Assembly (NCBI GenBank): GCA_036925085.1 | Contig: JAUPFP010000044.1 | Location: 930,001-994,000, forward strand | Reading direction: 5' to 3' | DNA length: 64,000 nucleotides | From: Brachycybe producta | Lineage: Eukaryota; Arthropoda; Diplopoda; Playtdesmida; Andrognathidae | Shown here: positions 1 to 64,000 of the stretch, piece after piece | Numbering within the stretch: position 1 is the first letter of the stretch | How the letters are laid out: each line of letters starts with the position of its first letter | Notes under the pieces: generated by a model | The model's database searches: none | What the model saw: only the letters and a program-made list of their open reading frames with translations | What the model was told of the DNA's origin: nothing | Made by a program: the position numbers and the translations under genes

Positions 1-338
1 CAACAAAATTGCAAAACGATAGAATAAAGAATAAAATTCAGGTTAAGACATATCACAATATCAGATATTTTGATATTTTCCAAAAATAATCATGATTTCT
101 TTCAACTCCTTACTTGCTGGTAAAGTCATTTTAACACTTTCGTCAATGCTTTAATTACGTGTGTTACCCTAAAGGTATGTTTCCACTTACAAAAACATTG
201 ACACTTGACAACAAAAAACTTTGTTTACAGACTCAAAAAACGTTGCAAAAGCAGTTAAATTGTTGCAGGGTTCCTGTTGCATGCATCCACTTTTAAGAGG
301 CTAATGAGTACAAAGTGTAAACAACGCTTTAGACATAC

Positions 339-3300
339 CAGCATGTATTCCAATAAGTATCCTTGCTACAATGATCATCTCGACTGAGGAAGCTGCATGA
401 GAACTTGTGAACAGTGCTGCTCCAATCAATCCCACAAAGTTGATCATCATAATCGATCCTTTTCTATAATACGAGAGACGAATGACAATTTAAAAAACGT
501 GTCACAATATGTGTCACTGTGTGTACCCTTTTGTGCCGTTCAGTATACGTAAACACGTTTGAAATTTAAGCAGCTGTTAAATTTTGGTAAACGTAAATTT
601 ACGTTTCACCGTTACTGGAGGCCACCACTCTAGGCCAATTTTTTACCCTCAGAAACACAACGAATAAGAATTGTGTTCTGTTTATGTTTCATGACAAAAG
701 TCTGATTACTAGTGATTAGTTTCTCCCATTTTTTTTTTACCTTCCAAATTTGTTCGAGAGTGAGCCAGCAGATATTGAACCAATCATTCCACCAATTAGA
801 AATGTGGAAACAACGACGGACCACAAAAGTTTCACTTGAGACTCAGATAGAACCAAATCATAGTTGGTGTACATTGTCTTGTTACAAAATTCCTGAATAA
901 TCTGTGGAATATTAAAAGGAAGTTATATATTTACACATTCAATTGTGAAATTGAATCCATTTTTGTAATGTAGACTATACTTGCCTCTTGAGGAGGATTT
1001 AAGACTCCAATGTTGTAACCGGTAGGAATCGCACCACTGATGATAGCTCCAACGAATGTCATCACTAACAACCATGTCATTCCGGGTTTATTCTTGAAAA
1101 CAAATAGAAACACATTAAGAAGTGCTTTGTTACTGGTTCCTTGATGCTCTTTGCAGCAGCCATTACAAAATATGAAAGTGAATCTGAATTGAATTATTCT
1201 GCATTCTTGCAACAACTTGAACTTCTTCTAGATGGTTCTGGTATTCTTCTTGTCTTTCTCAAGCAAAATGAAGAGCAACTGAGAAAGTGTTTTAGAAACT
1301 AGAAGGGTAGCTCAATCCTTTAAAGATATTTTCTTGTTGACATCTTTCAAAATACACTTTTTATAGTCCCAAAAATTAAAAAAAAAAACATGTCTGCTTA
1401 AAGTTGGATCATTTACACACTGACATAAAAAGCTGATTTTGACAGATGTCATCAACATAAAAAAAATACCATTAAGTGATAGAGTTATCCTTCTAGTTTC
1501 TAAAAGACGTTCAAATTTCATTTCATTTTTGCACGCTTCTCGAACTGTGATTAGTCTCGGTCTTTTCACCGAGACTAATCACAGTTCGCGAGGTATTTCT
1601 ACTTCAAAACCACCTTAAAGGTATTTTTATGATGATATCTTTCAAAATAAGCTTTTCATTTGAGTTTGAAAATGATATCCAACTTAAAACATATATGGTA
1701 TTGTTTTAAATTGTTTCTACAAAAAGCTTAAAATTTGAAATCAACATGAAAATACTCCTAATTGATTGAGCTACCCTTCTAGTCTCTAAAACACATTCAA
1801 GTATCTCTTTTAATTTCTTGGTTTTGTCTAATTTAGTTCAAAAACAATGTCTTGAGTGTTTTTCAGTATGAATCAGGGTTCGTGAATTTGGCTAAGTTCC
1901 TAATTTTTTTCTACACTATTTACGTAACTATTCAAATTTCTTGGGTTGGGGGGTTTTTTTTTGGAACAAGGAGAGAAAAGTGACATTTGACGGCGGCGGC
2001 GGATGTTTTAAAGAGTTTTTTCACCTCTTTTACATCAGGTTACAATACAACTACATGAAAATATTTTTGGCGAAATTTAAACTACAATATATAAATAGAA
2101 GTTCTTGTTTAGACGTCGTTTAAATAGACTTTTAGTCGTCATCATTATTTCGCGCGCTGATAACGTCCTCTCGAATTTGTATACAACTTCTTGGCGATGA
2201 GTTCAGGAAATGTCCAACTATAAACATGGCATAACTTAATGGCATCATCGTGTAATGCAAAGAAGTTATATTTCAGGCGGAGTTTTTTGTTGTTGTAATG
2301 TAAGTTGGAGAGGGCCTTTTTTTTTAGTTAGAACCAGTTTTAACTTGGTTAGAATTGGTTAGAGTTAGGGCTCGACTATGGTGGTTAGGTTAGGATGCAT
2401 TTGAAATTAATTTTAACTGAGCTAAATTATCAGTTTAAACTAGTTTTATTTCTAAATTCGGATTTTCAATGTATAACCATATATGCATTTTGTGATGATA
2501 GTTTTATAATTTCACATGCAATTTAAAGTATGTCCATATAATAAATAATAAATTTGTTTCAAACTAGATATTATGACATATTGTGAAGGCATTTTGAGCT
2601 ACAAAAAAATGCTATTGATTTTTTATTAATTAAATAATAGTTTATTTTATTATACTACAATTGTAATGAAATCTGTTAAATTTATCCTAAAAGAAGTAAA
2701 TGAACTTTTAAAAAGTGAAGGAGACGAAAAAGTCCAGTACATTGTTAATGTTTAAGTGTTATTCTAGTCACGTTAATAAAAGATGTACAGTGTGGGTAGA
2801 AAAACTAGTTCTCCATAAAATGCAACTAGATTTACTGATATTTCAAGAAAAAATAAGCATTAAGGGTGGATCCTCGAGTCTTGAAGTAAAAAAAAAAAAC
2901 TTCAAAATAATGATTGCTAAGTCCAAGCTAGTGCTACACTCATCAACTTGAAACTTCCTTTCAAACGTTCTTGAGTCCCCGCCTATTTTTGCCTATCAAT
3001 TATCAAGAATACGGTAATATTGCTTCGAAAACTGATACCTGGGAAAGGAGTTACGGTAGCGAAAAAAAAAAAAAAACTAAAAAAAAAACTTAAAAACTCT
3101 AACCTCTAACCAGCCTTTTTGATTAAAAAAAAGCATAGTTGCTCTTATGATGATTTATTACTTCACAATTGGCATTTGAGAAACAAAATTGGCAAACATT
3201 TGCTCGATATTTGCATAAAAATCCGAGCCCTATTAATAAATCAGCAATAAAACATTCAAGTTACTCTTCTAGTTTCTTAAATTTCTTCTCTTCTACTCTG

Positions 3301-5962
3301 GCAATGGCAATGGCACAGGCAGTTAGAAATCGGGAAGCACTTCAGTTGGCTCCGTGCCCTCTGTTATGACGACCGGCAACTTTTAATTGGTTTGTTGTGT
3401 GGTTCGACGTTGAAAAGGGCGGAGCATGTGACGTCAGACTACATAACCAACCAATTAGAAGTTGCCGGTCGTCATAACAAAGGCGGAGCCAACTGAAGTT
3501 CTCCCCGATTTCTAACAGCCTGTGGCAATGGCTGCTTATAAAACGTCATATAAACATGTGTTGTTTTTGTTTTTCTATTCGGGCCCCTATCGGGCCCCCT
3601 TCCTCCGTTCTTAAGCCTATTATTTATTGTATTTTATTCAATACATTAAAAGTCTGTTTTAGAAATAAATGAAGTTTTTTTTTCTACATGTACTTGTGGA
3701 CTCACTTCATTAACATGGACTAATTATTAATCTGTTTGATAAAATTCATTATATAAATGGTAATTGGATATTGAATACCGTTTTATATAAATCATATAAT
3801 AATAACATTTGATATCATGTTGATTGTCTTTAGTTTAAGTTTATTTTAAGCAAGACAAGATTATTTTATTTCTCAACCAAAGATAAATTCAAATTGTTTC
3901 TACAAGCTAGACATACACTTATGAGACACACACGGTCTGCAGACAGGGTTTTATTACAGCTAGATGAAATCTCACGTTTGTTTGATATTATTATTATGGA
4001 ACTCTGCAGGGGCAGGTCTGTAAGACAGAAGCACAGTTCACTTTGATGACAAGAGACCATGTCTGCTGATAAAATAGTGTGATCTTTATTTTGTGCGCGA
4101 CACCTTGGTCTGCAGACTGCGTCTCATAGTGTATGTGTGACTGGCTAGCTTTTTAGAAAACCTCCTCGTCTCCTTGTTTCATAATTGGCGCCAATATTTT
4201 ATGTAAGATTTTCTTATGTAAAAGCGACAACTTGAGATCAAAGATAAAAATTGATGTCTCAGATTACAAGTTGATTATTATTTTATTTTAGTTAATTTTA
4301 TCAACGATTTTATCAATTTCAAGTTTAAATTGCGAATCTGATGGCGAAAGCTGATCACATGAAGCGCAACTGGCTCGCGAGCCATTACTTGATCACCGAT
4401 ATAAAGTGAGAATTGAAGATTTTCGGTGTGAATTTTGCTGATTTTAAAAATAATTGTAATTATTAAGGTTGTTTTTAAAGAGTAATACCTTGTACTCATA
4501 CATGAGTTAAATGAATTTAAATTAAATGTGTTTAGGTGAATTATACGGAATCCAGTTAAGGACATGAACCAAATAAAACTGACTTTATTATTAATATTTT
4601 AAATTGAAATACTAAATCAATATTTGAATGTCAATAGTTTATATAAATTATATTTAAGTATTAACTCAATATTTTCAGATTATTAACTGAATAAATTGAA
4701 TTCGACATTTTGTTTGTTTGTCCTTCACAGGGCTCTGTAGAACACGCTTATTTTTAAATGCATTGAAATTATCAGGTGTGTACTAGGTATAAGCGCCTCT
4801 CGAAAATGCAAGAGAACCTTGAATGTGTTTTAGAAACTAGAATGATAACTCAATCACATTTAAAGATTATTTTCATGTTGATATCTTTCAAAATAAGCTT
4901 TTTATGTTAGCTTGAAATTGAAAATGAATAAATTTTAAGCAGACAGAGTATTTTTTTAATTTTTGACTATTAAAAAAAAGCTTATTTTGAAAGATATCAA
5001 CATGAAAATACTCTTTAAAAGTGTTTGTGCAGCTACCCTTCTAGTTTCTAAAAACACTGTTTCTCTTAATTTTGCTCTTCTGAAAGACAGGGAATAATCA
5101 AGAGTTCGAAAATCAGCTGTTTGTTAAGTTATAAAAAACCAATCAGGATTCAATTGTTTTCTCTTTTTAGGGAAACTTTAAAAGTTGAAGAATAATATAA
5201 TTGAGTGATATTTTTGATATCCGAAATCGTTGAAAATAAACTTTTTATGAAAAATTGACATTTTTTTTAGACAGCAAATTATTATTTTTGTTTTAAAAAA
5301 AAAAGCTAAGTCTATTTTGAAAGATAACGTTAATAATAATAAAAAATAAAACCACTCAACTTCTTTACTCTTCTAGTCTCAAATCCACTTTCTTGTTATG
5401 ACTTTTAAAAAATATTTCTAAAAAAATCAAATCATTTAAAATGGGGTGTGAACAGCTGATTTTTCGAACTCTAAATTATATATTCAGGTATTTTCGGAGC
5501 AGAGAATTAAGAGAAACTAGAAAATGTTTTAGAAACTAGAAGGGCAACTCAAAACACCAACGGGTATATTTTTATGTTAATATCTTTTTTAAAATAACTT
5601 ATTTTTTATAGTCGAAATTTTTTTAAAAAAAAATAGTCTCTGCTTGAAGTTGGGTTATTTTCAAAATGACATAAAAAGCTTATTTTGAAAAATATGAACA
5701 AGAAAATAATCGAGGCGGTTTACACAATTTAAAAACAACCTTAAATTAATAATAATTATTTTGTTTGCATTTGTGATGCCTTGAGAGAGAGGTTGAGAAA
5801 TGAATAATTAATTATTACTGTATAAGAATTAATTAATAAATTAATTATAAGTCAGTTACTTACCTTTTGATTTTCATCTACCGTTAACATTTTAGATGGT
5901 TTTGTGTACGAACTCGTATTGTTCAATGATAAATTACTGACAAAAACGGATGCAGATGGCAT
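339..5962 (-). CDS. Facilitated glucose transporter (GLUT/SLC2-type), 5' part, 4 exons
   Basis: Coding exons in transcript order are 5962-5864, 1092-985, 901-741 and 463-339 (493 nt, about 164 residues). The gene continues off the left edge. The first exon encodes 33 residues starting MPSASVFVSN and ends in a strong GTAAGT donor, phase 0. It is assigned by phase and position, so it is less certain than the others. Exon 2 encodes NKPGMTWLL and TM1 ending GYNIGVLNPPQE. Exon 3 has IIQEFCNKT, then TM2 and the loop NKFGRK, matching the GRR/K motif of the major facilitator superfamily. Exon 4 has TM3 and TM4 ending ARILIGIHAG. The family moves hexoses across the plasma membrane by facilitated diffusion with 12 TM helices. 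Only the first third is here, so substrate choice cannot be judged. The exon 2 donor is GCAAGT (984-979), a probable GC-AG intron. Joining there gives PPQE-IIQEF, the expected family sequence. Confidence 0.82.
1287..1802. repeat. Dispersed repeat, 'gttttagaaactagaagg' family
   Basis: Near 1290, 1500 and 1790 the sequence repeats a motif close to GTTTTAGAAACTAGAAGG followed by GTAGCTCAATC, together with blocks reading 'atatctttcaaaataagctt', in both orientations. The same motif recurs at about 4830, 5045, 5530, 18085, 25555, 30640, 36770, 38280, 44365, 51300, 56630 and 63245. In the P450 genes it lies inside intron 1. It looks like a non-autonomous, partly palindromic element. I cannot assign a superfamily. 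Confidence 0.55.
1541..1588. repeat. Perfect hairpin, 20-bp arms
   Basis: The arms at 1541-1560 and 1569-1588 are exact reverse complements (cgaactgtgattagtctcgg) around an 8-base loop. The hairpin lies within the dispersed repeat of the transporter's first intron. Confidence 0.85.
3316..3522. mobile_element. Palindromic MITE, CAGGC-TTAG family, copy 1
   Basis: The ends read CAGGCAGTTAGAAATCGGG and its complement, and the body is a long imperfect palindrome containing 'ggcggagccaact' arms and a central TGACGTCA-like core. A flanking TGGCA is present on both sides (3311-3315 and 3523-3527), a possible 5-bp target duplication. Related copies occur at 8030-8170, 11844-12046 and 57662-57836. There is no coding capacity. 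Confidence 0.7.
4827..5720. repeat. Further copies of the 'gttttagaaactagaagg' dispersed repeat
   Basis: Motif copies occur at about 4828, 5040 and 5525, with internal 'atatctttcaaaataagct' blocks facing each other. This is the same family as at 1287-1802 and inside the P450 first introns. It is non-coding. Confidence 0.5.
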
Positions 5963-6389
5963 TTTTTTTTATATAAAAAAATGTTATCACTAAATTGTGT
6001 GTCAAAAAAATTAATATGTTCCTTATGTATGATTGTATGTGTGGCAAAGATGCCCACTGTTACTGAGTTCAGGGGCAGCTAAGCTATTTTCATTTGTAAT
6101 AAGAATTGTGTATGTTTTTCTTCGTCCCGTTAAATTAGACGTATGTGAATGAAATGTGGCGTTTCTTCCTTCATTGTTTGTTCTTATATTCCGTGTGATG
6201 GTTTCGTCAGCTTCAAACCAGCTGAAACCGGTTTTTATTTCTCCATTGCATGCATGCATTCATATATAGTTTGAGGGCGTTCACCGCCAGCTCAAAGTTA
6301 GCGCTGCAGCATCATAGCTCACTTTCATTCATCACGGGAGGAAAAATAATTTTTGATTTTTTTTTATCAATTAGTCAATTATTATTAGC

Positions 6390-7090
6390 TGCTAGTCTTC
6401 AAGATAAGGATGCAGATTTTTTTTTGTATATATAGGTTGCAATAAATGTGTGTTGTATGGTAGAATGTTCTGCACGAGCTGCTCGTACATAGAGGCTAAG
6501 CAGCTGCAAATCGAAAACATTTCTAAATTTCTGTTATTGCGATTAAGAGATGCTAGCCTCCAAGTTAAGGCTACAGATTTCTTATATAGGTTGCAACAAA
6601 TGCATATGCAGTATGGTGGAAACACCTGCACGAGCTCGTACATAGAGGCTAAGCAGCTGCAAATCGAAATAATTTCCAAGTGATGATGATATTGCGAGTA
6701 TGAACTGCTAGCCTCCACGATAAGGATGCAGATTTGTTATATAGGTGGCAACAAACGCGTGCAAATAAGGTGAAAATAACTGCACGAGCTCGTACAAATA
6801 GAAAGAATTTTCAAATTGATTTTGTATCGATTGAGAGCTGCTAGCCTCCAAGTTAAGGCCACAGATTTCTTATATAGGTTGCAACAAATGCATGCAGTAT
6901 GGTGGAAACACCTGCACGAGCTCGCACATAGAGGCTAAGCGGCTCCACATAGAATTTTCTAAATGTTTTATTTATTGCAATTAGGAGCCACATTAACCTC
7001 TTAAGTTAAAGGTGCAGCTTTATTGAGGTTGCAATAAAAGTGGAAAATCCGCTCGACCTCGTACATTGAGGCTAAGTTTGCTAATAGCAG
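6390..7090. repeat. Tandem minisatellite, unit about 130-160 bp, five copies
   Basis: A block containing GCACGAGCT, CGTACATAGAGGCTAAG, 'gctagcctccaagttaagg' and 'atataggttgcaacaaatg' repeats with starts near 6472, 6631, 6782, 6913 and 7047. Divergence rises toward the right. Open frames through it are fortuitous. Confidence 0.75.
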
Positions 7091-7099
7091 GCAATTTAA

Positions 7100-8029
7100 A
7101 TTCTAAATTTAAAATTCTGCATTGCTTAGTGACAACATAAAACAGAGAAAAAAGTGAGATTTTTCTGTAGAGAATTATATGTTAATATTCTCCTACGTAA
7201 GCAACACACTCCTCCTTTGACGTCAGCAAAGTCAGATTTATTTCTGTTCTTTTCTGCAAATACTTCAGTCGTGCCTCTCGCTTTAATATTATGTACTTAT
7301 TACGTATATTTTTTAATGTGGGTGGTCTTTTTTATTATTATTCTCAGAGATACTGTAGATGGCGAACTGATCTAGGGGAAAAATTTATATCTTTATCGAT
7401 CGAACCTTAAATCCGCAGGTTATTCACATGTTCTGATGTGATTCTCAAAATTAATCCGCAACCGCATCATTTTTTTTACACTTTGGATACACACTACATT
7501 CTACAATGTATTTATCAGATGTTATATAATCATCAAGATTACTCTATGTTACCCTTTAAATTGGAAAATCAGTCATTGTGTACATTTTCTAGTAAATGTG
7601 TAAGAAAAAAATATGCATAGTTAATAAATATTAAGATAAATTTGCATAGTAAAATTTTAATCTCACGATCTGAACTCGTAATAATGTCACTAGTGCATGT
7701 GTCATCTGTAGAGTTATAATTATTACAGATTAATTAGGATGAGTGCGCCAGTCTTGTTCCAACTTCTAACAACTGGCTCACAAAAAAACAGTTCTAGGCC
7801 TAGTTGTAGTTATGCAAAAAAAAAATACAAAAAGAAAATGTGAAATATTGTCTTTCAAACTAAATTAGTGTTCTTTACTTATGTTGTTGAGCACATAAAT
7901 TATGAATAGTTTTTGAATTGTTTATTGCAAAATCGATCCAGTACTCAGTTCGTCATGCAGTGCCTAAGTTGAGCCTTTTATATACCAACTAGTGGGGTAA
8001 CCCGTCATAAATGATGGGAGCAAAATTCA
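7100..8029. other. Intergenic, nothing recognised
   Basis: AT-rich sequence with only short open frames and no family resemblance on either strand. Confidence 0.5.
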
Positions 8030-8170
8030 CAGGCAATTGTGCCCAGCATTAGAATTTCTTTTACCCCGCCCTTTTATGACGTCACACCAAGTAACAAACC
8101 CAATTAAAAATTGATGACGTTCATAAAAGGGCGGAGCAAAAGAAATTCTAATGCTGGGCACAATTGCCTG
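8030..8170. mobile_element. Palindromic MITE, CAGGC family, copy 2
   Basis: A nearly perfect 141-bp palindrome bounded by CAGGCAATTGTGCCCAGC and its complement. The inner arms contain 'ccgcccttttatgacgt'. This is the most palindromic member of the family. Confidence 0.75.
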
Positions 8171-8522
8171 TGATAAACTGTAGTTTAATTTTGCTACTAC
8201 TGTATTATCCCCTCCCCTTTTTATATTTGAAAGAAAAAATGAGTTTTTCATTTTCTCTGGTGTGCGCATGCGCGTCGTTTTTTCCTTTTTTACTCCTTTC
8301 ATTTCAATTTCTGTCACCCCTCCCCCTTTTTTCTCCCTCCACGTTTCTCTCAACCCCCTCTACACTTTCCAACCTTTTCCCCTCTCCAATTTAATATCAT
8401 GGGGTTCTTGGATTTGGAGTGTGCAACATATAGTTGACCTTGAGAAAAAAAAGCGGTTCATTTATTCATTTATTTAAATTTATTTAAATTCCGACGTGCT
8501 TCAAGGTTTGTACAGCGTTACC

Positions 8523-8542
8523 ACACACACACACACACGCAC
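8523..8542. repeat. (CA)n microsatellite
   Basis: A run of about nine CA units interrupted by one CG. Confidence 0.85.
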
Positions 8543-9332
8543 AGACCTGGTTTAATATATATATAATAGTCAGCCATCTAACATTAAACAGTAGACCGTC
8601 AGGTATGAAAAGTAAACAACAGTATTTCTTAGGCCAAGTGCAAATTAGGCAACAATGCAAGCTTGCAACCAGCTTTCAGCAACTGTTTCTGGTGACTCTA
8701 CACTAGCTCCACTGCTGCAGTTTGCAGGCACCAAATTGGTATTTGGCAAACAGTGGTACTGGTACGTGGATGTTGCCTCTGCTCTAAAGGTAAAAATAAA
8801 ATACCAAGCAAATGTGAAAGCACTTGCCAGTACTTGCAGAGCGCCCATGTCATATTATAACCTATATATTTTGGTTATACGGATGACTATAGCAGCTGAC
8901 AAAAACCAAGACAATGTGCAAAATCACCAATTCAATAGTTAAATTGGTAAAATTAATAACATTTTAGACAATTTGCAAAATGAATTAAACAACAAGTTAA
9001 TCTAGATTATTATTTATTAATTTATTTTGACAGACTTGTCGTTTTGAGAACATTCTTCACATTGCCTAAAGGCCGCTACCGAATTGTATGTAAGTCTATA
9101 GCTAAAGTACATATTTCCGTTTTGGCGGTATTATAGAATAATCTTAATGATACTTAATATAATCCTTATAAATTCCATAGATTTCTTAGATTATATGATT
9201 TATTTGATTATGTAAAATTAATTGCTAATTTTATTAGTTGTGCATTCCTTTTGTGCCATATTATATTTATTAATGTTGCTTGGTGTGGACCTTGAATATT
9301 TTTTTGGGTTTCACCATTAGTCACATGTCTAT

Positions 9333-9690
9333 AGCCGCGGGATTACATCAAGGAAACATTGTGCAACATGTAGCATGCGACATAATGCATACTGTTTTCT
9401 CTGTTTTATATGTTACAAATGTAACCCGTGCGTCATGTTGCACGTTGTCGTCGTTGTTTCCGATCCGAGTGGAAACAAATGGATGACGAAATGCTGTAGT
9501 CACGTTACACCTGTAAAATGGAGTGGCCAAACAAGCACCAAACACAGGCGGCAAAAAACAGTTCTAGCTTCAGGTGTAATAGGAATGTCGCATGCATGCT
9601 GCACGTTTTTTAGGGTGCGCCGTATGCTACACGATGTCGCTTGCCGCAATCAGCATGCTGCACAATGTTTCCTCAATGTAATTCCGGCTT
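9333..9690. mobile_element. Inverted-repeat element (MITE-like)
   Basis: 'attacatcaaggaaacattg' at 9342 is matched in inverse orientation by the sequence ending near 9682. Further inverted matches contain 'agcatgcgaca' and 'tgcacgt' blocks. The total is about 350 bp. The open frames inside are palindrome shadows. Confidence 0.5.
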
Positions 9691-10429
9691 TAGATACATA
9701 ATTTATGTAGGCTTATACTACAAATTTAAGGACAAGGACGTGAAAAGGATGACCACATTGACCTGTGATTTATCTGTATATTATTGATTAACACAGTGTC
9801 AAGAGTGTTAAAAGAAAAGTACTTTCCTAATTTTATTACAATTACCCTTGACATTTGTGATTTTAATTCTACAGTTGCTACTCTGTAACTTGACGCTTGT
9901 GACGTCAGAGTTTTTACTAAAAAAATATTGGTTTGTATCAGTATATCTAAGGATAACAAAGCTGCTTAACAATTTAAAACGAAAGGGGTTTTTAGCACTT
10001 TTCTTTATTAGCGCAATTCTGTTAAGACATGATGACACAAGCCCTTGGTAATCAATAGTCAGCTCAAAATAACCACTTCATATGTCAACACAAAAGTACT
10101 CCATGTGAAGTATGCCTTACACGTGGATCTGGTACCATTTTTGCATTGGAATTAAAAGAATTTTATATCTTACATTCTTTTTTCTGATAAAAAGAACAAT
10201 GTTATTGTACTTTCTACTGTTAAAAAAATATTTTACAGCAATTTTCTCGTGTGATTTTTGAAATTTTCATTGTGTGTTTATTTGTGTTTGATTGCATAAT
10301 CGTCTCTATAATGAAAAACTTTGCTTCTCAAACTAAGCGGTCAATCGGGGTGCAATATGCCCGATTGCCCAATCAGTAGTCCATCCCTGTTTTAAGCTCC
10401 ATCAAAAGTAGCTAGGACAGCATTTTTTT

Positions 10430-11128
10430 GGGGCGACTGAATAAGCGCCAAATTGAACAAACGCCAAACTGAATAAGCGCCAAATTGAACAAACGCCAAA
10501 CTAAATAACCGCCAAATTTTTGGCTTTTATTCAGTTTGGCGTTTCTTCCATTTGGCGCTTATTCAGTTTGGCGTTTCTTCCATTTGACGCTTATTCAATT
10601 TGGCGGTTATTCAGGTTTTTTGTAAATTCTGATGGTTCAAATATTGTGAGCTTTTATAGACGTCAGACTGTGCAGATTTACAAACAGAACATGCTAACCT
10701 AACCTAACCAATCCTAACCTAACCAAACCTAACCTAACCAAACCTAACCTAACAATGTGTTTATCACATTTTGGCGGTTATTCAGTTTGGCGCTTGTTCA
10801 TTTTGGCGTTTGTTCCATTTGGCGCTTATTCAGTTTGGCGTTTGTTCCATTTGGCTTTTATTCAGTTTGGCGTTTGTTCCATTTGGCGTTTATTCAGTTT
10901 GGCGTTAGTTCAGATTGGCGTTAGTTCAGATTGGCGATTGTTCAATTTGGCGCTTGTTCAATTTGGCTTTTATTCAGTTTGGCGTTTGTTCCATTTGGCG
11001 TTTATTCAGTTTGGCGTTAGTTCAGATTGGCGTTAGTTCAGATTGGCGATTGTTCAATTTGGCGCTTGTTCAATTTGGCGCTTGTTCAATTTGGCGCTTG
11101 TTCAATTTGGCGCTTGATCAGCGCCACC
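10430..11128. mobile_element. Foldback element made of a 16-bp minisatellite in opposite orientations
   Basis: The left end (10430-10515) carries the complement, and the right part (10515-10620 and 10775-11128) the forward orientation, of a 16-bp unit, tttggcgyttnttcan, alternating as 32-bp dimers. The outer ends, ggggcgactgaataagcgcc and the complement of cgcttgatcagcgccacc, are inverted repeats. The centre holds TTAGG-type repeats. Degenerate pieces of the same unit lie in intron 4 of P1 (16470-16610) and P3 (23975-24115). Translated frames are repetitive and not genes. Confidence 0.7.
10694..10753. repeat. Interstitial telomere-like (CCTAA)n tract
   Basis: Imperfect runs of AACCT/CCTAA (the complement of TTAGG) with single A insertions, about 12 units. 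TTAGG is the usual telomere repeat of many arthropods. Here it is inside a foldback element, not at a chromosome end. Confidence 0.7.
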
Positions 11129-11843
11129 ATTTTTTTATCTGCTGAAAGAATTATGGTCGATTCACACTATGCAATCCAGGCGGGTTCCTGTTGACCGTAG
11201 TCAAATACCGTACTAGAGAATTACAATGAATATCACCAAAGTATACTTTTAAAATTGGCGTTCACACTGGCGACTACACGCAGATTTTGGTTTTTCATAG
11301 AGAAAAAAATTGAACAGACCATAACCAGATCGTGTTATGATCTGATAGTGTGTAGAGACCCTAAAAGAAAAACCAAGATATACATATTATGAAGATGCTT
11401 TATTAAGGAACTTTCTAGTTACAAAGATGATCTAATTAAAAATGACCTGCATTGGCTCGGATCGGCGGAATCGGACGCATGCCAGTTGCTGGCTTCTAAC
11501 CGAGCTGATTCCATCCGGACCTAGTGTTGATTTACCTATTCGATTCTTCGGTTTATATTCCATCCGGAATTTTTCTTTCCAATTTGAGCCGGCCGGGGGC
11601 ATCCGGCAACCTTTAGGGAAGAATCAAACATGCGTAATAAAATCCTATGGAGTTTCACTTTGTAAGAAATTTAACAGAAGCGCCATATATCTTTCAGTGC
11701 AAAGGACACACCATAGAAATATTTGATTTTGTTTCTATTCCTAAGGAAATTTCTGCTGGGTTTTTCAGCATGTGTGCTTCTTCCCTAACCAGATATGGTG
11801 CGCACTTAATAGATAAAGTGTTTGAATTCCTTTCTAATTTTCA
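11129..11843. other. Intergenic, unclassified, partly GC-richer
   Basis: The stretch 11440-11620 is richer in GC (repeated 'atccgg' motifs) than its surroundings. I recognise no gene. It might be a transposon relic. Confidence 0.4.
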
Positions 11844-12046
11844 CAGTCAATTAGAAAACGGGATGAACAGAAGTTGGCTCCGCCCTTTCTATGACGAAAG
11901 CAACTTCTAATTTGTTTGTTATCTAGTCTGACGTCACATGCTCCGCCCTTTTCAATGGCGAACCACACAACAAACAAATTAGAAGTTGCCGTTCGTCATA
12001 AAAAGGGCGGAGCCAACTTCCGTTCATCCCGTTTTCTAATTGCCTG
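11844..12046. mobile_element. Palindromic MITE, CAGGC-TTAG family, copy 3
   Basis: The right end is the complement of CAGGCAATTAGAAAACGGG. The left end has one mismatch (CAGTCAATTAG). The inner arms 'gaagttggctccgccctt' and their complement flank a TGACGTCA-like core. Confidence 0.7.
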
Positions 12047-15000
12047 TGATGTTTACACTGTTGTTTTTCAGTTATGATCAATTAATTTGTACCGTACTTT
12101 AATAATATTTAATGTTTCATGAAGTCATGAAGAAAACAACAAATATGAGGCCTACACAATGTTGAAACATCCTCTCAGAATGACATCATGCCCAAAAGCA
12201 GCCGTTATCCTACATTGTTTTTCTTGACCTCTACCCCCTATTCTTTAACATAAACATTGGATACCTTCTATGGGAGAAGAAAAAAAAACACTTGTTGGTG
12301 AAAATTATGTGTTTTTATTTTGTAAATCACGTAGTAAAACAACAACAAAAAAGTTTCCACTGAACTTTTTACTTTTATTGAAGTAAATTGTTTATTGTAA
12401 ACAAAATATAAAAGAAAAACTGAAAAGAATTGGAACCAAATACAATAATTGTAATACAAAATGCTGAATAAGACAATCGAATTGCTGTGAAAGGCAATCA
12501 AATTGAAGTTAATTATAATTAAAGATAATGCCCTTATGATGGCCTCAAAACTACCTGTTAACACATGTAAAACATATGACAAGCTTTCTCTACTTGAGAG
12601 TTTATCTTGTTAATCAAAAATTATTGAGTCTTCAAATGATTAAAATTGCATTTCAAATACGAGAAAAGACATCTTTTGGATGATTTGTTATCAATTATAG
12701 AATTTATTACTAAGTCAAGTGTGAACAGAGACAGCTGTAAAAAAAAATGCAGATAAGGAATTTATGACAGCTGTGATTTAGGTGTCACCTTGGGTGCCTC
12801 TGCAGATACTGACAGGGAGGTGGTTTGCCTCTCCACCATTTTCAAAAGCCAAATTTCTTATTAATAATATGCTCGTATAATTTTTAAACACTCAATTATA
12901 TTCTGTCCATCCACTTACACAATTGTATTAAAACCAAATTTTGATTCTTTATTCTTGAACAAATTCTGAAAGTAGCCTACATTCAACACCGGAAACATGT
13001 TTTAGAAATTAGCATGTTGGCTATTTTCAGAATTTGTTCAAGAATAAAGAATCAAAATTTGGTTTTAATACAATTGTATAAGTGGATGGACAAGTTGGAC
13101 AGTTGTGCAAATGTATCAGTGGATTCACAGTATATTTGAGTGCTCATTGCAGTTTAAATTGTTTCAAAAATAACTGTAAGCAAAACAGAAGAATGTATTG
13201 TGTGGCTATACTAGGTATTGCATCATACTTGTCTCAGTCATGCTGATAGCTGATTTTATACACGAGCTACTAGATGGTGGTATGCCGTGTTAAGTCCTAT
13301 TCCTTCAATGAAGAAGAGAAACACTTGAATGACTGACTCCCCTATAAAATTTAGGTTTGGTGGCTCCAACAAGAGTTTCCAGTATAAGTGTTGGCCTCTG
13401 TTTCGAGGCCCACACTTACAGCTACTAACAACAGTAAACAACAAACAAAAAACCAGTTATTAAATGACGGCCATTTATTTTTTTTTGGTGTGAAAGAATG
13501 TAGATAAATGTGTTTGTTTTCATGTAACTTTTCTATTTGATATCACATATTCTATTCATCCAAGTATAATAAGAGTGTGTATTGAGACGTAATTTTCAAA
13601 CGTTTCAAAGAATAATTTATCTTAGGAAAAAAAAAATGAAAATGTAACAGTACTAGCATTCAGTTTTGTTTTTTAACCTTTTGACTGACCAATTTGGAAA
13701 ATTCCATGTTGTTTTCTCTCTCACACAACACATGTGTCTACACATATATTATCCACTTTATTCAATAATATAACTGTCAACAGAAGAAAACAAAAACTGT
13801 TGGTAGTTTACTACTATAATCTTTGATCATTTAATTAGTTTAAAAAATGAATTTGACAAAAGTCCATGGAAGTTGACATGAGTTTCAGAAGTTTTCAAAT
13901 ATAAGATAGCAATTTTCTCTTACATTTTCTCAAGTTAAATTTTGTGACACTTGTGAGAACATCGCAAATATAGTTTTAAAGTTAATAAAAAAATAATTAG
14001 ATTCGATCAATTAATTTTATAAAAAATGGTCATACTGACCTGGAAAATCATGGAAAAACATTAACAATCAGGAGAAATATTCATGTTTGTCTAAAAATCC
14101 TGGGAAAAAAAATCAGGACATTTATGAAAGGGAGGGTAATGCAAATAGCAAATGTATAAAAGTTAATAAAACTCTGTGACAAAATATTTGTAAATTAACA
14201 AAGTTAACAGCATTGACAATTTAAACTGGGAAAATAATGATGAGGTGGTTTTCTTTGCCTTCCTCATCGTAATATCGTAACGGTTAAATCAATGTGTGAT
14301 TGCCGCAAACCGTAACTTGTATTTTAACCATTTTGAAGGCGGCATATCCTTCAATCCAGTCCTGGTGGTTGGTTACTACTGTCATCCTCCACCCTTGTAT
14401 ATTGCTTATTCAATCTAATTAAAACTCACCGTTCCACAACATCATCATCAACGGGTTTCAGTAGTATTTCTTGGCCTAACCTTTTTTCAAGGGCTAGGCA
14501 CTACAGTGAGCACACCCTGCTTGCTAGTTCTACCGACTCTTGTCCGCGACTGCTTATTCGACGAGAAACTCGTTTATATTACAGCTAACCAATAGCCATA
14601 ATAGCAATTGTTCAGTTATGGTTGATACAATACTGACCAGCTTATGGAAAGTCAAGGAAATGGATTGTTTGATTTGGTTATGAACCATTGTTACCTTATT
14701 TACATATTTAAGTCAATGAAGATTTTAATTAGATTTTTTTTTAGAGATTTTTCTTCATTGTTGCCATTGGTTTTGACAAACTTTATTTAAAATATCAAAT
14801 TAAATTTCTGAAAATTTCATGAATTTATCATATTTTAATGTTTTTTCTTTAACTTTCAATAATAAGTATTTTGTTTTATATTCGTGCGAAATAAAATTTA
14901 AAAAATATATTAATATATATTTGAAAATTTTCATTTAAATAAAAACTTATTTAAAAATAGAAATCGAATTAAATCAAATAAATCGATTTTATTAGAAAAC

Positions 15001-15668
15001 AATCAGCCACCTTGTAACCATTTTTCACGAATGCAGCTCTCATGATGACAAGCCCTGGCGGTAGAGGCTAGTTTTAGCCTAGGAGATTACATTAGAGTAC
15101 CGAGTAGCCTTTAATTATCTCCAACCCTTTTCGTGGTGCGTCCGTGTCAGATGGAACACACCGTTTAAACGTACAAACTAGGCAACTAGAAAGTCTAAAA
15201 GCGCCCACATATAAGTTCATTATGCTGAGATGGTGATAGGCAATTTCATGAAATTTATTTTGTTGAAATATTTCATAAAATATTTTATGAAATTTATGAA
15301 AAAGTATTGAAAATATTGAAAAGTTGTGAAATTAATTGAAATCCATGAAATAAAACAAGATAAATTGCATCAGTTTATGTTAACTGTATATACTAATAGT
15401 ATATAAATCACATAATGTTACTAATGATTTTAGAATAATTAAATGTAGTCTTTTGAATCTTAAAAAAATTCCATGTATTAAAAAATGATTGAAGAAAATG
15501 AAACAGATTCCAAAAACTTTGAACAAAAAATTGACACAAATGGTAAAATTAAACATGTTTAAAATACTAGTATGAACCAATTACAATCACCATTTTTTCA
15601 TTTATGGTTTCATTACTTGGAAACAGGTTTTTAAAATAAATTTCACATTTTTTAAAAATATTTCAAAC
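12047..15668. other. Intergenic region downstream of the P450 array
   Basis: No gene recognised on either strand. It contains the 74-bp-arm hairpin at 12904-13092 and a short relative of the intron-4 foldback at about 15057-15126 ('agattacattagagtaccga'). The rest is AT-rich simple sequence. Confidence 0.5.
12904..13092. repeat. Long hairpin, about 74-bp arms
   Basis: Left arm 12904-12977 and right arm 13019-13092 are near-perfect reverse complements with a 41-base spacer. No transposon signature is seen at the ends. Confidence 0.85.
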
Positions 15669-18509
15669 TCATGTCATGTGAAATATTTCAAATCGTTTCG
15701 TAACTTTTAGTTGAAAAGGTTGAGGGTTTAAAATGATCGAATTTCCACAAGTTTTTAAAGAAGGTGGTGCTACACCAGTAATGCAATTAAAATTAAATTG
15801 TTGCAAAAGGCAAGTAAAAAACAAATATAGTTCCATTCTAGCCAATGATTCTCCAATACAGATCCGAGCACCTGTGGAAAAGAGTAAGGTTATAACTAGG
15901 TACAAATGTCTCCAATAAAACAGTGATTATTATTATTATTTACCGCATGAAAATGGGATCAGATATTCTGGTTTAATTACTACCCCATCAGCGTTTAGGA
16001 ACCGTTCAGGTCTAAAAACCTCCGGATCAGTCCAAAGCTGTTTATCAAAGTGCACAGACCAAATATTTTGCAAAATGAATGTTCCTTTTGGAATGGTGTA
16101 ACCCATTAAGGTGGTTGTTTTTGTTGGAGCGTGAGGTACAGATAAAGGTACAATTGTAGCAAATCTTTGAATTTCTAGTAGGGTAGCTTCAGCATAAGGC
16201 AATCTGATTGAAGAAGAGGCAATAAAAAAAAAGTTAACGGAAGTACAAGAATTTATATCGAGCGACTCAGTAGAGAGTGAGTTGGGTTTGGAAGACAACA
16301 ATGTTTTCATTTCCGGTGTAGATTGCGTGATTCAAAAGTTAAGTTAATGCAAAGCTTACGAAAATGAAAATTTAAGACTTTATTTCAAGCATATCTGGGG
16401 TGAAATCTTCAGGAATGTTTGCAAGACAGTGGTGAGCAATGCTCGCTATTCGAAAATTGTTGAGGCTACTAAACAAATGCCAAACTAAATAAACGTTAAA
16501 TTGAACAAACGTCAAACTGAATAAATGCTAAAACTTTGGCGGTTATTCAGTCTGGCGGTTTTTTTTTTGTAATCTGGTGCTTGTTCCATTTGGTGCAACA
16601 TCAGCGCAACATTTCTATATGTATACTCACAACTTGCGGTCAGTGTAGCTTGGAAGGCGACTTCTTCCAATGACACTGTCCATTTCAGATTGAACCTTTT
16701 GTTGAATTTCTGGCCACAGTGCCATATACATTAGTCCCCATGTTAATGTAACCTGTGTTGTATCAGAACCAGCTAGAAAAAGATCAAATAAAATGGCAAC
16801 CAGGTGGTCATCTACAAAATGAACAAAATTATGGAATTAATATTTAGGATCCACATCATCATTGTAATTAAGTCATACGTTGAAATGATTCGCTTCTTTC
16901 GTTTGGTGGCATTTCTTTTTGTCGGTTGATTTCGGTTAAATAAACATCGATGAAGTCTCGTGGTTCACCTTTACTAAATGTTTTCTGGTGTTCATCTACT
17001 TCATATTTTAAGTATTTCATTAATTCATCGTGGTTTTTCGTGACATTTTTCAAAATTCCGGGTATTTTTGTGAGCCATGGAAAGAAATTTAGTACACCGC
17101 TCGAACCCAGTGTTTTCATTGTTTCTTGGATTATTATTTGAAATTTAATTATGAATGGATCTTTAAACTTGTACATTTTTCCTGTGGTAAATACAAAATT
17201 TTGGAAATTGTAAATTTAAATACGTAAAGAAGATTTTTAAGCTGTATACAAATGGTCAATTCTAGCTTTTAGCTTGTCCATCTTTTTGTATTACGATTTG
17301 AACAAATCTGTATGATCTCAGGGTCGATTTCTGACCGAAGTCAAGGGTGTGAGCCTCGGAGGTGGAGGCTAGCAGTGGCGTAGAGGTAGCGGACAAAAGT
17401 ATACACAATACAGCACCTAAGGGCTTTAACAGGTATATGCTGATAAATGCGCTTGTTGCCACGACCAGGATTGACAAGCCAGAATTGACCACCTGTCTCC
17501 AGAGCTTTGAAGTTAACCTGCAACAATCATCCAGATGATATTCAACGTTGATGCTAACAGAAGGTCATCCATTTGAACTTTTCCATCACTTTGTTGTTCC
17601 AAATATTCGAAACATTTCTGAATTTCTTCCATGATTGCTTTTTCCATGGACATCTTACCAAAACCGAAATCTCTTAAATGATGCATTGTAAAACGTCGTT
17701 TTTCTTTCCATAATCGTCCATCACTTGATGCTATATCTATAGGATAATAACTCATAAGTTTCTGTTTTATGAACAAATAATTTTTAAGCATTGGTTTATT
17801 TTTTGCCTTTTATGAGCAACACTAAGAAGAAATTGAAAGTGTTTTAACTTTTAGAATGTTTTAGATGTTAATGGGGAAAAAACAACTAATAATCGTTCAT
17901 TTTCGAACTGCTACAAAATGTTTAAGATATTGACATGAAAATTTTTTTTACCATGATCTTCTACCATTCTAGTTTTGAAAACAATTTCCATAATGTCGTT
18001 TCTAAAAAAAACGTTCGCGGTCATTTTTAAACTAATGAAAAGCTTATTTTGAAAAATATCAACATGAAACGCCCTTAAGTGATTGAGCTACCCTTCTAGT
18101 TTATAAAACACCTTGAAATTTTTCTTTATTTTTTGCACCTAAAAGACAGAATAACCAGATTTCGAAAAGCACGTTTTTACTTACCATTTTTGCCTGTAAT
18201 TATTGATTGATGTGTTTCTGGCCTTCCGGAAAATATTTCTGACTGATTGATCAAAGCTTCTTTCATAGTAGCCCAGTCATTAAGTACAACAACACGTTTG
18301 GCTCCCAGTTTTAAAGAAAATAAGCCACCATATTTTGTTCCCAGTTTTTGAAGATCAACATGACTGTCATAACTTAAAAATGGTAGGTAACCAAGTAAAG
18401 GCAATCCTCGAGGACCTGATGGAAAGTTCTTCGAATTTGCTTCACTGAAGCATAATATTAGAATTAAGATCACCAAAATGACAAAAATTATTAAGTAAAA
18501 TATGGACAT
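15669..18509 (-). CDS. P1: CYP2-clan cytochrome P450, intact
   Basis: Exons in transcript order are 18509-18185, 17736-17518, 17181-16879, 16811-16631, 16203-15944 and 15871-15669. They splice to 1491 nt and 496 aa with GT-AG at every junction. The start is the Met of MSIFYLIIF, which leads directly into the hydrophobic anchor (about residues 2-21). The in-frame upstream codon is GTG. The hinge is [12 protein letters not shown]. Other motifs are W118-R122 (WxxxR), AGSDTT at 296-301 in the I helix, E353-R356 (ExxR), FRPERF, and haem loop FSCGARICIG with Cys434. The protein is expected to be an ER-bound haem monooxygenase; the substrate is unknown. P3 is its closest relative, with four differences over the 108 complete codons of exon 1. 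P1 keeps what is probably the ancestral C-terminus (RFEIFHMT). Intron 4 contains a relic of the 16-bp minisatellite element. Confidence 0.92.
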
Positions 18510-19962
18510 GATGCAAAAATATGACACTTTGCCTAAAATGAGAAATGAGAATACTAGATGTTCATAATTTCTTAACCATCCATTTACCCCAAAACACTCT
18601 AGATATATATACTTAATTAACGCAAGAAGAAGTTATTCAAACTGCAATTGTCTACTTCAACCTGGGGAATCAACCCTAATATTTAATTCAAACTCAAGCA
18701 AATATATATATAGCAGAAAAATTGCCCAATATTTGAGAAATTACTAGACAGTAAATATTAGAAGTGATTACTAACTGCATTTTGATTGGCTTAATTTTGA
18801 CAAAGTTTTTGTTGTATAACCTTTAATTTGCATTTTTTTAAATTTTTCTTTTGTCTAACATTTTTTTTTTTGTCTAACATTTTTTTTCTCATTGTCTAAC
18901 AAGTTATAACTTGTGACAATAATTGTGATGATAGAATTTCTTATGCCATAATAATGGGGTTTCACTTTCAAATGATATAAAAAAATGCCATCTACATAAA
19001 AAATTATAGGGCCTATCCATAGAAGTATACGGTATATCACAATAGGAGACAATAAGGAGGCAAATAAAATACTATTGAAATTATACTGCGTATTTTGAAA
19101 TTGTTTTGTGATAGAAAAAAAATTGAAAATTGTAGTACAGAATACTAATTAGTTATTAATAACCATTAAGGTCTATTTCTTCATTGGCGAAAATGTGTTT
19201 TAAACTGGAAACAGCCAAGATTATCCGATTGAAGTTGGTTTTAGTGAGTTTTGATTTCATGTACTGTAATGCATTTTAATTCAATGAAAACATACATGAA
19301 ATTGAAACTCACTAAAACCAACTTCAATCGGATAATCTTGGCTGTTTCCAGTTTAAAACTAAGGTTAGATTTTAACTATAGATTAACCACAGAATAACAC
19401 CATTGGAATGTAAGTATTGAAGAGAAGTCACAATTTATTGTTTAGTTAAAATGGTAGGGCGATAGAGGGTTTCTCGCTTCAGTTTACGCAACATAATTAA
19501 CCACACCATAATAGTGAATAAGAGGGCCACGTTTGTACTGTCCTAGCAAATTGCTTTTCTCCTAATGGTGACATTATATTGTCCAATTAATGGAAATGCA
19601 TTACTTAATTTCATCATTGTAAACTGCCATTTTTTATCCAGTTTAATAATTTTTATCAAGTGGAAACGTAAAAAAGTCATTTTTAATGTCCTCGAAATTT
19701 TCAATTTCAAGTGGGGTGCATTTGACAATGCACTACAGTGAACAATAGTATAATGAGTTTGTACAAAAGATGTTAGAAAACATCGGGCAATTTGTGCAAA
19801 ATCGATTCCATTCCTTGATCTTGTAATAATCCGAAGCAAACAACGATTATTAGGAGCTCAGAAGACGATTTTCCAGTAGTCCTTGGAATTGAACAGTTGC
19901 TAAAGGTGCATCATGGTTAATACATGGATTCTGTATGTGCTGCTGCTGTTAGCATTAGCCAG
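18510..19962. other. Intergenic between P2psi and P1
   Basis: Paralogous to 25978-27387. No exon is found. It contains the hairpin 19198-19358, which is absent from the paralogous stretch. A 98-codon frame at 19543-19839 and its partner in copy B are not conserved as proteins. Confidence 0.5.
19198..19358. repeat. Long hairpin, about 65-bp arms, copy A only
   Basis: Left arm 19198-19262 and right arm 19293-19358 are reverse complements with about two mismatches. Copy B (26630-26770) has only single-arm sequence there, interrupted by other bases. Confidence 0.85.
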
Positions 19963-22936
19963 CTAGTCGTTAAAACGCTGTTTTACCAACAAACTAAATG
20001 GTCGTGGTGAATATGTGATACCCATTACTGGATCTAAACTCGGAGGATTTTTTACCGTTGCACAATGGAAAGAAAAACGATGCAAAATGTTACCAAAGAA
20101 AAGAAATTATTCCATTTTAGCCAAAGACTTTCCTAAGCACAATCTTGATCCTGAATGAAAATTCAATAGAAATAGAATTAGATATGTTTCTAGCATTGGT
20201 TCGATTATGTTTTGCTCTCGAAATGCTTACCAATAGAATATGGAATTAAATATTCCGATTTTGTAACTTTTCCATTCTGATCCAGAAATCTTTCTGGTCT
20301 GAAAACATCCGGATCTTTCCAATATCTTTTGTCGTTATGAACAGCCCATAAATTTGGAATCACCATGGTTCCAATAGGAAATGTGTATCCCATCACTTCG
20401 GTTGTAACGACAGGCATATGTGAATATGCTAATGGAACTACGGTGAACATGCGCTGAATCTCCAAGATGGCAGCCTCCGTGTAAGGCAAACTGGTAAAAT
20501 GATAATTAGGGTTCGGATTTTTATGCACTATCAAGCAAATGTTTCTCAATTTGTGACCCAAGTGCCAATTCAATTCATCATCATTAGAGCAACTGCATTT
20601 AGGCGTATTCTAATCAAAAAAGCTGGTTAGAGGCTAGGTGACTGGTTACTATCGGGTGTCTACTATCAGTTGTCTGCTAAAGTTTTAGTCTCTAAGCAGT
20701 GTTAATTGATGTAAAAATTCATAATTGTTGGCTGATCTAAATGGGATTACTACTTCACAATTGGCTCTTAAGCAACAGGTTGAGAAACATATGCTTGATA
20801 TTGCATACAAATTTCGAGCCTTAGTGATAAGATATTTTATGCTATTTATGTTTTCATAAATAGCATAAATATGTATTTTCTTACTAAATATGGTCAGCAT
20901 AAGTTATAAATTGATGTCCTCCAATCACTGAATAAAGTTCTTCTTGTATTTTGCATTGAACTTCTGGCCAATGTACCATACTGTAGTATGCCTGGACCCC
21001 ATCCAGACATTTCTGGGTTTTGACTGTCTCTCAGTTGGGTAGCTGGTTCCAGACCAGCAGGTTGAGTTTGGGTCGTGTGACGCTCCACACTCTCCGAGCT
21101 CGGGCTTTGTGACCTGCCGGGTGATCTAGGTCTACTTGTTGACATGGATGAACAGCCCTTGGTCGCGCCTCCGCTTCTCATTGGAGTCGGACTCCCTGGC
21201 ATTGTCCTGTTGTTGGGTTCGGTGTAGATGGGACTCCTAGTTCCCACAATTTAAAGAAACAGTGACAACTCTACACCTCCTAGAGGTGTTTCCAAACAAG
21301 AAAAAGACTTCTCTTTTAACGTTCTAACTGATTTATTTTATAAGCGAATGTGATACATTGTGAGCGACATAAAATAATACAAGCGACTGATTTAGACTTC
21401 GAAAAGAGTTTAAGTCCAAACTGGAACTTTGATTTTACGGCACACTGTCAAACATGACACCGAAAAATCAGCACAAAAATCAGCCCAGAAATCAGCCTCG
21501 AGCTTGCCTTGTGCAAGTTTTTTTATCTCTTCGGCCCTTGGGAGGGGCCACTCTATCCTAGGGCTCACCCATTGGTCCGATGGACCAATGGTGAGTCCCG
21601 ATTCCCATATATCTCCTTATTTGTCATCAAATTCTAGGAAGAATTTGCATAATTCCAGAGAAACTATTCTGGAATTAATGGCCATTTCAATGGTGAGAAA
21701 CTTCAAAATTTCTATTTAGAAGTTTCTATTTTTAGAAACTCTGTTTTCTAAAATCGTTTAAACTGTCAAAATTCGTGAGAATTTCGACTGAATTCTCAAC
21801 GAATTTGATATTATTTTAAACTGGTCAGTTTTGGACACCACAGGGATCTGGCGAAAGGAGTTTAGAAGTGAGCGGCCTCACTCACACATGTGCAGCTGGC
21901 ACGTGTGTGGGTGGTGTCACAATACTAAATTCTAATGTTCTTTGCATTGTTTCCACTCCAGCCAAAAACATATCATAAATGGTACCAACGAGATATTTCA
22001 CTAATAGAATAACAAGTAAAGTGGAGTAATTATTCAATGTGCAAACTGTATTTTTTTCCATTGAAAATGATCCAATCAAGATGGGGTTAATTAAACTTTA
22101 AAGCTGGGTAATGTCCATCAGTTTTAGCTTCTTAGCTTTTCAATGCAAAAATTGATAGAACAGCATACTTCTGGTGGACTTTGTTAAATTCAATTTAACT
22201 TTTATTGCTCTTCTTCATTTTTGGCTCAAAAGATGTGTTTAGCAAGGAGAAATCCACTGCAATTTTCGTATTAGACTGAATGAAAATTAATGGCGATTGA
22301 GTCGGATTGACATGGATTGAAAGATTTAGAACGTGGTAACATATGCAATGCTTGCAATGATGGGAACGTGAACAACTAGTTTGATAGATTTAAAACAATA
22401 GGTTCTGTTCATATACAATTTCAAAAGAAAACTAAATCAAAATGTGGCTGATTTGGTTTTGAATGTCTTTTGCTATTTTGAGAGACAAACCAAGATTGAC
22501 AGCCGGAATTGATTATCGGTACCTTGCTAAACAAATGCAGAAAGTATGAAGACAAAAGACACAAAAACGTTAGTTGAAAACGTTAGTGTTGGGTAAAGTC
22601 AGAAAATATCCACCCACTCTACTTTGATAGGGCGAATCCTTGTTATCTGTTCCTTCTCTTTTGAATATTTCTGCTAAGTAAACGTCGATGAAATCTCGAG
22701 GAACTCCATTTTCGTAAGTCCTGACGTGTTCCTCTACTTGTTCGTTTATACTGTATAGTTGATTACTTGTTTGTTGTTTTCGATTAGCTCTGACACTTGA
22801 GATTTCAATGGGCCAGGCACAAATCTCAACAGTGGCATGAAATTGATGACACCGAGTACTGGAGCATTCTCGAAGATCTTATACACATAGTCGATGAACT
22901 TTACCATCTTTGAATCAGTTTGGTCATAAGTTTTTC
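19963..22936 (-). pseudogene. P2psi: truncated P4-type P450, split by a solo LTR
   Basis: Exons 3-6 of a P4-type gene remain: 22936-22623, 22000-21922 plus 20981-20885 (exon 4, interrupted by the LTR), 20490-20231 and 20150-19963. Exons 1 and 2 are absent because the duplication breakpoint lies in intron 2. Exon 3 has a 5-bp insertion near 22750 (314 instead of 309 nt), which shifts the frame. Exon 6 has an in-frame TAA at 20107-20109, where P4 has a Leu codon after KME. Exon 4 also appears to lack about 9 bp beside the LTR. Exon 5 (LPYTEAAILEIQR to PYSIG) is still open and keeps ExxR and FRPERF. With no start, no anchor and several lesions, it cannot make a P450. Confidence 0.92.
20982..21921 (-). 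mobile_element. Solo LTR-like insertion in exon 4 of P2psi
   Basis: The 940-bp insertion begins TGTAGTATG and ends GTGTCACA on the plus strand, so it has TGT...ACA termini. It is flanked by a 4-bp ATAC duplication (20978-20981 and 21922-21925). Read on the minus strand it starts TGTGACACCACC and contains TATAAAATAAATCAG near 21330-21345, which suits an LTR promoter or polyadenylation region. There is no gag-pol, so it is a solo LTR by recombination. The 117-codon open frame inside (20894-21247) starts in the LTR and runs on into exon 4, and has no convincing protein resemblance. The uninterrupted P4 exon is the empty-site reference. Confidence 0.75.
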
Positions 22937-23167
22937 CTGTGTGATAAATTCATAATAAAATAAACTTTGGAAGAATTTAAAAAAATATCAAACAAGGGGG
23001 GTATGCTTTTTTTTTTAGTTTTGAAGCTTCATATGGCCTTAATTGGAATACAAAATGCCTCTTATTTAGACCTTTTATATGTTATTCGAAATAATTATTT
23101 GTAGATAGTGATAGTTCGCTATTGCCCCATACATTTCGAGCAAACCTAGTGTACAGTTGTCATGGAC

Positions 23168-25977
23168 TTAGTATCGTTTTGTAACTTTTAGTTGAAAAGG
23201 TTGAGGGATTAAAATGGCCGAATTTCCACAAGTTTTTAAAGAAGGTGGTGCTACACCAGTAATGCAATTAAAATTAAATTGTTGCAAAAGGCAAGTAAAA
23301 AACAAATATAGTTCCATTCTAGCCAATGATTCTCCAATACAGATCCGAGCACCTGTGGAAAATAAACGATAAGAGTAAGGTTATAACTAGGTACAAATGT
23401 CTCCAATAAAACAGTGATTATTATTATTATTTACCGCATGAAAATGGGATCAGATATTCTGGTTTATTTACTACCCCATCAGCGTTTAGGAACCGTTCAG
23501 GTCTAAAAACCTCCGGATCAGTCCAAAGCTGTTTATCAAAGTGCACAGACCAAATATTTTGCAAAATGAATGTTCCTTTTGGAATGGTGTAACCCATTAA
23601 GGTGGTTGTTTTTGTTGGAGCGTGAGGTACAGATAAAGGTACAATTGTAGCAAATCTTTGAATTTCTAGTAGGGTAGCTTCAGCATAAGGCAATCTGATT
23701 GAAGAAGAGGCAAAAAAAATTAACGGAAGTACAAGAATTTATATCGAGCGACTCAGTAGAGAGTGAGTTGGGTTTGGAAGACAACAATGTTTTCATTTCC
23801 GATGTAGATTGCGTGATTCAAAAGTTAAGTTAATGCAAAGCTTACGACAATGAAAATTTAAGACTTTATTTCAAGCATGTCTGAGGTGAAATCTTCAGGA
23901 ATGTTTGCAAGACAACATCGGTTCATTTTTGGTGAATAATGCTCGCTATTCGAAAATTGTTGAGGCTACTGAACAATCGCGAAATTGAACAAATGCCAAA
24001 CTAAATAAACGTTAAATTGAACAAACGGCAAACTGAATAAATGCTAAAACTTTGGCGGTTATTCAGTCTGGCATTTTTTTGTAATCTGGCGCTTGTTCCA
24101 TTTGGTGCAACATCAGCGCAACATTTCTATATGTATACTCACAACTTGCGGTCAGTGTAGCTTGGAAGGCGACTTTTTCCAATGACACTGTCCATTTCAG
24201 ATTGAACCTTTTGTTGAATTTCTGGCCACAGTGCCATATACATTAGTCCCCATGTTAATGTAACCTGTGTTGTATCAGAACCAGCTAGAAAAAGATCAAA
24301 TAAAATGGCAACCAGGTGGTCATCTACAAAATTAACAAAATTATGGAATTAATATTTGGGATCCACATCATCATTGTAATTAAGTCATACATTGAAATGA
24401 TTCGCTTCTTTCGTTTGGTGGCATTTCTTTTTGTCGGTTGATTTCGGTTAAATAAACATCGATGAAGTCTCGTGGTTCACCTTTACCAAATGTTTTCTCG
24501 TGTTCATCTATTTCATATTTTAAGTATTTCACTAATTCATCGTGGTTTTTCGTGACATTTTTCAAAGTTCCGGGTATTTTTGCGAGCCATGGAAAGAAAT
24601 TCAGTACACCGCTCGAACCCAGTGTTTTCACTGTTTCTCGGATTATTATTTGAAATTTAATTATGAATGGATCTTTAAACTTGTACGTTTTTCCTGTGGT
24701 AAATACAAAGTTTTGCAATTTTTGTTATGCAAAGAAGATTTTTAAGTTGGATACAAATGGTCAATTCTAGCTTTTAGCTTGTCCATCTTTTAGTATTACA
24801 ATTTGAACAACTGTGTATGATCTGAAGGTCGATTTTTGACCGAAGTCAAGGGTGGGAGCCTCGGAGGTGGAGGCTAGCAGTGGCGTGAAGGTAGCGGAAA
24901 AAAGTATACACAATACAGCACCTATGCCCTAACAGGTATATGCTGTTTGCTACGACCAGGATTGACAAGCCAGAATTGACCACCTGTCTCCAGAGCTTTG
25001 AAGTTAACCTGCAACAATCATCCAGATGATATTCAACGTTGATGCTAACAGAAGATCATCCATTTGAACTTTTCCTTCACTTTGTTGTTCCAAATATTCG
25101 AAACATTTCTGAATTTCTTCAATGATTGCATTTTCCATGGACATCTTACCAAAACCGAAATTTCTTAAATGATGCATTGTAAAACGTCGTTTTTCTTTCC
25201 ATAATGGTCCATCACTTGATCCTATATCTATAGGATATTAACTCATAAGTTTCTGTTTTATGAACAAATGATTTTTTAAGCATTGGTTTATTTTCTGCCT
25301 AAGAAGAAATTGAAAGTGTTTTAACTTTTAGAATGTTTTAGATGTTAATGGAAAAAAAACTAATAATGGTTCATTTTCGAACTGCTGTCTGAATATTGAC
25401 ATGACATTTTTTTACCATAATCTTCTTGCATTCTAGTTTTTAAAACAATTTTCATAATGTCGTTTCTAAAAAAGACGTTCGCTTGACGTTTTTTCATCCA
25501 TATTTCGAAATAAAGTTTCGAAATATGGATGCAAAAACACATTTCAGTGATTGAGCTACCCTTCTAGTTTATAAAACACATTCAAATTTCTCTTTATTTT
25601 TTGCACCTAAAAGACAGAATAACCAGATTTCCAAAAGCACGTTTTTACTTACCATTTTTGCCTGTAATTATTGATAGATGTGTTTCTGGCCTTCCGGAAA
25701 ATATTTCTGACTGATTCATCAAAGCTTCTTTCATAGTAGCCCAGTCATTAAGTACAACAACACGTTTGGTTCCCAGTTTTAAAGAAAATAAGCCACCATA
25801 TTTTGTTCCCAGTTTTTGAAGATCAACATGAGTGTCATAACTTAAAAATGGTAGGTAACCAAGTAAAGGCAATCCTCGAGGACCTGATGGAAAGTTCTTC
25901 GAATTTGCTTCACTGAAGCATAATATTAGAATTAAGATCACCAAAATGACAAAAATTATTAAGTAAAATATGGACAT
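23168..25977 (-). CDS. P3: CYP2-clan cytochrome P450, intact, novel C-terminus
   Basis: Exons are 25977-25653, 25227-25009, 24693-24391, 24323-24143, 23694-23435 and 23352-23168. They splice to 1473 nt and 490 aa. The start is again MSIFYLIIF with its membrane anchor. The motifs match P1: WKEKR C-helix, AGSDTT I helix, EIQR, FRPERF, and FSCGARICIG with Cys434. Exons 1 to 5 have the same lengths as in P1. The last exon is shorter: after LKVTKR the reading frame crosses the segmental-duplication junction and ends with Tyr and TAA (23168-23170), so P3 ends KRY where P1 ends KRFEIFHMT. The stop and the downstream 3' sequence come from the copied intron 2 of a P4-type gene, so its polyadenylation site must be new. 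It is probably functional because the core is complete. Confidence 0.9.
25495..25531. repeat. Perfect hairpin, 16-bp arms, in P3 intron 1
   Basis: catccatatttcgaaa at 25495-25510 and its exact complement at 25516-25531 around a 5-base loop. The corresponding position of P1 intron 1 has no such hairpin. Confidence 0.8.
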
Positions 25978-27387
25978 GATGCAAAAATATGACACTTTGC
26001 CTAAATTGAGAAATGAGAATACTAGATGTTCATAATTTCTTAACCATCCATTTACCCCCAAAACACTCAAGATATATATACTTAATTAACGCAAGAAGAA
26101 GTTATTCAAACTGCAATTGTATACTTCAACCTGGGGAATCAACCCTAATATTTAATTCAAATTCAAGCAATATATATATAGCAGAGAAAATTACCCAATA
26201 TTTGAGTAATTACTAGACTATTAGAAGTTATTACTAACTACATTTTGATTGGCTTCTTTCTGACAAAGTTTTTGTTGTATAACCTTTAATTTGCTTTTTT
26301 TATTTTTCTTTTGTCCAATTTCAATGTCTAACAAATTATAACTTGTGACAATAATTGTGATGATAGAATTTCTTATGCCATAATAATGGGGTTTCACTTT
26401 CAAATGATATAAAAAAAATGCCATCTACATAAAAAATTATAGGGCCTATCCATACAAGTATGCTGTATATCACAATAGGAGACAATAAGGAGGCAAATAA
26501 AATACTATTGAAATATACTGGGTATTTTGAAATAGTTTTGTGATAGAAAAAAAAAATTGAAAATTGTAGTACAGAATACTAATTAGTTATTAATAACCAG
26601 TAAGGTCTATTTTCCCTTTGGCGAAAATGTGGTTTTAAACTGGACACAGCCAAGATTATCCGATTGAAGTTGGTTTCAACTTGCGAGGTTGATTAATTAT
26701 GATAGCCATTGTTAATTTGTTACATTTTTGTTTTTGGTTTTAGTGAATTTCGATTTCATGTACTGTAGTACATTTAAATTAGATGTAGGTTAGATTTTAA
26801 CTATAGATTAATCACAGAATGACAACATTGGAATGTAAATATTGAAGAGAAGTCACATTTTATTGTTTAGTTAAAATGGTAGGGCGATTGAGGGTTTCTC
26901 GCTTCAGTTTACGCAACATAATTAACCACACCATAATAGTGAATAAGAGGGCCACGTTTGTACTGTCATAGCAAATTGCTTTTCTCCTAATGGTGACATT
27001 ATATTGTCCAACTAATGGAAATGCATTACTTAATTTCATCATTGTAAACTGCCATTTTTTATCCAGTTTAATAATTTTTATCAAGTGGAAACGTAAAAAG
27101 CATATTTTAATGTCCTCGAAATTTTAAATTTCAAGTGGAGTGCATTTGACAACGCATTACAGCGAACAATTGCATTACGAATTTGCACAAGAGATGTTAG
27201 AAAACATCGGGCAATTTGTGCAAAATCGATTCCAGTTACTCGATCCTGTAGAAAGGTGAAGAAAACAACTATTATTAGACAGTCAGAAGACGATTTTCCA
27301 GTAGTCATTGGAACTGAACAATTGGTTTAGGTGCATCATGGTTAATGCGTGGATTCTGTATGTGCAGCTGCTGTTAGAATCAGCCAG
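25978..27387. other. Intergenic between P4 and P3
   Basis: Paralogous to 18510-19962. It holds no exon that I can support and would include the P3 promoter. I see no clear TATA box. Confidence 0.5.
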
Positions 27388-30300
27388 CTAGTCGTTAAAA
27401 CGCTGTTTTACCAACAAACTAAATGGTCGTGGTGAATATGTGATACCCATTACTGGATCTAAACTCGGAGGATTTTCTCCGGGTGCACAATGGAAAGAAA
27501 AACGATGCAAAATGTTACTAAAGAAGAGAAATAGTTCCATTTTAGCCAAAGATTTTCCTAAACACAATCTTGAACCTAAATGAAAATTCAATAGAAATAG
27601 AATTAGATATGTTTCTAGTATTTGTTCGATTATGCTTTGCTCTCGAAATGCTTACCCACAGAATATGGAATTAAATATTCCGGTTTTGTAACTTTTCCAT
27701 TCTGATCCAGAAATCTTTCTGGTCTGAAAACATCCGGATCTTTCCAATATCTTTTGTCGTTATGAACAGCCCATAAATTTGGAATCACCATGGTTCCAAT
27801 AGGAAATGTGTATCCCATCACTTCGGTTGTAACGACAGGCGTATGTGGATATGCTAACGGAACTACAGTGGACATGCGCTGAATCTCCAAGATGGCAGCC
27901 TCGGTGTAAGGCAAACTGATAGAATGATAATTAGGGTTCGGATTTTTACGCACTATCAAGTAAATGTTTCTCAATTTGTGACCCAATTGTTAATTCTATT
28001 CATCATCATTGGTGCAACTGCATTTAGGCGTTTTCTAATCAAAATGGCTGGTTAGAGGCTAGGTGTCTGGTTACTATCAGTTGTCTACTAAAGTTATAGC
28101 CTCTAAGCAGTGTTATTCATTGTTGGCTGATCTAAATGGGATTACTACTTCACAATTGGCTCTTAATCAACAGGTTGAGAAACATATGCTTGATATAGCA
28201 TACAAATTTCGAGCCTTGGTGATAAGATATTTTATGCTGTTTATGTTTTCATAAATAGCATAAATATGTATTTTCTTACTAAATATGGTCAGTATAAGTT
28301 ATAAATCGATGTCCTCCAATCACTGCATCCAGTTCTTCTTGTATTTTGCATTGAACTTCTGGCCAATGTACCATATAGAGTATACTAAACTCTAATGTTC
28401 TTTGCATTGTTTCCACTCCAGCCAAAAACATATCATAAATGGTACCAACGAGATATTTCACTAATAGAATAACAAGTAAAGTGGAGTAATTATTCAATTT
28501 GCAAACTGTAATTTTTTTTTCCATTGAAAATGAGCCAATCAAGATGGGGTTAATTAAACTTTAAAGTTGGGTAATGTCCATCAGTTTTAGCTTCTTAGCT
28601 TTTCAATGCAAAAATTGATAGTACAGCATATTTCTGGTGGACTTTGCAATTTTCGTATTGCACTGAATGAAACTGAATGGCGATTCACATAGGTTGAAAG
28701 ATTTAGAACGTGGTAACATATGCAATGCTTGCAATGATGGGAACATGAACAACTAGTTTGATAGACTTAAAACAATAGGTTCTGTCCATATACAATTTCA
28801 AAAGAAAACTAAATCAAAATGTGGCTGATTTGGTTTTGAATGTCTTTTGCTATTTTGAGAGCCAAACCAGGATTGACACCCGGAATTGATTGTCTGTATC
28901 TTGCTAAACAAATGCAGCAAGTATGAAGACAAAAGACACAATATAGGTAACCACATTTTGATTGACTGAGTTTGACTCGTGAAAACGTTAGCGTTGGGTA
29001 AAGTCAGAAATTATCCACCCACTCTACTTTGATAGGGCGAATCCTTGTTATCTGTTCCTTCTCTTTTGAATATTTCTGCTAAGTAAACGTCAATGAAATC
29101 TCGAGGAACTCCATTTTCGTAAGTCCTGACGTGTTCCTCTACTTGTTCGTTTATATAGTTGATTACTTGTTTGTTGTTTTCGAGTAGCTCTGACATTTGA
29201 GATTTCAATGGGCCAGGCACAAATCTCAACAGTGGCATGAAATTGATGACACCGAGTACTGGAGCATTCTCGAAGATCTTATACACATAGTCGATAAACT
29301 TTACCATCTTTGAATCAGTTTGGTCATAAGTTTTTCCTGTGTAATAAATTCATAATAAAGTAAAAAAAATTACACATAAGGGTAATATGGAACAAGTGTC
29401 ACTGTGTGACCCATAAATCGAAAAGTTAAACTTTGGAAGAATGTAAAAAATATATCCAACAAGATCCTCCCTTGTTGGATATTTTTTTTACATTCTTCCA
29501 AAGTTTAACTTTTCAATTTTTTTTTAGTTTTGAAGCTTCATATGTCCTTAATTGGAATACAAAATGCCTCTTATTTAGACCTTTTATATGTTATTCGAAA
29601 TAATTATTTGTAGATAGTGATAGTTCGCTATTGCCCCATACATTTAGAGCAAACCTAGTGTACAGTTGTTATCGACTTACTCCAATAAACAGTTGGGGCT
29701 AGTGCAACACAATATGTTTAAAATTTCAAAAGGTTATAAGTTTTGGGGTTTTGGTTATGGTTGGTTTGGGTTTTTGGCCACTTTTGATTGTTGATGCCGA
29801 CTACAAAATGAAGTCTGGTTGGCGCCAAAACCCCGAAAACTTACGAAATCTTACCATAAAGATTACATTACAACCACAGCCCCAACAACCTGCAACTTTA
29901 TTTTGCAGTCGAAATCGATCACCAAAAGTGGTCTGAGTGACAAAGGCCTTAAGGGACAAAACTGAATTTACACAAATAACATTTAATATTAGCAGATGAG
30001 TTAGTAAAACAACTAAAGCCCGTGTTTAATACGAGTTTTGACATTTTTAAAACAAAACAATAGAATACAATTTCATTGTTAGAGGCAATTTGAATTGCAC
30101 TATTCCAGAATTTTGTGTTTATTTCGAGCCTATAGAAATTTAGAACTTTGTTAAATCTAATGTCTTACCAGAAACACTGCTGAAAATGACATTTGTAATT
30201 GGTATGAACCATAAATGTGACATAGAAACGACCTTATTGTTATTCTCTATTAAGTGTTCTGTAATTTTTTTAACTTCGTTCATTATCACATGTTCGAATT

Positions 30301-31466
30301 CGATTTTTCCAATGCCAAGTTTGCGCATTTCTTGCATAGTGAATCTTCGTTGCTCCTTCCATCTCGGTCCGTCGGAAGTGATTATATCTGGTTAATGATT
30401 ACAAAACAAAAAGTTTTCTAAAAAAATAGTATTTTCTAAAAAAAAAACACTTTCTGGTTTCTTTTAATTTTGCTCCAAGAAAGACAGAATAATCAGAGGT
30501 TGAAAATCACCGGTTCATCTTAAGGTGGCTGAATAGTGAATAGATATTTATTTCGTTTTTGTCCTCCCCCCCCCCCCTCCGGATGGCGCTACTGCAGTGA
30601 AAATTTCTACGCAAAAACGTCAAGTGAACGTCTTTTAGAAACTACATTATGACAAAATTCGAATTGTTTTCAAAACTAGACTGGTAAAAGATTATGTTAA
30701 AAGTTTTTTCCATGGCAGTAGCTTAAAAATAAAACATTTCATAGATCAGTTTGAAAATGACCCGTTTTTTTTTGGGGGGGGGGGGGGGGGGGGGTTGTTT
30801 TTCCATTGACATTTCATGAAAAACTATTTTCGGCCTTTTTCAAACTGTCATAAAAAGGCTATTTTGAAAGATATCATAATGAAAAAGCACTTTTAGCACC
30901 AACTATTCTAGTTTCTAAAACACTTTGAATTTTTTCGTAATGTTTTTCCAGAAAAAACGTTCATTTGAAAAATATCATTTTTCTCAAAACCGTGCAGATG
31001 ATGGGAAGAGATCTTCTAAAGAACATAATAGCTCCTGCAGTGGCGCCATCTTTGGTGGGGGGGCAATAACAAAATAAGTATCTATTCAGCCACCTTAAGA
31101 TAGTTTTTTTTTTTTAAAACGGTTTTGCGTACCTGCGAACTGCAGTGTTTTATAACTTAAGTATAAATATGGTCGTGCTGAAAATATTTCTGATTTAACC
31201 AGAAAACATTCCTTGATGGCTGCCCAATCATTGAGAACAATTATATTTGTACTTCCAATTGGAATGGTTATAATACTTCCATATTTTTTAGATAATTTTG
31301 CAAACTGTTGACAAGGATATTTTCTATCAAAGAATGGAATAAAACCAACAAGTGGCAACCCTTTTGGTCCTGGTGGAAGATTCGAATGTTTTTCTTTTGT
31401 TCTCCAATAAACGTACAAAAGAAATAGCATAAGGAAAAATAGTAAAAATTGAACAATAAAATCCAT
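27388..31466 (-). CDS. P4: CYP2-clan cytochrome P450, intact
   Basis: Exons are 31466-31133, 30387-30169, 29336-29028, 28460-28280, 27915-27656 and 27575-27388. They splice to 1491 nt and 496 aa. I chose the Met of MDFIVQFLLFF because it aligns with MYWFIQF in P5-P9. An in-frame Met 12 codons upstream (31502) is possible. Features are an anchor at residues 3-20, hinge LPPGPKGLPLVG, WKEQR, I helix AGVETM at 301-306, EIQR, FRPERF, and haem loop YSVGSRLCLG with Cys439. The I helix has Met in place of the usual second Thr or Ser after the acid-Thr pair, which might alter proton delivery. Exon 4 ends TA before GTAAGA, so a stop seems to follow DHI in genomic reading, but splicing gives DHIYLPY. 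It is the parent type of P2psi. Intron 1 holds a 570-bp TTAA-flanked MITE. Confidence 0.92.
29420..29514. repeat. Hairpin, 44-bp arms, in P4 intron 2
   Basis: gaaaagttaaactttggaag... at 29420-29463 is mirrored by 29471-29514 with one or two mismatches and a 7-base loop. The paralogous copy A (about 22955-23010) has only one arm. Confidence 0.85.
30525..31094. mobile_element. Intron-1 MITE, TTAA-flanked, P4 copy
   Basis: TTAA at 30521-30524 and 31095-31098 bounds inverted termini GGTGGCTGAATAG. The inner ends include 'atggcgctactgcagtg' and its inverse, plus C and G homopolymers (30567-30580 and about 30773-30794). Relatives occupy intron 1 of P5-P9. Confidence 0.7.
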
Positions 31467-32833
31467 CTTTACAGTTTTTGTTTTGCAATGTGGCTTCTTC
31501 ATAAAAGATTTAAAATTTAGAATTTAATTTATATCTGCTTGTTATTGTATACTTCGCAAGGCCAACTAGATGGTGCAGTGATAACAATTGTTGATTTTTT
31601 TTTAGCTTATTTATCATTCGTGTCATTTCAGGGACGTGCAATCTTGCATGAAGCGCCATGACTGAAGGTTGCACCAAAAAGGGTCAAAATTGTTTTACTC
31701 CCTGTTTTCAATTTCTGCTTATTAGTATTATAATTTTTTTAATTTTTAAGGAGGAAAAAGGCTGTTGTGGTTTAGAAAATTAAAATTACTATAATTAAGA
31801 CGTCGTGGTACTGGCAAACTTGTGAAAAAACAACAACAGATGGCGTCCATAGATAACTCTAAAATAAAATTTACATAGCAGATGAAATTTTTAATTTAAA
31901 TATGGAATTGACCATTGTTTTCAGCACTTTTTCAATTAAACATTTTTTTATAGTGTTATATGTATAGAACTAAATTAGTTATTTAATTTGAATTTGGTGC
32001 ATTTGACGTCCTATGGAACAGTGAATGAGAACTACGTGAATCACACAGAATCTACACAATATACAATAAATCTAATAATTGTTTCAAATAGCTAAGTTAA
32101 TAGGGAATGGTGTGGTTCGTTGCTATTGTTTTATTTTAGTGCCGAATTAGTTTTCAAAATACATGTTATCCAACAACAGTGCCTGAATTTGTGATGTCAT
32201 TTGGCACCAGATTTTAACTACAGGTGAAACTTCTTTAAAGAATGTTTTCTAAAGAAAATATGTACAAAGCATCAGTAAAATAAACACTGAATTTGAATTC
32301 AAACATTATTTCTATTGAGAAGAAAGTAACACGGACAAAAGGGTTTCAATTATTTTCACCCATTTTCTACTTTGAACTTTTGCAATGTAGGAAGTTGAAT
32401 AGATATTGGCACTGTCTAGACAACATTTTTTTTAAATAAAAAATTAAAATTAAAATCATTCTAATTATGTAGATTGGCAAAAGTGTGTAAAATAAAAATC
32501 TACTTAGTTTTTTGTTAAATCAGTTATGTATTTTTGGTGGTGGCGCCACTAAACGTTTTAAACTGAACGCCCACAAGCAGCAGCGTCCAGTCAACGTTTT
32601 AAAATAATAATAAATAATATATAACATTTATTAACATTTTTATTAACATTTTATGAGGAACAAAAATGGTGTTATGTTTTTAAATAAATCATTAGTTTCT
32701 AAACATTTTGATTACATGCATGTGGTGAAGTTGATGTTTTCATAGTAGTTAATATTTAGGGTTTTTGTGCCACTTGGCACCTTACAACAACTTTTAATAT
32801 TATTGTGACGTTATTTTCTATGAAAAAAATGTA
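31467..32833. other. Intergenic between P5 and P4, left part
   Basis: 31550-31800 resembles 58170-58400 ('caaggccaactagat', 'agcgccatgact'), and 32400-32830 resembles 39080-40130 and 58690-59130. This is shared array flank sequence. No gene is seen. Confidence 0.55.
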
Positions 32834-33538
32834 CAGTGTGTCCATAAAGTCTTTCCCTGATTACAAAAATCCACTATACACAAACTATGCAAAGTACAAG
32901 CAAACGGTTTTCACTTATTTGTAGCCACACTCATAAAGTTTTTTCCTGCCCGGTTTTCCAGCCCGTAAACAGTCTAGGCGGCGCTGTGGTCATCAAAACC
33001 AAAATGGCGTCGTTGCAAGAGAAAGCGCAATGTGTTTTGTGCGTTTCATGAAACGAAGTCGGCAACTACGGTTCAGCAGAACTTTAGAACGGAATATGGA
33101 CGAGAACCAACAGATGTTAAAAGCATTAAACAGTGGTATCTGAAGTTTAAAGAGACTGGTAGTTTTGAAGATTTGATAAGAACTGGGCGACCAACTGTGA
33201 CTCAAGCCAATGTTGATTTGGTACAAGAATCCTTTCAACGAAGTCCTAGGCACTATGGACCTGGGCATGCCAAGTTCACGTGAGGCACGACGTGTGGATT
33301 TGTTATTCACACGTCGTCCTTCACGTGAACTTGGCATGCCCAGGTCCGCAGTGCGTAACATTCTGCATAAACAACTTCATTTGTATGCATACAAAGTGCA
33401 AATTGTTCAAGCCTTGCACCGGGTAGGAATAAACTTTATGAGTGTGGCTACAAATACATGAAAACCGTTTGCTTGTACTTTGCATAGTTTGTGTACAGTG
33501 GATTTTTGTAATCAGGGAAATACTTTATGGACACCCTG
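32834..33538 (+). mobile_element. Tc1/mariner-type element, defective, with long TIRs
   Basis: Termini CAGTGTGTCCATAAAG and the complement of CAGGGTGTCCATAAAG sit between TA dinucleotides (32832-32833 and 33539-33540). The inverted repeats extend about 108 bp. The interior, plus strand from 33004, encodes pieces of a transposon helix-turn-helix protein: KSIKQWYLKFKETGSFEDLI, RTGRPTVTQANVDLVQESFQ, and after a break RRPSRELGMPRSAVRNILHK. No catalytic DDE/D domain is present, and the coding frame is broken by a frameshift near 33035 and an inverted duplication at 33251-33353. P9's flank near 59130 and P6's near 40125 show the site without the element. Confidence 0.85.
33251..33353. repeat. Inverted duplication inside the mariner-type element
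   Basis: Left arm 33251-33296 and right arm 33308-33353 are near-perfect complements around 11 bases. The right arm is in the expected coding orientation (SRELGMPRS). The left arm is the added inverse copy. Confidence 0.85.
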
Positions 33539-33904
33539 TATAACTTTAATCTTGTGACGTCAAAGAGATTGACAAAAGAAAGTTTAGGATTGTTTCATGT
33601 AGAAAAGAGATGACATCAAACGTTCTCAACATTTTAAACAAAAATGGGCTCTTGTTGCATTTTTTTTGTTATTACTATTTTTATAAGACAAAATGGTGCA
33701 AGCTTTAATTTTTTTGTCAACCCCTCTGACGTCACAAGATTAATGCAAAAACAAATATTTTATTGTGTGTGTGCGAATCTCGGGGTTATAACTTATTAGA
33801 TAGGCAGTAGGTGCAGTTACATATTATGTACCAATAACTGGATAATTTACTATTATTACAAGAAATTCCAATGTCTTTGACATTATCGAGTGATACGATT
33901 TCGC
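33539..33904. other. 3' flank of P5
   Basis: Shared with the 3' flanks of P6 and P9. A conserved AATAAA on the minus strand (33759-33764; equivalents 40345-40350 and 59348-59353) about 140 bp past the stop codon is the probable polyadenylation signal. Confidence 0.5.
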
Positions 33905-36900
33905 CTAGTTGTGTAACTGACGCTGTTTTACCATCAAACTATATGGTGGTGGACGAATAGTTGAACCCATTTTTGGGTCGATGCTTGGAAGGTTTTCATT
34001 AGGTGCACAATGGAAAGAGAAACGGTGCATTAAATTGCTGAAAAAGAGAAATAGTTCCATTTTGGCCAAAGCTTCTCCTATGCACATTCTTGCACCTATT
34101 TTCGAAATACATAGTAAAAACAGATAATATATTTTATAACATTTGTTCATTTTCATTCCTTAACAGACTAGACACTTCAGAGTTGAACGTGCTGCGAGTA
34201 TAATTCAAAGGGTGTAAATTAAAAACGCATTTGAAACTTTACAACCAAAAGACTTTTAAAACCTTGCCACAACATTCAAGAAGTGATTGCAACTTCAAAT
34301 ATTGTCCAAAACTCCCTTTGAAGAGAGGTTTGTTGTTAGGATCGAAATTAGGTTTTTCGACACATTAATTGTCACTTAGCATTGCTTCATTGCCTCATTG
34401 GCGCCGTGCAGCACGTGCATGCTAAAGTGTCTATACAATGCATTTAATACTTACCAACAGAAAACGGGATTAAATATTCTGGTTTCTTTACTTTTCCATT
34501 TTCGCTCAAAAATCTTTCTGGTCTGAAGGCATCTGGATCATCCCAATAGTCTTTGTCATTGTGAACTGCCCACAGATTTGGGGTCACAAACATTCCTTTA
34601 GGTATCGTGTATCCCATTACTTCGGTTGTAACAAGAGGTGTATGGGGAGGTGAAAAAGGTAAGACCGAGGCAAAACGCTGTATCTCCAATAGGGTGGCCT
34701 CCGTGTAAGGCAAACTGTTTGGTTTAAAAGAGGTTAATTGGTGATGTGTTCCATCTTGCAAGAATGCATTTTCTCAACTTCCTCAGGACAATATGGGGCG
34801 GGGAGCTGTACCATCTCATCTCAAGATTGGAGGTGAGCTACATATTAGAGTACCGAGATGAATATGTGGGATGTTTGGCAGTGGCAGATGTTACGGTCAT
34901 AATATGGTCTCAAGTGTGACGACCCAGTCTTCTTCCTGTATTGGAAGGAGCAGACTGAATCCTGATGCTGTCTGCTAGGCTGTTGCAGTAGGCAGCCCGA
35001 AAGACGACAGAATGTACCAGCATACCTCTCCTCATTGAGGTAATGAGAGAGAGGTCAGTTAAGGTCACTGTCCTTCCCCAGGTGGAGCATCTTGGAGGAT
35101 ATAATGGCCAGGTCGGCCATTATTATGGACAGTGTAGTGTGGACCCTAGAAGCATGAACATCATGCTGGAGGCCAGGGAGGCCTCCAGAGATAATGGCGT
35201 TCTTTGATTTATTATTTGCTTTGTTCTGTGTTCTTCTGCTCGCTGAATTAGCCAGCAGTTCTTGTATGTATCAATACTGAGTAAGTGTGATTTAATATAT
35301 CTTTTTTTTATTATCTACACTGTGTCTGTCATCTATTCTTGGGAAAGTTACCACGGGGAGGGCTAGGGATATAGAGGGGATCTTCACCGTCCTGTACCGT
35401 CTTGTTATCGTCTTGTCGGCCGGGTCTTTGCGCCGGTTTCACGGTGAAACCCGCCGTGAGATTTCGACGTGGGTTTCTCTTCAGTTCCGTCGGTCTTCCG
35501 TCCAGCGATTCTCGGCAAGGTGGACTCTTGGCCAGCGCCACCCGAGGAAAAGTGTGCAAGAAGGCAGCTATCGCTGTGATCCCGTCCCCGACGGAGTCTG
35601 GCTGGGTGAGTTTGAGGGAAAACTGCCCAGGTTATTGTGACGGACCGGTCGGGTCGTTACACAAGCACACTCGGTACTCTAATGTAATCTCTTAATAGCT
35701 AGCCTTCACCTCCAACCCTCGTCGTCGTGTGCAATTGTGTACAGCCTAATTCAGTGATTAGGTTGTTTGCAAATGATGTTTCATATTTTATTTCTTACTG
35801 TATGTGGTCAGCATAATTTATATATCGATGTCCTCCTATAACTGTGTCCAATTCTTCGTGGATTTTATTTTGAACTTCCGGCCAATGTACCATGTAGAGT
35901 ATACCAAACTCTAAGGTGTTTTGAGTTGTTTCCACTCCAGCTAGGAACATATCATGAATTGTACCTACAAGGTATTTCACTGTCATTATGCAAAGAGAAA
36001 ACATTTTGTATTATATAAGATATCGAAAATATGAAATTTGAACTCAGTTGGTTATTGTTATACGAGCCTCGTACTTTGATATGCGGAGTCCTTTTCTTCC
36101 GATTCGTCTCTCTTGTAAATTTCTGCCAAATAGACGTCGATGAAATCTCGAGGAACTCCATTTTTATACGTTTTCATGTGGTTATTGATCTCCTCTTTTA
36201 TGTAATCTATTATTATATTGTTGCTCTCCAGAAACCGTGACATGTGAGAATTCCATGGACCAGGTATATATCTCAGAATTGGGAAGAAATTTAGAGCACC
36301 AAGCGCTGAGGAATCCTCAAAGACATTAATTACATGTTCTGTGAATTTGGTCATCTTGGGATCTTTTATGTCAAATCTGTTTCCTGTTCAAAATGAATTA
36401 TTTCCTAATTAGGTAGATCTATATTTTCAAGTCCTGTCAAAGGATGTATTTTGAAATTGTTGAACAACAGTGCATTTCTTTTGCTTTGGTGGGGCACCCA
36501 CATATTTAGAACCATTTTAAAGGCAGAAACTTGCCACTGGAACTTGTATCCTCTGAAAAGGGGTTTCAACATACAAATATCTTGTTTTATTTAGTATTCA
36601 TGAACCGAGTTTTTTTATGTTGAAAAGGCGTTTCGAGGGTTTAAGTTGACGTTCAAGTGAAATTGTGCCAAGTTTTCATTTTAATATGGTTTTAAATTGT
36701 AAACGCTTCTCAAAATCTGGTTATTCTGTCTTTTACGAACAAAAAAATTAACAAAAAACACGAGTGTTTTTAAAAACTAAAAGGTTATTTCAATCACGTA
36801 CGGGATTTCGTGTTGGTTTAATTATGTTTTTTATGTCTGTTTGAAAATTACCCAACTTTAAACAGACATTTTTTAATTACTCTCTGCATGAAGTTTATTT

Positions 36901-38824
36901 TTAAATATTCCAAATGAAAATACCTGGGGCCCGTTTCACGAAAGTTGCAAAATAACAAACGTTTTTTCACCCAGTCCCAGAGTTGGGTAACTTTTTTGAG
37001 CTTCAATATTTTAGTGTTAATTGTTTAAAATTATAATGTGGAACTCTTCATCTGACGATGACTTAATTACTCATATAGCCACACTGTCACCGAAGACCTG
37101 GAAGATTTATGATGAGGATAAATTTCGAGTTGTCATATAAAATTGTAACTATTTATTCACAGTTGTAACTACTATATTTATTCACAAGTGTAAAAAATGT
37201 CATGAAACTTGATGAAACACCTGTACTTGTGTCAAATTGTGATCTTGTGACTTGTAACTTTTGTGAAACGGGCCCCAGGTGAATAAACATTTTGTCAGAA
37301 ATGGAATTTCAGTTAATAAAAAAGAGTAATTTTATGAAATTTTAAATAAAAAACTGATTTAAATAAAGAAAATTTGATTTAAATGAAATAAATCCAATTT
37401 TTTGATTTTTTTTAAAAAATGATTTTATCTTTCCTAATATACACTACAAAGTAGTACAAAATTATTCTTTTGCATACTTTTTCAAAAATAGGTTTCAATA
37501 TAAGTTATGTTGTGGTACAAATTGAATTGCAGCTTGTTTTAGAACATTGTCTTTATTATGGTGTATAATCTTACCAGACATACTGATCCATATTATATTC
37601 ATTATCGGTATAAAGCATAATTTGGAAATAGGAATAACGTTATTGCTCATCTCCGTTATGTGTTCCATAAGAATTCGAACTTCGTTAAATATTATATCTT
37701 CGAATTGAATCTTTCCAATGCCAAGTTTTCGCATTTCGTGCAAAGCGAATCTTCGTTGTTCTTTCCACCTTGGTCCATCTGATGTAGCTATATCTGATTA
37801 AATAAAAACTTCAGTTAATTTACATGTTTGAATGAGCTTCAGTTTGGCTAAAATTAAAACAGTATATAGAGCATTAACAAACAATCTAAATTAAGGTGGC
37901 AGAATAGATGTTTATTTTGTTTATGTCTGCCCGGGTGGCATCACTGCTGTGGCTAATGCTAAGCTCCATAGATGTTTTGGGAAAATTTGGACATAAAAAC
38001 GTCAAGCAAACGTATTTTTTTTAAAACAACATTACGAAAAAAAAAATCAAATTATTTTCAAAACTAGAGTGGTAGAAGATTATGCTAAAAGTTTTTTCAA
38101 AGCAATATCTTAAAAAATAAACAATTTTATAGTTCAGTTTGAAAATGACCCGTTTTTTTGGTTTTTGATTGACATTTCATGAAAAAAACTATTTTCGCCT
38201 TTTTCCAAACGGCCATAAAACGTTTATTTTGAAAAATGTCATCATGATATAAACGTTTAGCATTATCACCAACTATTCTAGTTTCTAAAATGCTTTGAAT
38301 TTTTTTGTAATGTTTTTTTCTTGGGAAACTTTCGCTTGAAAACCAAATTTTCTCAAAGCCACATGTGGGTGTAAGATACCTCCTATAGAACATTATGGCC
38401 ACTGCAGTGGCACCATTCTGGAGGATAATAACAAAATAATTATCTATTTATAACTACTTTAATTAGTGTAGCCATGATTTTGCTTACCGGCATAATGCGT
38501 CATTTGTTCAAACGTGTATACTTTTGGTCGTCCGGAAAATATTGTAGATTTCGCCACAAGACATTCCTTGATGGCTGTCCAATCGTTGAGAATGATTAGA
38601 TTTGTACTTCCAATTGTAATGCTCATTATGCTTCCATATTTTTTAGATAATTTTGCAAACTGTTTGTATGGATGGTTTTTATCAAGAAATGGAATGAAAC
38701 CAAGAAATGGTAATCCTTTAGGTCCTGGTGGAAGATTGGAAATTTGTTTATTTTTTGATCTCCAGAAAATGTACAGCAAAAATACCAGAATCAAAAACAA
38801 TGAAAATTGAATGAACCAATACAT
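33905..38824 (-). CDS. P5: CYP2-clan cytochrome P450, intact
   Basis: Exons are 38824-38488, 37793-37575, 36383-36075, 35979-35799, 34714-34455 and 34095-33905. They splice to 1497 nt and 498 aa. The start is the Met of MYWFIQFSLF, shared by P5-P9. The upstream in-frame MFYFIFQIR extension is not conserved. Features are a membrane anchor at 3-20, hinge LPPGPKGLPFLG at 31-42, W122-R126, AGVETT at 302-307, E359-R362, FRPERF at 412-417, and FSVGARMCIG with Cys440. The tail is MVKQRQLHN. It is expected to be an ER monooxygenase of unknown substrate. Intron 4 holds a foldback element that is itself interrupted by a 747-bp LTR, intron 2 a GGGCCC-type MITE and intron 1 the TTAA MITE. A candidate AATAAA lies at 33759-33764. 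Confidence 0.93.
34827..35717. mobile_element. Intron-4 foldback element, P5 copy (interrupted)
   Basis: Inverted ends contain 'ttggaggtg' and 'attagagtaccgag' on the left and 'ctcggtactctaatg' and 'cacctccaacc' on the right. The P7 and P9 copies are only about 200 bp. Here the element is enlarged by the LTR at 34915-35661. Confidence 0.65.
34915..35661 (+). mobile_element. Solo LTR-like insertion in P5 intron 4
   Basis: The 747-bp segment starts TGTGACGACCC and ends GGGTCGTTACA, with inverted TGT/ACA ends. A 4-bp CAAG duplication flanks it (34911-34914 and 35662-35665). P8 has the unoccupied site 'atggtctcaagcacactc' near 55115. It is GC-richer than its surroundings, with no gag-pol. It belongs to a different family from the LTR in P2psi. 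Confidence 0.75.
36923..37279. mobile_element. Intron-2 MITE with CCTGGGGCCCGTTTCAC ends, P5 copy
   Basis: Termini CCTGGGGCCCGTTTCACGAA and the inverse GTGAAACGGGCCCCAGG. The interior is non-coding. Homologues lie at the same intron position in P6, P7 and P9. Confidence 0.75.
37895..38458. mobile_element. Intron-1 MITE, TTAA-flanked, P5 copy
   Basis: Bounded by TTAA at 37891-37894 and 38459-38462, with inverted ends beginning GGTGGCAGAATAG. The interior shares blocks with the P4 copy ('actagagtggtagaagatta', 'actattctagtttctaaaat'). Confidence 0.65.
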
Positions 38825-39189
38825 TTTCAATGTAAAACTAGAAATGCGTATTTGGAAAATAAAATAAAACACTTTTCAGCTTGTTTTATTGTCATTCAAT
38901 GACTCAACCTGTCATATTTGCACGGTTAAATACTTTGAACAGTATTGATAAACTTGATAAGGATGCCTTCACATTGAGGCTATATTTTTAATGGTATATA
39001 GACATTTGCCCTAAGGACACTTGCCATAAAGCCATTTGCCCTAAAGGGACATTTGCCCTAAAACCATTTACCCTGCTAGTTTTTTGTTAAATCATTTTTG
39101 TATTTTAAGTGGGGGCGCCACTAAACGTTTTAAACTGAACGCCCGCAATGCCTAGAAACAGCGGTGTCCATTCAACATTTTAAAATAAT
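38825..39189. other. Intergenic between P6 and P5, right of P5
   Basis: Contains a short tandem array at about 39000-39075 of a roughly 17-bp unit resembling 'acatttgccctaaagg', then shared array flank. No gene. Confidence 0.55.
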
Positions 39190-39917
39190 CAGTGTTGGGA
39201 AGTATTTAAAATACATGTACTTAAAATACTTCTTTTGTATTTATTATTTGTATTTGAAATACATCCATCAAATAATGTATTTCTATTTTGAAATTGCTTT
39301 TTATTTATTGTATTTTAGTATTTTAATTACTAAAAAATACTATTAAAAAAATTGTTACTTTCAAAACATTTTTTTTTACTTTGGCAAAACTTTGACAAAG
39401 TTAAATTGGCATGCCTTCGTTACATTGAAGAAAAACGAATGTTAGACATCCAAGTATTGCACCAGTTTCCAAGCATCAAGGCTGCCTTAATGAAGTTGAA
39501 TGCAACTCACTTTACCTTCATCAGCCCACATGCATTTAAAGAAAGGGACAAGCAGACGAAAGGGTGGATGGAGCCAAAGAAACTTTGAAGCTGTCTACAG
39601 ATGCCTGTGTCTTTACATTCCTGTCATCAGCCCCTGTTGAAAGAAAGGTTGTTCTCAAATGCAGCTTTGAGAGCAATTCCAAGAAGGAATAGATTAAAGT
39701 GACAAAGGCTTCCAACAGTTATTTCTCCTCAAGAGTTAAGACATATGAGATGAAGTAAATATTTTAGTATTTTAAATACTTTTTTGAAAGTATTTTGTAT
39801 TTTATATTTTAAATAAAAGTAAAACTTTGTATTTTGTATTTTAATTTAAATACATTTTTATGAAACTATTTTGTATTTTATTTAAAATACTTTTTAAAAG
39901 TGTTTTCCCCAACACTG
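39190..39917 (+). mobile_element. hAT-type element, internally deleted
   Basis: Ends CAGTGTTGGG and CCCAACACTG are flanked by a perfect 8-bp duplication AAAATAAT (39182-39189 and 39918-39925). Near 39620-39700, plus strand, a frameshifted remnant of the hAT C-terminal dimerisation motif reads SSAPVER, then LFSNAALRAIPRRNRLK. The transposase core is gone. The flanks of P5 and P9 lack the element at this site. Confidence 0.88.
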
Positions 39918-40481
39918 AAAATAATAAATAAAATAACATTTATTAACATTTTAAAAATTTTATTAACATTTTACCAGGAACAAAAATGGTGTTATGTTTT
40001 TAAATAAATCGTTAGTGTTAGTTGATGTTTTCATAGTAGTTAATATTTAGGCGTTTTGTGCCACCTGGCACCTTACAACAACAACTTTTAATATTATTGT
40101 GTCGTTATTTTCTCTGGAAAAAAAATATAACTAATCTTGTGACGTCAAGGAGATTGACAAAAGAAAGTCTAGGATTGTTTCATGTAGAAAAGAGATGATA
40201 TCCAACGCTCTCAACATTTTAAACAAAAATGGGCTCTTGTTGCATTCTTTTTTGTTATTACTATTTTTATAAGACAAAATGGCACAAGCTTTAATTTTTT
40301 TGTCAACCCCTCTGACGTCACAAGTTTAATACGAAAACAAACATTTTATTGTGTGTACGAAACTCAGGGTTATTAGATAGACAGTAGGTGCAGTTACATA
40401 TTATGTTCCAATAACTGGACAATTTACCATTATTACAAGAAATTCCAATGTCTTTGACAGTATCGAATGATACGATTTCGC
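39918..40481. other. 3' flank of P6
   Basis: Close to the P5 and P9 flanks, including 'gtgccacctggcacctt' and two TGACGTCA-like sites. A minus-strand AATAAA is at 40345-40350. Confidence 0.5.
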
Positions 40482-43400
40482 CTAGTTGTGTAACTGACGC
40501 TGTTTTACCATCAAACTGAATGGTTGTGCTTCAAATGTTGAACCCAATATTGGGTCGATGCTTGGTAGGTTTTCTTCAGGTGCACAATGGAAAGAGAAAC
40601 GGTGCAATAAATTGCTGAAAAAGAGAAATAGTTCCATTTTGGCCAAAGCTTCTCCCATGCACATTCTTGCACCTATTTTCGAAATACACAGTAAAAACAG
40701 ATAATATAATTTCTAATATTTGTTCATTTACTTTCTTTAACAGACTGCACACTTCAGAGTTGAAAGTGCGTTGAGCACTTTCAAGCACTTTTTTTTTATG
40801 TAAATTAAAAACGCATTTGAAACTTTACAACCAACAAAACCTCCAAAAAAATCTTGCCATATCATTCAAGAAGCGATTGCAACTTCAAATATTGCCGAAA
40901 ACTAACTTTGACGAGAGATTTGTTGTTAGAGTCGAAATTATGTTTTTCAACACATCAATTTACACTTAACATTGCTTCATTGGCGTCGTGCAGCACGTGC
41001 ATGCTAGAGTGTCTATATAAGCTTAGCAATGCTTACCAACAGAAAATGGGATTAAATATTCTGGTTTCTTGACTTTTCCATTTTCGCTCAAAAATCGTTC
41101 TGGTCTGAAAGCATCTGGATCATCCCAGTAGTCTTTGTCATGGTGAACAGCCCACAGATTGTGGATCACAAAGGTTCCTTTAGGTATCGTGTATCCCATT
41201 ACTTCGGTCGTAACAACAGGTGTACGGGGAGGCGATAAAGGTACGATCGAGGCAAAACGCTGTATCTCCAAGAGGGTGGCTTCGGTGTAAGGCAAACTGG
41301 TTGGTTTTAAAGAGGTTAATTAGGGATGTGTTCCATCATGCAAGAATGCATCTCTCACGATGATATGGAGCGGGGAGATGTACCGTCTCATCTCCAGGTT
41401 TTAGGTGGCGGCTAGCTACATATTAGAGTACTGAGACTGTCGGGATGTTGAGATGGAAGTATAATAAGAGTTGGAGGTGGAGACTGCCAATACTTGTAGT
41501 TAATGGAATTGGAATATTTTGACAATCACAAATGTTACAATTGTATTATTGACACGTTTTAGACCCATATATGTTTTTTGCGCTATTTACACTTTTGTTG
41601 GGCCCTGTATCTTTTTTAGCTTCAGGGCCACTCGGTACTGTATGTTCCGATTGACCCAGATTCGTTTGCTTATGTTATTAGTCACCCATCTGTCCATTGT
41701 ATTCGCTTCCACATGAGTGGATTTATGTGTTTATAATTCGATTTTGTTTTCGTTTTTGCTTTTCACACCTGTGTGTGTGTGTCATAGGTGATTTATCGGG
41801 CGCAAGTCTGACAAGGTATGAGCGACAAAAAATCCTCAAAACTGTGAGTCTTTATCAAGACTAGTGAGGACATTATAAAGGTATTATATTGGCCTAGTCC
41901 TCCCAGGCCAGATAGAATAAGTGACCTAGCCAATTAATAGTAAGTACACGAGTGCAAACTCGCCTCGTGTCACAAAATAAGAAGATTCTATCAAGTCGAG
42001 AAGAGTCCATCACAATATGGTCTCAAACACACTCGGTACAATTAATAGTTAGCCTTCACCTCCAACCCTCGTCGTTAATTGTATGCGATTGTGTACAGCC
42101 GAATTCAGTGATTAGGTTGTTTACAAATGATGTTTCATAATGCACAATTTATTTCTTACTGTATGTGGTCAGCATAATTTATATATCGATGTCCTCCTAT
42201 AACTGTGTCCAATTCTTCGTGGATTTTATTTTGAACTTCCGGCCAATGTACCATGTAGAGTATACCAAACTCTAAGGTGGTTTGAGTTGTTTCCACTCCA
42301 GCTAGGAACATATCGTAAACTGTACCTACAAGGTGTTTCACTGCCATTATGCAAAGATAAAATATTTTGTATTATTTAATATTCCATTAAAAATATAAAA
42401 GTTGAATTCAGTTGGTTATTGTTATACTTTGATATGGGGAATCCTTTTCTTGCGATCCGTCTCTCTTGTAAATTTCTGCCAAATAGACGTCGATGAAATC
42501 TCTAGGAATTCCATTTTTATACGTTTTCACGTGGTTATCGATCTCATCTTTTATGTAATCTATTATTTTATTGTTGCTTTCCTGAAACCGTGACGCGTGA
42601 GAATTCCAGGGACCCGGTACATATCTCAGAATTGGGAAGAAATTGAAAAGACCAAGCAATGAAGTCTCCTCAAAGATAGTCCATAAATATTCTGTGAATT
42701 TCGTCATCTTAGGATCATCTTTTATGTCAAATCTGTTTCCTGTTCCAAATGAATTATTTCATAATTAGGTAGATCTATATTTTCAAGTCCTGTCAAAGGA
42801 TGTATTTTGAAATTGTTGAACAACAGTGCATTTCTTTTGCTTAGGTGGGGCACCCACATATTTAGAACCATTTTAAAGGCAGAAACTCGCCTCTGGAACT
42901 TGTATCCTCTGAAACAGGGTTTCAACATACAAATATCTTGTTTTATTTAGTATTCGTAAACCGAGTTTTTTATGTTGAAAAGGCGTTTTGAGGGTTTAAG
43001 GTGAAGTTCAAGTGAAATTGTGCCAAGTTTTCATTTTAATATGGTTTTAAATTATAAACACTTCTCAAAGTCTGGTTATTCTGTCTTTCACGACTAAAAG
43101 GTTTTTCAACTAAAAGGTTATTTCAATCACGTACGGGATTTCGTGTTGGTTTCTTTTAAATTATGCTTTTTATGTCTGTTTGAAAATTACCCAACTTTAA
43201 ACAGACATTTTTTAATTACTGTCTGTATGATGTTTATTTTTAAATATTCCAAATGAAAATACTTGGGACCCGTTTTAAGAAAGCTGCAAAATAACAAATG
43301 GAAATCACAAACATTTTTTCATCCAGTGGAAACTCTTCGTCTGACTATTTATTAATTACTCATATAGCCACACCGTCACCGAAGACCTGGAAGATTTATG

Positions 43401-45009
43401 GTGAGGATAAATTTCGAGTTTGTCATATAAAATTGTAACTATTTATTCACAGTTGTAATTATTTATTCACAAGTGTAAAAAAAATGTCATGAAAGTTTAT
43501 GAAACACCTGTACTTGTAAGTGTGAAGTGTGAAAGGTGTGATTGTCTTGCGACTTGTAACTTTTGTGAAACGGGCCCCAGGTGAATAAACATTTTGTCAT
43601 AAATGGAATTTCAGTTAATAAAAAGAGTAATTTTATGAAATTTTAAATAATGAAAAAACTGATCTAAAAAATCCGATTTAAATCAAATAAATCCAATTTT
43701 TTTATTTTTAAAAAAAAATGATTTTATCTCTCCTAATATACACTACAAAGTAGTACAAAATTATTCTTTTGCATACTTTTTCAAAAATAGGTTTAAATTT
43801 AAGGAATGTTGTGGTACAAATTGAGTTGTAACTGTTTTAGAACACATTGCCTTTATTACGTTGTATAATCTTACCAGACATACTGCTCCATATTATATTT
43901 ATTACCGGTATGAAGCATAATTTGGAAATTGGAATAACTTTATTGCTGATCTCCGTTATGTGTTCCGTAAGAGGTCGAACTTCGTTAAGTATAATATCTT
44001 CGAATTGAATCTTTCCAATGCCTAGTTTTCGCATTTCATGCAAAGCGAATCTTCGTTGTTCTTTCCACCTTGGTCCATCTGATGCAAATATATCTGATTC
44101 ATAAAAATCAAATAAGAACTTCAGTTTATTTACTTGTTCGGATGAGCTTCAATTTGGTTATGATTAAAACATTACAGAGCATAAGCTAACAATTTGAATT
44201 ATGGTGGCAGAATAGATATTTATTTTGTTTATGTCTTCCCAGGTGGCACCACTGCTGTGGCTAATGCTAAGCTGCATAGATGATTTGGGAAAATTTGGAC
44301 ACAAAAACATCAAGCGAACGTTTTTTTAAAAATAACATTATGAAAAAAAATCAAATTATTTTCAAAACTAGAATGGTAGAAGATTATTCTAAAGGTTTTT
44401 TAAGGCAATGTCTTAGAAAATAAACATTTTCTAGCAGTTTGAAAATGACCCCGTTTTTTTGTTTTCTTATTGATATTTCGTAAAAAACTACGATAAAAAC
44501 TCTTGGAAAACTTTGGCTTGAAAAACATAATTTTTTTCTCAAAACCACGGGTGGGTGGATGAGACCCCTATAGAACAGTATGGCCACTACAGTGGCACCA
44601 TTCTGGAGGATAATAACAAAATAATTATCTATTTATAGCTACTTTAATTAGTGTTGCCATGATTTTGCTTACCGTCAAAATGCATCATTTGTTCATACTT
44701 GTGTAGTTTTGGTCGTCCGGAAAATATTGTCGATTTCGCCACAAGACATTCCTTGATGGCTGTCCAATCATTGAGAACGATTACATTTGTACTTCCAATT
44801 GGAATGCTCATTATGCTTCCATATTTTTTAGATAATTTTGCAAACTGTTTGTATGGATGGTTTTTATCAAGAAATGGAATGAAACCAAGAAATGGTAATC
44901 CTTTAGGTCCTGGTGGAAGATTGGGAGTTTTTTTCTCTTTTGATCTCCAGAAGATGTACAGCAAAAATATCAGAATGAAAAACAATGGAAATTGAATGAA
45001 CCAATACAT
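40482..45009 (-). CDS. P6: CYP2-clan cytochrome P450, intact
   Basis: Exons are 45009-44673, 44093-43875, 42739-42428, 42340-42160, 41296-41037 and 40672-40482. They splice to 1500 nt and 499 aa. Exon 3 is one codon longer than its siblings (IKDDPK instead of TKDPK or IKDPK). Features are the start MYWFIQFPLF with anchor, hinge LPPGPKGLPFLG, WKEQR, I helix AGVETT, EIQR, FRPERF, and haem loop FSVGARMCMG. The exon 6 tail contains FEAQPFSLMVKQRQLHN, like P9 and unlike P5 or P7. Intron 4 holds the foldback element enlarged by a likely third LTR. Its 5' flank and intron 2 resemble those of P9 more than those of P7 or P8, so P6 and P9 may be closest relatives over those parts. Confidence 0.93.
41400..42066. 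mobile_element. Intron-4 foldback element, P6 copy (interrupted)
   Basis: Same inverted ends ('attagagtactgag' on the left, 'actcggtac...cacctccaacc' on the right). An insertion splits it at 41542-42012. Confidence 0.6.
41542..42012 (+). mobile_element. Candidate solo LTR in P6 intron 4
   Basis: The 471-bp segment starts TGTATTATTG and ends GTCCATCA, with CAAT on both sides (41538-41541 and 42013-42016). Removing it restores 'gatgttacaatatggtctc', close to P5 and P8. The terminal symmetry is only TG...CA, so this is weaker than the other two LTRs. Confidence 0.45.
43263..43581. mobile_element. Intron-2 MITE, P6 copy
   Basis: The left end is degenerate (CTTGGGACCCGTTTTAAGAA). The right end GTGAAACGGGCCCCAGG is intact. 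It occupies the same intron position as in P5. Confidence 0.65.
44202..44643. mobile_element. Intron-1 MITE, P6 copy
   Basis: Starts GGTGGCAGAATAG. The right boundary is TTAA at 44644-44647. The left flank has mutated to TTAT. It is shorter than in P5 because of an internal deletion. Confidence 0.6.
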
Positions 45010-46170
45010 TTTAATTTACAAAACTAGAAATGTGTATTCGGAAAATAAAATAAAAACTTTTCAGCTTCTTTTGTTGTCATTCAATGACCTAACCTGTTAT
45101 ATTTGCACAGTTAAATACTTCGAACAGTATTGATAAACTTGATAAGCTAATGGGTGCCTTCACGTTGAGGCTATATTCAGTATAGCCTTCATGTTGAGGT
45201 TATAAAATATAGCCTCAACGTGAAGTATATTGAATGACAATACAGGCATTATTTGATATACAATCATTTAAAAAAAATACGGGTGACTTGAACGGAATAT
45301 AGAGGTAGCTCAACTGAGAGTTCTACCTTAAGCGATGAGTGCGGTTCAGTGCCTAAGGCTGCGTTCAGACTGCTCGTACTCGGTTAAGGTGAAACGTCAC
45401 GTCTACAATCCCGAGTAATGTGGACGGACTCGCGAGCAGCGATACAAATAGCGCGAGTAACGCAAGACAGGAGATCTTCTGGCTCTGCTTGATGTCAGTA
45501 CATCAAAGAGGTGCTCGTCAATACTTGCGAGTCATTGGACGGGGAGGAGCACAGTTTCGTTGACTCGCAGTACTCGTGGTGTTTCTCCCAACAATGATTG
45601 CATGATAATAAAATTTGCACTGGTAATCAATTTTTGTCGTCGCTCATTGGATCCACACGAATTAAAGCATCTCGAGTAACTAAACTCTCAACCCTCAGTT
45701 GATAAGAGCACGAGCCCAAGCCAACAAGGGCACAAGCCCGAGTTAAAAAACTATTTGAGTTAAAGCAAAACTGATTCCAGATTCTGAAAGCACTCACTTG
45801 GTTCTTACCAATAAACAAAAAATTACGTTTGGACGGCTGATGAGACGATATTTTTTACCGTTCTAATGGCAAAAAAAATTTACAGCCTGGTTTTCTATTT
45901 TGAGTAATACATAGTGCCAATTGAAATACAAGCTATACACTGTACATTCAATTCATTTTTGAGCTGTTGTTGCGAGCACCTTCAAACGAGCTTCACGATA
46001 GATACACCAAGAGTCAGACCCCTTAGCTTCTCCCCCCCCCCCCCCCCCCCCGCCTTGTGGTTGTGCTACTGGCTCTTTCATAGACGACATTTTTTTACAT
46101 GTACAGTATTTATTTCAGTTTGAATTAATACAAGATATGCAGTTAATACAAGAAATGATGTCTTTGACAT
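45010..46170. other. Intergenic between P7 and P6
   Basis: Begins with sequence shared with the P9 upstream edge ('acttgataagctaatgggtgc'), then a hairpin (45158-45225), then a repeat at about 45355-45600 starting GGCTGCGTTCAGACT that recurs at 52060-52260. A 20-base C run is at about 46032. No gene. Confidence 0.5.
45158..45225. repeat. Hairpin, 20-bp arms, upstream of P6
   Basis: cttcacgttgaggctatatt at 45158-45177 is the exact complement of 45206-45225, with a third partial copy between. The paralogous flank near 51925 has a single arm. Confidence 0.8.
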
Positions 46171-46620
46171 CAGGGCCAGCTCAAGAGTTTCATGTGCCTT
46201 AGGCGAGACTTAAAATGTGCACCCCAGTTGTATTCTGTACCATCCGTCCGTCTGCCTATCCATCATCTTACCTATCAACATGCTAACTTATTTCCACCCA
46301 TTCATTCATCTATCTATCCTTTCTAAACCCCTTCAAACTCAAGTAAACTTTTATTTAGTCCGGCAGATTGGCGATCTATTATTTTTATTTTGCGTCGGCA
46401 AAATAAAAATAATAGATCGCCAATCTGCCGGACTAAATAAAAACAGTACTTGAGTTAAATTATTTATATACATGTATATCATAGGCCTAATCAATTTTAG
46501 TAAGAATTAAAGTTAGTAATCGTTTAATTTGTATATTTCTGTTTAAATTAAACACGAAAAAAATTACATTTTGTCAAATATTTTTGGACCTAAGTTCGCC
46601 TAAAGGATGGGCTGGCCCTG
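46171..46620. mobile_element. hAT-like MITE in the 3' flank of P7
   Basis: Ends CAGGGCCAGC and GCTGGCCCTG. The flanking octamers are tttgacat (46163-46170) and tgtgacat (46621-46628), with one mismatch. The P5, P6 and P9 flanks have the uninterrupted 'atgtctttgaca'. It is non-coding and contains a large palindrome. Confidence 0.8.
46336..46456. repeat. Palindrome inside the P7 hAT-like MITE
   Basis: The arms 46349-46393 and 46398-46442 are essentially perfect, with looser symmetry out to 46336 and 46456. The P8 copy of the MITE keeps only the right-arm sequence. Confidence 0.85.
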
Positions 46621-46650
46621 TGTGACATTATCTTGTAATACGATTTTTCA

Positions 46651-49600
46651 CTAGTTGTGTAACTGACGCTGTTTTACCATCAAACTGAATGGTGGTGGAC
46701 GAACTGTTGAACCCATTATTGGGTCGATGCTTGGAAGGTTTTCATTTGGTGCACAATGGAAAGCGAAACGGTGCAATAAATTGCTGAAAAAGAGAAATAG
46801 TTGCATTTTGGCCAAAGCTTCTCCTATGCATACTCTTGCACCTATTATTGAAATACACAGTAAAAACAGATAATATAATTTCGAATATTTGTTTCATTTT
46901 CTTTCTTTAACAGTCTAGACACTTCAGAGTTGAACGTGCTGTGAGACGTGATCAATTTGGGGGTTCCCGAGTTGCACAAATGGCTCCTGGAACCAAACGG
47001 CAATTGGAAACGTTACGAAAATACCTCTTTACCTGAAGAACATATTAAGGAATACGCACATTTTTTTTAAAGCTGAAAGATGTTCCTGAAGAACAAAAGG
47101 TAATTTATGAAGCTAGTGGACCATTTTGAAGTTAATGACCTTTAACATGGGTCGCGAGCAAATTAGCACAATCAAAAGGGTGTAAATTTACAACCAAAAG
47201 ACTTTAAAACCTTGCCACACCATTCAAGAAGCAATTGCAGCTTCAATTATTGCCCAAAACTCACTTTGAAGAGAGATATGTTGTTAAGAGGCGAAATCAT
47301 GTTTTTCGACAAATCAGTTTTCTCTTGACATTGCGCCATTGGTGTCGTTCAGCACGTCCATGCTAGAGTGTCTATATAAGCTTACCAAATGCTTACCAAT
47401 AGAAAATGGGATTAAATATTCTGGCTTCTTGACTTTTCCATTTTCGCTCAAAAATCGTTCTGGTCTGAAGGCATCTGGATCATCCCAATAGTCTTTGTCA
47501 TGGTGAACAGCCCACAGATTTGGGGCCACAAATGTTCCTTTAGGTATTGTGTATCCCATTACTTCGGTTGTATCAATAGTTGTACGGGGAGGCGATAAAG
47601 GTAGGACCGAAGCAAAACGATGTATCTCGAATATGGTGGCCTCGGTGTAAGGCAAACTGTTTGGTTTTAAAGAGGTTAATTGGTGATGTGTTCTATCTTG
47701 CAAGCATGCATCTTTCACGATGATTCGGGGTGGGGGAACTATACCATCTCATCACAAGGTGGGACGTGGAGGCTAGCTTCATATTAGAGTACCGACGCTG
47801 TCGAGATGTTGAGATGGAAGTATAATAAGAGTTGGAGGTGGAGGCTGCCAATGCTTGTAGTTGATGGAATTGGAATATTTTGGCAAGTGGCGGATGTTAC
47901 AAGCACACTCGGTACTCTAATACTGTATAATTTCTTAATAGCTAGCCTTCACCTCCAACCCTTTGTCATTGGCATTGTCTTTGTGATTGGCTACACTCTA
48001 ATTCAGTGATTACACTGATTAGGTTGTTTGCAATGATGTTTCATAATGCACAATTATTGATTTCTCACTGTATGCGGTCAGCATAATTTACATATCGATG
48101 TCCTCCTATCACTGAATCCAGTTCTTCATGTATTTTATTTTGAACTTCCGGCCAATATACCATGTAGAGTATACCAAACTCTAAGGTGTTTTGAGTCGTT
48201 TCCACTCCAGCTAGGAACATATCATAAAGTGTACCTACAAGGTGTTTCACTGTCATTATACAAAGAGAAAATATTTTGTACTATATAATATTCTATCAAA
48301 TTCAATTCGTTATCGTTATACGTGGCTCGTACTTTGATATGGGGAATCCTCTTCTTCCGATCCTTCTCTCTTGTACATTTCTGCCAAATAGTCGTCGATG
48401 AAATCTCGAGGAATTCCATCTTTATACGTTTTCACGTGGTTATCGATCTCCTCTTTTATGTAATCTATTATTTTATTGTTGCTCTCCAGAAACAGTGCCA
48501 TGTGAGAATTCCATGGACCAGGTATATATCTCAGAATTGGGAAGAAATTTACAACACCAAGCATTGAAGTATCCTCAAAGACATTACTTGCATATTCTGT
48601 AATTTGTTTCATTTTAGGATCTTTTGTGTCAAATCTGTTTCCTGTTCAAAATGAATTATTTCATAATTAGGTAGATCTATATTTTCAAGTCCTGTCAAAG
48701 GATGTATTTTGAGATTGTTGAACAACAGTGCATTTCTTTTGCTTTGGTGGGACACCCACATATTTAGACCCATTTTAAAGGCAGAAACTTGCTACTGGAA
48801 CTTGTATCCTCTGAAACAGGGTTTCAACATACAAATATCTTGTTTTATTTAGTATTCGTGAACCGAGTTTTTTATGTTGAAAAGGCGTTTCGAGGGTTTA
48901 AGTTGAAGTTCAAGTGAAATTGTGCCAAGTTTTCATTTTAATATGGTTTTAAATTGTAAACTCTTCTCAAAATCTGGTTATTCTGTCTTTCATGAACAAA
49001 AAAATTAACAAAAACATGAGTGTTTTAAAAACTAAAAGGATATTTCAATCACGTACGGGATTTCGTGTTGGTTTAATTATGTTTTTTATGTCTGTTTGAA
49101 AATTACCCAACTTTAAACAGACATTTTTTAATTACTGTCTGTATGAAGTTTATTTTGAAATATTCCAAATAAAAATACCTGGGGCCCGTTTCACCAAAGT
49201 TTCAAAATAACAAATGAAAATAACAAACATTTTTTCAACCAGTCTCAGAGTTGGGTAACGTTTTTGAGCTTCAATATTTTAGTGTTGTTTAAAATTATAA
49301 TGTGGAACTTTTCGTCTGACGATGAATTAATTATTCATATTACTTATATTACACCGTCACCGAAGACCTCGAAGATTTATGATGAGGATAAATTTCGAGT
49401 TGTCATATAAAATTGTAACTATTTATTCACAGTTTTAACTACTGTATTTATTCACAAGTGTAAAAAAAATGTCATGAAACTTGATGAAACACCTGTACTT
49501 GTAGACTTGTTGTTGCTAGCACGGGGGATCTACATTAGGGTTAATTGGGCCAGGGCCCCAAATTTTTAGCGGGCTCCAAGACACAATTCAATTCAACTCA

Positions 49601-51852
49601 GTACACCTGCAATCAGCTCAAAAGCTATGTGACAGGGTGGGATTGCTCCCGATCACAACTGTTTGTCATTCAGGTAAAACAAGACATGATTGTTAAATTG
49701 AAATCGTCCTAACAAAGAACTATCAACTGGAAGAGAATTCCTTGGTCTAATAACATTTTGGGAAAAAAAGACCAAAAGTATGCATCAGTTCTAGCCATTA
49801 ATTCGTTTTAAAGTTTTTGAATGGCCGTGCCTTCGTTTACGAGGATTTATATTTAATAAGTCATTAATTAGGGCAATATTATCATCTGTCAGTAAATGTT
49901 CGAAAAGGGCAAGGCTTTGGTCATTTCTTTGGCCTGCTAATGATTCCCATTTTAGTTCCTGAAGCATAGAAGATACACTGTCAGCATACACTATACATGT
50001 ATCTTCCTTTCACAAATCTTGCAAACCTATACGTTGTACCATTTCTATTTCGTGCTAATTCTAAATGCTTCTATAACTAAACACTTCTATCGTGTAGTTA
50101 TTTAAAGAGATATTAGCCTGAAAATAGTAACTACAATATCTTAAAAAATTAAAACTGTATATTTTTACTGTATGTTATAAACAGCATTTATAAATTTTAT
50201 TGAATTTTCTTAAAAAGGGTCCCAGAGGCCCCAGGGCTCCCAAAAAGCTAGATCCGCCCCTAGTTGCCAGTACCTGTAACTGTGAAATTATGACTTTGTG
50301 ACTTTTGTGAAACGGACCCAAGGTGAATAAACATTTTGTCATAAATCTAATTTAAGTTACTAAAGAGTAGGCCTACTTTATGAAATTTTAAATAATAACA
50401 AAAAACTGATTTAAATAAAAAAAAAAATCCGATTTAAACTTTTTAAAATTTAAAATTTAAAATTTTGACTTTTATTAAAAAAGGAATCATGATTTTATCT
50501 CTCCTAATATACACTACAAAGTAGTACAAAATTATTATTATGCATACTTTTTCAAAAATAGGTTTAAATTTAAGGAATGTTGTGGTACAAATTGAGTTGT
50601 AACTGTTTTAGAACACATTGCCTTCATTACGTTGTATAATCTTACCAGACATACTGCTCCATATTATATTTATTAGCGGTATGAAGTATGATTTGGAAAT
50701 AGGAATAACGTTATTGCTTATCTCCGTTATGTGTTCCATAAGAGTTCGAACTTCATTAAATATAATATTTTCGAATTGAATCCTTCCAATGCCAAGTTTT
50801 CGCATTTCTTGCAAAGTGAATCTTCGTTGTTCTTTCCACCTTGGTCCATCTGATGCAAATATATCTGATTCATAAAAATCAAATAAAAACATCAGTTTAT
50901 TTACACGTTCGGGAGAGGTTCAATTTGGCTAAGATTAAAACATTACAGAGCTTAAACTAAAAATCTGAATTAAGGTAGCAGAATAGATATTTATATTGTT
51001 TATGTCTTCCCGGGTGGCACCACTGCTGTGGTTAATGCTAAGCTCCATAGATGTTTTGGGAACATTTGGACACAAACGTCAATGAAACGTTTTTTTTAAA
51101 CAACATTACGAAAAAAATTCAAATTGTTATCAAAACTAGAATGGTAGAAAATTATGCTAAAAGTTTTTTCATTGAAATATCTTAAAAAATAAACATTTTC
51201 TAGCAATTTGAAAATGACTCGTTTTCAGGTGTTTTTTTTTTTTCTTTCGGATATTGCAAACTGTCATAAAACGAAAAAATACTTTTAGCATTATAACCAA
51301 CTATTCTAGTTTCTAAAATGCTTTGAATTTTTTGTAATATTTTTTTCTCGGAAAACTTTCGCTTGAAAAACATAAATTTTCTCAAAACCACGGGTGGGTG
51401 GAAGAGACCTCCTATAGAACATTATGGGTCACTACAGTGTCACCCTTCTGGAGGATAATAACAATAAATATCTATTTATAACCACCTTAATTAGTATAGC
51501 CATGATTTTGTTTACCGTCATAATGCGTCATTTGTTCAAACTTGTATAGTTTTGGTCGTCCGGAAAATATTGTCGATTTCGCCACAAGACATTCCTTGAT
51601 GGCTGTCCAATCATTGAGAACGATTACATTTGTACTTCCAATTGGAATGCTCATTATACTTCCATATTTTTTAGATAATTTTGCAAACTGTTTGTATGGA
51701 TGGTTTTTATCAAGAAATGGAATGAAACCAAGAAATGGTAATCCTTTAGGTCCTGGTGGAAGATTGGGGATTTGTTTATCTTTTGATCTCCAGAAGATGT
51801 ACAGCAAAAATATCAGAATCAAAAACAACGAAAATTGAATGAACCAATACAT
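46651..51852 (-). CDS. P7: CYP2-clan cytochrome P450, intact
   Basis: Exons are 51852-51516, 50864-50646, 48641-48333, 48249-48069, 47656-47397 and 46841-46651. They splice to 1497 nt and 498 aa. Start MYWFIQFSLF with anchor, hinge LPPGPKGLPFLG, WKEQR, I helix AGVETT, EIHR, FRPERF, haem loop FSIGARVCIG, tail MVKQRQLHN. The ExxR motif reads EIHR, which still satisfies it. Two local departures from the siblings are DFIDDYL for DFIDVYL in exon 3 and KMQLF for KMELF just after the haem loop. Exon 6 is short and contains no early Met, but it is open to its TAG. Intron 2 is the longest of the array because a retroelement-bearing insertion sits inside its MITE. Confidence 0.92.
47757..47960. mobile_element. 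Intron-4 foldback element, P7 copy (uninterrupted)
   Basis: A compact copy of about 200 bp with inverted ends ('acgtggaggctagc', 'attagagtaccga' and their inverse). It serves as the reference form for the interrupted copies in P5, P6 and P8. Confidence 0.65.
49178..50323. mobile_element. Intron-2 MITE, P7 copy, with nested insertion
   Basis: The left end CCTGGGGCCCGTTTCACC and a degenerate right end (GTGAAACGGACCCAAGG) are separated by an extra insertion of about 760 bp. Confidence 0.7.
49513..50268 (-). mobile_element. Nested insertion with a LINE-like reverse transcriptase scrap
   Basis: The outer ends look inverted ('gctagcacgggggatcta' against the complement of 'tagatccgcccctag', followed by GGGCC-rich blocks), suggesting a DNA-transposon shell. 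Inside, minus strand 49991-49791, a 66-codon frame reads SMLQELKWESLAGQRND and later LINDLLNINPRKRR. It resembles the C-terminal end of non-LTR retrotransposon reverse transcriptases. The exact boundaries are approximate. Confidence 0.5.
50974..51486. mobile_element. Intron-1 MITE, P7 copy
   Basis: TTAA at 50970-50973 and 51487-51490 bounds termini GGTAGCAGAATAG and CCACC. The inner blocks are shared with P5 and P6. Confidence 0.65.
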
Positions 51853-52745
51853 TTTAATTGCAAAACTAGAAATAAATATTTGGAAAATAAAATAAACACT
51901 TTTCAGCTTGTTTATTTGTCATTCAGTACAGCCTTCATGTTGAGGCTATATTTTTAATTGATATACAAGCATTAAAAAAATAAGGGAGACTTGAATAGAA
52001 TATAGAGGTAGCTCAACTTAGAATTCTACCTTAAGCGATGAGTGCGTTCACTTCCTATAGGCTGCGTTCAGACTACTCGTACTCGAGCTGGGTGAGGGGG
52101 CACGTCAACAAGCCCAAGTAATGTGGACGGACTCACGAGCAGCGATACAAGTAGCACGAGTAACGCGAGCCAGAGGCTCGTCTGGCTCTGCTTGATGTCA
52201 GTACATTAAAGAGGTGGACGGGGGACGAGCACAGTTTCGTTGACTTAAAGTGACTCAAATGAGCACCACGACCAAAAAAGAAGTGCCTCTTAACTGAACT
52301 CACCCATTGTTTCCACTAAGACACATAAGTCTGAGTGGAAACGTGCTTTAAGATGCTTTGCTTACCATAGCTGAGTTTCGCCAGTGGATGGCGCCACTTG
52401 TACTTAAGAGCTAATTTTTTTAGATACAAGATTCAATAAACATACAGAATATAAGAGAATCTTGAAGAGAGGTTATACAATTAATACTGTATCCAGTAGC
52501 GCGAACAGGAATATGGTCGGGTAGGGGGGGGGGCTAATTAAATATTAAATAAGTACTTAATATCTCCGAGGGGGGAATCTGAAGAGCCAAGGGATGGGTG
52601 TAAGTCCTGGGGTAAGTCCTTCAGACTCCTTAGCTGAGTTAGCTCTTCCTCGCCCCGTGGTTGCGCTACTGACTCTATCACTCACGACGTTTTTTACATG
52701 TACAGTGTACAGTATTTATTTCAGTTTGAATGATGTCTTTGACAT
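51853..52745. other. Intergenic between P8 and P7
   Basis: Paralogous to 45226-46170, including the 'ggctgcgttcagactactcg' repeat at 52060. A G run is at about 52522. No gene is recognised. Confidence 0.5.
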
Positions 52746-53132
52746 CAGGGCCAGCACAAGGGTTTCATTGTGGCTTAGGCGAGACTTAAAATGTGCACCC
52801 CAGTTGTATTCTGTACCATCCATCCGTCTGCCTATCCATCACCCTACCTATAAACAAGCTTACTTCTTCCCACCCATTCAACTGTCTATCCATTCTAAAC
52901 CCCAGAATAAAAACAATAGGTCGCCAATCTGCAGGACAAAATAAATACATAGTACTTGAGGTAAATTATTTATATACATGTATAAGTGTATATCATAGGC
53001 CTAATCAATTTTAGTAAGAATTAAAATTAGTAATCGTTTAATTTATATATTTCTGTTTAAATTAAACACGAAAAAAATTACATTTTGTTAAAATGCGCCC
53101 TAGTGGAACGCCTAATGGACGGGTTGGCCTTG
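52746..53132. mobile_element. hAT-like MITE in the 3' flank of P8
   Basis: Ends CAGGGCCAGC and a degenerate GTTGGCCTTG. It lies at the same site, with the same octamers (tttgacat at 52738-52745, tgtgacat at 53133-53140), as the P7 copy, so it is one insertion inherited by both. Confidence 0.78.
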
Positions 53133-53163
53133 TGTGACATTATCGAGTAATACGATTTTTCAC

Positions 53164-56100
53164 CTAGTTGTGTAACTGACGCTGTTTTACCATCAAACTG
53201 AATGGTGGTGCTCGAAATGTTGAACCCATTATTGGGTCGATGCTTGGAAGGTTTTCATTTGGTGCACAATGGAAAGAGAAACGGTGCATTAAATTGCTGA
53301 AAAAGAGAAATAGTTCCATTTTGGCCAAAGCTTTTCCCATGCATACTCTTGCACCTATTATTGAAATACACAGTAAAAACAGATAATATAATTTTGAATA
53401 TTTGTTTCATTTTCTTTCTTTAACAGTCTAGACACTTCAGAGGTGAACGTGCTGTGTGAGACGTGGTCAATTTGGTGGTTCCCGAGTTGCACAAATGGCT
53501 CCTGGAACCAAACGGCAATTGGAAACGTTACGAAACTACCTCCTTACCTGATGAACATGTTAAGGAATACGCACAATTTTTTTAAAGCTGAAAGATGTTC
53601 CTGAAGAACAAAAGGTAATTTACAAAGCTAGTGGACGATTTTGAAGTTAATGACCTTTAACATGGGTCGCGAGCAAATTAGCATAATTCAAAAAGGTGTA
53701 AATTTACAACCAAAAGACTTTAAAACCTAATTGCCCCACCATTCATGAAGCGATTGCAGCTTTAATTATTGCCCAAAACTCACTTTGAAGAAAGATTTGT
53801 TTTTAGAATTGAAATCATGTTTTTCGACACATCAATTTACACTTAACATTGTGTCATTGACGTCGTTCAGCACGTGCATGCTAGAGTGCCTATATAAGCT
53901 TACCAAATGCTTACCAATAGAAAATGGGATTAAATATTCTGGTTTCTTGATTTTTCCATTTTCGCTCAAAAATCGTTCTGGTCTGAAGGCATCTGGATCA
54001 TCCCAATAGTCTTTGTCATGGTGAATCGCCCACAGATTGGAGGTGACAAACATTCCTTTAGGTATCGTGTATCCCATTACTTCGGTTGTAACTAGAGGTG
54101 TACGGGGAGGCGAAAAAGGTAGGACCGAGGCAAAACGCTGTATCTCCAATAGGGTGGCCTCGGTGTAAGGCAAACTGTTTGGTTTAAAAGACGTTAATTG
54201 ATAATGTGTACAAGAATGCATCTCCCACAACAATATGAGGCGTGGGAGCTGTACCATCTCATCTCAAGGTTGGAGGTGGAGGCCAGCTGCATATTAGCAG
54301 GGCCATGCAGTAGATTTCCTCAGTATGATGCAAGTCTTCGAAATGCCGCCCCTTAAATGTTACTTTTTAATTCGAGTCCCTATTGTCATAACAATCATTT
54401 TCAATGATAATAAGTAACTACAATTGCTGTAAAAAACAATAATTCTCTTACCTGATCTACTTTTTAAACACAAAAACTGAATTAGTATAAATGCAAAAAT
54501 ATTATACTGATACAGATATATTATATATCTGATTTACTAATTTAAACACAGCACAGCCACTTGCCACTTCTCAAGACAAACTAACATAAAAATCAAATAT
54601 TGTCAATAATTGTAAGCTCAAAGCAGAACTATCAACACGTAACACGTGCAGTTGTCTTTTGTGATAATTGTAGCCTCAGCTTTTAGGAGCGGCCGCGCGG
54701 TATATTACAAACAAAAATAGTAGCTTCGTGCTGTCAGATCAAAAGTCTTTCGGGGAGCACTCGCCAACGATGCACCTGCACCAGAAACCAAAATCAAAGG
54801 GTACCGAAAGTGCTTACGCAGAGGCAAGCAATAAATCATAAATCGTATACATCAATATCGGAATAACATAGACCAATATAGAAAATTGTTGCATAAAGAT
54901 TTTTAATTATTGAATGGTTCAAATCGTATTTTGATTTTGCTGCTTATGCCACCCCCTTACGGTGCCGCCTGATGCGGCCGCCTCTCTGTATCATAGCACG
55001 GCACGGCCCTTCATATTAGAGTACTGAGGCTATCGAGATGTGGAGATTGAAGTATAATACGAGGAATATTTGGGATGTGGGATGTTTGGCAGTGTCGGAT
55101 GTTATGATCGTAATATGGTCTCAAGCACACTCCGTACTCGAATGTAATCTCTTAATAGCTAGACTTCACCTCCAACCATTTGTCGTTGTGTCTGATTGGG
55201 TACAGCCTAATTCAGGTTTAATTTAGGTTGTTTGCAATGATATTTCATAATGCACAATTATTTATTTCTTACTGTATGCGGTCAGCATAATTTATATATC
55301 GATGTTCTCCTATAACTGTGTCCAATTCTTCGTGTATTTTATTTTGAACTTCCGGCCAATGTACCATGTAGAGTATACCAAACTCTAAGGTGTTTTGAGT
55401 TGTTTCCACTCCAGCTAGGAACATATCATAAACAGTACCTACAAGGTGTTTCACTGACATTATGCAAAGAAAATATTTTGTATTTATAATATTCTATCAA
55501 ATTCAGTTGGTTATCGTTATACGAGCCTCGTACTTTGATATGCGGAGTCCTTTTCTTCCGATCCGTCTCTCTTGTAAATTTCTGCCAAATAGACGTCGAT
55601 GAAATCTCGAGGAACTCCATTTTCATACGTTTTCACGTGGTTATCGATCTCTTCTTTTATGTAATCTATTATTTTCTTGTTGCTCTCCAGAAACCGTGAC
55701 ATGTTAGAATTCCATGGACCAGGTATATATCTCAGAAATGGGAAGAAATTTAAAGCACCAAACACCGCAGAATCCTCAAAGATATTACTTATATATTCTG
55801 TAAATTTGGTCAGCTTGGGATCTTTTGTGTCAAATCTGTTTCCTGTTCAAAATGATATGAATACTTTTTGCAAAAATATTTTTAAATTTAAGCGACGTTG
55901 TGGTAGAAATTGAATTGTAACTGTTTTAGAACATTGTCTTTATTACGTTGTATAATCTTACCAGACGTACTGTTCCATATCACATTCATTATAGGTGTAA
56001 AGCATAATTTGGAAATAGGAATAACGTTATTGCTAATCTCCGTTATGTGTTCTGTAAGTGTTCCAACTTCGTTAAGTATAACATCTTCGAATTGAATCCT

Positions 56101-57143
56101 TCCAATGCCAAGTTTTCGCATTTCTTGCAAAGCGAATCTTCGTTGTTCTTTCCACCTTGGTCCCTCTGATGTAAATATATCTGATTCATAAAAATCAAAA
56201 AAAAAACTTCAGTTTATTTACACGTTCGGGTGAGCTTCAAATTCCTTCATTTTGGCTAAGATTAAAACATTAATGAGCATTAGCTAACAAATCTGAATTA
56301 AGGTGGCAGAATAGATATTTTTATCGTTTATGTCTTCCCGGGTGGCACCACTGCTGTGGCTAATGCTAAGCTCCATAGATATTTTAGGAAAATTTGGGAA
56401 AATGTTTTTTTAAAAACATTACGAAAAAAATTCAAATTGTTATCAAAACTAGAATGGTAGAAAATTATGCTAAAAGTTTTTTCAAAGCAATATCTTAAAA
56501 AATAAACAATTTTATAGTTCAGTTTCATGAGAAAAAAAAAACTATTTTCGCCTTTTTCCACAAACTATTATAAAAAGTTTCTTTTGAAAAATGTCAACAT
56601 GATAAATACGTTTAGCATTATCACCAACTATTCTAGTTTCTAAAATGATTTGAATTTTTTTGGAATGTTTTTTTTTCATGGAAAACTTTCGCTTGAAAAA
56701 CATAAATTTTCTCAAAACCACGGGTGCGTGGAAGAGACCCCCTATAGAACATTATGGTTAATACAGTGGGACCGTTCTTAAGGAATGTGGCCATGATTTT
56801 GCTTACCGTCAAAATGCATCATTTGTTCATACTTGTGTAGTTTTGGTCGTCCGGAAAATATTGTCGATTTCGCCACAAGACATTCCTTGATGGCTGTCCA
56901 ATCATTTAGAACGATTAGATTTATACTTCCAATTGGAATGCTCATTATGCTTCCATATTTATTAGATAATTTTGCAAACTGTTTGTATGGATGGTTTTTA
57001 TCAAGAAATGGAATGAAACCAAGAAATGGAAATCCTTTAGGTCCTGGTGGAAAATTAGGAATTTGTTTCTCTTTTGATCTCCAGAAAATGTACAGCAAAA
57101 ATATCAGAATCAAAAACAACGAAAATTGAATGAACCAATACAT
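53164..57143 (-). CDS. P8: CYP2-clan cytochrome P450, intact, short intron 2
   Basis: Exons are 57143-56807, 56180-55962, 55842-55534, 55453-55273, 54174-53915 and 53354-53164. They splice to 1497 nt and 498 aa. Features are the start MYWFIQFSLF, anchor, hinge FPPGPKGFPFLG, WKEQR, I helix AGVETT, EIQR, FRPERF, and haem loop FSIGARVCMG followed by KALAKMELF (siblings have EALAK). Exon 2 begins DIFTSEGPRW where siblings have SDGPRW. Intron 2 is only 119 bp, against 1.1-2.0 kb in P5, P6, P7 and P9, so it has lost the MITE and most of the intron. Intron 4 carries the foldback element split by a 714-bp hAT-like insertion. The gene shares the 3'-flank MITE with P7. Confidence 0.92.
54266..55177. 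mobile_element. Intron-4 foldback element, P8 copy (interrupted)
   Basis: Inverted ends as in P7 ('ggttggaggtggagg' and 'cacctccaacc'). A hAT-like element splits its left arm. Confidence 0.6.
54298..55011. mobile_element. hAT-like insertion in P8 intron 4
   Basis: It begins CAGGGCCATGC and ends GCACGGCACGGCCCT plus T. An exact 8-bp duplication CATATTAG flanks it (54290-54297 and 55012-55019). P7 and P9 show the single-copy site. There is no transposase coding sequence. A NotI-like GCGGCCGC is at about 54690, and another GCGGCCGC is near 54973. Confidence 0.8.
56302..56777. mobile_element. Intron-1 MITE, P8 copy
   Basis: TTAA at 56298-56301 and 56778-56781. The right terminal part is shortened relative to P7, and the outer inverted repeat is lost on that side. 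Confidence 0.55.
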
Positions 57144-59484
57144 TTTAATTACAAAACTAGAAATGCGTGTTTAGAAAATAAAATAAACACTTTTCAGCGT
57201 ATTTTTTTTGTCATTCAGTATAGCCTTGACGGTGAGGCTATATTTTTAATTGATATATAGAGGCATTTAAAAAAAATAAGGGAGACTTAGAGAGAAACTG
57301 ATTCCAGATTCTGAAAGCGCTCACTTGGTTCTTACCAATAAACAAAAAATTACGTTTGAACGGCTGATAGTTTTCTTTCTGAGACGATATTTTTTAACGT
57401 TATAATGGAATTATTACAGTTAGCATACTCAACAATCGTAGAGCAACAACGAACATTAAGCTATACATTCAATTCATTTTCGAGCAGGTCATTGCGAGCG
57501 GCTTCAAACGAGCACCACGAGCAAAAAAGAAGTGCTTATTAATGGAACGCGCACCCATTGTTTCCACTAAGGAACATAAGTCTGAGTGGAAACGTGTCTT
57601 AAGGAGTTTTGCTTATCACTTCTACTTAAGAGCTAAATTTCTTTTCAGATACACCAAGATACTGGCAATTAGAACTCGGGACGAACAGAAGTTGGCTCCG
57701 CCCTTTTTATGACGAACGCAACTTCTAATTGGTTGGTTATGTAGTCTGACGTCACATGCTCCGCCCTTTTCAACGTTCCCGGTCGTCATAAAAAGAGCGG
57801 AGCCAACTTGTGTTCGTCCCGATTTCTAAATGCCTGTTCTATCCAGTAGGAGCAACGAGGAAGATGGATTTGGGGGCTAATTAAATATTAAATAAGTATT
57901 TAATATCTTCAAGGGGGAGAATCTGAAGGGCCAAACTGGGGGGGGGGGGGGGGTTGTAAGTCCTAGGATATTCAAACCCCTTAGCTGAGTTAGTTCTCTC
58001 GCCCCATAGTTGTGCTACTGGCTCTGTCACTCACAACGTTTTTACATTTACAGTGTACAATATTTATTTCAGTTTGAATTAATGCAAGAAATGTTGGCTT
58101 TGACATCGACCTTATCAGATATTGAATTAGTGATATCACTAATTGGGAGTATTTTTGACATGAACTGCCCCTCATACTTGCAAGGCCAACTAGATCGTGC
58201 AGTGATAACAGTTACTCATGGCGTTTCAAGGACGTGCAGTAATGCATGGAGCGCCATGACTAAAGAGGCACCAAAAAGGGTGAAAATTGTTTTACTCCCT
58301 ATTTGCAATTTCTTATTGTACATTCTTTTTTTTTTAATTTTTAAAGAGGAAAAAGGCTAATTATGGTTTAGAAAATTAAAATTACTATAGTTAAGTTTGC
58401 ATTTTTAGTAGGTGTTCCACAATTTCGTTATATGCTTAAAATGAAGCATATGCTATTCCTAATGAAAATCAAGCAAATGCTACCATTTGGTATGAATAAA
58501 AAGTTGAATAAAAGTGAATACTTCAGTCTTCAAGTAAAAACTTTGCTTTTACTTCTACTTTTAAGTACCATGTTAGTATTTACTTTTAGCAAATTACTAA
58601 ATGCATTACATACAGTTTACGAATAAAAAAAGTAAATACTTTAGTTTTATAGCAAATACTTTAGAATATTCAAATTGCTAATTGTCTAGATATTGGCACT
58701 GTCTAGGTAACCTTTTTTTTTTTAAAAAAGAAATTAAAATTATTCCAATTATGTAGATTGGCAAAAAAAAGTGCGTAAAACAAAAATCTACTTAGTTTTT
58801 TTTTTAATCAGTTTTGTATTTTTGAACTGAACGCCCACAATGCCTCGAAACAGCAGTGTCCATTCAACGTTTTAAAATAAGAATAAATAATATATAACAT
58901 ATATATATAACATTTATTAACATTTTTATTAACAATTTATGAGGAACAAAAAAGGTGTTATGTTTTTAAATAAATCATTAGTGTTTTAGTTCCTAAACAT
59001 TCTGATTACATGCATCTGGGGAAGTTGATGTTTAATTCATAGTAGTTAATATTTAGGCTTTTTGTGCCACCTGGCACCTTACAACAACAACTTTTAAGAT
59101 TATTGTGTCGTTATTTTTTCTGGAAAAAATGTATAACTTTAATCTTGTGACGTCAAAGAGATTGACAAAAAAAAGTCTACGATTGTTTCATATAGAAAAG
59201 AGATGATATCCAACGTTCTCAACATTTTAAACAAAAGGGCTCTTGTTACATTCTTTTGTTATTACTATTTTTATAAGACAAAATGGCACAAGCTTTAATT
59301 TTTTGTCAACCCCTTTGACGTCACAAGTTTAATGCAAAAACAAACATTTTATTGTGTGTGCGAATCTCAGCGTTATTAGATAGACAGTAGGTGCAATTGC
59401 ATATTATGTACCAATAACTGGACAATTTACCATTATTGCAAGAAATTCCAATGTCTTTGACATTATCGAATGATACGATTTCGC
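57144..59484. other. Intergenic between P9 and P8
   Basis: Left part (57240-58100) resembles the P7/P8 flanks and includes an 18-base G run near 57937. From about 58170 it changes to the flank type also found between P5 and P4 (31550-33800). A minus-strand AATAAA for P9 is at 59348-59353. No gene. Confidence 0.5.
57662..57836. mobile_element. Palindromic MITE, CAGGC-TTAG family, copy 4
   Basis: The right end is the complement of CAGGCATTTAGAAATCGGG. The left end has one change (CTGGCAATTAG). The inner 'ggctccgcccttttta' arms match copies 1 and 3. Confidence 0.7.
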
Positions 59485-62400
59485 CTAGTTGTGTAACTGA
59501 CGCTGTTTTACCATCAAACTGAATGGTTGTGCTTCAAATGTTGAACCCAATATTGGGTCGATGCTTGGAAGGTTTTCATTTGGTGCACAATGGAAAGAGA
59601 AACGGTGCATTAAATTGCTGAAAAAGAGAAATAGTTCCATTTTGGCCAAAGCTTCTCCTATGCATACTCTTGAACCTATTTTCGAAATACACAGTAAAAA
59701 CAGATAATATAATTTTTAATATGTGTTCCATTTTCTTTCTTTAATAGTCTAGACACTTCAGAGTTGAACGTGCTGTGAGACAATTGGAAACGTTACGAAA
59801 CTACCTCTTTACCTGAAGAACATATTAAGGAATACGCACAATTTTTTTAAAGCTGAAAGATGTTCCTGAAGAACAAAAGGTAATTTGCAAACCTAGTGGA
59901 CCATTTTGAAGTTAATGAACTTTAACATGGGTCGCAAGCAAGTTAGCATAATTGAAAAGGGTGTAAAATGGCGTTGAAAATTTACAACGAAAAGACTAAA
60001 ACCTTGCCACACCATTCTAAAAGCGATTGCAGCTGCAATTATTGTCCAAAATTCCCTTTGAAGAGAGATTTGTTGTTAAGAGTCGATATCATGTTTTTCG
60101 ATACATCAATTTTCACTTAACATTGCGCCATTTCCGCCGTGCATCACGTGCATACTGAAGTGTCTATACAATGCGTTTAATGCTTACTTACCAACAGAAA
60201 ACGGGATTACATATTCTGGTTTCTTGACTTTTCCATTTTCGCTCAAATATCGTTCTGGTCTGAAGGCATCTGGATCATCCCAATAGTCTTTTTCATGGTG
60301 AACTGCCCATGTATTGTGGCTCACTAACGTTCCTTTAGGTATCGTGTAACCCATTACTTCGGTTGTAACAACAGGTGTACGGGGAGGCGATAAAGGGAAG
60401 ATCGTGGCCAAACGCTGTATCTCCAATATGGCGGCCTCGGTGTAAGGCAAACTGTTTGGTTTTAAAGCTTAATTGTTGTGTTCTATCTTGCAAGCATCAT
60501 CTTTCACGACGATACGAGCTGGGGGAGCTGTGCCATCTCATCTTATGGTTGGAGGTGGAGGCTAGCTACATATTTGAGTACCGAGACTGTCAAGATGCTG
60601 AAATGGAAGTATAATAAGAGTTGGATGTGGAGGCTGCCAATGCTTGTAGTTGATGGGATTGGAATATTTTGGAAAGTGGCGGATGTTACAAGCACACTCG
60701 GTATTCTAATGTAATCTCTTAATAGTTAGCCTTCACCTCCAGTCCTCGTCGTCGTGTGCGATTGTGTACAGCCTAATTCAGTGATTAGGATGTTTGCAAA
60801 TGATGTTTCATAATGCACATATATTTATTTCTTACTGTATGTGGTCAGCATAATTTATATATCGCTGTCCTCCTATAACTGTGTCCAGTTCTTTGTGTAT
60901 TTTATTTTGAACTTCTGGCCAATGTACCATGTAGAGCATACCAAACTCTAAGGTGTTTTGAGTTGTTCCCACTCCAGCTAAGAACATATCAAAAAGTGTA
61001 CCTACAAGGTGTTTCACTGACATTATACAAAGAGAAAATATTTTGTATTATATAATATTCTATCAATTTCAGCTGGTTATCGTTATACGAGCCTTGTACT
61101 TTGATATGCGGAGTCCTTTTCTTCCGATCCTTCTCTCTTGTACATTTCTGCCAAATAGACGTCGATGAAATCTCGAGGAATTCCATTTGTATACGTTTTC
61201 ATGTGGTTATCGATCTCCTCTTTTATGTAATCTATTATTTTCTTGTTGCTCTCCAGAAACCGTGACATGTGAGAATTCCATGGGCCAGGTATATATCTCA
61301 GAATTGGGAAGAAATTTACAGCACCAAGTGTTGCGGAATCCCCAAAGACATTACTTACATGTTCTGCGAATTTCGTCATCTTGGGATCTTTTGTATCAAA
61401 TCTGTTTCCTGTTCAAAATGAATTATTTCCTAATTAGGTAGATCTATATTTTCAAGTCCTGTCAAAGGATGTATTTTGAAATTGTTGAACAACAGTGCAT
61501 TTCTTTTGCTTTGGTGGGACACCCACATATTTAGACCCATTTTAAAGGCAGAAACTTGCCACTGGAACTTGTATCCTCTGAAACAGGGTTTCAACATACA
61601 AATATCTTGTTTTATTTAGTATTCGTGAACCGAGTTTTTTATGTTGAAAAGGCGTTTTGAGGGTTTAAGGTGAAGTTCAAGTGAAATTGTACCAGGTTTT
61701 CATTTTAAGATGGTTTCAAATTGTAGACACTTTTCAAAGTCTGGTTATTCTGTCTTTCACGACTAAAAGATTCTTCAACTAAAAGGTTATTTCAATCACT
61801 TACGGGATTTCGTGTTGATTTCTTTTAAATTATGCTTTTTATGTCTATTTGAAAGTTACCCAACTTTAAACAGGCCATTTTAATTATTGTTTGTATGAAG
61901 TTTATTTTGAAATATTCCAACTGAAAATACCTGGGACCCGTTTCAAGAAAGTTGCAAATTAACAAATGGAAATCACAAACATTTTTTTCACCCAGTGGAA
62001 ACTCTTCGTCTGACGATGAATTAATTACTCATATAGCCACACAGTCAAAGACCTCGAAGATTTATGGTGAGGATAAATTTTAAGTTTGTCACATAAACTT
62101 GTAACTGTTTATTTACAGTTGTAATTATTTATTCACAAGTGTCAAAAAAAAGGTCATGAAACTTTATGAAACACCTGTACTTGTAAGTGTGAAATTGTGG
62201 TCTTGTGACTTGTAACTTTTGTGAAACGGGCCCCAGGTGAATAAACATTTTGTCAGAAATGGAATTTCAGTTAATAAAAACGAGTAATTTTATGAAATTT
62301 TAAATAAAAAACTAATTTAAATAAAAAAAAATCCGATTTAAATCAAATAAATCTAATTTTTTTGATTTTTTTAAAAAAAATAATGATTTTATCTCTCCTA

Positions 62401-63801
62401 ATATACACTACACACTACACACTGTACACAGTTGTACAAAATTATTATTATGGATACTTTTTCAAAAATAGGTTTAAATTTAAGGAATGTTGTGGTACAA
62501 ATTGAATTGCAGCTTGTTTTAGAACATTGTCTTTATTATGTTGTATAATCTTACCAGACATACTGATCCATATTATATTCAATATCGGTATAAAGCATAA
62601 TGTGGAAATACGAATAACGTTATTGCTGATCTCCGTTATGTGTTCCATAAGAGTTCGAACTTCATTAAATATAACATCTTCGAATTGAATCTTTCCAATG
62701 CCAAGTTTTCGCATTTCTTGCAAAGCGAATCTTCGTTGTTCTTTCCACCTTGGTCCATCTGATGTAAATATATCTGATTCATAAAAATCAAATAAGATGA
62801 GCTTAAATTTGGCTAAGATTAAAACGTTACAGAGTATTAGCTAAAGGTAACAGAATACGTATTTATTTTCTGTAGGTATCCGGGGGGGGGGGGGGAGTAC
62901 CACTGCAGTGGCTAATGCTAAGTTCTATAGAGGTTTTGGGAAAATGTGGACACAAACATTGCAATGCATCAAGCAGCACTTGGTCTCTCGTCCATTGGCC
63001 AACCAGTTGCTTGCAGAGTATTTTTTTGTAATTGTAATTGTAAAAACGTCAATCGAACGTTTTTTTTTTAAATGCTAAAAGTTTTTTAAGGCAATATCTT
63101 AAAAAATAAACATTTTCTAGCAATTTGAAAATGACTCGTTTTTAGGTTTTTTTTTTCTTCGGATATTGCAAACTGTCATAAAACGTTTATTTTAAAGATA
63201 TCACATCACGAAAAAAAAAACTTTTATCACTATCACCTACTATTCTAGTTTCTAAAACACTTTGAATTTTTTTGTTTGATTCTTTTTTTTTTTTTTTTTG
63301 TTTTCTTCTGAAAAACTTTCGCTTGAAAAAGATAAATTTTCTAAAAACCACGGGTGGGTGGAATTGACCTCTTATAGAACATTATGGCACCATTCTGGAG
63401 GATAATAACAAAATAATTATCTATTTATAGCCACTTTAATTAGTGTGGCCATGATTTTGCTTACCGTCAAAATGCGTTATTTGTTCAAGCTTGTATAGTT
63501 TTGGTCGTCCGCAAAATATTGTCGATTTCGCCACAAAACATTCCTTGATGGCTGTCCAATCATTGAGAACGACTACGTTTGTACTTCCAATTGGAATGCT
63601 CATTATACTTCCATATTTTTTAGATAATTCTGCAAACTGTTTGTATGGACGGTTTTTATCAAGAAATGGAATGAAACCAAGAAATGGTAATCCTTTAGGT
63701 CCTGGTGGAAGATTGGAAATTTGTTTATTTTTTGATCTCCAGAAGATGTACAGGAAAAATATCAGAATCAAAAACAATGAAAATTGAATGAACCAATACA
63801 T
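59485..63801 (-). CDS. P9: CYP2-clan P450 with altered I-helix motif
   Basis: Exons are 63801-63465, 62773-62555, 61408-61100, 61016-60836, 60451-60192 and 59675-59485. They splice to 1497 nt and 498 aa. The start is the Met of MYWFIQFSLF; an in-frame Met four codons upstream (63813) also exists. Anchor, hinge LPPGPKGLPFLG, WKEQR, EIQR, FRPERY and haem loop FSVGSRVCIG with Cys440 are present. The I helix reads AGVGTT (302-307): the conserved acid is Gly here (GGA), where P5-P8 have Glu (GAA). The PERF Phe is Tyr. Exon 1 has IFCGRP for IFSGRP. The frame is open and all splice sites are intact, so it is annotated as a gene, but its monooxygenase activity may be weakened or changed. Confidence 0.9.
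60547..60742. mobile_element. Intron-4 foldback element, P9 copy (uninterrupted)
   Basis: A compact copy like P7's: 'ttggaggtggaggctagct' on the left, and 'gcacactcggtattctaatg' then 'cttcacctcca' on the right. Confidence 0.65.
61930..62237. mobile_element. Intron-2 MITE, P9 copy
   Basis: Left end CCTGGGACCCGTTTCAAG, right end GTGAAACGGGCCCCAGG. It is closest to the P6 copy. Confidence 0.65.
62845..63435. mobile_element. Intron-1 MITE, P9 copy
   Basis: The left end is degenerate (AGGTAACAGAATA). The right TTAA is at 63436-63439. It contains a 15-base G run near 62882 and a long T run near 63285. Confidence 0.55.
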
Positions 63802-64000
63802 TTTAATTTTCAAAACTAAAAATGCGTATTTGAAAAATAAAATAAAAACTTGTAGCTTCTTTTGTTGTCATTCAATGACCTAACCTGTGATATTTACATG
63901 GTTAAATACTTCGAACAGTATTGTTATCAATACTGTTCGAAGTATTTAACCATGTGATTTATTTAACCACTTGATAAGCTAATGGGCGCCTTCATGTTGA
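63802..64000. other. 5' flank of P9 at the window edge
   Basis: Matches the P6 upstream flank (45010-45180), including 'cttgataagctaatggg', apart from the hairpin at 63896-63955. Confidence 0.6.
63896..63955. repeat. Perfect hairpin, 28-bp arms, upstream of P9
   Basis: The arms 63896-63923 and 63928-63955 are exact complements around TTAT. The P6 flank (about 45112-45133) has one arm only ('gttaaatacttcgaacagta'). Confidence 0.9.

Follow-up and report, generated by a model that had tools for sequence, protein, structure and literature searches.

The analysed window, C44:930001-994000, is 64 kb long and comes from a genome of 295 Mb comprising 442 contigs; positions without a contig name refer to this window. 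It falls within a tandem cytochrome P450 array, which runs past the window end to approximately C44:1001500. Pfam P450 matches were observed in five of the ten open stretches scanned; the other five had no match. With the fetched flanks, 264 kb were covered in total.

A centre-based scan (arms scoring at least 14, spacer up to about 60) revealed 15 short-spacer inverted repeats in the window and none in each of five dinucleotide shuffles (Table 1). All nine sites listed in the original prediction are among them, with position offsets of at most about 7 bases. The remaining six are of other kinds. No Rfam family matched the window at the gathering threshold, and known RNA genes were rejected as the identity of the hairpins.

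Table 1. Array units and inverted repeats of the window (window positions; fractions are matching positions between arms).
Position	Feature	Arms	Spacer	Remarks
15692-22964 and 23173-29679	two tandem units			main blocks about 92% identical; used as paralog pair
33537..64000	at least five related array units			P450 frames on the minus strand
1541..1588	hairpin inside a dispersed repeat	21 nt, perfect	6 nt	left arm is the new one
12904..13092	palindrome, member of a dispersed palindromic element	79 nt, 96%	31 nt	
19197..19359	hairpin	67 nt (65/67)	29 nt, first part forward	left arm ancestral
25488..25538	hairpin	23 nt (22/23)	5 nt	paralog near 18000
29415..29519	hairpin	49 nt (47/49)	7 nt, inverted	left arm ancestral
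33247..33357	hairpin (33251)	53 nt (47/53)	5 nt, inverted	right arm ancestral
45158..45225	complex hairpin: two forward units, then an inverted one	20-nt outer arms, perfect		
46336..46456	hairpin	45-nt core arms, perfect, plus 10-nt outer arms	4 nt	right arm ancestral
63896..63955	hairpin	28 nt, perfect	4 nt	left arm ancestral
3362, 8027, 11900	inverted repeats within repeated elements			
10438	satellite-like inverted repeat			
20836, 39805	inverted repeats			short, AT-rich

The region 10436-11120 is a satellite-like array of short units occurring in both orientations side by side. The element at 8027-8173 has 53-nt inverted ends starting with TCACAGGCAATT. It is present in five copies in the 264 kb (the others are at C44:833210, 865406, 913923 and 1059362) and by its look represents a family of the MITE type.

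The original prediction stated that the array paralogs of six hairpins have one arm or none. For five of them this was confirmed. All three array copies holding the 63896 arm (at 38.9 kb, 45.1 kb and C44:1001110) are single-armed and continue without interruption at the point at which the second arm and a 13-nt filler stand in the hairpin copy; three further array units have no arm sequence at that place. The 45158 site is single-armed in five of five array copies. The right arm of 46336 occurs without its partner in the neighbouring unit (52903-52945) and in four unlinked copies, L033-L036 (5/5 in all), and the left arm of 29415 stands alone in the array paralog at 22961-22998 and in the unlinked copies L037-L039. 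The only paralog available for 19197, at 26632-26780, has one arm, broken by approximately 57 nt. The sixth case, 25488, is weak: its sole paralog matches one arm at 16 of 23 positions, fails the score rule used below, and looks like a degenerate quasi-palindrome.

Of three further sites, 1541 and 12904 had been described as having no paralog to compare, and 33251 as lying inside a transposase remnant; each of the three does have relatives, in the form of dispersed copies. The 33251 hairpin lies within an element which we, following the original prediction, take to be a transposase remnant, and which had no match in Pfam. By the score rule, six of seven other copies of this element contain the right arm only; the remaining one is truncated. 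Here the event is the clearest to read by eye: the spacer corresponds exactly, in reverse complement, to the five bases that adjoin the ancestral arm in most copies. The host element is flanked by inverted ends of 123 nt at 94% identity (32832-33540). One of its copies, L028 (C21:2087222-2087668), carries at 242-312 an inverted copy of its own, with 15-nt perfect arms and a 41-nt spacer, itself largely reversed.

Relatives of the 1541 site have no left arm in the alignments, yet only one of five is single-armed by the score rule, because the repeat has diverged. One relative, L064 (C1:21277790-21278010), has its own hairpin at the same place, and the inserted arm is common to L064 and its tandem copy L066. 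This second hairpin may have arisen independently at a hot spot or be old and shared. Shared ancestry and independent events are both possible, and L064 was not accepted as proof of a hairpin subfamily at this site. The 12904 palindrome is not a clean single-arm case, as its relatives L031 and L032 are palindromic themselves. Its right arm was apparently re-copied from the left one, and a remnant of the original right end of the element is retained just after the right arm. In total, hairpin-free relatives among array or dispersed copies were found for eight of the nine sites, six clearly and two (1541 and 25488) weakly.

The original prediction proposed that the process is local. This was not upheld, since similar hairpins occur at about two per 100 kb in other sampled stretches. 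Strict hairpins (arms of at least 20 nt, identity at least 94%, spacer up to 15 nt, no microsatellites) number six in the 64-kb window, four in 200 kb of flank and two in 75 kb from fifteen scattered stretches. The density outside the window is 2.2 per 100 kb, which extrapolates to some 6,400 strict hairpins in the genome, a very rough figure resting on six hairpins. The enrichment in the window (one-sided p 0.015) is not pressed, the window having been picked for its hairpins.

Four of the six outside hairpins also have relatives without the second arm. At both C44:917125 and C44:1050953, all twelve aligned repeat copies have no adjacent second arm. By the score rule, two of nine copies are single-armed at the former and six of nine at the latter; the low count at C44:917125 is due to the repeat's own inverted ends, which confuse the rule. 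Nine of the twelve aligned relatives were used in each of these counts, the omitted ones aligning badly or having no arm region. In the scattered sample, by the same rule, three of four relatives are one-armed at L055:4806 and one of three at L046:1929. The whole-genome search yielded no usable relative for C44:886646. Finally, C44:839954 (C44:839554-840615) is a 525-nt inverted pair with a 12-nt spacer and a single copy at C44:906274-906799. Its arms match each other at 506 of 525 positions, whereas one arm matches the single copy at 519 of 525 (98.9%), and thus the single copy may be secondary.

Over the 12 events, the fixed score rule classes 37 of 56 event/relative pairs as single-armed (C44:839954, one of one, was left out). 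Seven of the 19 misses are at C44:917125 and four at the diverged 1541 repeat. The direction of the event is resolved by several relatives at 63896, 46336, 33251, 29415, 45158, C44:1050953 and L055:4806; at 19197 and 25488 there is a single relative each, and the resolution is weak at 1541, C44:917125 and L046:1929. In 10 of the 12 events the two arms have more matching bases with each other than the arm has with its best relative, with ties at 33251 and 45158. Most of the hairpins thus postdate the duplications. This comparison says little at 19197, whose paralog is 98% identical over the outer 45 nt, and at 1541 it rests on short local matches.

The length differences between array paralogs were analysed separately. 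Among 61 differences of 20-400 nt in seven chosen pairs, gains and losses taken together, five are local inverted copies, none is a local direct copy, and 56 are neither. On this count, direct tandem duplication was rejected as a frequent cause of such differences. Two of the 56 rows failed the length rule with inverted scores (20 for 45178, 22 for 63918) that were well over the shuffle maxima of 11.5, as did the direct score of row 45178 (15.0 against a maximum of 11.5). The entries 63875 and 63918 represent one hairpin, and the 29415 hairpin was missed.

In the alignments, the inserted segment reads as the reverse complement of a stretch no more than tens of bases away. We fitted four switch points to each event/relative pair and compared the result with a one-direction alignment in which long gaps are cheap. 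The four-point model was better in all 37 pairs of the final fit, with margins from 1.8 to 51, which supports the original prediction that a process resembling template switching turns a single arm into a hairpin. The comparison is one of scores rather than of formal probabilities. Since the switch model is the more flexible one and is restrained by nothing but a fixed jump cost, the smallest margins, 1.8 (L046/L060), 5.5 (25488) and 6.3 (45158/w38.9), mean little. Six pairs fitted earlier are outside the 37 (46336/L034-, 45158/w63.9, C44:1050953/+960797, in place of which +968168 was fitted, 25488/-1020999, 1541/L064 and L055/L058). Of these, 45158/w63.9 favoured the one-direction alignment, and the switch model scored better in the other five. 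The pair 63896/d1001 was an exception in the first fit and favoured the switch model once the flank had been lengthened. The truncated copy 33251/L029 and the pair 46336/L035 were outside the four-point fit. Each of the events at 45158 and 63896 needs more than one switch. For the best-scoring relative of each of the 12 events, the copied length is 22-80 nt, with a median of 53.

The orientation of the spacer was assessed by disallowing any template position ahead of the primer and measuring the loss of score. The loss was at least 3 at 33251 (5/6 relatives), 29415 (3/4), 1541 (3/4), C44:917125 (3/3) and C44:1050953 (1/3). It was between 2 and 2.5 at 63896 (3/3), 46336 (1/3), 25488 (1/1) and 45158 (1/3), and zero at 19197 (1/1), L055:4806 (3/3) and L046:1929 (3/3). 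Thus template ahead of the primer, that is, an inverted spacer, is clear in five of the 12 events, weak in four and unneeded in three. In the fits showing it, the template reaches approximately 3-13 nt ahead of the primer. In simulated events at 10% and 3% divergence, the gain for forward spacers never exceeded 1.0 (60 runs), and for inverted spacers it was at least 3 in 37 of 60 runs. Several of the relatives are diverged by 15-25%, more than in the simulation, and thus the switch points are uncertain by some bases; at 29415, two relatives gave a solution different from that of the third.

Judging from these alignments and fits, the hairpins are most probably traces of short template-switch events. 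A growing DNA strand would stop, and its 3' end would move to a nearby strand of the opposite sense, copy some tens of bases backwards and then rejoin the original template close to the point of exit. The switch may occur at the replication fork, between the leading and lagging templates, and the backward copy may end where the single-stranded template runs out. A reversed spacer means that the template lay beyond the primer end, which is impossible for a strand folding on itself, and thus a switch between the leading and lagging templates is preferred for the inverted-spacer events. The argument that such a template cannot be the same nascent strand follows the logic set out in PMC7954356. 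The opposite parental strand could be that template, as it would be only a few bases away at a fork, and we infer that a switch at the fork fits better than repair by end folding. The minority with forward spacers (19197, L055:4806) may result from strand fold-back or from repair of the polymerase theta type. A real alternative is that the inverted spacer does not date from the first event: later switching between existing arms can flip it, as described in PMC8604942 and in the MIR633 section of PMC8794818.

The fork switch has to be weighed against break repair by polymerase theta, in which a resected 3' end folds back, copies its own strand and is then joined to the other end; the product is an inverted templated insertion next to the source. 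Such insertions are known and, according to the account in PMC11292364, are the most frequent product in Drosophila. The forward spacers at 19197 and L055:4806 fit this mechanism, L046:1929 is compatible with it, and the loss of flank at C44:917125 fits a break. However, a self-folding end requires template behind the primer and a forward spacer, whereas five resolved events are clearly better explained by template ahead of it and four more weakly so. Moreover, the copied lengths of 22-80 nt appear long for insertions of the theta type. On balance, theta repair is unlikely. Much less probable is an origin of the hairpins as copies of a dispersed element of the foldback or MITE type, although this is true for 12904, with its palindromic relatives L031 and L032, and for the repeats at 8027, 3362 and 11900. 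A genome-wide search in which all candidates were scored and very common words were skipped yielded no second full hairpin for 19197, 46336, 29415, C44:886646 or 1541, and none was found for 33251 among the 40 of 88 candidates that were scored; 45158, 63896 and 25488 were compared within the 264 kb. The possibility, raised in the original prediction, that each hairpin copies a dispersed family was thus retained for 12904 and found unsupported for the six hairpins searched genome-wide, with no support from the aligned relatives either.

Slightly less probable still is that the hairpins are ancestral and the single arms are products of deletion. Palindromes are readily lost by deletion, the comparison at 19197 and at 25488 is with a single paralog each, and C44:839954 is compatible with this scenario. 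On the other hand, the second arm is missing in several relatives (3/3 at 63896, 5/5 at 46336, 6/7 at 33251). The arms being closer to each other than to any relative in 10 of the 12 events argues against both deletion and a dispersed element. The least probable explanation is an artefact of assembly, amplification or sequencing, which the original prediction listed as the alternative. The arms are perfect at 1541, 45158, 46336 and 63896, and for these young hairpins the evidence comes from one assembly. However, the arms at 33251, 29415 and 19197 (Table 1) and at C44:1050953 (37/39) have accumulated mutations, which indicates age. Further, the inserted arm and spacer are common to a pair of tandem copies at C1:21277430-21278010, which means inheritance through duplication; 10 nt were lost from the other arm in one copy, and L066 no longer scores as a hairpin. 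Artefactual chimaeras would rarely rejoin the original template within tens of bases.

Template switching is established as a source of hairpins (PMC8794818, PMC7954356, PMC13334657, PMC8755829, PMC11292364, PMC10766186, PMC13155455, PMC8604942, PMC4689423). The events inferred here are closest in form to the four-point template-switch mutations reported in great apes and in RNA hairpins (PMC7954356, PMC8794818), with the same adjacent reverse-complement copy, near-perfect hairpin, single-arm relatives and four switch points. However, in the ape data of PMC7954356 the copy has a median of 12 nt and a maximum of 128, compared with a median of 53 here, where the scan selects long ones. The clearer fits have the switch orders 1-3-4-2 or 3-1-2-4 and their near neighbours, with the spacer inverted, whereas the majority in the same ape data are 1-4-3-2 and 3-2-1-4. 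One such insertion in insect rRNA genes is described in PMC8794818. No genome-wide survey of template-switch mutations in insects or other invertebrates was found in the literature searched, which is a weak negative.

Other known systems share some of these features. The small inverted triplications associated with FEN1/Rad27, for which PMC13334657 proposes replication errors at Okazaki ends, likewise consist of short inverted copies with short spacers. In that account they have the structure direct-inverted-direct, with medians of 148, 160 and 148 bp and a spacer of 30 bp, whereas the events considered here usually have two arms and, in the strict set, spacers of 0-12 nt; the exception is 45158, with two forward units and one inverted. 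The same leading-to-lagging strand switch at a fork is proposed for ODIRA (PMC10766186; PMC4689423). However, ODIRA as described in PMC10766186 starts from short inverted repeats that are already present and gives rise to large amplicons, whereas here tens of bases are copied and no long ancestral inverted repeat was seen in most events. Microinversions, as presented in PMC8755829, are also short reversed segments flanked by inverted repeats, but their repeats pre-exist and only the segment flips, whereas in the present events one repeat of the pair has newly arisen. The class of event is thus a known one, and what appears notable is the density of the set within a single genome, its polarisation by paralogs and its leaning towards long copies and inverted spacers.

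Tandem arrays and dispersed repeats provide natural before/after pairs, and a kind of mutation usually inferred from comparison between species can be dissected within one genome. If the inversion of spacers holds genome-wide, it would be a simple sequence test distinguishing fork strand-crossing from end-folding repair. New near-perfect hairpins also arise beside genes: the distance to an open frame of the P450 array is 29 nt for the 63896 hairpin and 66 nt for the 29415 hairpin. It is possible, although this suggestion is tentative, that strand-crossing template switching is unusually active in this lineage, running 20-80 nt backward, reversing the few bases between the strands and continually adding near-perfect hairpins by the thousand. 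If so, this would be a distinct mutational signature, with length and switch order unlike those in apes, and would steadily provide hairpins as raw material for fragile sites and small RNAs.

Several other inverted structures were observed. Just past the window end, C44:999711-999973 contains identical 120-nt arms with a 23-nt spacer, within an inverted region of about 630 nt. Two array units contain a wider-spaced inverted copy, at 33709-33743 and 59273-59332; the latter is possibly common with the 33.7-kb unit and inherited by both. Finally, L058 (C21:2974380-2974640), fetched as a relative of another hairpin, has at 180-261 a hairpin of its own with 33-nt arms and a 16-nt spacer, which is absent from the other three aligned copies.
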